Origin: Dysidea avara
Lineage: Eukaryota > Porifera > Demospongiae > Dictyoceratida > Dysideidae
Reading direction: 5' to 3'
Assembly: GCF_963678975.1 (NCBI RefSeq)
Contig: NC_089275.1
Coordinates: 23,497,977 to 23,561,976, forward strand
Length of the DNA stretch: 64,000 nt
Shown here piece by piece: positions 1 to 64,000 of the stretch. Each line of letters begins with the position of its first letter. The stretch's first letter is position 1. The position numbers were made by a program, and so were the translations under genes. The notes under the pieces are model-generated. The model was not told the origin of the DNA. It ran no database searches and saw nothing but the letters and a program-made list of their open reading frames with translations.

Positions 1-2124
1 AGAATAAACTTGAACTGCATATGTGAATTCATGTAATGACTACAATATTCAGCACTCTATAGCATACATTAAAATCAAGACTTAACATGTAGCAATATAA
101 CATATGTACCACACCCTGTGGTAAAGATCAAAAGCACCATACTGTGGTATATAACTGATATAACATGGTTTGTGGCTACACTTACCATATATGGTGTAAC
201 TTCACACATTACGTGAAATCTTTATCTAAACAATAAACAAGTCCAAGTGCTTAAATCAACCAACTATTTACTTGAGTTACAGAATGGATTGCCGATGAAC
301 CCTTGTCTCCTTTGTGAATAACTGAGTAATCACAAGTAGAGTACTGGTGTGGTATCGCTAAAGACTCTTAAACACCTACTCCATCAATGATTCTACTGAT
401 TTTGATCACAAACAGGTGTACTGTTTCACTATAAATTGCTACGTATCTCTAATCATTTCATCTATTGAGGAGATATAGAATATACCAGTTATAACACAAT
501 TGTTAGGAAACATATATACACTCTCCCTCGAGCATTGTGCTCTCTCAGGATCATGCGTATATTTCAGTTGTATCTCTCGTAAACATGCTATTATTACATG
601 ACAGGGGCTACCAAAATCCATTTAAATGTGTGCATGTCAACTGTTTTGTAATTGACACAGACATCAACTTTTCAAACATACAGAAGCTATACTTATAATA
701 TCTTCAAACAAGCTTTGGGACCACTAAGTACCATTAGCTGGGATAGCCATATAAATAAATAAAAGCTATCTTATATATATTCAGAGATGATAATTATTTA
801 TCATTCCATTTACTTTACATCTATTAAACATCAACAAACTCTATCAAAGAATATCTACATTGCCCCAGAGGTCTATATGTACTAAGTAAGTATCACAATT
901 CAACGATAAATCTGAGTCCAGCTACATGCTCTGAAGAATATATTTTCCACTAGAGAAACTTAACTCCAGAGCCAGCTACTTGAATCCCCTTATGTTATCT
1001 GCATTTTTGTTACTGAGTTTGTACTAGCCTGTCTAGGTCTGGATGATTCATGCTTATATAAGGCCACATAAGCTTACTTATTAGCTTCTCATCCTCGAGC
1101 TCTTGCACTCAAAATACCAGTGTGGGAGGACCGATTTTTATTTATTTTTTACTTATTAGATAGCTGAATTAGTTAGCTAAAATGACTCAGAATGCAGTTC
1201 TCTTAGACTGCTCTAGCAAGGTATCAACTTTAAAAGGTGCTAGATGGCTGCACTAAGCCACCAGTGGTGCAAAAAATCCTTGATGATTGAGGTAAGAAAA
1301 ACGGTGATGCGAGCAGGGATGAGAAACTAATATAATAAATTAAGTCTATGTGGTCTGAAATGATTTACAATGGAACCTCAGTTATGACCCCACTTATCCG
1401 GATTCTCGGTTAACCGAACTACAGAAATGACTGCTCTATTAGAATAGTGACTGTTCTATTAGGGTAGTTGAAACACTGATATTTAAAAAAAAAAAATTTC
1501 TTTGTGCTATATAATTTATGCACGGTTGGACTTTTCAGACTTATGAACCACCCCTGGTCCCAAGGGGTTCAGATAACTGAGGTTCCAGTGTACTGATCTA
1601 GCCGACCCTGGTATACAGTAGCAGGAAAGTAACCACACTAGTGTTTGGGGTCAGTTAAATTAATTAGTTGATTTAAAGGAGTTTCTTCCCTGCAGACATA
1701 GCCTAGCAACCCTTCCATTCAGTTGAGAAAACAGAAAGCTTTTAGAATACGGTATTCCCGTTAGCTCACTCAAATACTCTAGTTTGAAATATGTGGTGGA
1801 TTATATTAGTGGAATGGAATTGAAAATTGAATTCATGCAATTTGCCACCCATAGATTCTTTTTTTATATAGCTAGCACCCCTATAGTTACTCAATATACT
1901 CATACGTAAGGTATATATCATCTATACTATACCTGGAGTGCTTTCTCCCGTTGCCAGCTCCCCTGCACCTGACTGTCATTCAGTTGAAGCCTTCACCTTA
2001 CCGGAAATAGTTGGCTCTCAGTCGGGTGATCCGCAGCTAATTGATAAATCACGTGAGCGACACCAGTGCTTCTCACACAGCTGATTCAGTTGGTTCAGTT
2101 AACGTTCTCATCGCTGGTTACGAG
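1..2124. other. Upstream non-coding region
   Basis: No coding exon could be supported here; the short open frames lack splice or family support. The region holds a Tigger-like MITE at 1368-1590 (listed separately) and otherwise AT-rich unique-looking sequence. Its last part must contain the promoter and 5' UTR of the receptor gene that starts at 2125, but I see no clear TATA box. Confidence 0.5.
1368..1590. mobile_element. Tigger/pogo-like MITE, TA target duplication
   Basis: The ends are inverted copies: the left reads CAATGGAACCTCAGTTAT and the right is the reverse complement of CACTGGAACCTCAGTTAT. Both are flanked by TA. There is no coding capacity. Related ends occur at 11585-11747 and 58101-58296, so this is a dispersed non-autonomous family. 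The TA duplication and CAGTGGAACC-type ends are typical of Tc1/mariner-superfamily pogo/Tigger MITEs; the superfamily assignment is inference. Confidence 0.75.
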
Positions 2125-5100
2125 ATGAAGTCTGTAAAGCTCTTCCTGTACATTGTACTACTGGCCATAGATACAACCTCCAGTGCGGCTGATGATTTTA
2201 CAGGGCTCGTTTCAGGGGAAGGCTACTCTGAAGACTTTGGCTCAGCGGAACCATTTCTAAGTTGTAAGTTAGTGATGTACCAGACTTTTAGGCACAAATG
2301 TGGTTAGGTAGATACCCCCCGTGTTGCTCTTTCCACTCAAGGTTTGCCTGCCAGGAAGAGAGGTCACCTGGCTGCAATACTATTAAAAGTGACACATAGC
2401 TGTCATAGTGCTGAAAAGCAAGTTGCTACCACGTATAAGCAACCTAACTACTTTGCACCTCAAAAGTCTAGACACTTTAGTTTAAAGAAGTGTTTGTTGG
2501 GTTGAGTGACAGAAAAGCAGGCCAAACCAAATAGAAACTCTAACGGGCCTATTAATACACAGCTTGAGCTATTGGGATTTTGCTGTGTTAAATGGCCAAG
2601 TTGTACATGTCACTTTTAGTACTAATGTAACCTCTCTCCTATACCTGAGTGGAAAAAGTGTTATGCCAGCCTACAGTGGCTTGCTAGATTCACTTTGGTA
2701 TGCTTACATGTTTACATATAGTATCAATTTTGCATACCAGTGGATGCAGTGACCTCTGTGTAGTTTGGCTGAATGTACATGGTTGTGAATGTTTATCATT
2801 ACAAAATAAACAGGTTTTTTCCAGTGTCTTACACAATGTAACGAACACATAACAATTAACCCATACCTTATTAGGAATTGTCACGTTAATAGTGTGTGCA
2901 TGTATGTCAGCATGTTGAGACCTTTCTAGTTTGACCTATTTGATTGGCTTGCCCTGCAAGTTTTGTATTTTAATTGTGGAACATGCTACCTCAAGATTGT
3001 CAAAAAAATCCCCAGCAGCTAAGCTATTAACAATAAATGGAAAGAGACAAACGACAGACGTCATGTTGCCTCAATTTTATCAGTCTTGCTTATAACATAA
3101 TATAACAGTGTTAATTAAAAATAAATTGCAGGTGTAGTACTTGTTTGAGATGAATATTATGTAGGAGTGTATGTATATACAGAAGTTGACACGTTGTGTG
3201 TTTTATTATAATAAGTACAAGCTTGCATGTACATATTATCTGCAGGTACCATTAATCAACCCACTGTTGACTATTGCATCTCCATCTATGATGGAAAACC
3301 AGTACTCCGGGCTTTAAGTCAGGTATTTAGTTAAGTTTGTATAATATATTACCATGTGACATATTATTCATAACTGTTTGTGTAGATAATGCATGTTATT
3401 ACTAACAGCATGAAAGTGAGAGGGTCAGGCGGCACAGAAACATGCAGAACAGGGTCAAGGGTCATTCAGGTCATATCTTTATGGGTCATGATCGTCTCAT
3501 CTTAAAGGACCTAACCTGAATTCTGAATAGAACTATGTGTATTGGAAATTGTATATTGGTGTGAAGGAAGGTGACGTGCTTCACTATTATGATGATGAAA
3601 ACGTAAACAAGGCATCACTATTAAGTTTGTTCTAATGAACATAAAAGAAGTAGCAGTCTAAAATTGTTATATGACCACTCTATTAGAGCTGTGACTGTTT
3701 GAAAAATGCCACAAGTTATCCTAGGAGCCACTCCAATTTTTGTGCACAAGGATGCCTAAAGCTTACTTTGTTAACATAACAATCCACACATGCACAAACA
3801 CACACGCACACATTTACCTTGTAAACAATAATGCAGATGCAATTAATTGTGCCCTAGCTTGTGTCTGTACTTTAGTGCCAGTTGTATCTGGTGATGTTGA
3901 CTTGGTTTCATCCCTCCATGGGTGATGCAGCCACATTAAAGTTGCAAATTAGTTATATTGTAGATGTATTTTATATCCTGAATTGATCATTCATGATTTT
4001 GGAAAGTGGGCATATACAGCATGTTACCGTAAAACCACAATGTAATGGTACTTGTATCATCATATATCAGCAAAAATATTAATGTTATTTACCAAATACC
4101 ACATTTGATACTAGTAGTTAATCCTAACAGTTTTTCATCCCCTAGTTTATTTTTATGAAACCCGCACACATACTGTGGCCATGACTCATTGGACCTTAGA
4201 TAATGGAAAAGTTCGGATAAGTGAAGTCCGTACATTTATATACAGAGCAAAAATACTCTAATAGAACACACACTGCAGGCAAAACACTCTAATAGAACAG
4301 TCACTTCCACAGTTCGAATAAACAGAACTTTTGTGATGGTTGGGTAATGGGGACCACTATAATTGGTTTGTGTTTTTCACACAGTATAACTGTTTGTCTT
4401 GTATGATAGCTTTGTTTTTTTTTAATTTGTCTGTCATCTGACAAAAATTTTGACCACCTAGTGTGTTGTTTTGGGAAGTGACTTATTCTGATAGGGACTA
4501 TCAAAGGTTGATAGCAGTGGGGGTCATGCCAACATAACTTAAAGCATAATGGGTAATTGAAAGCATCAAACATTAATTATGCCAACGTAATATGGATGAT
4601 TTTCAAATATTTTATTAAAATTCACAATGCACACACCAATGATAAAGCAAACAATAAACACGATACAATATATTTCATATTAAATTTTGCAATAATAAAA
4701 TCAAGATACTCTAATAAGTCACTTAGTCAACTAGAAAAATAGACTCTAACAGAATGTTCAGCTTTGGAACTTCATTTTTATTCCGAAAGTGTAGTGTTGG
4801 GCACAATAGGAAGGACTTTTGAGAATGTAATAGGTAAAAATTTGATTATAATAGGCCGTGGTCTAATAGCAATAAGCACTGACAAAGGTGTACAAATGCT
4901 ACAGTGAATCATCAAAAGTGCAGAGGACATGTCTCGATTTGTGACTTAACACATGTACAGGTACTTTGTCATAAACACTTTATATCACAAAATCACTGCA
5001 TCGATCCTTTCAGAAAGCTAGTTATGCTACCTTTTTTCCACTGGTTTATTCAAATTAAGCCACAAACCTGTTGTTAACATAAACTATCAAGCAGCTGCCA

Positions 5101-8100
5101 CCATTTACTGTGACACTAAAATTTCTGTACTATCCAACCTACATATAAACTAGTCAGGCCAGGGGGCCAGGAGTGTTTAGCACAGTAGAAACTAGTGGTG
5201 TAGAGATAAGAAGTTGGAATTTGATGATTGCTAGTTTCTTTTATAGCTCTATGTATGTAATAGTATGACTTGTTTGTTAATCCATTACTTTAGGTTACAT
5301 CAAACTTGTCTACTCCACTGATATTTTCATTAAGTTATGAAGATGAAATCCCTTCTTTTGTGATGAAGGAAGTTCCTCCTGTTATAATGAATGCCACTTG
5401 TTCAGATCAAAATTGTACTGCATTATTTATCATTGAGCCTGTCTATGAATTATATGATAACCTCACCGTCAATGTCACAGTCAGTACTGATAATTGTAGT
5501 AATTCAACGGTGAAGATAACTAGTGGACCTATCTGTAAGTGAACATTACTGCATTCATATTTATAATGAAAATCTTAATAATGCAATGTGATGCAGAATT
5601 TTCTTCTCAAGCTGGTGCTGTACAAAGATAAAATAAAATTGTCATTACTGCTACGTGTAAATTAACATCAAAGCTGTCCCATATTGTATGGTTATTATCA
5701 GGATAGAAGCATTTCTTCTGTCTACTGAAATTATCATTCAGAAAAATTACAAATTTCTTAAGCGAAAATCCAGCCATCTTTCCCTGTTATATATTAGCAA
5801 TTCTGGAACTGAAGTGAGGTTTCACTGTGGTCCATGTACTAAGGTATTTATAACAGAAGCCAGAAGTTCAAAATGTTTTTAAACATTTCTTCAATTGTAC
5901 CACTTTATAAACAGAAAAATATTGAGAAAAAATTTATTTTTTTACAGGATGACATTGATCATATAACTCCACCATCCTATGATGGATTTTTAGAATGATC
6001 CTTGAGGGAAAAATTATTTCCATTAATTTTAAAATTCTCCCAGAATTGTTATACAACTGAAAATCTTCTGCCTGTTTATTTCTAACCACATTTCTTTGAT
6101 ACTATAAAAAACTCTTGCGTAGTACACAAGACTGTTTTATAACGTCAAAGAAATGTGATAAGATTTTAAGCTACAGTATTTACACACATTTGTGTCTAGG
6201 TGTCATATTGTTTGTGAATGTCTAAAATGTTATTTATGTTAATGATCTATTACATTTACTTTAGGGACTAATGCAGTGGTTGATGTTAAAGTTGGCAAGA
6301 TAACGGAAACTGGAGCTACTATAGTTTGTGAACTACTTTGTTTCTCAAAAGACTTTGGGTGTTTGCTGACATATATAACATGGCTGAACAAGTCAGTCAC
6401 GATTCAGGATCCTACATTTCATATCTCCAACATCACAGGGGATCCATACAGCTACAGCTATCCTAGTCAAAATATAACTGTTACTGATCTGGCTAGCGAC
6501 AACATGTATCACTACTGTGTACATGCCATTAATTTGACTACTATGAATATTAGTGGTTTTCCATTGTGTGGGAATTTTACAACTGTTACAAAACTTCACC
6601 ACAATGAATCTGAAGGTAGTGTATATAGTAATGTCATATCCCATAATAGATGACACAATTATTTAGTATGTGCAAAACCAAAATACACACTTTTTATAAA
6701 CTCTTATCAATGCAGCAGTATTGTGTTATTAATTGCCATTCTAATAGTGTGATTTCGTTACCACACAGTATGATACGGCAGAAGTAGAAAATTTGACAGT
6801 AAAAATTAAATATTTAGCAAATTAAAAAACTTGTCTATTTGATGAATTTAAATTTAAATTTGATGGCTCCTCTTGCTTGCAGGAGCTCTTCAAGATTTTC
6901 AGATGGCATCATGAAAGCCCAAGCAAATCCAGATGGCCTTGAGTGATTGCTTTGAGTATTTATATAGCTGCATCCAAAACCACAAGTACAAATGTAGCTA
7001 CAGTAGCTACTTATCTGAGATGCATCAGTAGGAGAGTCTCTTGGTAGAATGCCTTGCTGGTGCCTCTGGCCAGCATATGAAAAAAATCTGAAAGGTACAA
7101 AGAAATGTTGGACTGCACTGTGGGACCATGTTTAGTAGCCAGTATAGCTTTTGATGTTGGCAAGATTTTTGCTGCATAGGTTCGCAGGTCTTCCCTTGAA
7201 TTTCTCCGTGTTTTTGATTCCTTTAGCTAGCCAGATATTTAGTGGTCTTAAATTTGACCATTTCAGTGGAAATTTGCCAACTGCCAAATTTAATTGCCGG
7301 TCAAATTTTCTGCGCACTGTATATTAGAGATCATGGGAATTTGAACTTTACTGCAAAAGCTTGACTTGTACCCAAGAGTCCCCTGACTGCCTTCAGTGCA
7401 ACCCACAAATGCTTCTAATAGTTTGTTACAGTTAAAAAAAATTATGCAAAGAAATTTCCTGCTGACTGATTGATTGACTCAGACCAGCATAACTCAATAC
7501 AAGGTAAGGCTATACAGGCCTGATTATTCACTGTTAGACGTTGCTTAATTCTTAATTCAGCTAGACAGGTGGCTTTGTATGTACAATGGACACATCATGT
7601 TTTGTCCTCTTTTGTGTCCTATTTCTTTCTACTGGCAGTGCAAAGTGTTCATTTGCTGTAGCATGAAATGGCTTCACATTTATGATGGAGTTTTCAATAT
7701 TTTCTGAAGTGACTGGATTGATTGCAGAGGTGCTTCTCATTTGTTTACTCATAATGTTGTGTAACAGGCTGAAAATAAAGTGTTAATGGCCACACTACTT
7801 AATTGTTCAGTGATTAATGGTTGGGGTGCGTTCAGACACAAAACTAATCATGATTATATCCAGCACTCTTTTGAAACAGTATGCATAGGTTTTCCAGTCA
7901 TAAGAAACAAAAAAAATAGTGAAACAAGGGGGATCGTCTACACATAATTCAGTCATGCAACATGCAACATCGACTGAAGTAGGAATTCTCTATGTCCACT
8001 AGTACATCTGCAAGTGTAAGTGACTTCCTGTTTAATTACTTTTATTTCCATGATCCCTAATCGAACTTGAAATTCCAAAGTTTTCCTTGTGCTTTTAGAC

Positions 8101-8996
8101 GTGCAGTTAGCAGGGTACGTGCATTTGTGATTTCTTATTATCCATTTCTTATATAAGTAGTAAGGTTTAGTTTCATGTATTTCAAAAGAAATTTTTTGAA
8201 TAGAGTAAAAGTACCATTTTATTAGCTATAATGAAATAAGATAGGATTTTCTGTAAGAAAGGTTTTCCTGCATGCTGGCTTTATCAGTAAATTAACCATA
8301 CAAGTCCTCAAAAACCATCGTGACCATTCTATTAGAGTATCTGACTGACTGCTCTATTAAAGTATCTTGATCTTGTATGGCTTTTTTTGAATGAACATGG
8401 TCTTTTGTAAGACAATATTCTTGTAAATTACTGTCACTGATCCGTACAGCTGTTGAACAATGCAGGTCACTTAGAAAATAAACATAACATTTAGATATTT
8501 GTACACCCTACATCAAAAATTTCAGTCCTGAAAATACCTTTAGCTTCTGGGGCCCCCTGCTCCATATACCTACTACCCTGCTGTACCCCAGCCCCTCCCC
8601 CCCTTGCCAAACTCTGGATCTGCCTTTGTGCTACATTATAGATACTAGTTTTATATTGTATTAATCTGTTTCATTATAGGTATCAGTGGAGCTCTTATTG
8701 CTGTTATTACTACAGTCCCAGTATTGGCTGTTCTAATGATTATTGTTGCCATCATGTACTACTACTGCTATAAGAAGAATAGAGCATTAGATGGACAAAC
8801 GACAGCAGCTCAATTGGCAAGAGCAGTAGCAGGTCGTAGTGGCTTCTTTGTACAGTTGGCAAGTGGTCAGGCAGATGAGCCAGAAATACGTAATGGATCA
8901 GATACGGAACAGAAACACGAGATAGATGATTTTTCACATGTGGCTCCCAGCGATGATATTTCTCTGCCTTCAGCTGAATACACCGATTCTGTTTGA
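2125..8996 (+). CDS. Type I single-pass membrane glycoprotein with Fn3-like domain (5 exons)
   Basis: Exons are 2125-2263, 3246-3322, 5294-5534, 6265-6615 and 8680-8996. All have GT-AG borders and compatible phases (1,0,1,1), giving 374 residues. The N-terminus MKSVKLFLYIVLLA is a signal peptide ending near TSSA. Exon 3 carries six N-glycosylation sequons (for example NATC, NLTV, NVTV) and exon 4 about seven more. Exon 4 is a symmetric 1-1 exon resembling a fibronectin-III or Ig-like domain, with a Tyr-corner-like segment NMYHYCVHAIN. Exon 5 encodes a transmembrane helix (GALIAVITTVPVLAVLMI) and a cytoplasmic tail of about 75 residues that is Asp/Ser-rich and ends TDSV, a possible class III PDZ ligand. 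The ATG at 2125 was chosen because only it gives a signal peptide; the frame is open further upstream. Role: probably a surface receptor or adhesion protein; I recognise no specific family. Introns hold MITE relics. Confidence 0.8.
8330..8630. mobile_element. MITE relic in receptor intron 4
   Basis: It shares internal sequence with the complete MITE at 19933-20241: the paired 'ctctattagagtat' motifs followed by 'gatcttgtatg', and a right end whose reverse complement reads like GGCAGATCCAGAGTTTGG. The termini are degraded and no target duplication is visible. The family is non-autonomous, so nothing is encoded. Confidence 0.55.
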
Positions 8997-9480
8997 ATGT
9001 CCTCTCTCCCATTGGTTACATGATAAATGATATAATGTCTTAACTGATCCATATGTACATTAACTGATGTGTTATATAGTTGGTGTGTGTTAATGTGTAT
9101 ATTGTGGTCAGCAATACTGTTAATTATATGTGACTGTGTTGTGGGATTAGCTACTTAGTGTATAATAACTATACTGTAGGCATAATTCTAGAAGCTGGTA
9201 GCTATAAGTTACATATTCTATAGAATCTGATAGTCTGCCTGTTACTAATATAGTATAGGCTTTGATGTGGCAGTGTGTGATTTCAACAATTAGTTAGCAT
9301 TAAAGTGTTATAGCTGGCCCTAGCTCTGTACTATGTAAACCAGAAACCCATACATAAAAGGTTTTTTGCTACTACTACAATTTGTGCCATGTGTTAGAGA
9401 TGATAAAATAGTGATGCATGCTATCTTTGCTAATCAGATCCAACCTGACGATCAATTTAGCTTTGTATTTTACTGTATGC

Positions 9481-9486
9481 AATAAA
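9481..9486 (+). terminator. Polyadenylation signal of the receptor gene
   Basis: A canonical AATAAA lies 485 bases after the stop codon of the receptor gene and is the first such hexamer on this strand in the 3' flank. It is the plausible 3' end of that transcript. Confidence 0.5.
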
Positions 9487-9499
9487 GCATGCATGTGGC

Positions 9500-10398
9500 A
9501 TTAAACTTGATCCTTCCTTGAGTGAATCTTTAATGCACAGACTGCAACTTTTCAGTGGTAAGTGTTCATATGGTTAGTCATATTATGGTGGAGCAGGAAG
9601 AAGTCTGTCATTAGGTGTGTTGATATAAGGTGCATGTATGCACGAAAAGTGGTTAGTACCAATGACTAGGGGATGATGACTTAATTTATAGAATTGCAGA
9701 TGCACGTATTCTCATAGTATTACTGAAAAAGACTAACTGGTACGACTCAGAGTGCAAGACTGCAGCTGCGCAACCCCATGTAATTACAATTATATGATAG
9801 GTGGAGGGAGAGATCCATCGCTAACATAATATATGCGGCACCTGGTCACCTCCAGATAAGTCAATACCATGCACCACAAGGTTAACCATTATGCTATGCT
9901 CTAATGCCTTGTACTACACAATCAGTTCCATGTAGATAAAGCTGGTACTGTGTAGCTAGCCTAATGTTGCAGTGCATAATTTGAGTGCTAAGCCACATTG
10001 AGAGCTTACGTCCATCATATAGTCCTGCTTAGTCTTGTATGACCACTGTCATCGTACAAAGATGATCTACGTGGGCATGACAAGGTGTGTGTTCAAGTAA
10101 AACAAACAAAAAAGTAAAAATGTAATAGCTAGCAGGCTACAAAAAAGGTTTGATATTGTAAGCAACTGATGCTTGAATTGAATTTTGAAATCCTCCAGAT
10201 CGGCCTTGCTACAGATTCCCTAGCCTGTAGCTATGACAACGACTCAGTAGATCTACTAAAATCCCTTTTATTGTGTAGTAAATGCCTGGCTAGTGGTCTG
10301 GTGGCATAAATGCACGGTGCTAACATAGACACCCCTACTTATGGTGCTAACAAAATTAATAAGAAATTTATTTAAATGGCGCTTAACTGATACAAATA
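9500..10398. other. Intergenic region between receptor and CARD genes
   Basis: No open frame, repeat or RNA gene could be supported. It must contain the promoter of the CARD gene, but no TATA box or NRF-1-type palindrome like the one at 27816 was found. Confidence 0.4.
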
Positions 10399-12172
10399 AT
10401 GGCGCAACCGGGGACACAAGATTGGCGAAACCTACTGGATCGTTATTTGTACGAGTTATCAGTCGCTCTACAAAACTCTATCGATGACATTTCCATGCAG
10501 CTAAAAGAAAACTTGGCCGCGTGTGAATACGCTGAGATCGATAGTGTTCCAAACAAAATGAAGAAGGTCGAGAAAGTGGTCATCTCAGTGAGGAGTAGAG
10601 ACTTGGAGACGTTTAATAAGTTTTGTGATGCACTAGAAAAGACAAACCACAAGGAACTGGTTATAAAACTGAGAGGTACAGTATACTACTATATGACGTC
10701 ATAGAACTTCCCTTCCAGTATATCTATGCTTCCACTTATAAACTGTACATGTTTAGACTTGACAACACCCACTAAGTTTATCACATCTGGTTAAACTCTC
10801 TATGACATACGCACCTAACTTACATGACATACAATAATATTGTTGGAAGGTATTTGTGGCTATAGGGACTGTCCAGAATCACTCCATTTTCCTTGCCATG
10901 GCCATTTTTGGCATTTACCATATGTGGTCATGCGAGTTCAAGGACACATCGCATTAATTATTTTTAGGTGTATTTTTTGCATCAATAATATAGAAACCAT
11001 CGAGTAGAAACCACCCAGTAAACCTTGTTCTTCCTCCTTACATCGTTTGCTATAATTGTATGTGTAAACAGTTGTTTTATTAAAGAACGTGTAAATTATT
11101 GTTCATGCATAAATAAAAACTTTTGACAAATTTCTTGCTGACTTAGTAGTTTTGGGAAAGTGTGTGGGAACCATATGGAATCAAACAGATCCGTTTTTCA
11201 AACTGACTAATGTAGAAGATTAATGCAGCCTTCACTTATTAGATACAGTAGCATTAATGATATTTTGATCACATGGGTGCATAGAGATGATGTCAGGGAC
11301 CAGGCAGGTATCTGCAGCTGGCTGCAGTACACCTGGTTTGAAAAATATACAAAAATTACCAAAATCCTCATAGGATTTATTCTGAAGTCATGAATATTAG
11401 TTTTTGAAGGCTTCATGATCAGTTGGTAGCTTGCCAAAGCGTCATATGTGAAAATTTTCATTGATAGTGTTGTAATCCCTAATTTGCAGGGTTGTATGTT
11501 GCAGTATATCACTACATACTCTTAAAATCAACTACTTGTGTTAGTCTGTATGCAATTTGAATTTGAAGGCTACTGAAGCATATACAGTGGAACCTGTTGA
11601 TCATGACACTTATAGAAAATGAGGAACACCTGCTTAATCTGGACACTTTTGATCATGGTCCCAAAATAACGATAATAACATGTAAATGAACAGGACACCT
11701 CAACATATTCAAGACACTAAGATGTCCTTAATACACAGGTTTCACTGTACCACACATTAGAACTGCCAATAAAGTACACGGCTTATTTCTCAAGTCTTGT
11801 GAAGTAGTGAAAGTCACATTTTTGTGTACTACTGTATATGTGCTACAGGCTACTTCCATCTATTACATGTAGGTCAACCATCTCCTCTCACTGGAGAACA
11901 AGCCTTCTCTATACTGCGTGCAAACTATGTTCGACTACAGGAAGGTCTACCTGTCAATGATATCCTCCCAGAACTATTTGCCAGAACTGTTGTTACAGAG
12001 AGTGAGTTCTTCACATTACAAGATCAACCCAGTGAGATTAAGCAAAGACGTGAGCTTGCAAAGTGTTTGTTGACAGCTGTACGGCGACAACAATCAAACT
12101 TTGACACTCTCTGTGATGTTCTACTCAAAACACCAGGTGTTGAAGATCTTGGGAAAACACTAGCAGCTGATG
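10399..12172 (+). CDS. Tandem CARD-domain protein, 5' part (two domain exons)
   Basis: Exon 1 (10399-10675) starts at ATG and encodes 92 residues; exon 2 (11873-12172) encodes about 100. Both end in phase 1 with G|GT donors, and exon 2 follows a clean AG acceptor at 11871-11872. Each exon is one death-fold domain of CARD type. Domain 1 has the helical spacing of CARDs (LLDRYLYELSVAL, then CEYAEIDSVP, then ETFNKFCDALEKT). Domain 2 has LRANYVRLQEGL, VVTESEFFTLQDQP, then RRQQSNFDTLCDVLLKT. CARDs assemble caspase-activating or NF-kB-type signalling complexes in the cytoplasm. The downstream part is unclear: the frame can read through the donor at 12173 to a TAG at 12196, giving a roughly 200-residue two-CARD protein, or splice on beyond the opposite-strand TMED gene. 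Domain identity rests on pattern recognition; no catalytic residue exists to check. Confidence 0.7.
10676..11872 (+). other. Intron between the two CARD exons
   Basis: This 1.2-kb GT-AG intron contains a small MITE at 11585-11747 and otherwise nothing recognisable. The opposite-strand open frame at 11207-11512 has no family resemblance and is treated as chance. Confidence 0.6.
11585..11747. mobile_element. Tigger-like MITE in CARD-gene intron
   Basis: Left end CAGTGGAACCTG and right end CAGGTTTCACTG are inverted copies with one mismatch and are flanked by TA on both sides. It is 163 bp long, non-coding, and of the same terminal type as 1368-1590 and 58101-58296. Confidence 0.75.
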
Positions 12173-12991
12173 GTAATAAAATATTGTACTGTTACTAGGA
12201 TTCAGTAATGAGCATGATAAGGTGTTTTACCCAATTTGTGGAAAGGTATAGCTTTTGAATTGAAAGTATTTTGGATTACTTAAAGTGTGTTTTGGCTCTT
12301 GTAGTCAGGTGGTAGAATAATGTGGTGGCATGGTAGATGAGCCAATCTCCTATTGTAGCAACCAAATGACAGAACTAGTCAGCCCTTGAACTGCGTAATA
12401 CATGTACAGCAGACACTTTTCATTTTGCCATCCTGAAAGTCTCCTCAAATGCTGCACTCAATACTAACTGTTCCAATATGATTACTAGATTAGAAACACA
12501 AGCACCGAAAGAGGGCCCAACTGTATGCCAGTGATACCAGTAGAATCAGTAGTGCAATAGACTACCTAACAGTTTATGATTTTAAAATATGTTTTAATAT
12601 TTTGTGCAAGGAGGTACCTTTAAAAGGAATCTGATGTTGTTCTAGCTGTGACAAAGAAATCCTTGAAGTGTGTGTTGTGTGTGTATGCTTGTGTACTGCA
12701 ACCATATACATAGTTGTTCTATTTTGTTTTTCATAGCTGAAAAGATAAAGAAACAGAACTACAGAAATGAGTAACATACAGCATTATTTATTATGTGTAT
12801 TTTTACATCTTTTAAGTGTTACATCATATATTATCTATGGTTACATTTACCTTATTTTATTTAAGTACCATTGTCGAAAAAAGATTTTAATTCATTTATT
12901 AGAAAGAAAAAAACACTACATAACACTTTCATACAAGTGTATCTTGTGGAATGAATTAATATGAAAATATACTTCTATTACAGCATACGCA

Positions 12992-14781
12992 TTATGTCCG
13001 AATTTTATCCTTTCTCTTTTCCCTGAACAATCGTCTAAGTACACCTACTTGAATGACGCCGACAGTCACTAATATGATGCAGTTAACAACAGACCACCAC
13101 TGCACCCTGTAATTGTTACTCTCCGCTGTGTGCCTGTGACGTGACTCGCGTGCCTTGAAGTGTTGCTGACTGTTGATAGCTTTGTTTAGGTTAGTCCTGA
13201 TAGACGACAATGAGTCCTATATGTAAAGACAGTGGTAATGGCATCCATATTGTAATAAGATGACAAACAAGAATAGGGCCTCAAAGAAAATACCCAAGTG
13301 GCCCTACAAATAACTAGGTGTGTAGCTGTAGAGTTTAAGGTTAGCTAGCACATAGTAACCTTAAACTCTACAGCCACACACCTAGCTATTTGTAGTGCAA
13401 CTGAATAGTAAACTTGCTTACCAGCATGTCACTTAGTTTGATGTCAAGTTCAACCACCATAGCATCTTTGTCAGTAGCAACAGGCTCAACAATCTCTGCA
13501 GCTGCTTGAGGATCATAGACCAGTAGATCAAAGTAAACCACTCTATCTGAAAACAGGCTGTGTGTGTTGTCCATACAAAACTGGTATGTTCCATCTACAC
13601 CGACTTTGTCTATAGTGTGAAGATTGTCCATTTTGCGTCTATCATCTACAAGTATTCTTCCATAAGGATCCATTATTTCAAAATCAATGTCTAGTTCACC
13701 ACCTTGTAGAACCTACATAAAAATATTGGAATTGAACATGTTAGTGGCTAGGAAATCTCCACTAAACAATTTAAACTGTTAACACATTTTATTACTACTA
13801 AAATTCTACCTTTTTAAAGTACGTATGTAGCAGCCTCATTTTTATGTAAAAGGCCTCCCTTCACCACACACCATTGGATTGCACTATTGTCATTTATTGC
13901 AGTTCATGCTTCTTTAAAACCCCACAAACATGATCCATTCACAAATGTAAATTTTGGACATCTGGCACGTGATGCTAGACCCTACATTTCTTATTTTTGC
14001 CTAGTAAAGGAGGATATGCTAAACTTTTATTAAGCTTTCAAGCCGAAGTAACACTACAATATATCCCATTATCCAAACTTCTACTGGAGGGCTTAAACTG
14101 GAAATCGGGAGATTTTCTGTCAAAATAATTTTGCTGTAAATACGATTGTACTTTTGCACACAACCTGTACAATACAGTAAGTATTTATCACTGGATATTG
14201 CATCTGAAGTCAAAATGCCATTATCTGTTTAGAATGTTGGTGCTTCATGAAGCCGACACGTGTCTCATGCACCACCAGCATATACAAGACTGCAAGATAC
14301 ACTTCATTACAAGTGCCCAGAATGGAGTGGAAACTGTGTTCATAGTGTTTGTCTACAATGGTATACCCATAGGTTGATCCTGTTCCAAGATGCAGGCACA
14401 GTAATACAGCATACATCATTTCACAGACTTTGCCTTCTGCATGCATCCCAGTAATAGCGTTGAAATAGTAGTCGATATATATCAAGCTAAGGTAGGGTCT
14501 GCAATCCGAAAAATCGACTTTTACAAATTTATCCCCCTACCATTGTGGGATGTTCATTGTAGTATTCCATTGCTAGATCTACCATGAAACCGGAGGCATG
14601 ATTGTAGTATAACGATTTTAGTATCTTGTGAATGCAGAATTTATTTTTAAAATTTTGGGCTCCACACAAAGGACTGGATAAAACTTCCTACCTAGCTAGA
14701 TATTATCTAGTTATTGTAGTAAAAGTATGCACAGTAATAAGCAAATGATCTGCTGGGTTCCAGGCACAGGGTTGCTTTCTT

Positions 14782-14859
<78 letters not shown>

Positions 14860-16184
14860 TTTCGATTTCAAACTGCCCTACCAGCCAAGACAAGATAAGC
14901 CAACTCTTCTTCACAGTGATGTGATAAGGTTGGATGCATAGTCTATCTATGCTGTTAGTCTGGAAAGGATCTGAGACTTCTTACCATCTGGGTGAAGAGC
15001 ATCAAATATTGTGTGTCATTGCATGGGATTTTCTCAATGGTGCCAAGTACTTCTGATGCCACATTCTAGTCACCTGGTAGTAGTAGTAGCAGTTGGTATT
15101 ACTGTGATTTCATATGATGCAGTATACCAGCAGCTCACCAAGAGCTCCACCTAGTTTGAATCGAAAATCAAAGATTTGGTGCTTTATTTGGTTTGTTTTG
15201 GAATATTTTGCAACATGATAGGATGATTTAGTAAAGATTGGAAGCTGCTGTGGAGCACGAGAGGTGAAATCAAATTTAGCTACCTCCTGTGATGCAGAGC
15301 TAGTAACAATGCATGGAAGCTGTGGATGAAATAATTGATAACCGCTGCTACCAAACCTTCAGGGACATCTTTTGCCATAGTTCTAGTCAATAATTGACCA
15401 CTGTTGCGGCTGCAGAAGCACTGGAAACGGCTAGAAAGCGTGATATAATTCTTTAATGCAGCAGAAAATTTCGACGCTCATCACCCAGGTGGTGAGAAGC
15501 CTATTTTCCAGATTAATAGCATAGATAGACCATGTATCCAACCATATGAGGAAGAGCTGGCTTCTCTTTCCCTGGGTGATAGGATAGTTTGAAATTGAAA
15601 ATTCTTATTTCTTTGTTAGTTTTTTCAAAGAAAGCAACCCTGTGCCGGGCACCCAGTGAATCGTTTGCTTATTACCATACTTTTTAACAACAACTCTGGA
15701 GAAGATCTGCAAGTTTCATTCAGTCCTTTGTGTGGAGCACGAAATTTTAAAATAAATTTTGCATCTCTTGAGATACTAACAATGGCATTTCTGCGAAGAC
15801 AGCAATCGTGCCTCCAGTTTCATGGTGGATCTAGCAACGACATACTACAATGAACATTCCGCAATGGTAGGGGGTCGATCTGTAAAAGTTGATTATTCGG
15901 ATTGCGGACCCTACCTAAGTGAACATGCAATCACCCATTTAAAGCGCATTCAAGAACAACATGTGACTAGCACAAAACAACGGCTCACAAAGTATCACAG
16001 AATTGCATTGCAATTATAAATTAAGCACCTGATATTCCAAGTCTATTTCTCCTTCAGCAGAAATTTCCTGATAGAAACAATCCTTCGAACCAGCTGGCAC
16101 CCTGTACGTCATGGTCACGTCCACTGCCTGCGACAAGGCCAGTATACTCAGCAACAGAACTATTATCCTTCTCATGGCCATCAT
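12992..16184 (-). CDS. p24 family cargo receptor, TMED1/TMED5-like (3 exons)
   Basis: Exons in transcript order are 16184-16029, 13712-13422 and 13216-12992, all phase 0 with GT-AG borders, giving 223 residues, the usual p24 length. Signal peptide MMAMRRIIVLLLSILALSQA is followed by a GOLD domain: the paired cysteines in SKDCFYQE and YQFCMDNT are the conserved disulfide pair, and EIDLEYQ then GGELDIDFEIMDP match gamma-subfamily p24s. Exon 3 gives the helical neck (RESRHRHTAESNN), RVQWWS before the transmembrane helix, and a short basic tail (RLFREKRKDKIRT) suited to COP-coat binding. p24 proteins cycle between ER and Golgi and select cargo such as GPI-anchored or Wnt proteins in COPII/COPI vesicles. 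ATGs at 16184, 16181 and 16175 are all possible starts. The gene lies on the opposite strand between the CARD exons and the 18-kb gene. Confidence 0.93.
13303..13396. repeat. Near-perfect palindrome in TMED intron 2
   Basis: Arms of about 40 bp (CTACAAATAACTAGGTGTGT... and its inverse ending ...ACCTAGCTATTTGTAG) surround a roughly 10-base loop near 13349. It is a foldback MITE or hairpin element. It sits only about 25 bp from the intron's donor (GT at 13420-13421 on the minus strand), in an intron of just 205 bp, so it makes up nearly half of the intron. Confidence 0.85.
14490..15916. mobile_element. Long-TIR foldback element in TMED intron 1
   Basis: Starts AGGTAGGGTCTGCAATCCGA and ends with the inverse of AGGTAGGGTCCGCAATCCGA. 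The inverted similarity continues inward for over 200 bp on each side (14490-14790 against 15600-15916), including the shared 'ccctgtgcc' and 'agaaagcaaccc' motifs. It is about 1.4 kb with no credible transposase; short open frames inside (for example 15656-16019) are by-products of the arms. A long CA microsatellite lies just inside the left arm. Confidence 0.8.
14787..14857. repeat. (CA)n microsatellite
   Basis: About 35 uninterrupted CA dinucleotides, at the inner edge of the left arm of the long-TIR element in TMED intron 1. Confidence 0.97.
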
Positions 16185-16403
16185 ACATAAGATTCAACGA
16201 TACATTTAGAAGATGTCATCAGCAGAACCTATTATGGTATACAAGAGACAATGGAATCACGTGCGCACGTTTAAAAAACTTTGGTTATTTTATATTTAAT
16301 AACCGATCCTAAACACTTTGTAGCAGAGTTTGTGCTGAGAATCGATGCACCCTATACGGAAAGAAAAGGTAAAGGAAAACATAAAATGTGCTCTTATAAA
16401 TTC

Positions 16404-16412
16404 GCGCATGCG
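16404..16412 (-). promoter_or_regulatory. NRF-1-like site upstream of the TMED gene
   Basis: GCGCATGCG lies 220 bp upstream of the TMED start codon. It is a near match to the palindromic NRF-1 consensus found in many housekeeping promoters, and the same motif occurs in full at 27816-27827. Function is inferred from position only. Confidence 0.4.
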
Positions 16413-16423
16413 TTCTTCGTTAT

Positions 16424-16755
16424 GCACCTATCAATGTATTGCCCCACCACCCCCCCTCGGGCGTAAGTGGGGCTTTACAGGGGGAATTAACACGAAACTG
16501 CTGCCCCACTATGGGGCATTTGACGATCGTTCAGTAAGCACCCAAATATTTTTTTGTTGTAACTTCCTTCGCTATGTCAAATCCCGAGTAAATTCCGCGT
16601 TGCAACTGGGGCCAACGGTGGGGATTTGACACGATAGGTTTGCCCTACTATGGGGCATTTGACATTCGGCTGTGTCAAATCCCCACTATAGCCCCATATA
16701 TGCCCGAGGGGGGGGGGGGGGGGGGGGGGCAGTGGGGCAATACATTGATAGGTGC
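16424..16755. mobile_element. Foldback MITE with G/C-tract arms
   Basis: Left arm GCACCTATCAATGTATTGCC and its inverse at 16736-16755 continue into CCCCCCCTCGGGC against GCCCGAGGGGG. The right arm carries an expanded run of about 20 Gs. It is 332 bp and non-coding, and lies immediately upstream of the TMED promoter region. Confidence 0.8.
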
Positions 16756-17589
16756 ATTACACAGCCTGTGAAGTCACAGATAGAATTATGTTGACTCCAG
16801 CGTGAAATTTGTTCTATATACCCACTCCAGTGAGTACATACAATCACTATAGCTATATTTATGTAACTATTCCTGTGAAGGATTTACAGAAACAGGTTGC
16901 ATAGAGACTTGGATAGGAGTATCTACGTAGGGTCCTTTTTGTTGCTATATTGTTTCCAGCTTATGGCTTAAGATGTGACTGAATAATCGTATATGAGCTG
17001 TCCTGATTTTTCAGTGATATAAATGTGTGTACATGCACTAATGGCAGTGGGACATGTCCAATGATTATCAAGGTGTTCTATTAGTGAGGTGTCCAAGGGT
17101 GTAAAACAGTGTACACTAACTGTGGACAAGTGTTCTGATTATCAAGCTGTTGTCATATTTCAGGGAAAATGGAAGCATGGACAAGTGCCATGTCAAAAGA
17201 TAACACGTACACAGTAAATGTAATGACGTAAATGCTACACACAAACCATCAATTTTAAAGCTTTGGTTTCTGATATGGTTTAAGAGCATTACCTTGCTAT
17301 TTTATGTAGCAATGCAAATGCTGAATGCTACAATTTTTGTACCAGCAATTAATCCAGTATTTTATGACGCTATCTTTATCATATTAAACTAGAGGTGGCA
17401 TGGCCTTTCAATACAGGTGACCGCTAAGACAGGTTCCACTGTATATGCACAGTAGCTATTCAGTTGTTGGTGATTGTCACCATGTATAGAATATGTATGT
17501 ATGTCCTACATGAACACTATAATGGATGTTTGAGCCTGTGGTATTCAAGTGAATTCATGTGTCATGGTTAGCACTCTAGGAGGTGGTGA

Positions 17590-17823
17590 TGTTCATCACA
17601 CTTCTAGTGAGGTGGTGCAATGAGAGGCACCTCTAAATCACCTGTGACACTTGGCCAGAAGGGTCACTACGAGACCAACTTGGGTGCAGTTCTCAGGCAA
17701 GTGGCTACTGGAGGTGGGGGTGAATATTTTACAGGAGCAACTATCAGCCATGAACATAACTACCTAATAGCTGGACCAGATGATGTGCTTTGGAGAAGGG
17801 GCCATGGAGCTATGCACGCGTGA
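17590..17823 (+). pseudogene. Fragment resembling a Mutator-like transposase N-terminal region
   Basis: The open frame contains GHYETNLGAVLRQVATGGGG, the kind of 'ETN-(A/G)-V ... GGGG' segment I recall from Mutator-like transposase proteins that are abundant in cnidarians and sponges. It is only about 67 residues, with no catalytic part and no splice sites that would make it an exon. It is interpreted as a decayed fragment; the assignment is from memory and uncertain. Confidence 0.3.
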
Positions 17824-18083
17824 AAAGGCTGTTTTCTTTCTTCCTGTCAATATACTCACGGTATGGTGCACTGGCTTTCTTGGTCACACGACACACTACC
17901 ATGTGTCTTGATGCCTATATGTATAAAATGACAGTGAAATAGACATCTGTTGTTCATTGCTTTATATCAAAAGTACTTTTTAATGTTGTGTACAACTGTT
18001 TACATATTATTGTAGTGCATTGGATTTTGTTTCGATAGCCCATTGTACAGTATCAGAAGTCTGACATTCTGCCTATGTTGTAG

Positions 18084-21000
18084 CACACTGTTTCTTGCTC
18101 AAGGTTTTGAAAGGTGTTGGCAATAAATAGCCTTTTTATATATTTAAAGATTGCACCATTTTTTACTGTTGTAGAAAATTTGCTATGTTTCCTGCATGCT
18201 TATTAATATTGTTTTATATCACTTCAGTTATCCATATGCTGGTGATGTTACTATCAACATATCACACCTACATGCATCCCTTGCTCACTTTGACATAATG
18301 ACTGATGAGTTTCAAGCCAAAGTTGTACGTGTGGGCTCTATGGTTGATGTTGCAGACATAATCAGAAGTATTGGAGAACAGGCTCACCAGACTGATATGG
18401 TTAATATTATAACTTGTCAAGAACATATATTATGTTTTTTTAATACTTGCAGGTTTGGGGTTCTACCGGTTGGGGTAATCGTTCTTGGTTGTGTACTGAT
18501 ATTAGTAAGGTGAGAGTATGCCTAGGTGGATCCCAAATGTATAGAAACTGTATTAGCATTTATTTTTTTCCTCGTATGAAAGCCACACTTGAATATATGC
18601 CTGTCTCAATTATAGGCCAGGGGACTTTTCCTGCATAAATGTCTCAAATGTATGTATGGTTAACTAAGTTCTCTATGCTTACTGTTACAGTAATGGCATT
18701 CAACATCACTTGGACTTGTCCAAAAGCTTTTAACATGAGACAATCCAGTAAGGTTTTTATTTAAGGTATTTAAGGTGGCACTAAAGTAATAATGTGAAGC
18801 CGTACAGTGCCCATTCATCACAATTAAAATTAATCCACGCAGTTAATGAGCTATTTCAGGGTGATGGAGAACTTCACTTGAGAATCATGCAGTCTACTTC
18901 TAAAGGGTTTGTAAGATAGTCTGTAGTGTTGCAGTGAACCATACCAATTTTCGTGGAAACACTCGTTTAATATTGTATCTCTGAAACTCTGAAATTACAA
19001 GCTAATTTAAAAAGTAGCTCTCCTAAGACACAACCTAGCGTAGACTGACAGGTTAATAGAGCTGATTCTTTCAAATCTTCGTATTGCTTCACTTTGTTCT
19101 ATAGTTTCTGTGTTTTTTTGTTTTTGTTTTGTTTGTTTGTTTTTTGCACAGGACCACAAACAGCTGACTCATTAGCCTTGTAAGGCTTCACATAATTACT
19201 TCAGCGCAACCTTAATTCTTACCTTGGAATTTCTGATTTGGTACATGCCTGTACCCTTGATTTCTTGGTTTGACATGTGTGTATGTCTGCAAGAGATTTG
19301 AGTCTATTTAATAGTTATACCATGGCTGCTTGGGATTTTGCTGACATATACACCCGCAGCCCTCGGGCTTTGGTTGTATATATCAGCAAAATCCCAAGCA
19401 GCCGTGGTATAAGTGATATATACCACTTGGGACACACTCACCTAATAGGTGAAAGAACTAACGAGAACTCATCCTTTTTGTTTTATACAGTAGCATCTGA
19501 AAATTGATCGTGGTTTTAAAAGCATGGGCTAATAGCCATCAAAACAGTGTCCATACGTTAAAACGTCATTAATACGTTACTATGGTTCAACACGCTATGT
19601 TAGAAAACTTGCGATTGTGGGATTGAGTTTATATTGTTATCATTTTTGTACAAAGTTGAGCCAACTAACTTCGCTATTGGGACAGTAAGTAAGTTATTAT
19701 ATTAAGTTAAGGTCTTAGGACTGTAAGTTACTAACCTATTTCAATGTAGCAGTAGTAGCTTTGCTGTTCCATGGTCTGTTCAAAGGCTGATACGCGGTGG
19801 GTAGAAATACGCATCCACAATCGTCCAAACAATTATTTTATGCCTTCATTCTCCTTTAGTAACAACCAACTAGTCTATCTTAGCCTATGTACTAAGTAGT
19901 GTTGTTCCAGTATTAAGAAAGTTGTTAGTATACAGGGGCGGATCCAGAGTTTGGAAAGAGGGGGGGCACTTTTCTGAAAAACAGTTGAAGACCAAAAAAA
20001 AAAAAAGGTCACGACAATAATAGCTAGTTATCCTTACCAACTATATCACGTCTGTTATGTAAAATAAAATCCTATTTATAGCTTCATAGGTAGGCTACAC
20101 TGCCTCATGAACATTGTGACTGCTTTATTAGAGTAATTGACTGCTCTATTAGAGTATCTCGATCTTGTATGCAATTTCTTGAAGGGGGGGGGGGGGGGGG
20201 GGTGCATTTGCCCCAAATGCCCCATCCTGGATCCGCCACTGGTATAGTATTGGTATTGGTATTTCACCTTGACTTTTAAAGATAGTAAAGTACTAGTATT
20301 ACTTTTGGTATGTAAATTTTTATGAGTAAGTATTTTAAAGTATTTACTACCACAATTTGCTCTGGCAAAGTGTATGTTGCCAAAATTTATGGTAAGTAGT
20401 TAGTACATAGTACCCAGTTAGTAACTATAATTATTGTTCTGGTCTGATCTAGTAAATCTACAGATATTTCTTGTTTCTTCAAATAAATATTTCTCTTTCT
20501 AAATTTTTCTGTGTTAATCTGTTTCTCTTTCCCCCGGTAGCATCCCCACCAGTTGAAAAAATCCGCTCTACAGGAGCAGTTGAGGCTGGTACTGCTAAAA
20601 TATCACAGGCTATTGGAGCTAGTACTGGATAGTGCTTCAGTTTCCGTACCCAATAATCTAATGAATCCATTTTATGCTCTTCAATGGTTGTACTAGCAAG
20701 TGAATAATAATTTAACTCCAAGTCATGTTTGTCCGGTGTAGCGCTATTTTCTCTGGATTCTTCTTCTTCGAGTAGCTTACTTACATGTAGTCTACTAAGA
20801 TGCTTGAACCGTTTTGCTTGAGGCTCCCCTGAGTCAGAACGGCTAGGGATTGGGTTAGTTGTGGGATTTCCTTCAATCTTTGTCTCTGCGGGTACTTCAC
20901 ACTGGTCTTGGTGGGAAATTAGTTGCTTTATAAATACTTGAGCTAGCTCTTCCTGTTGTTTTGAAAGAACATTCTTATAAGCTGGGTTAAAGTATGTAGA

Positions 21001-24000
21001 TATAATGTATACAGAGTCAAACATGTCAGATTCTGCATCCATTACAAACTTAAACCTTTTCTTCATATCAGTTAGCATTTTGTCTGCCATTACTGTTACT
21101 GTTGACCCTGATTTCTTCATCTCTCTTAGATGCAATTTCAATTCTTTAAGAACTGCATGGTATCACCATTGCTATTGTAGTTGTGTCCTCTGCACTAGTA
21201 ATGTTTGTATGATGATGAAATGGCTCCAAAATCTTTTCAATTACCTGTAGCCTTTTCCGTTCACTTGAACTTAAAACTTAAACCTTCCCACTCCAGTTCT
21301 TCTAAAACTTCTAATAAGTGTGGTTTAGCATCTATCATTCAACTTATCATTAGAAATGTCGAATTCCATCTAGTCGGTACATCATTTATTAATTTTCCCA
21401 GCCTTGTTGACAAGCTTTTCTGTCATTTTATAGGATTTGTTGCACCGACTCACTAACTGTCTAGCTTTCTTTATAGTTGTATTGGATGATATTACACAGG
21501 AATTGACCACTAGTTGTAAAGTATGCATGAAGCATCCTAGTCTTTTGAAATTCTCAGCCGTTAGGGTTGTCTGGTGAATTTCTTCACCCACTTCAAAGTC
21601 TGTCACACTCTCTTCTATAGCAGTAATGGTTCTTGATTCCAAGTCGTCATCTGAGTCAGAAGAATGGTGACTTTCCATGCTTTCTTGGCTGGGCAATGTG
21701 TTCAAGATGTCACCTTCACCATCATCAGAATGATCATTATCAACTTGATCTGTGCAATGTGGCTTAACAAAAGCAACCATATTGCTTCCATTATCAGTTA
21801 GTATTTTAAACACCTTAGTCTTGGGAATATTCCATTGTTGTAACACATTATTGAAAGTCTGGGCTATTCTAATAGCTGTATGGGGAGATGGGAAAGGTTC
21901 CACACCTAGAGTAACACCATGCCTTTTGTGGTCAGCTTGTGAGAAACAATGTGCTGTGATACCTAGAAATGATGCAGTCATGCCTTTTTTGGTCCAATTA
22001 TCAGCACAAAGATTTATCCTACTGGCACTTTGTAAAACTAAATAATATTGATCTTTGCTTTTAACTCTTGAGCAATTCCTTCTATTTCTTTACTTAACCC
22101 TTTTCTTCCAGGTGGCTAATACTGTTTGTCCATTTCTAAAAGCAGTTCTCTAATTTCCAAATTATCAACTAAAGATGTTGCAACATTTGATGTGCCAATG
22201 AAAACAGCTAATTTTTTGTAATAGCTTTATACTTTCTTGGTGATTTGTCATACACCATATCACTCTTAAATTCTGATAATTTCAGCTGCTTTGATTTACT
22301 AAAAGAAGAAGAAGCAATAGAATCCAGTTTCTTTTATTCCATTTTCTTCTTTTCTTTGTCCTCTTGCTCAGCAAGTTTTGAGAACTCATTTTTATGATGG
22401 GATTTTAGATGTGACTTAAGATTTGTAGGGTACTTTCCTTTAATCCTGTGATTGCAAGGTTCTTTCCCTTCCTCCTTATCCACCAAAACTTGACACAAAC
22501 TTATATCCAGAGCTTTGTCACAACTAGGCTACTAGGTAACCTCTGCTTTGCCATTTCACTAACAGCTTCCACCTACAATAAACTCCAACTCCAACAGTTT
22601 CAGTTAGCAAAGTGAACTAAGCAATTTTTGTGCTCTCCTTATTCCTTAAATTCTGATAGATCAAATAACATGGGCAAAGTGACTGTTGGGTTAAGTAATA
22701 CCAGAGGATATAAAGGGCCTAATGGCTTTGAAAAGACTTTTTCATAAGTTTAAAAACATGCTGATTACTGATAAATGAAAACTTGTCATTGAGTCAGCAA
22801 ATCACTTAATACTTACTAAGTCTTGATGAAGCAATTATAAGTAAAGAGTAAGTATTTAGTATCTAACCATCCCTTTACTAAAGTATTGAGTATCTCTTTA
22901 GTAAATCATCCAACATGTGGTATAGTATTAGTAAGCAATACTAACAGAAAAAAGGCTATACTTTTCCCTAAGTAAGTATTAGTAAAAGTATACCAGAACA
23001 ACACTAGTACTAAGCTTAGCAACTACCACAAAAACAAATCCCACAATGCAAAGCTCTATGTCGCTCAATATAACGAGTCAAAGCGTATCGTTTCTTTGAA
23101 CTGGCTGGGCATCAAAGTCATTGGCAAACCACTTTCCTATGATATTTCCCTGGCAATATGCGAGTTAAACACCGAGTGGCGCCTTTGAACGCCCACGCTA
23201 AAGTGGTATATTTTTAGATAACTTCATTCAGATTATTCTTTTGAGAACAATAACATAGAATTTGTCTTACTCTAGCATGAAGCATTTCTACTAAGCTTCT
23301 CTAGTGTCAACTCCTTCAGGTACCACAATGGTCTGTGTAATCTCTCCAGTAATTGTGTTCATGCTATGCATGTCTTTTTGTAACAGTGCTCAAGTAATGC
23401 TAGCTGTGTGTTCCTTACAACAATACTGATGATGTCACTCTCTCAATTAACTGCTACCATCCCATGGGTACCAGCCAAAGTTTTGAAAGTCAGTGAGTTC
23501 ATTTTGTTAGAATGCATTTTTATTGTATTTGCCTTTTCCATTAGAACTTCCACAGTATTGCTCATTTCTATAAAACTGCTGATAACTGTTTCACAGAATG
23601 TAGTAATGTAGAACCAGGAGCAGCTGTTACTACTGGTATAGATGTTGATGATTTAGTCCGTGATTCTCTTAGCAAAGCTGAAGTGTACTCTTCACCTAAT
23701 CACCATCAACAATCACCACTTCTTCAGTATACATTTACAAGTACAACGGGAATGTCCCCAGTACTTGGTGATGCAGACAACAGAACGGGCCATACTAAAC
23801 CAACAGGCAGCCAAAACAGATGGCATAATGATGCTGGTCATTTGATCATCATCAAAATGTTATTAGAGGAAACGTATCTAGAAGTGCATCAAGAGCCAAG
23901 ACTCCATTGAAAGCTGTAGATGTTGACATAAACAATACAAGTTATTCCTTGCAGACTAATGACAGGACTATGGTTAGAAACCCTAAAACTGTCAGTGATT

Positions 24001-24526
24001 ATGAGAGCCATGATCAATACAAGGAATATGCTAGTAGTAGTCTGCCAGGGATTATGAGACAGACAGCAGGAAATTCCAATGTTGTATCCCTTTTTGGGTG
24101 TTATGGTACACGACAGGTATGCTTGTACTGTGCATAGACAGTTTACAGAGTTAGCATGTTCATTCAAGCCATTGTTTATGTGAATTCTGTAATGCTGGTG
24201 TTAGCATGTTTGTTTACCTTTTAGAAGACTGTACGCGAAAGTGATCAGGTACCAGCTGACAACTGTTCTAATAGAGGTATGTAAGTGTTTTTTAGTTTTG
24301 TCAAGAGTATGTGTACTGTAGATGCGTTCATCTTCTCTCCAAACTTGTGAAAAAGATTTTCAAGAACAAGCCTCCGTACGGATGACTTTCATTGTGTTAT
24401 TGCTTGTGAATATTTTACTTACATATTGTGAAAACAACAACATCTGTTATTTCATTTCTGTCTATAGCTATACACATTTTCTGGTATAAAGTTAGGGTGA
24501 TAGTCAAAATTGGAGATATGGAATGA
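18084..24526 (+). CDS. Unrecognised multi-exon gene
   Basis: Candidate exons: 18084-18113, 18228-18399, 18453-18509, 23387-23492, 23597-about 23840, about 23845-24116, 24225-24276 and terminal 24468-24526 (TGA). Phases agree across most junctions (2,0,0,1 then 0,1). Peptide pieces include YPYAGDVTINISHLHASLAH, DEFQAKVVRVGSMVDVADII, VWGSTGWGNRSWLCTDISK and CSSNASCVFLTTILMMSLSQ; the later part is polar and Ser/Asn-rich. The 5' end is not found; it might be the CARD exons, but no linking exon was seen. Around 23820-23880 the frame must change: either a very small intron (a 59-base GT-AG candidate exists) or a frameshift. The donor at 18400 (GTTAAT) is weak. I do not recognise the family. The intron 18510-23386 contains the hAT element. 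Confidence 0.4.
18114..18227 (+). other. Candidate short intron
   Basis: A 114-bp GT-AG interval joins the tentative exon 18084-18113 (phase 2) to the well-supported open exon 18228-18399. The acceptor ATCACTTCAG is good and the donor GTGTTG is weak, so the upstream exon is tentative. Confidence 0.3.
19315..19412. repeat. Small hairpin element, copy 1
   Basis: Arms of about 39 bp (19316-19354 and 19373-19411), for example GCTTGGGATTTTGCTGA against its inverse, surround a short loop with 'gccctcgggcttt'. Related hairpins at 45839-45929 and 47433-47533 share the loop core and the 'tatatcaggcaaatc' style arm, so this is a family of miniature foldback elements of roughly 90-100 bp. Confidence 0.85.
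19889..19896. repeat. Target-site duplication, left (GTACTAAG)
   Basis: Identical to 23007-23014, immediately outside the two ends of the hAT element. An 8-bp duplication is the hallmark of hAT transposition. Confidence 0.95.
19933..20241. mobile_element. MITE nested in the hAT element
   Basis: Left end CAGGGGCGGATCCAG and right end (inverse) CAGTGGCGGATCCAG, flanked by GTATA on both sides (19928-19932 and 20242-20246). It includes a run of about 18 Gs near 20186. The insertion is younger than the surrounding hAT copy. The intron relic at 8330-8630 belongs to the same family. Confidence 0.88.
20479..22500 (-). pseudogene. hAT transposase, ZBED-like, broken
   Basis: Reading right to left: a BED zinc-finger remnant near 22380-22490 (KGKYPTNLKSHLKSHHK); the catalytic core open frame 21981-21382, which includes TDNGSNM with the second catalytic Asp context; and the C-terminal frame 21141-20479 ending in the hAT dimerisation motif (YPVLAPIACDILAVPASTAP, then VERIFSTGG and KRNRL). 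The three parts lie in different frames, and stop codons interrupt the regions between them, so no functional transposase is encoded. hAT enzymes cut and paste DNA and leave 8-bp duplications, matching the flanks here. Confidence 0.88.
23007..23014. repeat. Target-site duplication, right (GTACTAAG)
   Basis: Exact partner of 19889-19896 at the other end of the hAT element. Confidence 0.95.
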
Positions 24527-24614
24527 GAAAAAGCTTTTAAACAATTTTTTTTTATTACTTTTAGCCTAGACAGGTGAAATATTATAATTGAATGCTGTAG
24601 ATCTGTGTGTAGAT

Positions 24615-24940
24615 TAGAGATGCAACAATACAGTGTGTAGATGTATCGATGTATTGCCTCTGGTGTATCACGATACAGCAGTATATTGCGCGATACAAAG
24701 CGGAGTCTAATGGTCTATGTTATTGTTTTTTTTTGTTTTTTTTAAAGAGAAACAAGTGAGGTAATTTTTCTTTTAGAAGCACTACATATTACGCAGTTTA
24801 ACCACAATGTACAATAATTTGATTGTCAAACATGTTAAGCCACAATATGTGATAGATTATATCAATACAGTTTGACTTTTTATTGATACAGTGATATTGT
24901 TTTAAAATGATATGATATGGGTTATATCGCTGCATCTCTA
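24615..24940. mobile_element. hAT-type MITE with perfect 8-bp duplication
   Basis: Ends TAGAGATGCAACAATA and (inverse) TAGAGATGCAGCGATAT. Flanks 24607-24614 and 24941-24948 are both GTGTAGAT. It is 326 bp and non-coding, with internal 'atcgatgtat/cacgatac' motifs repeated near the ends. It lies just after the candidate terminal exon of the 18-24 kb gene. Confidence 0.93.
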
Positions 24941-24948
24941 GTGTAGAT

Positions 24949-25580
24949 TAATTTGACATTTCTGCGATAGTTTTGTGTTCAGGCTGTTTCTGTTATACAG
25001 TGAAACCTGTGTACTGAGGTTGTTCGCAGCTATACCTGCATGAGGAACATCTCCATCTGTAGGATGGTTCTTGTAATTACATAGGCTAGTTCAGTATATA
25101 CGTAACAGTTGGTGTAGTTAGGTGGACTCAGATATGCATGCAGTTGTTCCAGCATTTCCATTATTGGTAGCTTTCAAACTACTATTTACCTGGCACAACC
25201 ATAAATTAACTTCAATATTTAGTGCATCTCTGTCAGGGGAAGCTTTCAACAGACTGGAAAATGATTTTGTGGTGTCAGTTTATAAGAAAGGCTCTCACAG
25301 TTGCAAGTGTTAGCATTGCAACTGCTAAGATTGGTCTCAACTGCTAAGAGTACCAGCATTGCAACTATATATTATTTAGTTCAAGCATTTTGCAGCAAAT
25401 GTGCAAGTTATAAGAGGTGGCACTAATGTAACACTACGTGGATAAAATTTCATTGTAGAAAGGCTTTTGCTTCACCTTTGACAGTTTTGCTATTATTGTT
25501 AGCATGTTTCTTCCAAGTTAAATGTTCATCTATCACTACCCACAGGTATTTAGCCAATTTGTATGTTGTAACTATTTACT
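24949..25580. other. Intergenic stretch, nothing assigned
   Basis: Contains a partial Tigger-type terminus near 24999 (ACAGTGAAACCTG) and a short open frame at 25122-25313 without splice or family support. No gene could be supported. Confidence 0.4.
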
Positions 25581-25582
25581 GA

Positions 25583-25810
25583 CTATAGACTTGATAACAA
25601 TGCTTTATGTATAGGTCTTTTTTCTTGCCACTTCCTTTCATCAAGTAACCAGTTTTGTCCATGCCACCACAATGAAGAGGTATGAAACTGCTCAAAAGTG
25701 AGTCCTTTAGTGAGGAGGTCCGCTGGATTGTCATCGGATGAACCATGCTGCCAGGTGATGTTTGGAATTGACTGGTTAATCTCTTCCACTTGATGTTTGA
25801 TAAACTGAGG
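25583..25810 (-). pseudogene. BEL/Pao retrotransposon pol fragment
   Basis: The minus-strand frame contains the segment characteristic of BEL/Pao polyproteins between RNase H and integrase: WQHGSSDDNPADLLTKGLT followed by SSLWWHGQNWLL. It is about 68 residues with stop codons upstream and downstream; neither LTRs nor the rest of pol were found nearby. It is an isolated relic. Confidence 0.8.
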
Positions 25811-26479
25811 TAATTACCTAGCTAGATGGATTCATTTAGATGAATTGAACTTTATTTGTATTTTCCTAGTTTTCTGGAGTGAGAAGATCATTATGGTATG
25901 GCTTGTTTCTGTGAATAAGTACAATAGTGTCCATTTTTGAGCGAATATATATATAAAATTAATTGGCAAGATTTTTGTTTTGCCAATCCTAAATAGCACT
26001 GCTAGCTATAGTCTGCATGATTTTTTATTTGTGTAGCTAGAACTCATAGAAACAGTACAAACACAGTTAATTAATTTAGTCTGTAAAGAAGAGATGAGAT
26101 AAATTGGCAACTAATGAATCTACATAGCTACACAATTTATTTAATGGCATAGAGTAAATCTAGCATAACTCTGTGTCCACGAGTACCTAGCTAAGTGTTG
26201 AAAGCATGTAGATAGCTAGCTATTATAATTATGGTGAAAGGGTAAATGAATACTGTCAACAATATAATTATATTTTAAAGCACATTCTAGTATGCATGCC
26301 GGTCTCACTCGTGTGTAAGTGTCACTGTATGGAAGTTACTGCCCTCACCACTCTAGCTATAGTACCAAAAGCGAACGTGCATGAGAATAAAAGTCATGAG
26401 TGAATCAGGCATTGAACCCTGACCATTAATTCACATATTAAAGCATGCATGCTCACTACGACATAACAATTTTTTTCCC

Positions 26480-27760
26480 CGGGCTGGATGGACTGCCCTT
26501 GCCTACCACCCCCAGCACAAAGAAAGCACGTGCTGGACAACTGAATAAAAAGGACCAGATTGCTAAAAGTTTAAAAGTCCCTGTACTCATCAATGCGGCC
26601 CATCTCAGGAGAGGCATCAGAGGAGCGATGCGAGATGGACCTACTTCCACGTATGCACATTGTAGCTGACCGAAGTAAAGAAAAAGACAATGTGCATCGG
26701 ATAAAAGCCAGAGTCTGACTGTAACTAGTAGAGCCGCGGCGAGATAGATGGTCAGCCAAACGACGGTAGAAAACTATTGCCTCCCTTCCCATACCTCCAG
26801 TGGTCGCAAACACAAGGGGAGTGAAGGAGGCCTGCTCAACCTCTCTGACACGGTCACCATACTCATGTTTCTTCTGTGCCTCGTGACGTCGATACAAAGA
26901 GGGGACACTGGTGTTGCGGTAGCTCGGTGCATTAGGATGAAACACAAAAAAGGCACTTTGCCGCTGCCCCCAGAATCCCCTAGCATGAATGTCTGCCCTA
27001 GCCTCATCCTGACGGTTGGCAGTCTTAGGTGCAATGATCTCCCCAGTAAGTGGCTGTAAAGGTGGCTCAAGGGCCACACCATGACATGTCTTGGAAAGCC
27101 ACTCTGCAGTGATGTTTTGCAAAGCATTGTGGCGAACAAATGTGAGGCCTCCATGTCTGCAAATCATAGCATGATCAGCAGAAAATGGGACCCCACAAAC
27201 ACAGTGACTGGGTATGTTCAGGAGCTTCCAGCCGTATCTGAGATGCAAGGCATCCCAAAATTCTTGCTTCATCAGATGGAATCCCTGCTCTGCTAAAGGC
27301 AATGCTGTCAGCCAGGCAGAAGCACCCGGTTCACTGTTCAGGTCTAAAACTCTTTGGGATTGTGACGAAAGATTAGATTTGATCGTAGGAGCCCCCCCCC
27401 CCCCCCCCCCCCCTCAAAGTAGAGCGACGATCCTGATGAATCTGAGCCTTGATAGAACTAACGTCGGGTAGAGGGGCTAGTAGATTCTGAGCAACAATCA
27501 AAGATCTCAGAGAGTGTGTGATTTTGATAGATGCAGTAAACTGAGAATCAGCAATGTCTACAGGATTGACAATACCCAAGCCACCTAGGCGGCAGGGTAG
27601 AGAGAGCACATCACGCTCTAAGGCAGAACAAGCACCATGACCAGTGAGGGCAGGGATCAGCTTCAAACGGATGGCATCCTCTAGAGGCTGAAACAGGGGC
27701 CCGACATTGGGGATGGTCTTCATGATGTATACCCACCGGCCTATCATCCCATGAGTATAA
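26480..27760 (-). pseudogene. Non-LTR retrotransposon 3' part: RT thumb plus zinc knuckle and endonuclease-like domain
   Basis: Two frames read right to left. 27747-27373 (GPLFQPLEDAIRLKLIPALT, then LPCRLGGLGI) resembles the region after the RT palm. 27302-26571 carries a Cys/His motif (CVCGVPFSADHAMIC, then RHGGLTFVRHN), EPPLQPLTGE, and ARADIHARGFWG, which looks like the (R)PD...D core of the restriction-like endonuclease in R2-type elements. An expanded G tract (27391-27412 on the plus strand as Cs) separates the frames and shifts the reading. FFVFHPN appears to lack two residues of the usual endonuclease core. The 5' part (most of RT) is missing, as in a 5'-truncated insertion. The family is recognised from memory of similar cnidarian and sponge proteins; its exact clade is uncertain. 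Confidence 0.65.
27391..27412. repeat. Poly-C/poly-G tract
   Basis: About 22 consecutive Cs inside the non-LTR relic. The tract breaks its reading frame into a poly-glycine tail (STLRGGGGGGGSYDQI) followed by a stop. Confidence 0.9.
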
Positions 27761-27815
27761 CAATCAACTACATGGTGCTACATTAAATCCTGTTTTCGTG
27801 ATCTTCGTATATAAT

Positions 27816-27877
27816 TGCGCATGCGCAACCTTATTGCGTAATCTTGCACCTCACGTGCTGATCTGAGCCCTATAAAT
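27816..27877 (+). promoter_or_regulatory. Promoter-like block: NRF-1 palindrome, E-box, TATA box
   Basis: A perfect TGCGCATGCGCA lies at 27816-27827, the full NRF-1 consensus palindrome. CACGTG (E-box) is at 27852-27857 and TATAAAT at 27871-27877. Spacing predicts transcription start near 27900. Strong donors follow at 27912 (GTAAGG) and 28053 (GTGAGT), so a non-coding first exon of the micro-exon gene is likely. Function is inferred from motif co-occurrence. Confidence 0.55.
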
Positions 27878-27899
27878 TGGCCACCTTGACTCGACCCGC

Positions 27900-28052
27900 C
27901 ACCAGAACACGGTAAGGTCGCTGATTCCACTTTGAGTGTAATTGGTAGCAACCGTACGCGTATTGGAAAGGATCGCGCCAGGTTTGACGTTGAGTGAATT
28001 CATCCGACTGAGTGCGACGTTTCCAAGTATTAGACTAGTCTGTGGCCAGTGG
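27900..28052 (+). other. Candidate 5' UTR exon of the micro-exon gene
   Basis: Starts about 25-30 bases after the TATA box and ends at one of two good donors (after 27911 or after 28052). Local base composition is visibly more GC-rich than the flanks. No ATG-initiated frame connects to the first coding exon, so it would be untranslated. Confidence 0.45.
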
Positions 28053-29009
28053 GTGAGTATCTATCTTTACTGTTGTATGTACGCGGCATGTGCAGTCCTT
28101 AAGGCCAGAATGGCTTAACAAAACCCGGCTTCTATGTCTTGTAGTCAGTCTACTGTCGATATGACATGGCTCAAACGCTGCCGGGACTAGCCGCACTTCA
28201 TGTCAGAATCGTTAAGGTCGGCGTAGAACCATGCTAGAAGGTGCATGCATGTTCAGTTCACGGCTAGATAAAATAGTAGTCAATGCCGTCTGCCTCATGA
28301 TTCAAGGTGTCTTCAGTGCCATTTATAGCAGCTCACAGCCAGTGTCATTCGGCTACTATAAGCTCAGTAGAATGTTGTATTAGCTTAAGCGGACTGCGCT
28401 CTGTGTAGCTATCATTGAAAAATTAGCTGATGTATGCATGTTGTTTATGAAAACGTGAAAGGTCACTGTTGTTTGTTGTGACAATTGGAACATGTTGGTT
28501 ATCAACAACAATCCTTAGACATTAAGAATACTTTAGACGACTCCAAATAAATTCTCTGTTTCCCGTCCACTGCCCGCATCTGGTTACTGTCAGCCCATTA
28601 TTCCGTATTCTTCCATTATTTTCCGGTTATTCTTGCATACTGACAGGCTCAGAAAAGCCATCTTGAAACAGTGTCAGCAGTGCTATCGAGTTGACGCAAA
28701 CTTCACGTTTGTACTATTTTTGCAACTTGAAAAGGAAGGAACAAGCTTAAGCATGCTCTTATGTAGCTTTCATGGTTGTGCCAGGTAAATAATGGCTTTA
28801 AAAGCTGCAAAACTTATAATGAAATAATGGAAATGGACCGCCCGCCCACATGCAAATATGCTTGACTCCAGGACGGGAAACAGAGAATTTATTTGGAATG
28901 GCATTAGGGTACCCCACATCAACTCGTCAGTCATTTGTGAACCATCATGACTATCTAGAGGTTACTACAGTACTACGTACATATTATAATGTGATTATAT
29001 TGTTTATAG

Positions 29010-29078
29010 GAATGTCCAGATCCCCATCGCCCACAGGAACTGGTGCAGACGGCAGTAGCCGTGCACCTGATCCCACTG
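29010..29078 (+). CDS. Micro-exon 1 (module A), contains start codon
   Basis: AG|GA then ATG at 29012; the peptide begins MSRSPSPTGTG and ends RAPDPTG with donor GTGAGT. The exon and flanking intron sequence are duplicated at 42459-42506 and 44024-44071, which share the ADG.S.APDPTG core but have no ATG. If an upstream exon is used, the split codon would be Gly instead of a start. Confidence 0.62.
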
Positions 29079-32000
29079 GTGAGTTAAATCTAATGTGTGT
29101 GTGTGTGTGTGTGTGTGTGTGATAGTTAATTGTATTGTGGGACAAGCATATCAAGAAGTTTGCGGACATTTGCTACACTTTTGTTGATGGTAAAAATGCC
29201 AGCTGGAACAGGCATGTCCAATGCATTTCGATTGAAGAACCGTTAAGAATTAAATTTATTATCGTGTACCACCTACCTCAAGTCTGTTAGTAACTTTCCT
29301 AGCTTAATACGTGTAGAGCAACTCACTGCAAGTACAATAATGCCAAAGAAATCCGTTTCACAGAAATTTGGCACGTAAAAATAACCTAAACTGACCCAGT
29401 GTAGCAAATTTCCCCATAAATTTTGTGTTGGGCGTTTCGGGAGCATGCAATAAAGGGCTTAATAACCTGCGACACATGATAGATACCTCAGATTCTAAAC
29501 CAGATTTAGAAAGAGCAGTGAACAGTGATTAAGATGAGCTATAGCAAAAGAAATTCAGAGGAAATTTAAGCGTGTCATGTTAAGGTTAATTGAAAAGAAC
29601 TCACTTTCTATGGCAAATTGTATGGCAGATATTTGGAAGGGAATGTTCTGAGCTATTTCAATGTCTTGAAAGCCATTGAAATAGCTTGCAGCCTTCACTA
29701 CATAGTATTACAATGAAACAAAAGCACTGTGAATTAGTTCTGCAGGTTGGTTTGGGAAAATTACAGTGTTTTGTGATTAAGCAAAATAGTGTCCGTGCCA
29801 TGTAGCAAACTTCTTTATATGTAATTTTTTGAACCACATTTAAATCAGAGGCAACTAAGTGGGATTAATCTCTACATGTTAATACAGACAGAATATGGCT
29901 TTTAAAGTTGTGCTCAAAGTTAAGTTGTGTTCAAATTTCTTATAATATTAATCGTCATCTTTGTTAATATACGTATGTACTGTTTTACTATGTAGCCCCC
30001 ACCGTGACATGTAGTGCCACCAGTGGTAAGTTGATAAGCTTTACCTATAATGTACTGTAAGGATATAATTTCACCATCATAGGATCGATGACGTCGTCAT
30101 CAGGCAGTGGGATCCATGGTATGTTTAAATGTTTTCTCTGTCCTGTATTTGTTGTGTGTACATGTACATGTGTTTGTGTATGCATGTGTATGCGTCCTTC
30201 CTTATATGTGGATGTTTATTTATAATGTGTTGCTTTACTATGTTGTACTTTGAATGGGAAAGTGTCAAAGTGTGCTATTATTACACTTTGGGTTATAGAC
30301 ATGTCCAAAGTTTAGGAATAGGGATTGCTGAATAAATCCACAAATCAAACTGGAAAGATCAACAAGTATTGTGGTTATATCAAATAAACCCAATATTTAA
30401 CTTTGCCAGCGTATGTACTTTGGTACTTTTGATGACACATGATCCTTGTTGGTTTATGAATTTTTCAGTTTCATAATTGTTACCTGCTGAGCAAAACCAG
30501 CTGTTTTCTTTTATTGCTTCTCTGTTAGCTATAGTAACAAAAGAGTGGACAACCAAAGTTTCAGCTTTTAGTGATGAATAGTTTTGCGAGTTATATTGCT
30601 AGACAGTTGGAATAGGAATAGGCTCGATTTGTACAACACAGTATGGCAAATAAATTGCAGGAACTTATTTAATTGATCATAATTAACTCAAGACTTGAAA
30701 CAAGCTACAAAAATGGGTTTGGCTTGGTATGTTCCCCATGAACTGGCACATCGATCAAGGTATAGTGTTTTTCCTGTACATTTACGTGGAGACAAAGAAG
30801 AAGGCTGTTTCAACAAGTAAATAATGATGGTAAACGTTTTACTACCACATCATAAACAAGCACCCATAACTCACACACTGTGCACTGTGTATGAGCAAGA
30901 ATTAAAAATAAAGATTTTCTTACTCTCAACAAACGGGATTCTGGTGGCATGTAGGTTTTATTCATTTGAGCTTTGTTTCAGTGCATATAACGAAGCTATT
31001 GAAACGTGAGTAAAATTTATGTAGCATACGTATTTTTACCCAGTTTATTTCAATGCTTTTTAATAGCAAAATAGGATTTTGCAATAACGGCAGTTTTTGC
31101 TCAGTGGTTCATATTTTCTAATATATATGACCAGATTTGTGAAAAGGGGTCTTCCACGCACATACATTTCTATGAGCTTCAAAAATCATAACTTAGTGTT
31201 TAATAAACATATAAACCTGAAATTTATCCCATTCACAAAGCAGTGTTGGAGCTTACCACTGATCAAATTTTAAGTTAATAGCAGCTTTCAGTCTGAAGGT
31301 TTAAGTTGTCAAAGTTGGCATATTGGATGTGTGTGGAATACCCCTTTTCACAAATCCAGTCACATATGTCTATTTTGTTTGCATTAATGGATAAACTTGT
31401 TAGACACTTAGCTTAGTATAGACTTCAATTTCTAATGAAAACATTAGGTTGAAGATGTGCAATTATACAAGTGCAAGAAAAAATTTGGGATTAAAGTAGG
31501 GATTAAAATTCAATCATTCAGTTGTGTTTTGTCTCAGCGGCTTGTTTCAGTGCTTTTTATTGCTGCAGTCCCTACTCATATGGAAAATTCCTATTTTTTT
31601 CTTGTACTTGTTTGTGTACTTTTTTGTAAATTTTTATTGAATGACCGTATTTAGTAATTCCCCCCCCCCCCCTGCAATTCTCGAAATACACAGCTAAACA
31701 TTCCTAAGGATGCGGATTTTTAACAAACCGCTTTAAACAACACATTACCCACAGAAGTATCTTTTCAACTGTTTTATAGTGTGTCTACAGTATTATTTTC
31801 CACTAATTCTCTCAGCAAAGTGCCTCAGGGCTGTTCTTACTTTTAGTTCGCGTAAGTACAGGTCACGCCCACTTTCTAGATGACGAGATACACTATACTA
31901 CGGTGTTTTTCAGTTGTAGTACGCCTGAAAAGTGCTCTGGGAAAGCTACCCATAGAGTCTGTAGAGAGGCACCATATACAACCTGTTTTTAAACTCAGAA

Positions 32001-35000
32001 AAGAAACCACCTTCAAGCCAAAGCAAACACTCTAATCCTTACGTGTGTAGTGGCAATGTTGAACAGGCAGCAGCATATCCCGAGGTGTATCCCAACATTA
32101 AATCACGTGCTTGCTACATTATACTACACGTTTATTCCAATATGTTGGGGCGCTGTGGTGTGCGTGTTTTGATGGAAGCCGTACCCATGAGAGATGGCCA
32201 CGATAAAGAAGGATCAAAGATAAAACAGTAAGACAGTAGCGCACACATCGTAGGTATTTAATATTGTGAAAGGTTTTTCTCCACAAAATTTGAGGTGTTT
32301 CCGCCAAAGAAGCAAGGCTGTAGCTGTGGGTTAACAATTTACATACCAAACTTGTCTGGTTTGCTTTTGGTAGATGGTTTTTTCAGATGGCCTGTATAAC
32401 CACGTAAGACTTCTGTGTAGGTCTGGGATGTGGTGTCAAGGGCTCAAACACACTGAAAAATGAGCAGGTAGCTTGAGTGTGCTTTGTGAGAGATTTCAGC
32501 TTATGGTATCTGCCTCTTGACTGGGTGTTTTGTGGTCAGGTGGTGCCTTCAATTATCATGTTGTAGTCAATCTGTTGCCCATCTTGCCCCTTATTGAGCA
32601 CTCGTGATACAGCAGCACTGGTGAAAAGCTGGCTCATAAGCTCCAGTATGTACACATCATTTGCTGGTCCTCAGTAAACTCAGAGCAACAATTGCACACT
32701 ATCAACATTATGTCTGGATCATGTGATCTCACACAAGACCTATCTTGTCTATTGTATGTTAGCAAAATCATGTAACCATATCCCAAACTGAGATGACACC
32801 AGCATGAGGTTGTTGCATTATCAGGCTAATAATTCACATCAAACTTGCCTTCTGGTCTGCTTTTCTGTGTAACCACTCCAAATGTTTGTGCAAGACTATG
32901 AACACCAGGAATATGGTGTAGAGGATTCCAACACTCTTGTTACGGTACTGATAACGATTCAACTCTAAATAATGCCTGATCGCCCTCTGGGGCGTGCGCA
33001 CTTAAATATTATTATTCTCATCACACACCCCCCCCATGAAAAGAGGGTTGGTACAACAAAACAAATGGCCTAAATACAATAAAATTACATGAACTGCCTA
33101 AAAATGCCAGTAAAACAATAAATTCACACATTACAACAATATTATACCAGTGTCAAAGTCCTCGCGATAATGCATCTGCAACAACGTTGTGCTTTCCTGG
33201 GATGTGGTGTATGTTGAGGGTGTACTCCTGTAGCATTAAACTCCACCTCAATAGACGCTGGTTACGATTCTTTACGCGATTAAGGAAAACCAAAGGATTG
33301 TGATCCGTGAAAATGTCTATAGGGAACTGGGCTGGTGTTATGTAGAACTCAAATTGCTGTAGAGCTGATATCAATCCCAATGCCTCTTTTTCACTAGTGG
33401 AGTAGTTTCTCTGAGCGGCATTAAATTTCTTCGAGAAATAACAGATTGGATGTTCTAACTTGTGTACATCCTCTTGCATCAGAACAGCCCCCATTCCCAA
33501 ATCACTTGCATCCACATGTATCATGAATGGCTTCTCGAAGTCTGGCATCGCTAGTACTGGGGCTGAGGTGAGAAGCCTCTTTATTTTAGAGAAAGCTTGC
33601 TGCTGGTCATCTTTCCACGCAAAGCTGTGTTTCTTCTGAAGGAGTCGGGTAAGAGGTTCAGCCACAACTGCAAAGTTCTTGCAAAACTTCCGATAGAAGC
33701 CTACCATGCCCAAGAAACTCATTAGTTGATTCTTGCTACTGGGTCTAGGAAAGTTCATTATTGCCTCTACCTTGGCATGAATGGGTTTAATTCCCCCTCT
33801 ACCAACAACATGGCCTAAGTAAGTTACACATGCCTGACCAAACTCACTCTTGGCTAAATTGACAGTGAGCTGAGCTTGCCTGAGCCGCATCAAAAACTGC
33901 TGAATCCACTGCAGGTGCTGCTCCCAGGTATCACTAAAAATAACGATGTCGTCAATGTACCCTTCACATCCTTCTAGGCCAGCAAGAACTTGGTGGATCA
34001 TTCTCTGAAATGTTGCTGGCGCATTCTTTAACCCGAAAGGCATCACTTTATACTGAAAGAAACCAGTAGGAGTCACGAATGCTGTTACTTCCTTTGCGCG
34101 AGGTGTTAAGGGAACCTGCCAATATCCCTTCAGAAGATCAAACTTGCTAACATACTCGGCACCACCAATCTTGTCTATGCAGTCCTCCACGCGGGGAATG
34201 GGGTATGAATCCGCTTTAGTGATCAGATTCACCTTGCGGAAATCAGTGCAAAATCTGTAACTTCCGTCCCCCTTCGGAACGAGCACGCAGGGAGAACTCC
34301 ATTGACTCTGGCTTGGTTCTATAATATGGTTAGCCAACATGTACTCAATCTCCTGTCTCACCACTTCTAGCTTCAATGGGTTGACCAGATACGGGTGCTG
34401 CTTAATGGGACTAGCATCTCCAACATCTACATCATGAACTGCTAAGGTAGTCTGCTTCGGCACATCTGGAAATAAGTCCGCAAACTCCAAGAGCAGGGAA
34501 GAAAGTTGAGTCTGCTTGGAAGCTGTAAGGTGCTGCATCTTCACTTCTAATTTGGCTAAAACACCAGAGTTCTTCAGCTTGACGCTATCTCCTGTCATGT
34601 CGTTACCCAGAGGGAAATCTTCCCTTTCTGTTGGCTTCTCAACAGCTACCATCAAAGTTGGGTGAACGTCTTGGCTCTGTGTTGGAGCCTTCTCCCAGTA
34701 CGGTTTCAACATATTGACATGACAAAGGCGACGAGTCTTACGTCTGTCAGGGGTACTGATGACATAATCAACATCATTCACTTTCTTCAATATCAAATAA
34801 GGACCAGAATACCTGGCCTGAAGTGTGTGATTCTTAAGTGGCAACAATACCAGAACTTTGTCGCCTACATTGAAAGTGCGTAATTTTGCTTTCTTGTCAT
34901 ACCAGCACTTCATCTTGGTTTGGGCAGATTTCAAGTTCTTCTGAGTGAGTTCGCCAGCAGCTGCAAGCCTGGTACGGAGGGCCGAAACCTGATCCAGCAG

Positions 35001-38000
35001 GTTTGTGGGAGGTTCTTCTGTAAGCCAGCCTTCCTTCAATAGCTTTAAAGGGCCACGGACTGTCCGGCCAAAAACTAATTCAAAAGGACTGAAGCCCAAT
35101 GATTCCTGGACAGCTTCTCGCACGGCAAAAAGTAACAAGTGAATCCCCTGGTCCCATTGCTTCTCAAATTGAGAACAGTACGCGCGAATCATAGTTTTCA
35201 GAGTCTGATGAAAGCGTTCAAGTGCTCCTTGGGTCTCAGGGTGATAAGCAGAGGATTTGCATTGCTTAATCCATAATTGGTGTGTAACCTGTTACATGAG
35301 ACTAGACATAAAATTGGAGCCTTGATCAGACTGTATCAGGGAAGGTAGGCCAACAAGGGTGAAAAACTTGACAAGAGACTCAGCTATTCGGGGTGCCTTA
35401 ATGTTACAAAGAGGGATAGCCTCTGGAAAGCGTGTAAATCTGCACATAATTGTGAGCAAATACTGGTTACCTGACTTAGTCTTTGGTAAAGGACCAACAC
35501 AATCAACAATGACCTGACTGAAAGGCTCACTACACACTGGGATGGGTTTAAGAGGTGCCACTGGAATCGTTTGATTAGGTTTACCAACCTTCTGACATAC
35601 ATGACAACACTTACAAAATTCGGAGACGTCCTTCCTTAGATGTGGCCAATAGAAATGGGTGAGAATTCTGGAGTACGTCTTGTTGACGCCCAGATGGCCT
35701 GCCATGGGTGACTCGTGAGCTAAACTTAGCACTTCTCCTCGGTACTTTCTGGGTACAATTATCTGGTGGACAACCTGCCATTCCTCATCAGCAGGGGCAT
35801 CTCTTGGTCGCCACTTCCTCATCAGTACGCCAGATTTAAGGTAGAAACATTGTGCTTGACGACCAGCCTCTTCCTCACTAACAGCAAACTGCGCCAACTG
35901 GTTAACCTCTTGATCACTCTCCTGATCAGCAATGAGTTGCCTACTAGATACAGGAAGGTTACCTGCATCTTGTACTGTTCCGCGATCATCATCAGTCTGG
36001 TCACCTCGATCCTGCAGTACTGACTGACTCTCTACAGCCTGGTCAAGTACATCTTGCGCTATTGACAGGTTGTCTTCAGCCTGGTCATCTCCCTCGTCAC
36101 TTCCAGTATCCGGCTGGTTGGTAGGTGCACAATTCTGTTGTGCCTGAGCACGTCGCGCTGCTGTTCTTGTCACCACACAAGCTGGGAAAGTGTCCGAAAC
36201 CCCATCAGTAGTAGGTCTTGAACACAGTATTTGCTCAATGTTGCTAATAACTTGCAAGTCAGGTTGAACCTTGCCGCTTCCCATGTTTTGCCGTTGTCGG
36301 ATCAGACTTCTGCTGGTGCAAGTGTGCTCATCCAAGGAGTAGGCCTGGATGTAATGAGAGTACCACTTCATCAGATACACCTTCAGTCGGATTTGGTATC
36401 TGGCCCCGTAGTAGTAGGAGTCAGACCTAGCTTACCAGTGAAAGGTGTGTCTCTAATCCTGGGCAACGATCTGGCCGGTCTGATGCCTGCTGGAGACTGT
36501 CTGCCTTTTGCTCATCGATGTAGGTTTTGATACTATTGGGCAAACAACTCTTAAACTCTTCTACAAGTATGAGCTGGTGAAGCTTCTCAAAATCTTTTAC
36601 TACTTCTTTAGAAGCACACCAACGATCAAACAAGGCTTCCTTGTCCCTGGCAAACTCCCTGTATGTTTGTTTGTCCTGCTTCCGACAATTCCGAAAATTC
36701 TGACGGTAGGCTTCGGGAACGAGCTCATACGCCTTCAAAATAGCCTGCTTGACATTGTCATACTGCCCACTCTGTTCCACACTCATAGCTGAATACACCT
36801 CCCTGCCCTTTCCAATAAGCACACTCTGGAGCAAAACCATCCACACATTCTTCGGCCACACCAGACTAGTGGCCACTTTCTCAAAGTGCAGAAAGTACTT
36901 GTCTACCTCCTTCTCTTGAAATGGTGGGACAAAGCGGATGTGCTTGCTCACATCAAAGGGTAATGGAGGTCCAGGGGAAGGTGTTGAAGGAGCTACTGTT
37001 GCTGCCTCTAATTCTCTCAACTTCAGTTGCAGTGACATTTCCTTCTCACGTACTTCCAACTCGCGAAGCTTCACTCTAGCCTCTCGTTCCCGTTCACGGT
37101 CTTGAAGCTCTAGACGCTTCAACTCTACGACACTGGGGTCTACAACTGGGGATTGAGATTCATCGATCTCCTCTTCGGAAACTAGCTCTTCATCTACTAA
37201 ATGTTGAGTGACTAACCGACAGAGTTCGTTCTTTCTAGTAGACGAAGTGAACGTTAAGTTAATGTAGCTGAGACTTCTTCAGCGACTTTACCACTTGAAG
37301 CGAAGGATCGCTAAGAAACGAGTCAACATTGAAATCTGACATGGAGCGAAAGTCGACGATAGAACCCTACGAAAACAAACTGGACCGCAACAAACCAACA
37401 GGATGACAAAAGAATACCTTTACAGGTGCCTGTAAACCCGGCACCAAGGACTTTTAGAGGTGGGTTAAGAAAAAAATGGCGGACGCCTTGGAAGAATCCG
37501 CTCTGAACAACGACGATATCGGCTTTTTACCGTAGGCAAAGGTTGCAAAGGTTCCAATATAAAATTCTTTTGTCGATAGGTAGGGTTGAAAGGTAGAACA
37601 TCGACGTATCGTCTCCCGGACAAGCCCCCAAGTTTGTTACGGTACTGACAATGATTCAACTCTAAATAATGCCTGATCGCCCTCTGGGGCGCGCACTTAA
37701 ATATTATTATTCTCATCACACTCTGGAAGATGAACAAGTAGCTGAACAGCCTATTTCCTGTTTCTGACAGGCTGTTTTGTGGTATGGTGCCTTCAATTAT
37801 CATCCTTGTCCATTATGTATGTAGTCTAGCTATCTTTTGTCCACCCCCTTGAGGAGCAACGCTCTACAAGGATAAACTCGCTTCATCGATACATGTAGCT
37901 ACCAGGACTGGTGAGTTAAAACATTAAAATACCTTTTTCTATGAATCAGCACTGCAAACATGGAAAATTTTCCAAAATTAGCATCCCTGTTGTGAAATAA

Positions 38001-41000
38001 TAGTGCAAATGTGGTGGCGTGTCAATGATTTATAGTGTACTGTCAAAATTATGCATTTAATTATTTTCTGCCTCATTGTTGTATTATTGTGCTTCTATCA
38101 TACAGTACAGTGGGTCCTCAGTTATCCAAACAGCTTTGTTGTTATAGTTAGCCAAAAGTGTTCAGATAAGTGGAATTGTTTGGATAACTGAAGCAAGTGA
38201 AATTGTTCAAATGTTCACTGTGTTGCATTAAAATTATGATAACACATTTACTTAATCAACTATTAATTATTTAGATTAATGATTATGATGTGTGTTGTGT
38301 ATGTACAGCCACCACCTCAGCAATACCAGTCCACTTTGTAACATCTAGTAGGGCTGGTGAGCGCCGTCTTGCGGGTACGTTCAATATTACTTTAGTAATT
38401 TTACAAGTATTGTTTGACCTATGCAAGTACAATTACATATGCATGGATTATTATATTTGTATTTATCATAACAGACTGCTTCATGTCGACTAGACAGCTG
38501 CATAGAACACCACCTGGTACGTTTATTTACTCTTGTTAGTATGTACACAAAAGTAGGAATTTTCAACTAAAGTAGGGACCTGGAACTTTGATTTTTAAAA
38601 AAGTACCCAAGCTGGAGTGGTGCACGATATTGAATCACAGTAAGAAGTGTTATTTCCCTACTGTGCTCAATAAATGCACAGTGGAGATATAACACTTCTT
38701 ATTGTTTTACTGCTTTTTTCAGTACTTTTTATCAATGTACTATGGTTTCTACCAAGAGTTAATAATAAGAGAGGAGAGTGTCTAATGCTGTATAGTGCTG
38801 TAATAGATGATTGTACAGAAGTCAAATGGCTTCATTTCCGTGTATCGTATAGGCTTCTAGTATTTGTTCGTTTCCTTACCGCAATTAGTTTAGCCACACC
38901 GTGATGAATCCTTGAGAATATTTGAAGACTGAACTAAAGACTGAGCTGTATGTACAGGGAACAGTGCTCCTTCTATTGAAGAATGCTCAAAGGTAGGGTA
39001 ACATGGCGACGCAGTGAAAATCCAAAGTGATACTCCACTTTTGGTTCAGTGTTTATTGGTTCTCAGACGCTCTCCCCCAGAGTTATCTTCGAGGTTAACA
39101 ACCACACTTCTTTACGCAACAGAGCAATGCTCTTCGTGGTGAACTGGAACATCCGAGTTGAACACACGCCCTTGTGTCTGGGATAGCCTTTGTGGTTAAA
39201 TGCGATAGTATACTAGCCAGTCTGTACGTTACGTGGAAAAGAAGCCGTTTAACTTCTGCGCAATCATCTATTACAAGACCATACAGCATTAGACACTCTC
39301 CTCTCTTATTATTAACTCTTGTTTCTACTTTAGTTGAAAATTCCTATTTTTGTGTACTTGTTTATTAACTTTTTTTGTAAAATAGAATTATTGTGACTGG
39401 TGAACCCATGCTTACTCATCAAAAGAAAAGTGTTGCGTGTCCTTGCTACCAATTATTGTCAGAAAAGTGAAGCATCTATTACGCTTCGCTGTCAGCCATG
39501 TTCAACCTGTTACACAGCATTAAAAATCAAGAACTGTTAGAAAAGCACCTCTGCAAATCAATGGAAAAAAATACTAATCATCCTTTGTGCGCCTCATTCA
39601 TCTTTGCTGGCAGCGAAAAGTATAGATTTGGCAGTAGCACTTGATGGCTTTCCTTTGTAATAGAAATCATCCGACATGAGATATATGAAGATGACATTAC
39701 ATGTACTGTGGTATGCCAAAATGCACCTCTCGAGCCGAAGCAATGTCGAACAATGAAAGTTACATTTGTCTGAAGGCATTGGTCAGTTACTCAGTCAGTC
39801 AGTCACTCGGTCAGTAGAAAATCCATTTAATATCTATTCTTAAATTCTGTAGCAACTAGTTGAAAGTATTTTGGGTTAATCTGAAAGCTTGTTTGGGCTT
39901 AGTTTTACCTAACCAATACTGCCTCACTGTCGTCAGGGAAAGTTGAGGCTGGCTTTTGGATGATGTTTTTCATGGGTCATGCCTACTTCTTTGTGGCCCC
40001 TACCATACAGTACGATATACTATACAGTACTATCATACTGTATGATATCCATTTTTATTGCACAAGCATTATCACCAAATTTTTAAGGCTTTTTGACAAT
40101 TTGGGATATGTACCATTGTAGTGTAGACAGCATTACAAAACATTCCTTTTAATATTCTATGTCAATTTGCCATTGCACAATGTAATGTCTATATGTGGAA
40201 GGTTTGGATTTTTCTGGCCACTAAAATCACCCTACAACCGGTCTCATGCACCTTCATGGTGCCTTAGCAGTATTGGTTCGGTATAACCATAGATATACGA
40301 CTCCGGTGTCACACACCCAGTATATCACCTGTACAATTGATGTCACTCTTTACTGTAGACTATCAGTGTAGGTTTAGCAGAATATGAAAGTTCTCTAAGG
40401 TTGAGCGATACAGGTTGCTTTGGTGGAAGTCATTGAATCGCCTTTCCCACAAAAGAACTCATCATATCGTGCCATTTGGTATTGCTTTGTACACCAAGAT
40501 ATGTTTCTGTTCCTATAGCAGCTGTGTACACCTTCTGGTATCAATGATACGTGGCTTTTTAGTACCTCTTTATTGTCATTAGAGTTGAACAGTATGGTTT
40601 GTAAGCCACGCCTTTATTTTAAATGCTGCATATTTCCTTGGTTACAACTTAACTAGGTCTTTTGTGTTTCTGTTCTCCTAACTCTGCACAGCTGCTGTCT
40701 AGCGTAACCGTTTGTCTTTCAAGCTTTAATCTAATGCCAAATCTGTGGAACAAAGCTAGCAGGATGGTAGCACACTTCGCTCTTAGATTCTAAATCACTC
40801 TCGCAAAACCTTTAAAACTTTATTAGGGGCTAATTAAATTAGTATATGATACAAATTATGGAAACCGCCTGTAACATTCGAAACAAGCCTATTTCTGATG
40901 CACGACGCCATTTCCAATCCCTACTAGGAGTCGTATATCTATGACATAACCAAGCACAAAAGTACTTTCAGTATGACCTGAAATGTTTCCAATCAATTTT

Positions 41001-44000
41001 TAAAAGAATGACTCAGTGCATAGAACCTTTAGATAAACAAAACCATAATTTGATAACAGCTAAGGCTATGGGCTTGATTTTTCCACTCTTCGGTGTCACT
41101 TCACCCTGATTTGTGACTGAGTCTGAGAAAACTGGTTTTATTGCCTATTTAAATGTATTGAGAAATGCCAGTTTTAGGTATCTAGTGTGCTGTAGCTCGC
41201 CAATGGTTGAAGCTATGTATACCAAAGTTTCACACGTTTTACACCAATTCCTTACTTTCCAGAGCATCCACTGTGCAAGTAGCCAACAACTAAATTTCCA
41301 GCCATTTTAGATAGTTTTTGAACTGAGGTTGACTGTAGCAGAAGAGCAAAAAGGGAGAGAGGTGGGGGCCCGGCCGGAAGGCAAGAGGCTGTTCAATGAA
41401 TTGAGAAAAGGAAGGCATAGGGATGAACTAGGTCAAGTTATGGGCCATTCAGGTCTCAAAACTGGCTAAAATAAAAGGAAATTCACAGCGAGGTATTTAT
41501 TCAACACCACAGATCTATACAGCCATCCCCAGGCTGACCAGAGCTCCACTAAGGTCCTATACCACATGTACTGATCACCACTGGACTTGGGAAAAGCAGC
41601 CAGCAAAACCAGACCACTTACATCTAGCTGATTTTGATTGAAATTAGATAGTTTGTTCATGTAGCTCTGTGTTCTGAGTGAAAAATCGAATCTGCTGACA
41701 TGGGTGATAAGATCGGTTTCCCAGGCTGGGCCACATTTATGGGTTTACTCAATGTAGCCACAATCCTTCTTGGTTTACTCCAGTGATCCCTTAATTTTAT
41801 TTTATTTTATTTTACTTACATTTTAGAGCCCATTAAGGATAAACTTGCTCACTTAGCTTAGTAGTTGTCTATAGACTTTAATTTCTATTGAAGTCATCTA
41901 CAAGATGTTATAGATACAAGCCATGCAATTACATAATGGTGTTCAAGCAGGCATGCAGTCAGCTGTTTACCACCATATACTAGCTCTTCAAACCAACTAA
42001 GTGATGTTTTCTGACTAGTGTAACTTTTTTATGGATGATACTAGGGGCTTGCTTTAATTGTCCTAAAATTTCTTTTTGCAAGGTGCATGCATGTTAACAG
42101 CTAGATAAGATAGTCAATGCCATCTGCTTGATGATTCAAGGATTTATAGCAGCTCAGCCAATGTCATCCTGCTACAAAGCTCACTTAGACTACTGTATCA
42201 GTGAATAATTAGCTGATGCTTGCATATTGTTTATGAAAACATGAAAGGTCACCTCATTGTTTGTGACAATTTGAACATATTGGTTAACAACAACAACAAC
42301 AACAACAACAACAACTGAGCAATCCTTTGACATTACGAACTTTAGGGGAAAATTTTACCTTGCATCAATCAACTCCTCAGTTTGTTGTGAACCAACATGG
42401 CCATCTAGAGGTTACTACAGTAGCTACCACATATTATAATGTGATATATTATTTATAGGAGCCACCACTAGTGCAGACGGCAGGAGCCATGCACCTGATC
42501 CCACTGGTGAGTTAAATCTAATGTGTGTAGTAAATTGTATTATAATTTTTTGAACCACATTTATACAATCAGTAGCAACATACTTTTAAACTTGTGCCCA
42601 AAGCTAAGTTGTGTTCAGATTTCTTTTGTTATAGCCTTACTATTGTACTTATAATGTTAATTATTATTTATGTACTGTTTTACTATGTAGCCCCCACTGT
42701 GACATGTAGTGCCTTTGCCTATAATGTACTGTTAATATATTTTCACCATCATAGGATCGATGACGTCGTCATCAGGCAGTGGGATCCGTGGTATGTTTAA
42801 ATGTTTTCTCTGTCCTGTATTTGTTGTGTGTACATGTACATGTGTTTGTGTATGCATGTGTGTGTGTCCTTCCTTATATGTGGATGTTTATATATAATGT
42901 GTTGTACTATGTTGTACTTTAAATGGGAAAAGTCCCAAAGTGTGCTATTATAACACTTTAGGTTATAGACATGTCAAAAGTTTGATCTGACAAGTGTGAC
43001 TTATGATTTATTTGCGACTTCATGAATTTTGAAAAATCTCCCATATGTTTACATCATTGATTCATAGAAAAAATTAATGTTTTAACTCACCAGTCCTGTT
43101 TGATCCGCCTTGCATTAATACATTATTTACATCAACTATTAATCATTTAGATTAATGATCATGTATAGGAAACACATCGTGATGTGATCATGATGTGACT
43201 TGTGACAATTTGATCATGTTGGTTAACAACAACAACAACAACTGAGTAATCCTTTGACATTACAAATGTGACCAGATTTTACAGAACGCACATCAGGCAA
43301 AATCAAACTAACACCACCAGTGGATAGCTACACTATCGTACTACAAGTTTTGACCCTCAGCACTACTCAAACTACACGAGGCTGGTTTTAGTAGACGTCT
43401 TTTCTGGGTAGTGTGGAGTGCCCAAATGGCGGTTTCAGGCCTTGTGAAGGACCTGGCTTGGCAAGAATCAGTGGTGTACTGGTGGACAGCCTAATAATGT
43501 TGGCCAGACGTGTTCTCTGTAGATTTTGCTACATATCAGCCACTAAGGAGCCAGCACAGCCCTGTAATCTCGTGTCTGGACTCCAGTCGTGGTCTGCCTC
43601 CATTTTGAGGCCTATCTTTTGCCCTCCCCGCCACCTCCCAGCCTCCACCCCTTTGTGAGCACTCGTGATACTACTTCGCTCGTCCAACTGCTCAAATTTT
43701 CTATCTTATTTGGTGGGAAACTGTACAAGCAGCTACAAGTACTGGAAGTAGCTTGAAAGGTAACAGATTGATGCATCTTTTGTGTAAATTTCATACGCGT
43801 GCTTGCTATCCTTGGAGAGTTATGCTGGCTTCAATTCTTTAAAACTGTTTATCTCGAAACTTCTAATGTGCGATTTGGATCGTTTTTCCAAAATCCAGTC
43901 ACAAATACTTTAGGGAAAAATTTTACCTTGCATCAATCAACTCAGTTTGTTGTGAACCAACATGGCTATCTAGAGGTTACTACAGTAGCTACTACATATT

Positions 44001-47000
44001 ATAATGTGATATATTGTTTATAGGAGCCACCACTGGTGCAGACGGCAGGAGCCATGCACCTGATCCCACTGGTGAGTTAAATATAATGTGTGTAGTAGTT
44101 AATTGTATTATAATTTTTTGAACCACATTTATACAATCAGTAGCAACATACTTTTAAACTTGTGCCCAAAGCTAAGTTGTGTTCAGATTTCTTTTGTTAT
44201 AGCCTTACTATTGTACTTATAATGTTAATTATTATTTATGTACTGTTTTACTATGTAGCCCCCACCGTGACAGGTGGTAAGTTGATAAACTTTGCCTGTA
44301 ATTTACTGTAAATATATTTTCACCATCATAGGATCGATGACGTCGTCATCAGGCAGTGGGATCCGTGGTATGTTTAAATGTTTTCTCTGTCCTGTATTTG
44401 TTGTGTGTACATGTACATGTGTTTGTGTATGCACGTGTGTGTCCTTCCTTATATGTGGATGTTTATATATAATGTGTTGTACTATGTTGTACTTTAAATG
44501 GGAAAAGTCCCAAAGTGTGCTATTATAACACTTTAGGTTATAGACATGTCAAAAGTTTGATCTGACAAGTGTGACTTATGATTTATTTGCGACTTCATGA
44601 ATTTTGAAAAATCTCCCATATGTTTACATCATTGATTCATAGAAAAATTAATGTTTTAACTCACCAGTCCTGTTTGATCCGCCTTGCATTAATACATTAT
44701 TTACATCAACTATTAATCATTTAGATTAATGATCATGATGTGTTTCCTATAGGTATACCAATGATTCAAGCAGCCAGGTTCATTTATACTGGTGGGAGCC
44801 GTTTGGCAGGTACGTTTAGTATTACTTTTTTATATAGTAGTTGCACAATGAGTACTGCATTGGGTAAAAAGCTGTTCATATGGGTAGAAAAGACTATTAA
44901 TGACTTGGTCAAAGGGTGATTTCCCTATTACAATCTCTTGTGAATCTTCAGGCCTGAATTAGGTGTCGTTATAATTACATGTACTACAAAGGTGGCCTTA
45001 ATGGTAGCTATAAGCCATGCAAAAGATACTTGTTTATGTGGAGCAGTAATTTTATATTGGCCTTTGCAAGTACAATTACATATTATATTGTACTTTGCGT
45101 GGGAGGATCAAAGCAATGCCGCATATCGTATTGTCCATATGGTACTAATCAACTGCATAACTGTACTGTATGAGTCATACAGTACAGTTATGCAACTAAT
45201 TGGGCAAATACAGCACACTTTGGCAAATACAGTACAGCTATGCAGAGAATTTATTTAAGGAATTTTATGTAAACAACACACTGTAAATCGCAAAAACCAG
45301 GCAAACTAATCCTATGAGTTCGTTCTATGGCTAGGAATAGATTGTATAAACACTTACTGATCGTCTGATCATGAAGCTTTTTAAACACTAAGATCACGTG
45401 CATGATGTTGTAAATTACTAAAACTAGCCAAATTAATCCTATTAGTTTGTTCTACAGCTAAAATTTCAGCTGTTTGAGTACTAGAGAAAGTCACTCCAAG
45501 CCAGATGACTAGGAAGTACAACATAGCAGTTAAAGCACCGCCTAAACTTGTGTGCAAGAAAAATACAACACTTGGGGGTGCAAATACAGCACTTGGGGGT
45601 GCAAATACAGCACGAGGCGAAGCCGAGTGCTGTATTAGTCTCTCAACTAGCCCTCTCGTGCTGTAATTTCCATACACTTATGTGGCGGTTCTTTGACTAT
45701 AAGTATCAATCTTTGTATTTGTATTTTTCATGACAGATTGCTTTATCTCACAACACGAGCTGCAAAGGACACCTGTTACAGGTATGTTAGTATGTATATA
45801 CAATTATGCAATATCCGTTAGTACTAGTATGTATGTAACAGTTGTATCATGTACCCGAGTGATCTGCCTGATGGCCCTTGAGCTTGGGTGTACATATTAG
45901 GCAAATCACGAGGGGACGTGATACAACTGATATGTACCATGCCAATGCAGGCGCCTGCAGGCGACCCAAACCAATATGAAACCATTAGACCAACTTGTGA
46001 AATTGTATTATGGGACAGCAGAAGCTAACGTTGTGACTACATTTGTTAACATGAGGGGAAAAGTCATATATAACAGTATCACCAAAATTTTCAATTAAGC
46101 GATTTTACAAGTATTTTAAACTCACTGCATGATTTTACAGATTACTACATTTACTAGGGGTAAGCTTTGCTGTAGAGTGTTTATCTCGTGTTACTTGAAA
46201 AGTGGGCCTCTCTGTATTCAAAATGTGGCAAATCACTTATGAATATGCTAAAGTACTAGTTCTCACCTTAAACCAACGTTTTTCAACTCATAGGATGGCA
46301 AGTGTAACAAATCGCTTCCATTTGAGTGCTGTAGGATGCAAAATCAAAGCATAGTTTTCATCACATGACCAATAATAAATTCCTACAATTAATTTCGGCT
46401 TGAGTTCACAAAGAATTTGGTGGTACTGCTCAAGGCCATGGTACATGTAAAATATACCATCGCCAGCCATGGTTTACAAGAGATGTATCCTGAAATTTGC
46501 CTTTGAAGGTAGGTGGCTTCATGGTACATAGCAATGATAAGAGTTGTACACACTAGTTTAACAATAGCCTTTTGTGCTTCAATATATCATTGTTTTTACA
46601 TATGTCTAGGTGTTGCAACAACCGTTCCAACAACCTATGCTGATGCAGTGAGAGGCATATCCGGTAAGTATACATGTATTGTTATAAATTTATTGATTAC
46701 ATGTGAAATATATGAGTACATACACCCCTGCACAGGGAGTGTATAAGACTAATCATGCATGCATACATTGTACAGGAGTATAATCATATAATATTTACAA
46801 GGTATACTGTATACCTGTAGTACTAAAATAGTAGGAATTGCAAAGATTTATGTTTCTCTCCCCACAAAAAAAAGAAAAGGAGCCAACTTCATGGCATGTA
46901 GAGCATATCCAGCTAAGGTGGTTTCCAGACTGTGTAGTGAGTGCAGGTTTGTATAGGGATGCCACGATAGTCGTGACATACAGCATGTCATGACATAAAG

Positions 47001-50000
47001 TTCCATGGTGTGATAGGACATTGGCTTCTTTATTTTGTGGCACAATTGTCTCCTAATAATACACACTTTTCCATTCATTTTGATCAAATTTGATGCAATA
47101 AATATGAGGAAATTTGACATAAATATGAGCAATTGTTGGTTGTTGATGTCATATCATACTTAATATTACTGATGTTTAAATTCATATTTTTGCATGTTTA
47201 ATAAAAATAAATTATATAAGTAACAGCTTCAGTTTTGAAACTTAAGAAATGCTTATGTCGTGACATACGACATGTGACATAAACATTTCTATGTCATGGC
47301 ATCCCTAGTGTGTAGCCGGGGCATCCACAGCAGTTAAGATAGTAAAATTTGAGAGGGTTCTGGAACTGGCACAGTATCATGAATTGAATACAATAAATCC
47401 AAACACATCTCAATGAGATATTTTATAGATGTAGTTGTAACATGGGAACGACTGATTTGCTTGATACGTGTGCCCAAATCCCAAGGGCTGTGGGTATACA
47501 TATCAGGCAAATCAGGAGTGTCCATGATTCAGCTATCATGAACCACGATAGTGGGTTCATAATAGGAATCGCAGAAGAATTTTGGAAATCCTAATAGAGC
47601 AGTCACCTAAAACCAGCCTTAGAAAGCAGACTCGGGCATAAAACAACACTCAGATGGCTTATTATCAAACACTGAACTCAGACAAATGGTGATATAGCAG
47701 TAAAAATGGCCTAGACGAAATTTGGAGACATTCAAAAATTGCGAATTTTACGTGAATTGTTCATATTATTATTCATAATATTATTATTATTATTCCTAGG
47801 ACCGTGTCACATACAACCAAGTACATACCCCAACACGACAGCCCCCCGGTGAGGCTATTAGGTGGTGAAGGCACGATCCCCAAATCATTTCAATACGTAT
47901 GTCACAGTAGTGACAGATATAACACAATAGTGGCATCGTAACTAAAGGCCACCAGTAGCTAAGTGCCAGTACATCATTGGTGTGGTAATGGCACAGTGAT
48001 GTGTACACAGTATATGTATACATAACATACAGGAGAGTACTATACATTATTGCAGTATTGTATGCAGCAATGCATTATAGGCAACATCACCAGATCAGTA
48101 AAAATTATTAGCCAATATACAGCACAGTATATCAAAATCAACTAGAGCTACATAGGGTTCATCAGTGGTATAGCAATGGCACAGTGATGGGTGACACACT
48201 ATAATTATGCATACACAACTTGCAGGAGATAGCTACACAATACTGTAGGAGTATGCAAGCCAGATGAACCAGATAAAGGAAGACAGCCAAGACAGCCATA
48301 ACCTAGTAGCTAAGCCAGGTGAAGGCAAAAAGGATTAAAGGGACAATGTGCTGTTTACAACATCTGATTATTTTGGGGCCCAATAAAATCATGTGATGCT
48401 TGTACTTTACCACCTGCAACATGAACTTGACAAGATAACAATGCAACCAGCTGGTCTTGGACAAGGGTTGAGTGGCTTAGCTTCCACACATCAAAACATA
48501 ATAGGCATGTAAACAGCTCATTGCCCCTTTAAGCATGTAGTTAATTGCCTGACACCAACACAAAGGAAGTTTGCCATGCCAGCTGCACAAGACAAGATTG
48601 TTTACTTGTATTTCATACTGTAAAGAACATGGCATGAGTTTTAATGTTTTCTTGTATTGTTAATTAATTAGCTAAATATTTTATGTGACTGGCAGCTGGC
48701 ATAAAGACTTGAGATGTTACAAACAGAAAAACTTACTTGTAATCTTCTTGTTTATGTGTAAAGTGGCCTCACCCTCTCCTGAAATCGTTTCATAGACATT
48801 CGCTAATCTTCTCCTTCGGCATTCTGTAATTGTGACTGTCTCTGGGAAAACCGGTCTTATCGCCCATTTAAAAGTATCCAGAAACGTCGGTTTTAAATAT
48901 TCTGTGTGTTGTAGCTGGCCAATGGTGGTAGCTACGCATACCAAATTTTCACACGTTTCACAACAACTTCTTACCTTCCTGATCATCCACTGAAGAAGTA
49001 GTCAACAGCTAAGTTTCCCGCCATTTTAGATAGTTTTTAAACCGAGGTTGTCTGTATCAGGCGAGCTCCAGAAGGGTGGGAGGCGGGGGGCCCTGGAAGG
49101 CGGGCAAGATGGTGTTCAAAAATTGAAAAGAGACGTGCTGGGATGAATTAGGCCAAGTTATAGGCCATTCAGGGCTCATAACTGGCTAAAATGAAAGGAA
49201 ATTTACAGCACAGGTCATTGTCCAACACCACAGAGCTGTACAGCCACACACAGCCATCTCTTGGTTGGCCAGGGCTCCATCAAGACCCCAGACCACTCGT
49301 ACGGCTCGCCACTGTGCTCTAGAAAAGCAGCCAGCAAAAGCAGACCACTTTACTCTGGTCGACTGTGGCAGTGAAACTAGATAGTGCATTCATTAAGCTT
49401 TGTGTTTGTGTGAAAAAATCAAACTTCCTGTCTTGGGCGATAAGAACGGTTTTCGTAGATCCAGTCACAATTAAGCAAGGGTGTAGTACTGGGCGTTATA
49501 TAGAATTACACGTATAGTCAAGTCATCAGCACGAACAGGTGCAATAATTATATGTTTGTGCCTTCATTCACAGGCGAATCAATCCCCAGATAGTTCATGT
49601 CTCTAGGCCTCGTAGTTTTCTCAAACATTAATTATTTATTTATTTAGGACGTAATTTTAACCGCGTTTCATATTATTCTTAGTACTTGGTTGTATAATTA
49701 TTTTGTTTCACTCGTGTACAGCCCAAGGCTTTCATTTTTCGCGATAAAAACTACACAGCCTTACTCACTGAGTCCTTCCGTGTGTCCATGACCCATTAAT
49801 TAACCCCTGTACTCCACAGATCGCTAACCGGCCTCCATCTCGATAAATTTCTAAGTTCTTTGCCATTGCCTGCTGTTCCATATACGGAAGAAGCCGTAGA
49901 AGAACAAAATTACAGGATCTTGTGTGCTCTGGGATGCATATTGTTCAACTACCGTACGGAGGGAAATTTTGGAGGGGGAAAAATTTGGCGAATCAAGCAA

Positions 50001-53000
50001 AATATCACTGTTGGCGAAATAAAATTTAATTTGGCGAATTGTTAGCAAAGCGCACGCCCTATTTAATTAATTAGATTACTAATTGCTGTGCCTGGCCCTG
50101 AAGCGAGAACTGGCAGAGTGCCACACCTCTCAGCGGCGCCTGGAGTCAGCTACCAACTAAAAGGTAATACTCGAGGTAATACTATATAGACAGTAGATCT
50201 ACACCCTCTGGAATAGTGAATATCGTACTTAATATGGTATAGGACTCGCTTGTCACGCCCATTTGGAGTTTTGTTACATCACATATGCTTTTAATTATTG
50301 AAAATATCTTTGTGTCATTTCGAGGTGAAGTTTGAGGATACCACGTGTACAGTAGCTAGCTACCTAGTGAGGTAGTTGAGGTAGGCTTGGCTTCATGCCT
50401 GGTCCACTATCCCTTGGTCGAGTAGAAAATTGATTAGTTTGAGGCTTGGTTTGCTATTTTCTTCGCCACAAAAATATTTGGATGGAAAAAATTTGGCGAA
50501 TTCATGGTCATACGCCAAATTCGCCAAATTTTAACGGCGCCAAAGTTTCCCTCCATACGGTATAGTCTTTATAATGTTAATTGATGTCAGATCGAAGTTG
50601 TGCAGCACTCTTTTACCTTACAAGGTTGCCATAATAGGGTCTCTAGTGAGCTTCCCGTCTTCGCTATGAGAAGCCGTTCAAGTATGCATGCAAGGCATCC
50701 AGTTTATTCTTCTTCCTGGCCATCACAGTGAGTGCTTTGTTTGTCCTTTATAGGTGGAAGATAAATGGTAGTGCTGATATCATGGCTACTTTTCACACGC
50801 AAAAAAGGTTGGGTGGGGTATTTATTACAACCCTACCACTTAAAAATATTTTGTGGTCTAACCACATATCATCAACAACCCTCCCATATGGTACCGTATA
50901 GCCTAAATATTTTGAGGGGGAAAATTTTCGATGATTTCGCGGTTTTGGGGGTTATCAGCAAAAATTTTAGCCTTGAAATATTTAGACCTCCATATAGTCT
51001 AATACATTTTGGGAGCATTTGCAAATCCATGAAAATTTTATTCTTAGCAACACTGCTCAACCTCGAAATATTTGCCCCTTGAAATATTTAGGCTATATAT
51101 ACAGTATCCATGTCAAACAACTTACAGTGTGCTTATGTCACTGTAACTAGCTACCGTGTACTTATTCTAGCACATTCTCCGATCAGCTAGTGACATTGAC
51201 AGTTGCAAACATTTAGCTATGACCACATGCTAACCAGACTTTGCTTACTATACCTATGGTGTTCCACTTTTTGACACACTGTTGTTAGCAGGCTACACCT
51301 AGGCTTTCCAGGGCTAGAGCCCAGTCTACGTCCCTGCAATTGGAACTCAATATGCCAGTTTAAAGTACTCCTGCATGCATGGGTAATGACTGCCAAATCC
51401 CTGGTAATCATGCATGTAAGACTGGCTATGCCACTGGCCACTAGTAGTGACGTGATTTGTACATGCAGACACCGGCATAGGAAGACTTTTCGGCCAAGCC
51501 TAGCCATCTCCTATTTAGCTTGATTAATACCAACTCACATGGTTGCTGCTGCATTCAGCGTTGTTCACACATGCATTTATACAAAAGTGTTGTAAAGCGT
51601 CATCGCTACAATAATAGCACTACAGCTACAATGTATAGCTATCTCTTCACTACCTATTCTGCTAGACAACTCTACACCTATAATGCAGGTGCTTGATGTA
51701 TGTATTGTTATATGACGTGAAAATTTATCTTCTTTTGAAAAAAAAATTGAATTCTACAGGAATTATAACGCTAACAGTTACCATTCTTAAAACTTGTATC
51801 ACAGAGTTTCATTCTTGTCCTTTTGTTAGAATAAACACCTAAGACATCTTGTTCTTCTTCAAGTCTCCTGTGCTGTCATCAACACTGTCTCCTGTATGAT
51901 AGGTGCACAATCAGTAATTCTTCTGACAGGTAGATAGCTCATATAGCAGTGTGTTTTCAGCAATGGCACCAAGTGTGACGATGATGGCTCAAACACTGAG
52001 TGTAGACTAGAAATTAATGTATCATGCCTTATATTTTGTGTATGTAAAAATCAGGATGAAAATATAGTCTTTATCATAGATTACAAAATTAATATTGTAT
52101 TGAGATATCTAATGAGTCAGCCTTTTAAACTAAGGAATCTCTGTTAGCTTACTACAATATAATGTGTCAGTTAACTTATAATCCGTAAATGGATTTGGAA
52201 TAAAGTACACAAACTAGACATATTAAAAATTTTGCTGGGATGGTAATGTAAACCACAAATCCCTATTTTGACTCCCTATAAATACAAAATTAATAATGCA
52301 TTAAGATATCTAGTTATTAGTGTTGCACCGATAATCAGTTGAATTATCGGTAACAGCCGATATTAGCTAATTTTACAAAAAAAGTATTGGTATCGGCTAC
52401 GAAGCAGAAATAATTTGCCAATTAACCCACAATCAATCGTTAAATTTACGGCAATGAATAGGTGAAAGTAAAGAAGGTGGTGAATGTAGCAGTAAGTGGT
52501 TTGCTGTAACTGGTTTGTAACTGTTTTGGCTTGTTTGTTTGCACAGGTATGGTTGCAAGGCTATAGTAGGCTGTGTATATTTATCGGCCGCCCATGCAAT
52601 TAGTTGATCACTCTTCACAAAGGGTCTGCAGTCCCACTAAAAACACTGTTTGATAAGCTGGCTTAACTGTTTTATAACTACTTGGCTTCCTTTTCCATGA
52701 AAGGAGATAGCAGCAAAACTGTAGAAAACATTGTAAAAGTTGGCTTCCCACGCAATTAATTACATTATCATTACAAATGCAGTTTATACACATAAACTTT
52801 AGGTGATTTTCTGCTCCTCCTCCACTGTTCTGAAGAATTGAAGAATATCGGTAAATATCGGCATATTGGTTACAGGAATAGGCAAATAATCGGTATCAGT
52901 AAATGCGAAAAAATGCATATCGGTGTAACACTACTAGTTATTGAGTTAACCTTTTTAACTGGCTTTTGCAATTGAATTCGTCCTGTTTGCAATTGAATTC

Positions 53001-56000
53001 GTCCCGTTTGCAATTGAATTCGTCGGTTTTGCAATTGAATTCGTCCCGTTTGCAATTGAATTCGTCGGTTTTGCAATTGAATTCGTCGGTTTTGCAGTTA
53101 AATTCGTCCGTAACAAGAATGGCAGCTGGAACAAACATGAAAACATGATGTCACAGCTGCTACAAGAACTTGTTCAAGTACAACAGTAGTAAACAACTCT
53201 TTATAAGGCAATAATTCTTCCTCTACAGCCTCTCCAGCAACATTCCAAACTCTACTACGTCACTCGCGAGCAAGCTAATTAACTTGTCAGACAGCCATCA
53301 GCTTCGCGCACTACCAGCTTCAATTACCTTCTAGTGTCTCAAGTGTAACTCTCCAAGGCATAAATAGTTCATCTCTTAATGAACGAATTGGTTTCTTGGA
53401 GCCGTTTTGTTTATGACGAAATGTAATGCAAACGCGACGAATTCTATTGCAAAACTGACTAATTCAACTGCAAAACCGACAAATTCAATTGCAAACGGGA
53501 CGAATTCAATTGCAAACGGGACGAATTCAATTGCAAAGGCAACGAATTCAACTGCAAAAACCTGTAAAAGAGCAGAGTCAAAATAGGGATTTGTGGTTTA
53601 CATTACCACCCCAGCAATCCCTTCTTGTTTCGTGGCTTTTTTCAGTGATCCCTATTTCTTATTTTAAATTTTTAATATGTCTAGTTATATAACACTTAAA
53701 TTCAGACTGATAGCCTTTATGCCAATATGAGTGTAACCACTGGATTGTTTTATCTGCATGTCTGAAAGATTCCATTATGGTTAGGTGGCAAGTAACATTG
53801 TAGCTAGGATTGTTATAACAAACACATGAGTCCTATAGATATCATGGAAAAGTCAAGTAGGGCAAATTTCAGGGAATTTACAAGTGTTTTAATGCTTTCA
53901 TGTTGTTTAAAGGCCAATCACAATGCGTATATACTAAAGATCTAAAGGGGTAAGCTTTGTTAAAGTGGTTAACTCGTGTCATCCGTATTGTGGGTGTGTC
54001 TGTATTCAAAAACATGTGGAAATGCTTGTGAATGCACTGAAATCACTTTTAAGTAATGTTTCCCAACTTGTAATATGACAAGGATACTGAAAGACCTTCA
54101 TTTGAGTGCTTCCTGTGGCAACACTTCAATTTGTGGTAAAAGTCATGAGAGCATTAATTTATTCCCACAATTGATTTCAGTCTGAGCTTGTACAAAGTGA
54201 ACAGAGGGCAGTACCATTACCTCATCCACATCAGGACCATACTTGTTTTGATGAAGTGGCTTGCTCTTTAGAACTGCAACCACTTTCTGGGATACATGTT
54301 GATGTACACTGGTTTAGCTACATTTAGATGTCTCCGGTATCCTCTGGAATTCTTTTGATCTGAGATATCTACATTTACCTGTGGATAACTAGTGTGTGAC
54401 TAATGAAGTACTGTATGACACACAGAGGATCTTATATTTGAATTGTATTTACAGTATATATATCTTACTGTACATAGGTCGTAGTCCACCACCAATCCCA
54501 TCGTTAATGACCGGTGCCTCTAGTGGTAAGTGTATGTATCACTTGACGGGTACATGCAATATAATATTTTGTGATTGTAAAGTAAAACATCTTATAAATT
54601 TTATGCGTGATTTATGTATGTTTTTTATTTATCCCAACCGATGAACCGACTGTGCCCAGTATGTTGGTGCCATGCAATATAGCTGTATACACACAGTTAT
54701 ATGCATTTTCTACCTAACCAGAAGCCTTGGTTCTAGTGGTTCCCCTGCTGTTGGAATGGGGGCATTTCGAACCTCTAGCATTACCGAATTATGTATGTAT
54801 GTTTCAGATGGCTTGGTCTCGCACACTGTGTGTCAATGGGGTATGCCTTCTCAAACAGGTAAACTGTAGCTTTCATGCACCTCTATTGCATAACAAAATT
54901 CCACCGTCATACCCATAACTCAGCCCTTTTCTTAGCTTGAGCATGTATCACAAAATTGATCAATTTCATCAGGAGAAATTGAAGAAGGATAACGTAATAC
55001 ATGAGGTGACTATTACCAAGAGTATATAATAGAGCCAAGAGTGTCGAACGGTGTATTAATGATTGCGTAAAGTGACACGGATATTTCAGTAATTGTTTGT
55101 TTACGCGAAATGGTAATTTGAACTCAACGGGTCTTTGTATGCTAGTTTTCCATGTTATTCAACCAAGAGTTATTATACAAGGAAAGTGTAGAAGGACCCA
55201 AGATAACCCCAGCTCACTAAAACAACGATTGCACAAACGAGCATGTTGCCAGGCCTTCAGGGATCAGCTTGGCAGTGCCAGAACTTTGACATTAGCCAAT
55301 TCCCTTTTATGCTGTCATGTTTAATACAGCTACCCATAGTGGCAATAGAAATTGTGTTACTATATGCAGTCATTAATCACAGGGTATTACATCCATTCGA
55401 TACTCTTGGTTACCATTATATACTCTTGCTATTACTCACTGTCATTTTTGAAGCAGAACAACTAACCATCACTTAAGCTTGTAAATACTGTAGGACCACA
55501 ACGAATGTCAAGTTTAGCATCCAGATATTTGGACGTCTTAACCAAACTATGCCAAAGTGCTAGAATTCAGCCACATACGTACATGGCCACTTTCTCTCTG
55601 AAATATATGCAAAGTGGTTGTCCTGATAATCAATTTTAAATGGCAAAGCAGTCCATCTCGTAGAAGAATAGCTGCATGGTCACCAACACCATTTCAACTG
55701 TAAACACTTATGATTAACAAATAAACGTAAAATTGGATAAATCGAATAATACAGTACTTGTTGCAGCCCTACTTGTACAGTAGTTTAACTCTGTGGGTAA
55801 TTAAAACTTCCATTTTAAAACAAGTACCAATTAAGCTTTTATGCATGCTTTGTGCTTTTCATTCAGTAGTTCTGCTGACCGCAAGTGCAATTGCTCCATC
55901 AACATTGCCTGATATGTTGGTTTTATGAAATGTACAGTAGATATATTTGTAAAATTGATATTTTTATTAATTTAGTCCCATTATATATACGTATACCTGT

Positions 56001-59000
56001 ATACTAAGAACAAGTTTAATATTTTGCTGGCCAGAATCCCAAGTGTTAGCATCAAGTTTGGGAAGCAGTTTGACATCTCCTAGTCAAAGATTGTTCTCTT
56101 CAGCCAACTACCTTACTGATTTGGTAACCTGTAAATTATTAAATATGTTCTTGGACCTCATTATTTTGTACACTGTAGTTTGTGCCATGTTTCTGTTTGA
56201 TTTACATAATTTTGATGTTTCACGAAATCTTTCCCTTTCAGTAATTTCATAGAATAGGCATACATTCACTACCAACTTTCAGGTTTATTTACTTACATTT
56301 ATATTACAGGTCTGCCATTGTTACCATCATTGACTGTACACAGCTCTCCTGGTAAGTTTAAAAACTGTGTATTGGAATCACAAAGGTTAACCAAACAAGA
56401 AACCGACCCCTATCATGGGATGGAGTTGAAAACTTCCAATTAGTGTAGATATTTTCACTGTAGATTACTTATAATTCACTAACCAGCTTGTATACTATTG
56501 TATTTGTGACCCACTGAGCAACCCAACTAGATTGCACTTACTTGAACTTCATTCCATTGGGCTGGTAAAGCCTGGTGAGTACTGTTTTGGAGTTGTAACA
56601 ATAGACAAAAAAGCAAAATAATTGACTTGTACAGTGCCTATATGAAAATTAATCATACATACTGTATGACACTAATGCAACAGTCTATGGAGTTAAGACT
56701 TGTCCACTCGTGTTACAACCACTTGTAGCCAGAGCCATTTATAAGTTAAAGATCAGCCTCACCAATAGTAAAATTTGTAACTGTAGCTACAGCCAGGTAC
56801 TGCTGAGGCCATGGAGGTACCATAATTACTTTTTAAAATCTCAATAGGGCTATATGTAATCACATGTTTAAAAGCTTGTGGACATTTACAATAACTGTTA
56901 TGTTTTCGATACCATCTGTAGCTGCTATGCCACCAGCAGCATTAACAACGACAACAACAACAACAAGGACATCATCCAGGGTGTCACCTAGGACGTTGCC
57001 GAGATCCACCAGGGGTTCTCCTTATAGTGGTAAGCTAATCTGTAGTAACTGTAACATGAACCAGGGTGATTTATATGATGCAAGGTGATTTATATGAATG
57101 CCAGTGTAGTGGTGGGCAACTAAGATACGTACCTTGGAATTAACAAAGTTATCCACATAATACTCTTATACTGTAATTTACACTTTGAAATACTAAACAT
57201 CTGCTAGTCAATACCTAAGCCATTCCACTTCCATGAATCAGCACTTTGGGCTGTCAGCAAAAAGGAGTGGGACACAAAAGAGAATACATGCATTGTACAT
57301 ATTGCGGCATATCTCAGGATGAAGCAATGCCAAATAGTGAAAAATCAAACCCATAGCCGTAGAGTTTATTGAGTTATGCTTGTCTGCAGGCATCAGTCAG
57401 ACAATCCATCAGTCAGGCAGTAGAATATTACACCGATTAATTGTGGTTGCTGTTTTTTTTTTTAAATTCCGTAACAAGTTTTTGGAAGCATTTCAGGTCA
57501 TACTGAAGGCACTTCTTGGCTTGGTTATGCCTACCAAGGCACCATGAAGCTGGTTTTAGGGTGATACTTTTGGTCAGAAAAGCCCAAACCTTCATGATCC
57601 CTAGTATACAGTACACTGTAGATTGGCTTTCTATATTGTACAGTGTTTACTATTGTATTTATCTCTAGGCGGTAGTCCACTTAGGACATCTGATGGTGTT
57701 CCAAGGAGTTCCCCTGGTAAGTACAACGAATCATGGTTGCAAGCTCAAGTACCCAACTGCAAAATAAAATACCCAATTTGACCTTTGAGTAGCTTGAGCA
57801 TATGTTATTAATGCACATAACTTCACCTTCTTCATACAGTATAATTCTAATTAAATAGCCTATAATAATTTAGTCTTCTGATGGTGTAATTGTGCTGACT
57901 CTGATTTGGCTGCTTACAGAGTTTGGATTAAACTGATTCCCATACCCTTTGTCTCATACTTCTCTACTTGTATAGTTGCCAATAGGACATAAGCTTCTGA
58001 TCTTTTAACTGTTATATATTTTTTGCATTAGGTGGTGTGCCATCTGCAGCAACGCCTAGGTCCTCAAGGAGGCTTCCTAGTGGTAAGTAACTGTGTAGTA
58101 CAATGGAACCCCCTTTAAGAGGATATCCCCTGGATTGTAGACAACCTTTTTATAATTGACATTTTTTTGTCCAGGTATCAAATAAACAGTACTAGTAATT
58201 TGTACATGGACACTTCTTTATAAAGATCAGAAATTATTCCTTATAGAGGTCAGATGTTAATTCCCTAATAATGTCCATCTTAGAGGGGTTCCACTGTAAT
58301 TGTAATATGGGCCAGGGTGCACACTGTATGTACTATGCACCCTGTATGTATATGTAATATGCAGCGTTCTATTGCTGGCTAATAGCCAGTGTTGAGTGAC
58401 CAATCACCTAATGCAACTGTAACCATTGCATAAGCACATGTCTTAAATATTCCTAATAAATGTTCAGTTTAGTGATTTCACAAGTACCTGTACATGTTTT
58501 AACAACAGGTTGGTCTGCCCTTTTATGAAGGGTATGTGCCTCTTTGAAGTCAAGTAGTAATAATAGCTTAATTTCACCACTTTTAAAAACTTTTTTTGAT
58601 ATGTGTATTCTAATAGATTTGTGCTACCATTACAGCTACATAATGCAGTTAGATTACCACAATTGATTGTGTATGCATTATACAAGTAGTTTAATTCAGT
58701 TTCCTACAATGTCCATGTTACCAATTTTTGTCTATGCAAATTTTTAACCTTCTAAGTTGTTAAGAAAACTACTGAAGCTTCATGCTTAACCTTCTCACTG
58801 CCACTTAGATTGTGAACGCCTGTAGTATTACATTCTAAACTCTCTGTAACTTTAGTTGAGCATTTTAGTAGCCACTGTCCTTATCCTGTAGTGGGCACGC
58901 CCTTAAGTGAACGGGAACAGGGATAACCAGTCTCTTGTGCACTGTCACGCGGTTAGATGATGCAATCGCATACTTTCGGAATGTCAATAACAAGCATTGT

Positions 59001-62000
59001 AGAGAATTCTCCAAAGACTACTAATAAAGAGAAACAGTAAGGAGAGGGATTATATAGGTTGGAGTGGCGTGTTAAACAGCGTTAGCCTGTAAAGGTGTGA
59101 AAATTCATGTTTGGTTTCACTTAGATCAATTTTTGCATTCAATAGTTATATAATGGCTTTGTGGTTGCTCCTGTGTAATTAGCAACTCAATAAATGAATT
59201 CCTTGTTCTATAGCAAGTAATTTGATATATAGGTTTATAGGATTATATGATATGGTAAGTTACAGCAGTTTAGAAGCAGTAGATTGGAGCCTCTACAAAT
59301 TTGATGGTGAGGGGTTTTAATTAATTATGTTATGTGTTAGTAATTACTTTGATGCAACCATAGTACTGGCTGTAGTAGCACAACTGCATACATGAATGAA
59401 TCAAAATTTACCAAGGTTAGTTGCATGCTTCCAGGAAGCACGTGATCTCCCTACTGATATATAAACCTGTAACAACGCTATAGAGTGTAGCCATCAAATA
59501 ATAGTCAGTGTTGAAAAGTCGTGTACCTCTCCTTCAGTCGGCAAAACATTGTATGCATGGTGGATGTTCATGGGTTTAAATATTTGTACAAAATTCTCGT
59601 GAGTGTGTAATATTGTTTCTTTTTACTATATAGCTACCGTAACAACAACAGTATCATCCCCTGCTGGTATGTTCATGTATGTGTATATTTTAAAATGTTT
59701 ACATGCTACTAAATGATTTCATACAAATTCATGTGTGATATTGTTTGTTTACACTACTATAGGTGACCAAGTACCACCACAACTACCACCACAACCACCA
59801 CCACAACCACCACCAACATCATTGGTCACCAGCAGTGGTACGTGTATATTTTAGTACTTGATCATATGGCCTTTATAGTCCTCTTATTATGTTTCTTATG
59901 TGACCTGCTAAGCAAAACCCCGACTAGTTTGCGTAATTCTGTTTTTGAGAAAAACCGCGTTGAAATACATGGGTAAAAAACGTGTACTAATAAAACAATT
60001 TTACGTGCATTTTAATTGCTTCAGTAAACAGTAAAACAGGGCTCAAATCAAGATAACCAAGTGACCAACGGGTTCACCTATTAATAGTGAGTAAGAATAT
60101 CTTTGTTTCGTTTTAGTGACACAAAGTAAACATGAGTTGGTTTACGTTGCAGTAAAATATTGTGTAAACATTGCCATTTCTAAATTTAAACAGCCTTTTT
60201 GATTAAATGCATGGGTGTATATAAGGCAAAACTGTACCTTGCTGAATGTCCCAATTCATTGTAAAGACAATGAGCCAAGTCCCATCTCCATAACTATGAG
60301 TTATGATTGATTAAACAAGCACCTGTAATTTTTCCCTCATATAGTCACTGTACAAATTGATTGTTTTGTACTTTCTGATATCTATCACTAAAACTCCACA
60401 ACTATTTACCAGATAAGGCTAAAACTTTCACAGCCCATTGGTTTTTATTGCTCTGGATAACAAAGAAGTTATAAAAAGAAGTTTGATAAAAATGCAAACT
60501 AGTCAGGTTAATGCAAACTAGTCAGATTTCTCTCAGTGGGTCACATATATGTACTTAAACAATGACAGTATATTACCAACTCTTGATATTACCTTTTAAT
60601 ATTATATCAAGACACATGGTAATGTCATGTGGCCCAAAAAGCTGGCACGCAACACCATGAGTATATTGATAGGAAAAAGAAAACATGACATTCACGCATT
60701 ATAAAGTACCTAGTAAAGGCAGAGCCTGTAAACCAGAAGGCCTTATAAAGGCCTAAGATGTTTATATTAACTGTACTAAGTATGGCATGTGTAGCTCCGT
60801 GATCTCTTATGCAATTGGTTGCTACAAGAAGTGCCTGTAAAGTAAGGGAGCCTACTTATGAAATTTGAAGAATATTGCTGCAGCCATTTCTGAGATACCA
60901 TTGGCCAAGGTTTTGTTTCTTCTACTTCTTTTTGCACACTTCGCAAAATCTGCCATAAAATACAAATGCATACTCTGATCAAGCTAAAAATTAGCACACT
61001 TAAATGGCTCATTAAAACAGTACCAAGTTTGGAGGGAACCCCATAAAGAATCACGGAGTTATGACTGATTATTTGTGTAAAATAGGATCGGACTTATGAG
61101 GAATGAGCTAATGGCACTTTGTTAACTTATAATATGCAGCAGTTGAAGTGGTAACAACAAATTCATACAGCTTCACAAGCAACTACAGTAACCCTCAGTG
61201 CTCCAAGGGTTAATTTATTAGGAATTTAGGGATCAAATAAGTAAAAAGTTGTGAAAAAAGGCAGCAGGTTTCCTTCACCTGAAGGACATTTAATCCAGAG
61301 CACTTTTGTTTATACACTGTGTAATGGACTGAAATGGGAGGTGCAAGTATAGAGTAGTTGGGGCTCTTGAATCATCCATATTTTTTGTGATGACTGGATT
61401 GATTGTGCAGGTGCTTTTCCTACTGTTCTTTGTTTATACGTATAACAGGGTGAACATAGCTGATAGCAAAGCATAATGGTTATTTCACTTTTCAGGTCAA
61501 TAGTTGATACCTGGGGTACACATTCAGATGAAATTAACTGTGATTCTTTGATGCTGTATGTGTGTGTTCCCCAGTCATAATAATGTTATATAACAATGTT
61601 ACAAAAAAGCAAACAAACAAGTACAGTATATGGAAAATTAGAAATTTTAAGTTTGATTAGGGATTATAGGAATAAAATGTAGTGAAGCAATGAAGATCAG
61701 CTACACCTGCAGATATACTAGTGGACATTTATTCCACAGTTTGGTCAAATTATACTAGTGGATGTTGTTAACCCCTACTTTAGCCTATACCCATGACTAA
61801 ATTAGGAATTAAATGTCCACTAGTACTGTATATCTTCAGGTGTAGGCAACCTCCCTTGTTTCTATTAGGCTTGCGTACATTATGCCGGAATAATTTTTGG
61901 AATAATCGGTGATAAAAAGAATCAGGAATAATTCCGGAATAATAGGATGATCAGTAGTATTGCAGAAAAATTCTCATAAGTGTGTAATATGGTTTGTTTT

Positions 62001-63623
62001 CACTATTGTAGATCAATCCTCAACACCACCAGCAGCTGGTACGTATGTACATGTATGTGTATACTTGAAAGTGTTTGTATCCTACTGTACAAAACTCACA
62101 AGTGTAATATTCTTTTGTTTTCAACTACTATAGGTGACCATGACCAAGTACCACCACCACTATCGGTCACCAGCAATGGTACGTGACATAGCAATGTTCA
62201 GCTCATTCCTTCAAGGGGTTTACCTTTATTTTACACAAATAACCAGTCATAACTCTGTGATTCTTTATTGGGTTCCCACCAAACATGGTACCATTGTAAT
62301 GAGACCTTAAAGTGTGCCAAGTTTTAGCTTGATCAGGGTATGCATTTGTATCTTATTGCAGATTTTACAAAGTGTGTGAAAAGAAGTAGAAGGAAAAACT
62401 GAAAAAAAAAAAAAATTTTGGCCACTCGTATCACGGAAATGGCTGGGGAAATTTTCTTATGTATACTCCCCTACTGCACAGGCACTTGTTGTAGTAAATA
62501 TAACTGTAGATGGAGTAGACATCATAGGAGTTAAATTTTAGAGTAAATTTTAATGAAAGTTAGAGCACAATTTACTATGTAGCCTAGCCAGTCTGTTTTA
62601 AAGTTACTTTTGTATCTTATACTAATGCAAAATTCTCACAAGTGTGTAATATAGTTTGTTTTCACCACTGTAGATCAACCACCATCACCAGCCAACTCCA
62701 CAGGTATGTGCATACTGTAGTTTAATAATTTTACATCCTACTGATTGAGAGATTTTGCCCACAATTTACAAGTATGCATACAAACCAAAAGGATCATGAA
62801 CTTTTCTGGCTAAAAATATCACCCTAAAACCAGCCTCACAATACCTGCATGGAACCTTAGCAGTATTAAAACAAGAAAAAATATTCAGTGAAATTTTCTA
62901 CTGACCAACTGCCTGACTGATTGATGCCTTCAGACAAGTGTAAGTTGATATCGGTTAAGACTATGGGCTTGATTTTTTTCACTATATGACGTTGCTTCAG
63001 TCTGTTGATATACCGCAGAACATACACCTGTACAATGCAATGCTTCATGGACTTACCTGTGTCCTCCGGCCTTTATGTCCCAATTATCTTTGCTGATAGC
63101 ACAAGTTGTCAATTTGCAGTAGTACTGCAGGATTGTTTCCCCACACACTTGTAACAGAATTTGTCCGAGTTTTCTGTTGTGACTGGATTGATTACAGATG
63201 TCTTTCTCGTAGTGTTCTTAATTTGTTTGTAACACTGTGTAATGGGCTGAACATAGCTAAAAACAAAAAAAACGAACTCAGACAATGTGCGCCATTCTCC
63301 TAATGCAACACATGCATGTTTACCAGTTATAATAATGTGACAAAAAGTAAACAACAAGTACAAGTAAAAATTAAGATCAAGGAAAACAAGGGAAGTCACC
63401 TACATGTACCTGAAGATATACTAATGGACATTTAATCATTTCAAACCGAATTAGAGATTAAATGTCCACTAGTATATATCTTCAGGTGTATGCAACCTCC
63501 CTGACTGAAATAGGATTAAATGTCCATTAGTATATCTTCATACAACTTGATTTTGCGTTTGTTTTAGTACCACCAACTACGTCATCACAACAACATGTAA
63601 TTTGCTTGGATGAAATCAATTAA
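29012..63623 (+). CDS. Micro-exon gene encoding a Ser/Thr/Pro/Gly-rich protein
   Basis: At least 25 exons of 18-108 nt, typical size about 45 nt, are spread over 34.6 kb. Each begins after a clean AG, ends in phase 1 with G|GTAAGT, G|GTATGT, G|GTACGT or G|GTGAGT, and starts with two bases completing a GNN codon, so junction residues are always Gly, Ala, Asp or Val. The listed exons join without a frame break into about 398 residues from the ATG at 29012 to TAA at 63621. The protein is rich in Ser, Thr, Pro and Gly, with no signal peptide, transmembrane helix or known domain; the C-terminus is HVICLDEIN, or HLSIEI if a donor at 63597 joins an acceptor ending at 63669. Because all exons are 1-1 phase, any subset can be skipped without frame loss. 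Introns are full of mobile DNA. A promoter-like block lies 1.1 kb upstream; alternatively the exon at 24225-24276 (also ending G|GT, phase 1) could splice in. Exon calls rest on splice signals and frame, not on transcripts. Confidence 0.6.
29093..29120. repeat. (GT)n microsatellite
   Basis: Thirteen or so GT units in the first micro-exon intron, absent from the B and C module copies of the same intron, so it expanded after duplication. Confidence 0.9.
29996..30025 (+). CDS. Micro-exon 2 (module A)
   Basis: 30 nt, acceptor TATGTAG, donor GTAAGT, phase 1-1; encodes APTVTCSATSG. Module B has lost this exon's donor by deletion and module C has a shortened 18-nt version. Confidence 0.6.
30083..30118 (+). 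CDS. Micro-exon 3 (module A)
   Basis: 36 nt encoding GSMTSSSGSGIHG, donor GTATGT. The three module copies differ at a single base (His to Arg), a much tighter match than the surrounding introns. It contains the near-palindrome GATGACGTCGTCATC. Confidence 0.62.
31126..31366. mobile_element. Foldback MITE with 'gaccagattt...aaatccagtc' ends
   Basis: The left arm (TGACCAGATTTGTGAAAAGG) and right arm (CCTTTTCACAAATCCAGTCA) are inverted copies of about 35 bp. It is roughly 240 bp and non-coding. The terminal type is shared with elements at 41113-41740, 43267-43903 and 48829-49472. Confidence 0.75.
32938..33025 (-). repeat. LTR (3' LTR in element orientation)
   Basis: 88 bp, TGTTACGG...CATCACA on the plus strand. 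Adjacent bases to the right are a C run followed by CATGAAAAG, which on the minus strand is the purine-rich tract expected before a 3' LTR. Confidence 0.88.
33153..36380 (-). pseudogene. pol: integrase - reverse transcriptase - RNase H, one stop codon
   Basis: Frame 36380-35292 carries an acidic linker, an integrase zinc-binding segment (H-x-H near HESPMAGHLG, and CKCCHVCQKVG) and the first two catalytic Asp positions (VDCVGPLP, QSDQGSNF). A single TAA follows FMSSLM. The same frame then continues through the integrase Glu region (GALERFHQ) and C-terminal domain into 35192-33153, with RT motifs (SSPCVLVPKGDGSYRFCTD, then KFDLLKGYWQVPL, and the active-site box GYIDDIVIF) and an RNase H domain (HVDASDLGMGAVL, TDHNPL, then VVADALSRGL). 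So the integrase core is cut between its second Asp and the Glu; the rest is open. No protease motif was found between gag and integrase. Confidence 0.88.
36427..37342 (-). pseudogene. gag, frameshifted and 3'-truncated
   Basis: The likely start is ATG at 37342 (MSDFNVDSFLSDPSLQVV). The frame is lost near 37260 and resumes in another frame that runs to 36427. It has a long charged coiled-coil (about 37130-37010) and then a capsid-like region (KHIRFVPPFQEKEVDKYF, LLQSVLIGKG, then QYDNVKQAILKAYELVPEAY, and FDRWCASKEV), related to SCAN-like gag cores. It ends abruptly after DEQKADSLQQAS without a CCHC knuckle, suggesting that an internal deletion removed the knuckle and protease. Confidence 0.8.
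37613..37630 (-). other. Primer binding site, tRNA-Pro type
   Basis: On the minus strand, TGGGGGCTTGTCCGGGAG. The well-known tRNA-Pro primer site is TGGGGGCTCGTCCGGGAT, so 16 of 18 positions agree. It is located 4 bases inside the 5' LTR. Confidence 0.8.
37635..37720 (-). repeat. LTR (5' LTR in element orientation)
   Basis: 86 bp, near-identical to 32938-33025, with the CTCT duplication immediately after it. At this length it is among the shorter LTRs known for Ty3/gypsy-type elements. Confidence 0.88.
38309..38374 (+). CDS. Micro-exon 4 (module A)
   Basis: 66 nt, donor GTACGT; begins ATTSAIPVHF and ends ERRLAG. The homologous exon in module C is 44753-44809, which shares the RRLAG/SRLAG end and a similar upstream intron. 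Confidence 0.58.
38475..38516 (+). CDS. Micro-exon 5 (module A)
   Basis: 42 nt, acceptor ATAACAG, donor GTACGT; encodes DCFMSTRQLHRTPPG. The counterpart in module C at 45737-45781 encodes DCFISQHELQRTPVTG, confirming an exon-level duplication. Confidence 0.6.
39590..40270. repeat. Dispersed repeat related to 57290-57620 and 62780-63330
   Basis: Shares blocks such as 'cagtcagtcagtca', 'gaaagttgaggctggc' and 'cctagc...accttcatggtgcc' with the other two positions, the last in opposite orientation. It is non-coding, sits within micro-exon gene introns, and its boundaries are approximate. Confidence 0.5.
40278..40955. mobile_element. MITE with 25-bp inverted ends
   Basis: Left end reads CATAGATATACGACTCC and the right end is its inverse, with a further GGTTAT-like outer block on each side. 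It is about 680 bp and no open frame of note was found. Confidence 0.7.
41113..41740. mobile_element. TTGTGACTG-type foldback MITE, copy 1
   Basis: Left part 'gtgactgagtctgagaaaac', right part 'ataagatcggtttccc...ggcca'. Internal blocks ('gccattttagatagttttt', 'accaaagtttcacacgtttt', 'cagccatccc') match the copy at 48829-49472 throughout. It is about 630 bp, and the short open frames inside are not conserved as protein. Confidence 0.75.
42459..42506 (+). CDS. Micro-exon (module B, copy of exon 1)
   Basis: 48 nt, phase 1-1, encodes GATTSADGRSHAPDPTG, donor GTGAGT. It differs from the module C copy by one residue. Confidence 0.58.
42691..42725 (+). pseudogene. Decayed micro-exon (module B copy of exon 2)
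   Basis: The acceptor TATGTAG and the first bases (CCCCCACTGTGACATGTAG) are kept, but a deletion of about 21 bases removed the end of the exon and its GTAAGT donor: 'gtgcc' runs directly into 'tttgcctataatg', which belongs to the intron in module A. The exon cannot be spliced normally; skipping it preserves the frame. Confidence 0.7.
42755..42790 (+). CDS. Micro-exon (module B, copy of exon 3)
   Basis: 36 nt, GSMTSSSGSGIRG, donor GTATGT; identical to the module C copy. Confidence 0.6.
43267..43903. mobile_element. Foldback MITE inserted in module C intron
   Basis: Left end TGTGACCAGATTTT and right end AAAATCCAGTCACA are inverted copies. It interrupts module C sequence between 'cctttgacattacaa' and 'atactttaggg', which are contiguous in module B apart from a few bases, so the insertion postdates the B/C duplication. 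It is about 637 bp. Confidence 0.82.
44024..44071 (+). CDS. Micro-exon (module C, copy of exon 1)
   Basis: 48 nt encoding GATTGADGRSHAPDPTG, donor GTGAGT. Confidence 0.58.
44259..44276 (+). CDS. Micro-exon (module C, shortened copy of exon 2), 18 nt
   Basis: Same acceptor as exon 2 of module A, but an internal 12-base loss leaves 18 nt encoding APTVTGG, still phase 1-1 and with an intact GTAAGT donor. It is the smallest exon of the array. Confidence 0.52.
44332..44367 (+). CDS. Micro-exon (module C, copy of exon 3)
   Basis: 36 nt, GSMTSSSGSGIRG, donor GTATGT. Confidence 0.6.
44753..44809 (+). CDS. Micro-exon (module C, counterpart of exon 4)
   Basis: 57 nt encoding GIPMIQAARFIYTGGSRLAG, acceptor TTTCCTATAG, donor GTACGT. 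The upstream intron segment ('catcaactattaatcatttagattaatgat') matches that before exon 4. Confidence 0.58.
45737..45781 (+). CDS. Micro-exon (module C, counterpart of exon 5)
   Basis: 45 nt encoding DCFISQHELQRTPVTG, donor GTATGT. Confidence 0.58.
45839..45929. repeat. Small hairpin element, copy 2
   Basis: Arms begin CAGTTGTATCATGTACCCGA and end with the inverse GATACAACTG; the loop contains 'cccttgagcttgggtgta'. Same family as 19315-19412. Confidence 0.8.
46090..46440. repeat. 350-bp block repeated at 53870-54230
   Basis: Shared landmarks: 'aggggtaagcttt', 'tctgtattcaaaa', 'catttgagtgct' and 'cacaattga/caattaattt'. Each copy lies roughly half a kilobase upstream of a micro-exon (46610 and 54478). 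Confidence 0.7.
46610..46663 (+). CDS. Micro-exon 11
   Basis: 54 nt encoding GVATTVPTTYADAVRGISG, acceptor ATGTCTAG, donor GTAAGT, phase 1-1. About 480 bp upstream lies a block homologous to one upstream of micro-exon 12, suggesting that these two exons also derive from a duplication. Confidence 0.6.
46961..47310. mobile_element. hAT-like MITE
   Basis: Ends TAGGGATGCCACGAT and (inverse) TAGGGATGCCATGACAT with internal 'tcgtgacata' motifs near both ends. Flanks GTTTGTA and GTGTGTA agree at 6 of 7 bases, a degraded duplication. About 350 bp. Confidence 0.75.
47433..47533. repeat. Small hairpin element, copy 3
   Basis: Arms GACTGATTTGCTTGATACG / TATCAGGCAAATCAGGAGTG are inverted; loop 'cccaagggctgtggg'. 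Same family as 19315-19412 and 45839-45929. Confidence 0.75.
47534..48828. other. Intronic stretch, nothing assigned
   Basis: Includes an ATT-rich run near 47765-47800 and a possible very short exon after CCTAG at 47800 that I did not accept for lack of a good donor. A segment around 48000-48240 repeats weakly within itself ('acatcattggtgtggtaatggcacagtgatg' against 'catcagtggtatagcaatggcacagtgatg'). Confidence 0.4.
48829..49472. mobile_element. TTGTGACTG-type foldback MITE, copy 2
   Basis: Left end TTGTGACTGTCTCTGGGAAA with 'accggtcttatcgccc', right end the inverse ('gggcgataagaacggttttc ... ccagtcacaa'). It matches copy 1 at 41113-41740 internally. About 645 bp. Confidence 0.85.
49950..50570. 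mobile_element. MITE with TACCGTA(C/T)GGAGGGAAA ends
   Basis: Left end ACCGTACGGAGGGAAATTTT, right end inverse of TACCGTATGGAGGGAAACTT. Sub-terminal 'ttggcgaa' motifs occur several times in both arms. About 620 bp and non-coding. Confidence 0.82.
50893..51102. mobile_element. MITE with TACCGTATAGCC / GGCTATATATACAGTA ends
   Basis: Left TACCGTATAGCCTAAATATT and right AATATTTAGGCTATATATA are inverted; 'gaaatattt' and 'aaatttt' blocks recur inside. About 210 bp. The overlapping open frames on both strands are a product of the palindromic structure. Confidence 0.8.
51903..51929 (+). CDS. Possible micro-exon, low confidence
   Basis: 27 nt between GATAG and GTAGAT, phase 1-1, encoding GAQSVILLTG. 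Composition is less Ser/Pro-rich than the others and the donor is weaker, so it was left out of the length total. Confidence 0.25.
52318..52933. mobile_element. hAT-type MITE with perfect 8-bp duplication
   Basis: Ends TAGTGTTGCACCGATAA and (inverse) TAGTGTTACACCGATAT. The flanking duplication CTAGTTAT lies at 52310-52317 and 52934-52941. 616 bp, with 'tatcgg' motifs sub-terminally. Nested inside the minisatellite-armed foldback. Confidence 0.93.
52967..53108. repeat. Minisatellite arm, forward
   Basis: Seven units of GCAATTGAATTCGTC separated by 5-7 variable bases (CTGTTT, CCGTTT, GGTTTT). Each unit contains an EcoRI-type GAATTC palindrome. Confidence 0.93.
53435..53560. repeat. Minisatellite arm, inverted
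   Basis: Six or so units of GACGAATTCAATTGC with linkers AAACGG or AAAACC, the reverse complement of the left arm; the first units are diverged. Confidence 0.92.
53870..54230. repeat. Second copy of the 46090-46440 block
   Basis: Homologous intronic block upstream of micro-exon 12; see the first copy for shared landmarks. Confidence 0.7.
54478..54525 (+). CDS. Micro-exon 12
   Basis: 48 nt encoding GRSPPPIPSLMTGASSG, acceptor TACATAG, donor GTAAGT. Confidence 0.62.
54808..54858 (+). CDS. Micro-exon 13
   Basis: 51 nt encoding DGLVSHTVCQWGMPSQTG, acceptor TATGTTTCAG, donor GTAAAC. An alternative upstream acceptor (cacacag, exon start 54696) stays in frame and would add a Ser/Gly-rich stretch (SLGSSGSPAVGMGAFRTSS), giving a 163-nt exon. 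Which acceptor is used cannot be told from sequence. Confidence 0.5.
55867..55911 (+). pseudogene. Fossil micro-exon with a mutated donor
   Basis: Acceptor ATTCAG, 45 nt in phase 1-1 encoding VVLLTASAIAPSTLP plus a split G, then ATATGT where the other exons have GTATGT. A single G-to-A change explains the loss of the donor. Confidence 0.45.
56035..56123 (+). CDS. Possible micro-exon, phase problem
   Basis: Acceptor GGCCAG, Ser-rich peptide SQVLASSLGSSLTSPSQRLF followed by SSANYLTDL, donor GTAACC. The start fits phase 1 but the end is phase 0, so it does not join to the next exon in frame. Possibly a decayed exon or an alternative end. Confidence 0.3.
56310..56351 (+). CDS. Micro-exon 14
   Basis: 42 nt encoding GLPLLPSLTVHSSPG, acceptor TATTACAG, donor GTAAGT. 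Confidence 0.6.
56922..57029 (+). CDS. Micro-exon 15, largest of the array
   Basis: 108 nt, acceptor ATCTGTAG, donor GTAAGC. Encodes AAMPPAALTTTTTTTRTSS then RVSPRTLPRSTRGSPYSG; an ACA/ACG repeat makes the poly-Thr run, and the Arg-Ser-Pro part is mucin- or linker-like. Confidence 0.65.
57290..57620. repeat. Dispersed repeat, second position
   Basis: Related to 39590-40270 ('catcagtcagacaatccatcagtcag', 'ggcaccatgaagctggttttagg'). Boundaries are approximate. Confidence 0.5.
57669..57716 (+). CDS. Micro-exon 16
   Basis: 48 nt encoding GGSPLRTSDGVPRSSPG, acceptor TATCTCTAG, donor GTAAGT. Confidence 0.65.
58032..58082 (+). CDS. Micro-exon 17
   Basis: 51 nt encoding GGVPSAATPRSSRRLPSG, acceptor TGCATTAG, donor GTAAGT. 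Similar in wording to exon 16 (GGxP...PRSS), suggesting an old duplication. Confidence 0.65.
58101..58296. mobile_element. Tigger-like MITE in intron 17
   Basis: Ends CAATGGAACCCCCTTTAAGA and (inverse) CAGTGGAACCCCTCTAAGA, flanked by TA. 196 bp. It starts 18 bases after the donor of micro-exon 17. Confidence 0.82.
58300..59633 (+). other. Intron between micro-exons 17 and 18
   Basis: 1.3 kb with no further exon, repeat family or RNA gene that I can support. A GTAAGT at about 59254 follows a possible 14-nt exon, but its phase does not fit. Confidence 0.4.
59634..59666 (+). CDS. Micro-exon 18
   Basis: 33 nt encoding ATVTTTVSSPAG, acceptor ACTATATAG, donor GTATGT. The upstream intron 'ctcgtgagtgtgtaatattg' is repeated before exons 20 and 22. 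Confidence 0.62.
59763..59837 (+). CDS. Micro-exon 19, proline-rich
   Basis: 75 nt, acceptor CTACTATAG, donor GTACGT. Begins GDQVPPQLPPQPPPQPPP and ends TSLVTSSG; the CCACCA/CAACCA repeat explains the Pro/Gln run. Shorter homologue at 62134-62178. Confidence 0.65.
59838..62011 (+). other. Intron between micro-exons 19 and 20
   Basis: Contains a repeat block at 60780-61090 that is an inverted copy of 62225-62480 ('agaatcacggagttatgac' and its complement), and a 61390-61860 block related to 7560-8000 and 63050-63500 ('gtccactagta', 'atcttcaggtgta'). No exon was supported. Confidence 0.45.
62012..62038 (+). CDS. Micro-exon 20
   Basis: 27 nt encoding DQSSTPPAAG, acceptor CTATTGTAG, donor GTACGT. 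Confidence 0.6.
62134..62178 (+). CDS. Micro-exon 21
   Basis: 45 nt encoding GDHDQVPPPLSVTSNG, acceptor CTACTATAG, donor GTACGT. Shares DQVPP...L(S)VTS(S/N)G with exon 19. Confidence 0.62.
62674..62703 (+). CDS. Micro-exon 22
   Basis: 30 nt encoding DQPPSPANSTG, acceptor CCACTGTAG, donor GTATGT. Third copy of the exon 18/20 type, with the same upstream intron phrase. Confidence 0.6.
62780..63500. repeat. Composite of dispersed repeats
   Basis: 62780-63100 is an inverted relative of the 39.6-kb and 57.3-kb repeat; 63170-63540 matches the 7560-8000 and 61390-61860 family, including two adjacent copies of 'taaatgtccactagtatat ... atcttcaggtgta'. Confidence 0.5.
63568..63623 (+). CDS. Terminal exon of the micro-exon gene
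   Basis: Acceptor GTTTTAG; encodes VPPTTSSQQHVICLDEIN then TAA at 63621-63623, phase 1 at the start. Alternative: a donor GTAATT at 63597 (after SSQQH) and an acceptor TTTTGTGCAG ending at 63669 would give LSIEI and a TGA. ATTAAA near 63690 could serve polyadenylation. Confidence 0.5.
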
Positions 63624-64000
63624 ATTCTTTGTAATGTGTGCAGCTTAATATATTTTTTCTTTTGTGCAGCTGTCTATTGAAATTTGAATATTAAATGTGT
63701 ACAATTGTTTTACTAGGTGTGTTAAAGACACTTAAATCACAAATAGCAGGGGTGAAATGTATTTCGCGAAGTGGACTCATAGACTGGACTCACGGACTGG
63801 ACTTATGGACTGATAGCTTTTAACCAATAATCTAGGTATTATCCATCTCTTGCAACACTGGGGACACCGCTATCAAGTTACAACTGCTGGTACTGCTCTT
63901 CCTTGGCACTAGCGTGTGCACTAATTAATTAAAACATACTTACGATACACATGTACTAGCAGTGATAAAGTGTGATAGAGGTTATTGTTGTAGCAGCGTA
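63624..64000. other. 3' flank
   Basis: Nothing further recognised except a small internal repeat near 63770-63810 ('ggactcatagactggactcacggactggactta'). Confidence 0.5.

Follow-up and report, generated by a model that had tools for sequence, protein, structure and literature searches.

Does a run of tiny intervals with splice-site borders, scattered between positions 29010 and 63623 of this DNA from the sponge Dysidea avara, constitute a gene, and if so, of what kind? The window analysed here is a stretch of 64,000 nucleotides (C4:23497977-23561976); we refer to its gene copy as W and to other copies by their contig (C4c, C1c, C9 and so on). By listing AG...GT intervals of 12–160 nt between 28.9 and 63.7 kb, with generic splice-site scores from matrices taken from general knowledge, we re-found the 25-exon chain proposed in a first-pass annotation: 24 internal exons and a terminal exon (63568–63623), which when joined give 398 codons and then TAA. 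The uniform phase 1-1 and G/GT ends described there hold for every internal exon, since all 24 are bordered by AG and GT, have lengths that are multiples of 3 and end in G. Internal exons measure 18–108 nt (median 48 in the chosen chain, n = 24), their acceptors are TAG rather than CAG in 19 of 24 cases (29010–62703), and the coding fraction of 29010–63623 is 0.035, matching the annotated one base in about 29. The exon structure is read directly from the DNA, and the exons are predicted to be spliced together in RNA as follows.

29010–29078, + strand: exon 2, start codon at 29012, MSRSPSPT...; ATG and MSRSPSPT kept in C9
29996–30025, + strand: exon, B module; splice sites, mapped in paralogues
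30083–30118, + strand: exon, C module; splice sites, mapped in paralogues
38309–38374, + strand: exon with second in-frame donor after 38356; splice sites, present in C4c
38475–38516, + strand: exon; splice sites, mapped in paralogues
42459–42506, + strand: exon, A module copy; splice sites, present in C4c
42755–42790, + strand: exon, C module copy, the intervening B exon having lost its donor; splice sites, present in C4c
44024–44071, + strand: exon, A module copy; splice sites, present in C4c
44259–44276, + strand: exon, B module copy, 18 nt (30 nt in C4c); splice sites, C4c
44332–44367, + strand: exon, C module copy; splice sites, present in C4c
44753–44809, + strand: exon with second in-frame donor after 44791; splice sites, present in C4c
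45737–45781, + strand: exon; splice sites, present in C4c
46610–46663, + strand: exon (YADAVRG); splice sites, present in C4c
54478–54525, + strand: exon; splice sites, present in C4c
54808–54858, + strand: exon; splice sites, present in C4c
56310–56351, + strand: exon; splice sites, present in C4c
56922–57029, + strand: longest internal exon, 108 nt; genome matches, mapped in paralogues
57669–57716, + strand: exon; splice sites, present in C4c, paired in divergent-copy comparison
58032–58082, + strand: exon; splice sites, present in C4c, paired in divergent-copy comparison
59634–59666, + strand: exon; splice sites, present in C4c
59763–59837, + strand: proline-rich exon; splice sites, present in C4c
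62012–62038, + strand: exon; splice sites, present in C4c
62134–62178, + strand: proline-rich exon; splice sites, present in C4c
62674–62703, + strand: exon; splice sites, present in C4c
63568–63623, + strand: terminal coding exon, VPPTTSSQQHVICLDEIN and stop; present in C4c, residues unchanged in C1c
63690–63695, + strand: ATTAAA, possible polyadenylation signal; read in sequence only

One further interval, 30982–31005, was judged doubtful and left out of the count: its last base is C, its sites are lost in C1c and it has no in-frame match in C9. Its sites are strong in W and are also kept in C4c and C2.

With an LTR element removed, 41 symmetric candidates on the + strand are open in phase 1, compared with 24 and 28 open in phases 0 and 2 of the same set (a single symmetric candidate can count as open in several phases) and with 7 symmetric phase-1 candidates on the reverse complement. 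In 60 second-order Markov sequences the mean number of such candidates was 7.9 (sd 3.4, maximum 16); counted by distinct donors, 34 were observed against a Markov mean of 6.7 and a maximum of 12.

Upstream of the coding exons lies a promoter-like region conserved among paralogues. The palindrome GCGCATGCGC, which we take to be an NRF-1-like motif, is kept in six of eight aligned paralogues; C6 carries one substitution, and C10 has as yet no homology at that point. The CACGTG at 27852 is presumably an E-box. The end of exon 1, CAGTGG/GTGAGT, is kept in C9, even though exon 1 has indels there.

27817–27826, + strand: promoter palindrome GCGCATGCGC; kept in C9, C1c, C5, C2, C4b and C13
27852–27857, + strand: CACGTG of the promoter (presumed E-box); kept in 8/8 aligned paralogues
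27871–27876, + strand: TATAAA box; kept in 8/8 aligned paralogues, including C9
27895–28052, + strand: exon 1, probably non-coding, with an approximate 5' end; GTGAGT donor at 28053 or, for a shorter form, a donor at 27912

There is no ATG in 27895–28049 and no phase-1 frame with an ATG at either exon 1 donor. Three donors in 27.8–29.0 kb score at least 6; a phase-1 frame containing an ATG leads up to just one of them, and it has 4 codons. Because exon 1 lacks an ATG and the upstream donors yield only this 4-codon frame, translation likely starts at 29012; the MSRSPSPT start survives in C9 through synonymous changes.

A search of the 550.8-Mb assembly (108 contigs) revealed that the gene belongs to a family. 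Sequence surrounding the first coding exon matches over its full length at 12 places (84–100% identity), one of them in the window itself: four on C4 (23.53, 23.78, 23.98 and 24.20 Mb), three on C1 and one each on C10, C5, C2, C13 and C6. The promoter stretch finds the same 12 copies at 94–100%; it also picks up a copy on C9 at 70% and weak traces of itself on C15. The exon near 57 kb has 17 matches in the assembly, including two short ones on C14. Further members appear at C6:13.06 Mb and C10:9.15 Mb. The terminal exon matches eight places (four on C4, two on C6, and one each on C10 and C1). It could be located for only six of the 12 close copies, and in C10 it lies ~150 kb away from the 5' end, so that part of the family may consist of truncated, different or dead copies. 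The left edge of homology varies among copies, and the duplicated unit stops short of a CARD-like exon 18 kb upstream (10387–10704), since that exon occurs once in the genome. Taken from genomic sequence, the gene belongs to a dispersed family that has recently expanded and comprises 12 close copies along with more divergent members, and the first-pass observation, while correct, was understated: this is one member of a family with a variable number of exon blocks.

The variable block is a triplet of exons, A-B-C (for example ATTGADGRSHAPDPT, PTVTCSATS and SMTSSSGSGIR), present 1 to 4 times per member when the 5' copy is counted. Counted by DNA similarity, which gives lower bounds (5 kb of C1c is masked, and C2 was read exon by exon), the triplet occurs at least once in the C1 copies, at least twice in C10, at least three times in each of the four C4 copies, C5 and C6a, and at least four times in C2 and C13. 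The B exon of the window's second triplet, at 42691, has lost its donor, and a C9 exon near 19826 has AT instead of the donor GT; because the exons are 1-1, loss of a splice site leaves the frame intact. Outside its 5 kb of masked sequence, C1c has exons not found in W, and vice versa. Mobile sequences have entered the locus too. A Ty3/gypsy-like LTR element (32938–37717, − strand; Pfam matches to RVT_1, RNase H, integrase and SCAN) sits in an intron and is absent at the same place in C4c, and a 1.3-kb insert flanked by an 8-bp duplication (26471–27756), upstream of the promoter, is present in W and C4d and absent from the nine other close copies where the flank was seen.

Several other features were seen in the window: hAT transposase remnants at 20479–22089 (− strand; Pfam Dimer_Tnp_hAT for the frame 20479–21162), two CARD-like reading frames under the Pfam cut-off (10387–10704 and 11803–12198, + strand), an exon of a p24/GOLD family protein (13386–13712, − strand; Pfam EMP24_GP25L), and a 21-nt tandem repeat with GAATTC (52943–53560), with an apparent inverted counterpart ~0.4 kb away, judged by eye. 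Silicatein is a sponge marker; of 67 cathepsin/silicatein matches, the four checked read GSCWAF (three) and GSCWSF (one), with the catalytic Cys, and none of these four is a silicatein.

Coding constraint was first examined against a close copy, C4c (C4:23976987-24015424, rebuilt from pieces), which holds every window exon, the doubtful one included, with AG/GT. Between the two copies, none of 125 donor positions (+1 to +5) and none of 156 acceptor positions (−6 to −1) has changed, the doubtful exon again being counted here and in the substitution rates. Exons carry eight changes in 1,223 bases, five synonymous and three non-synonymous (binomial p 0.04, with the synonymous share of sites borrowed from the C1c–C9 pairs). 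Exon indels are of 6+6 and 9 nt, whereas in introns the length is a multiple of 3 for 14 of 55 indels (p 0.075). Against constraint, overall substitution did not differ between exons and introns of this pair (8/1223, 0.65%, versus 240/28524, 0.84%; p 0.63).

More divergent copies were compared by paired exons. Ka/Ks is 0.41 for C1c–C9 (13 exons; synonymous excess p 0.0001), 0.55 for W–C1c (13 exons; p 0.012) and 0.57 for W–C9 (8 exons; p 0.021), the three comparisons having sequences in common and so lacking independence. In this set, the C1c and C9 exons had mostly been pre-filtered for a length divisible by 3 and an open phase 1, and their agreement in length is partly by construction; in unfiltered mapping, all W exons mapped whole in C1c (21 of 26 entries) and 16 of 17 mapped in C9 are divisible by 3, the exception being the doubtful 30982. 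Two exons weigh against the coding reading: 59763 has nine non-synonymous and two synonymous changes between W and C1c, and 56922 has 22.2 and 9.8 between W and C9. In C1c the final 17 residues are the same, their codons differing by a single synonymous change. Across 152 exon mappings in 13 copies there are zero stops and zero frame breaks, AG/GT being kept in 143 and missing in nine; as module exons 42459, 42755, 44024, 44259 and 44332 were mapped to non-orthologous copies in this set, which inflates non-synonymous counts, rates were taken from the W–C4c and Ka/Ks sets instead. Together, the kept frame and the synonymous excess support the view that the divergent copies are under coding constraint.

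The predicted 398-residue protein is rich in Ser (17%), Pro (14%), Thr (14%) and Gly (9%), the composition noted in the first pass, and contains 14 SP/TP sites and 10 PxxP motifs. By hydropathy, we found no signal peptide or hydrophobic stretch: the first 40 residues are hydrophilic, and the maximum 19-residue mean is 0.83. Neither the W nor the C1c protein matched a Pfam family with E up to 1, Rfam gave no matches in 27000–64000, and tblastn against viral and prokaryote collections found no relatives, which says little as these are non-animal collections. A single PDB match (E 0.13) was taken as chance. We infer an intracellular Ser/Thr/Pro/Gly-rich protein with SP/TP sites and polyproline, disordered as judged from composition, which probably acts as a scaffold or regulator.

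Our preferred reading, to which we assign a probability of roughly 0.7, is that of a protein-coding gene from a recently expanded, dispersed family, with constant ends, a variable middle of phase 1-1 micro-exons and an intracellular disordered product. Such a gene would open with a conserved TATA promoter and a non-coding first exon; its coding part would have a constant exon at either end and, between them, a variable set of 20-odd micro-exons in phase 1-1. With all internal exons frame-neutral, exons or blocks could be duplicated, lost or skipped with the frame unbroken. It is conceivable, though we regard it as rather doubtful, that this non-secreted family on several chromosomes diversifies an intracellular disordered protein both by gain and loss of blocks between copies and by cassette skipping within a copy.

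Four other readings were weighed against this one. Since single splice consensus matches are common, the exons might be accidental, being splice-like sites that happen to follow one another in AT-rich sequence, but the 41 candidates set against 7.9 expected, and the conservation of the exons across paralogues, make this extremely improbable. Another proposal is that the recently amplified copies are mostly decaying pseudogenes that preserve the exon structure of a single functional ancestor. The introns of close copies, too, are highly identical, no terminal exon was found for six close copies, splice sites are lost in some copies, and mobile elements have inserted in an intron and upstream, all of which is consistent with decay; the lack of stops or frame breaks in the 152 mappings (five module exons being non-orthologous) and the synonymous excess among divergent copies argue against it, and we consider it unlikely.

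The remaining two readings concern the product. Since the exon architecture resembles that of secreted families (PMC4350168, PMC7495047, PMC9168663), the gene might encode a secreted effector or structural protein of the micro-exon type, on the model of aphid KQY genes, schistosome micro-exon genes or an elastin-like matrix protein, with an overlooked signal-peptide exon further upstream. This seems improbable to us given the ATG-free 27895–28049, the single 4-codon ATG frame from donors in 27.8–29.0 kb, the hydrophilic first 40 residues and the start conserved in C9 by synonymous changes. Alternatively, as in schistosome micro-exon genes (MEGs), the micro-exons might be skipped in many combinations, giving different isoform sets per cell or individual. 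The frame-neutrality of all 24 internal exons, the two exons with a second in-frame donor, and the site-less exons (B exon 42691 in W; near 19826 in C9), which could be omitted without loss of frame, would fit such a diversity system, but splice sites unchanged between W and C4c are what is expected of normally included exons. The combinatorial, schistosome-like interpretation offered in the first pass is possible, but we lean mildly away from it.

How, then, does the preferred family of constant-ended, intracellular micro-exon genes relate to known systems? Uniform-phase micro-exon families are known mainly from parasites and sap feeders, in which they make secreted effectors. Compared by description, tropoelastin and the titin PEVK region also have many small frame-neutral exons that code low-complexity sequence; those proteins are extracellular or sarcomeric. 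Schistosome MEGs are described as having their coding sequence mostly in very small symmetrical exons that enable splice variants, a signal peptide on every product and an apparent restriction to platyhelminths (PMC4350168). Compared by description, the two share tiny symmetrical exons and organisation in gene families (high dN/dS is also listed for MEGs; PMC4350168), but the sponge family has one phase for all coding introns, 12 close copies on several chromosomes, and no signal peptide that we could find. The schistosome analogy drawn in the first pass therefore stands for exon architecture and not for secretion.

Aphid genes, likewise compared by description, come close in other respects. 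KQY1a spans 45.7 kb with 37 small exons, in a family with a conserved signal peptide (PMC7495047), and nearly all internal exons of bicycle genes share one phase (PMC9168663). KQY/KHI and bicycle genes resemble the present family in being large, with many tiny exons, isoforms or a single phase, and a constant N-terminal region followed by a divergent remainder (PMC7495047, PMC9168663). The "phase 2" of bicycle exons denotes a start at codon position 2 (PMC9168663), as in the present exons, and the phase may match; the conserved signal peptide of KQY/KHI (PMC7495047) sets them apart from the sponge family, in which none was found. Because the secretion feature fails as far as tested, we keep the present family separate from MEGs and aphid effectors. 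In the open-access literature searched, no description of such a family in sponges was found. Our best reading is that uniform-phase micro-exon families here take a novel form, one that apparently lacks secretion and in which exon blocks turn over between many copies. Its many close copies with different block numbers form a natural series for how such genes arise, and the family bears on whether frame-neutral micro-exons diversify proteins outside host–parasite conflict.
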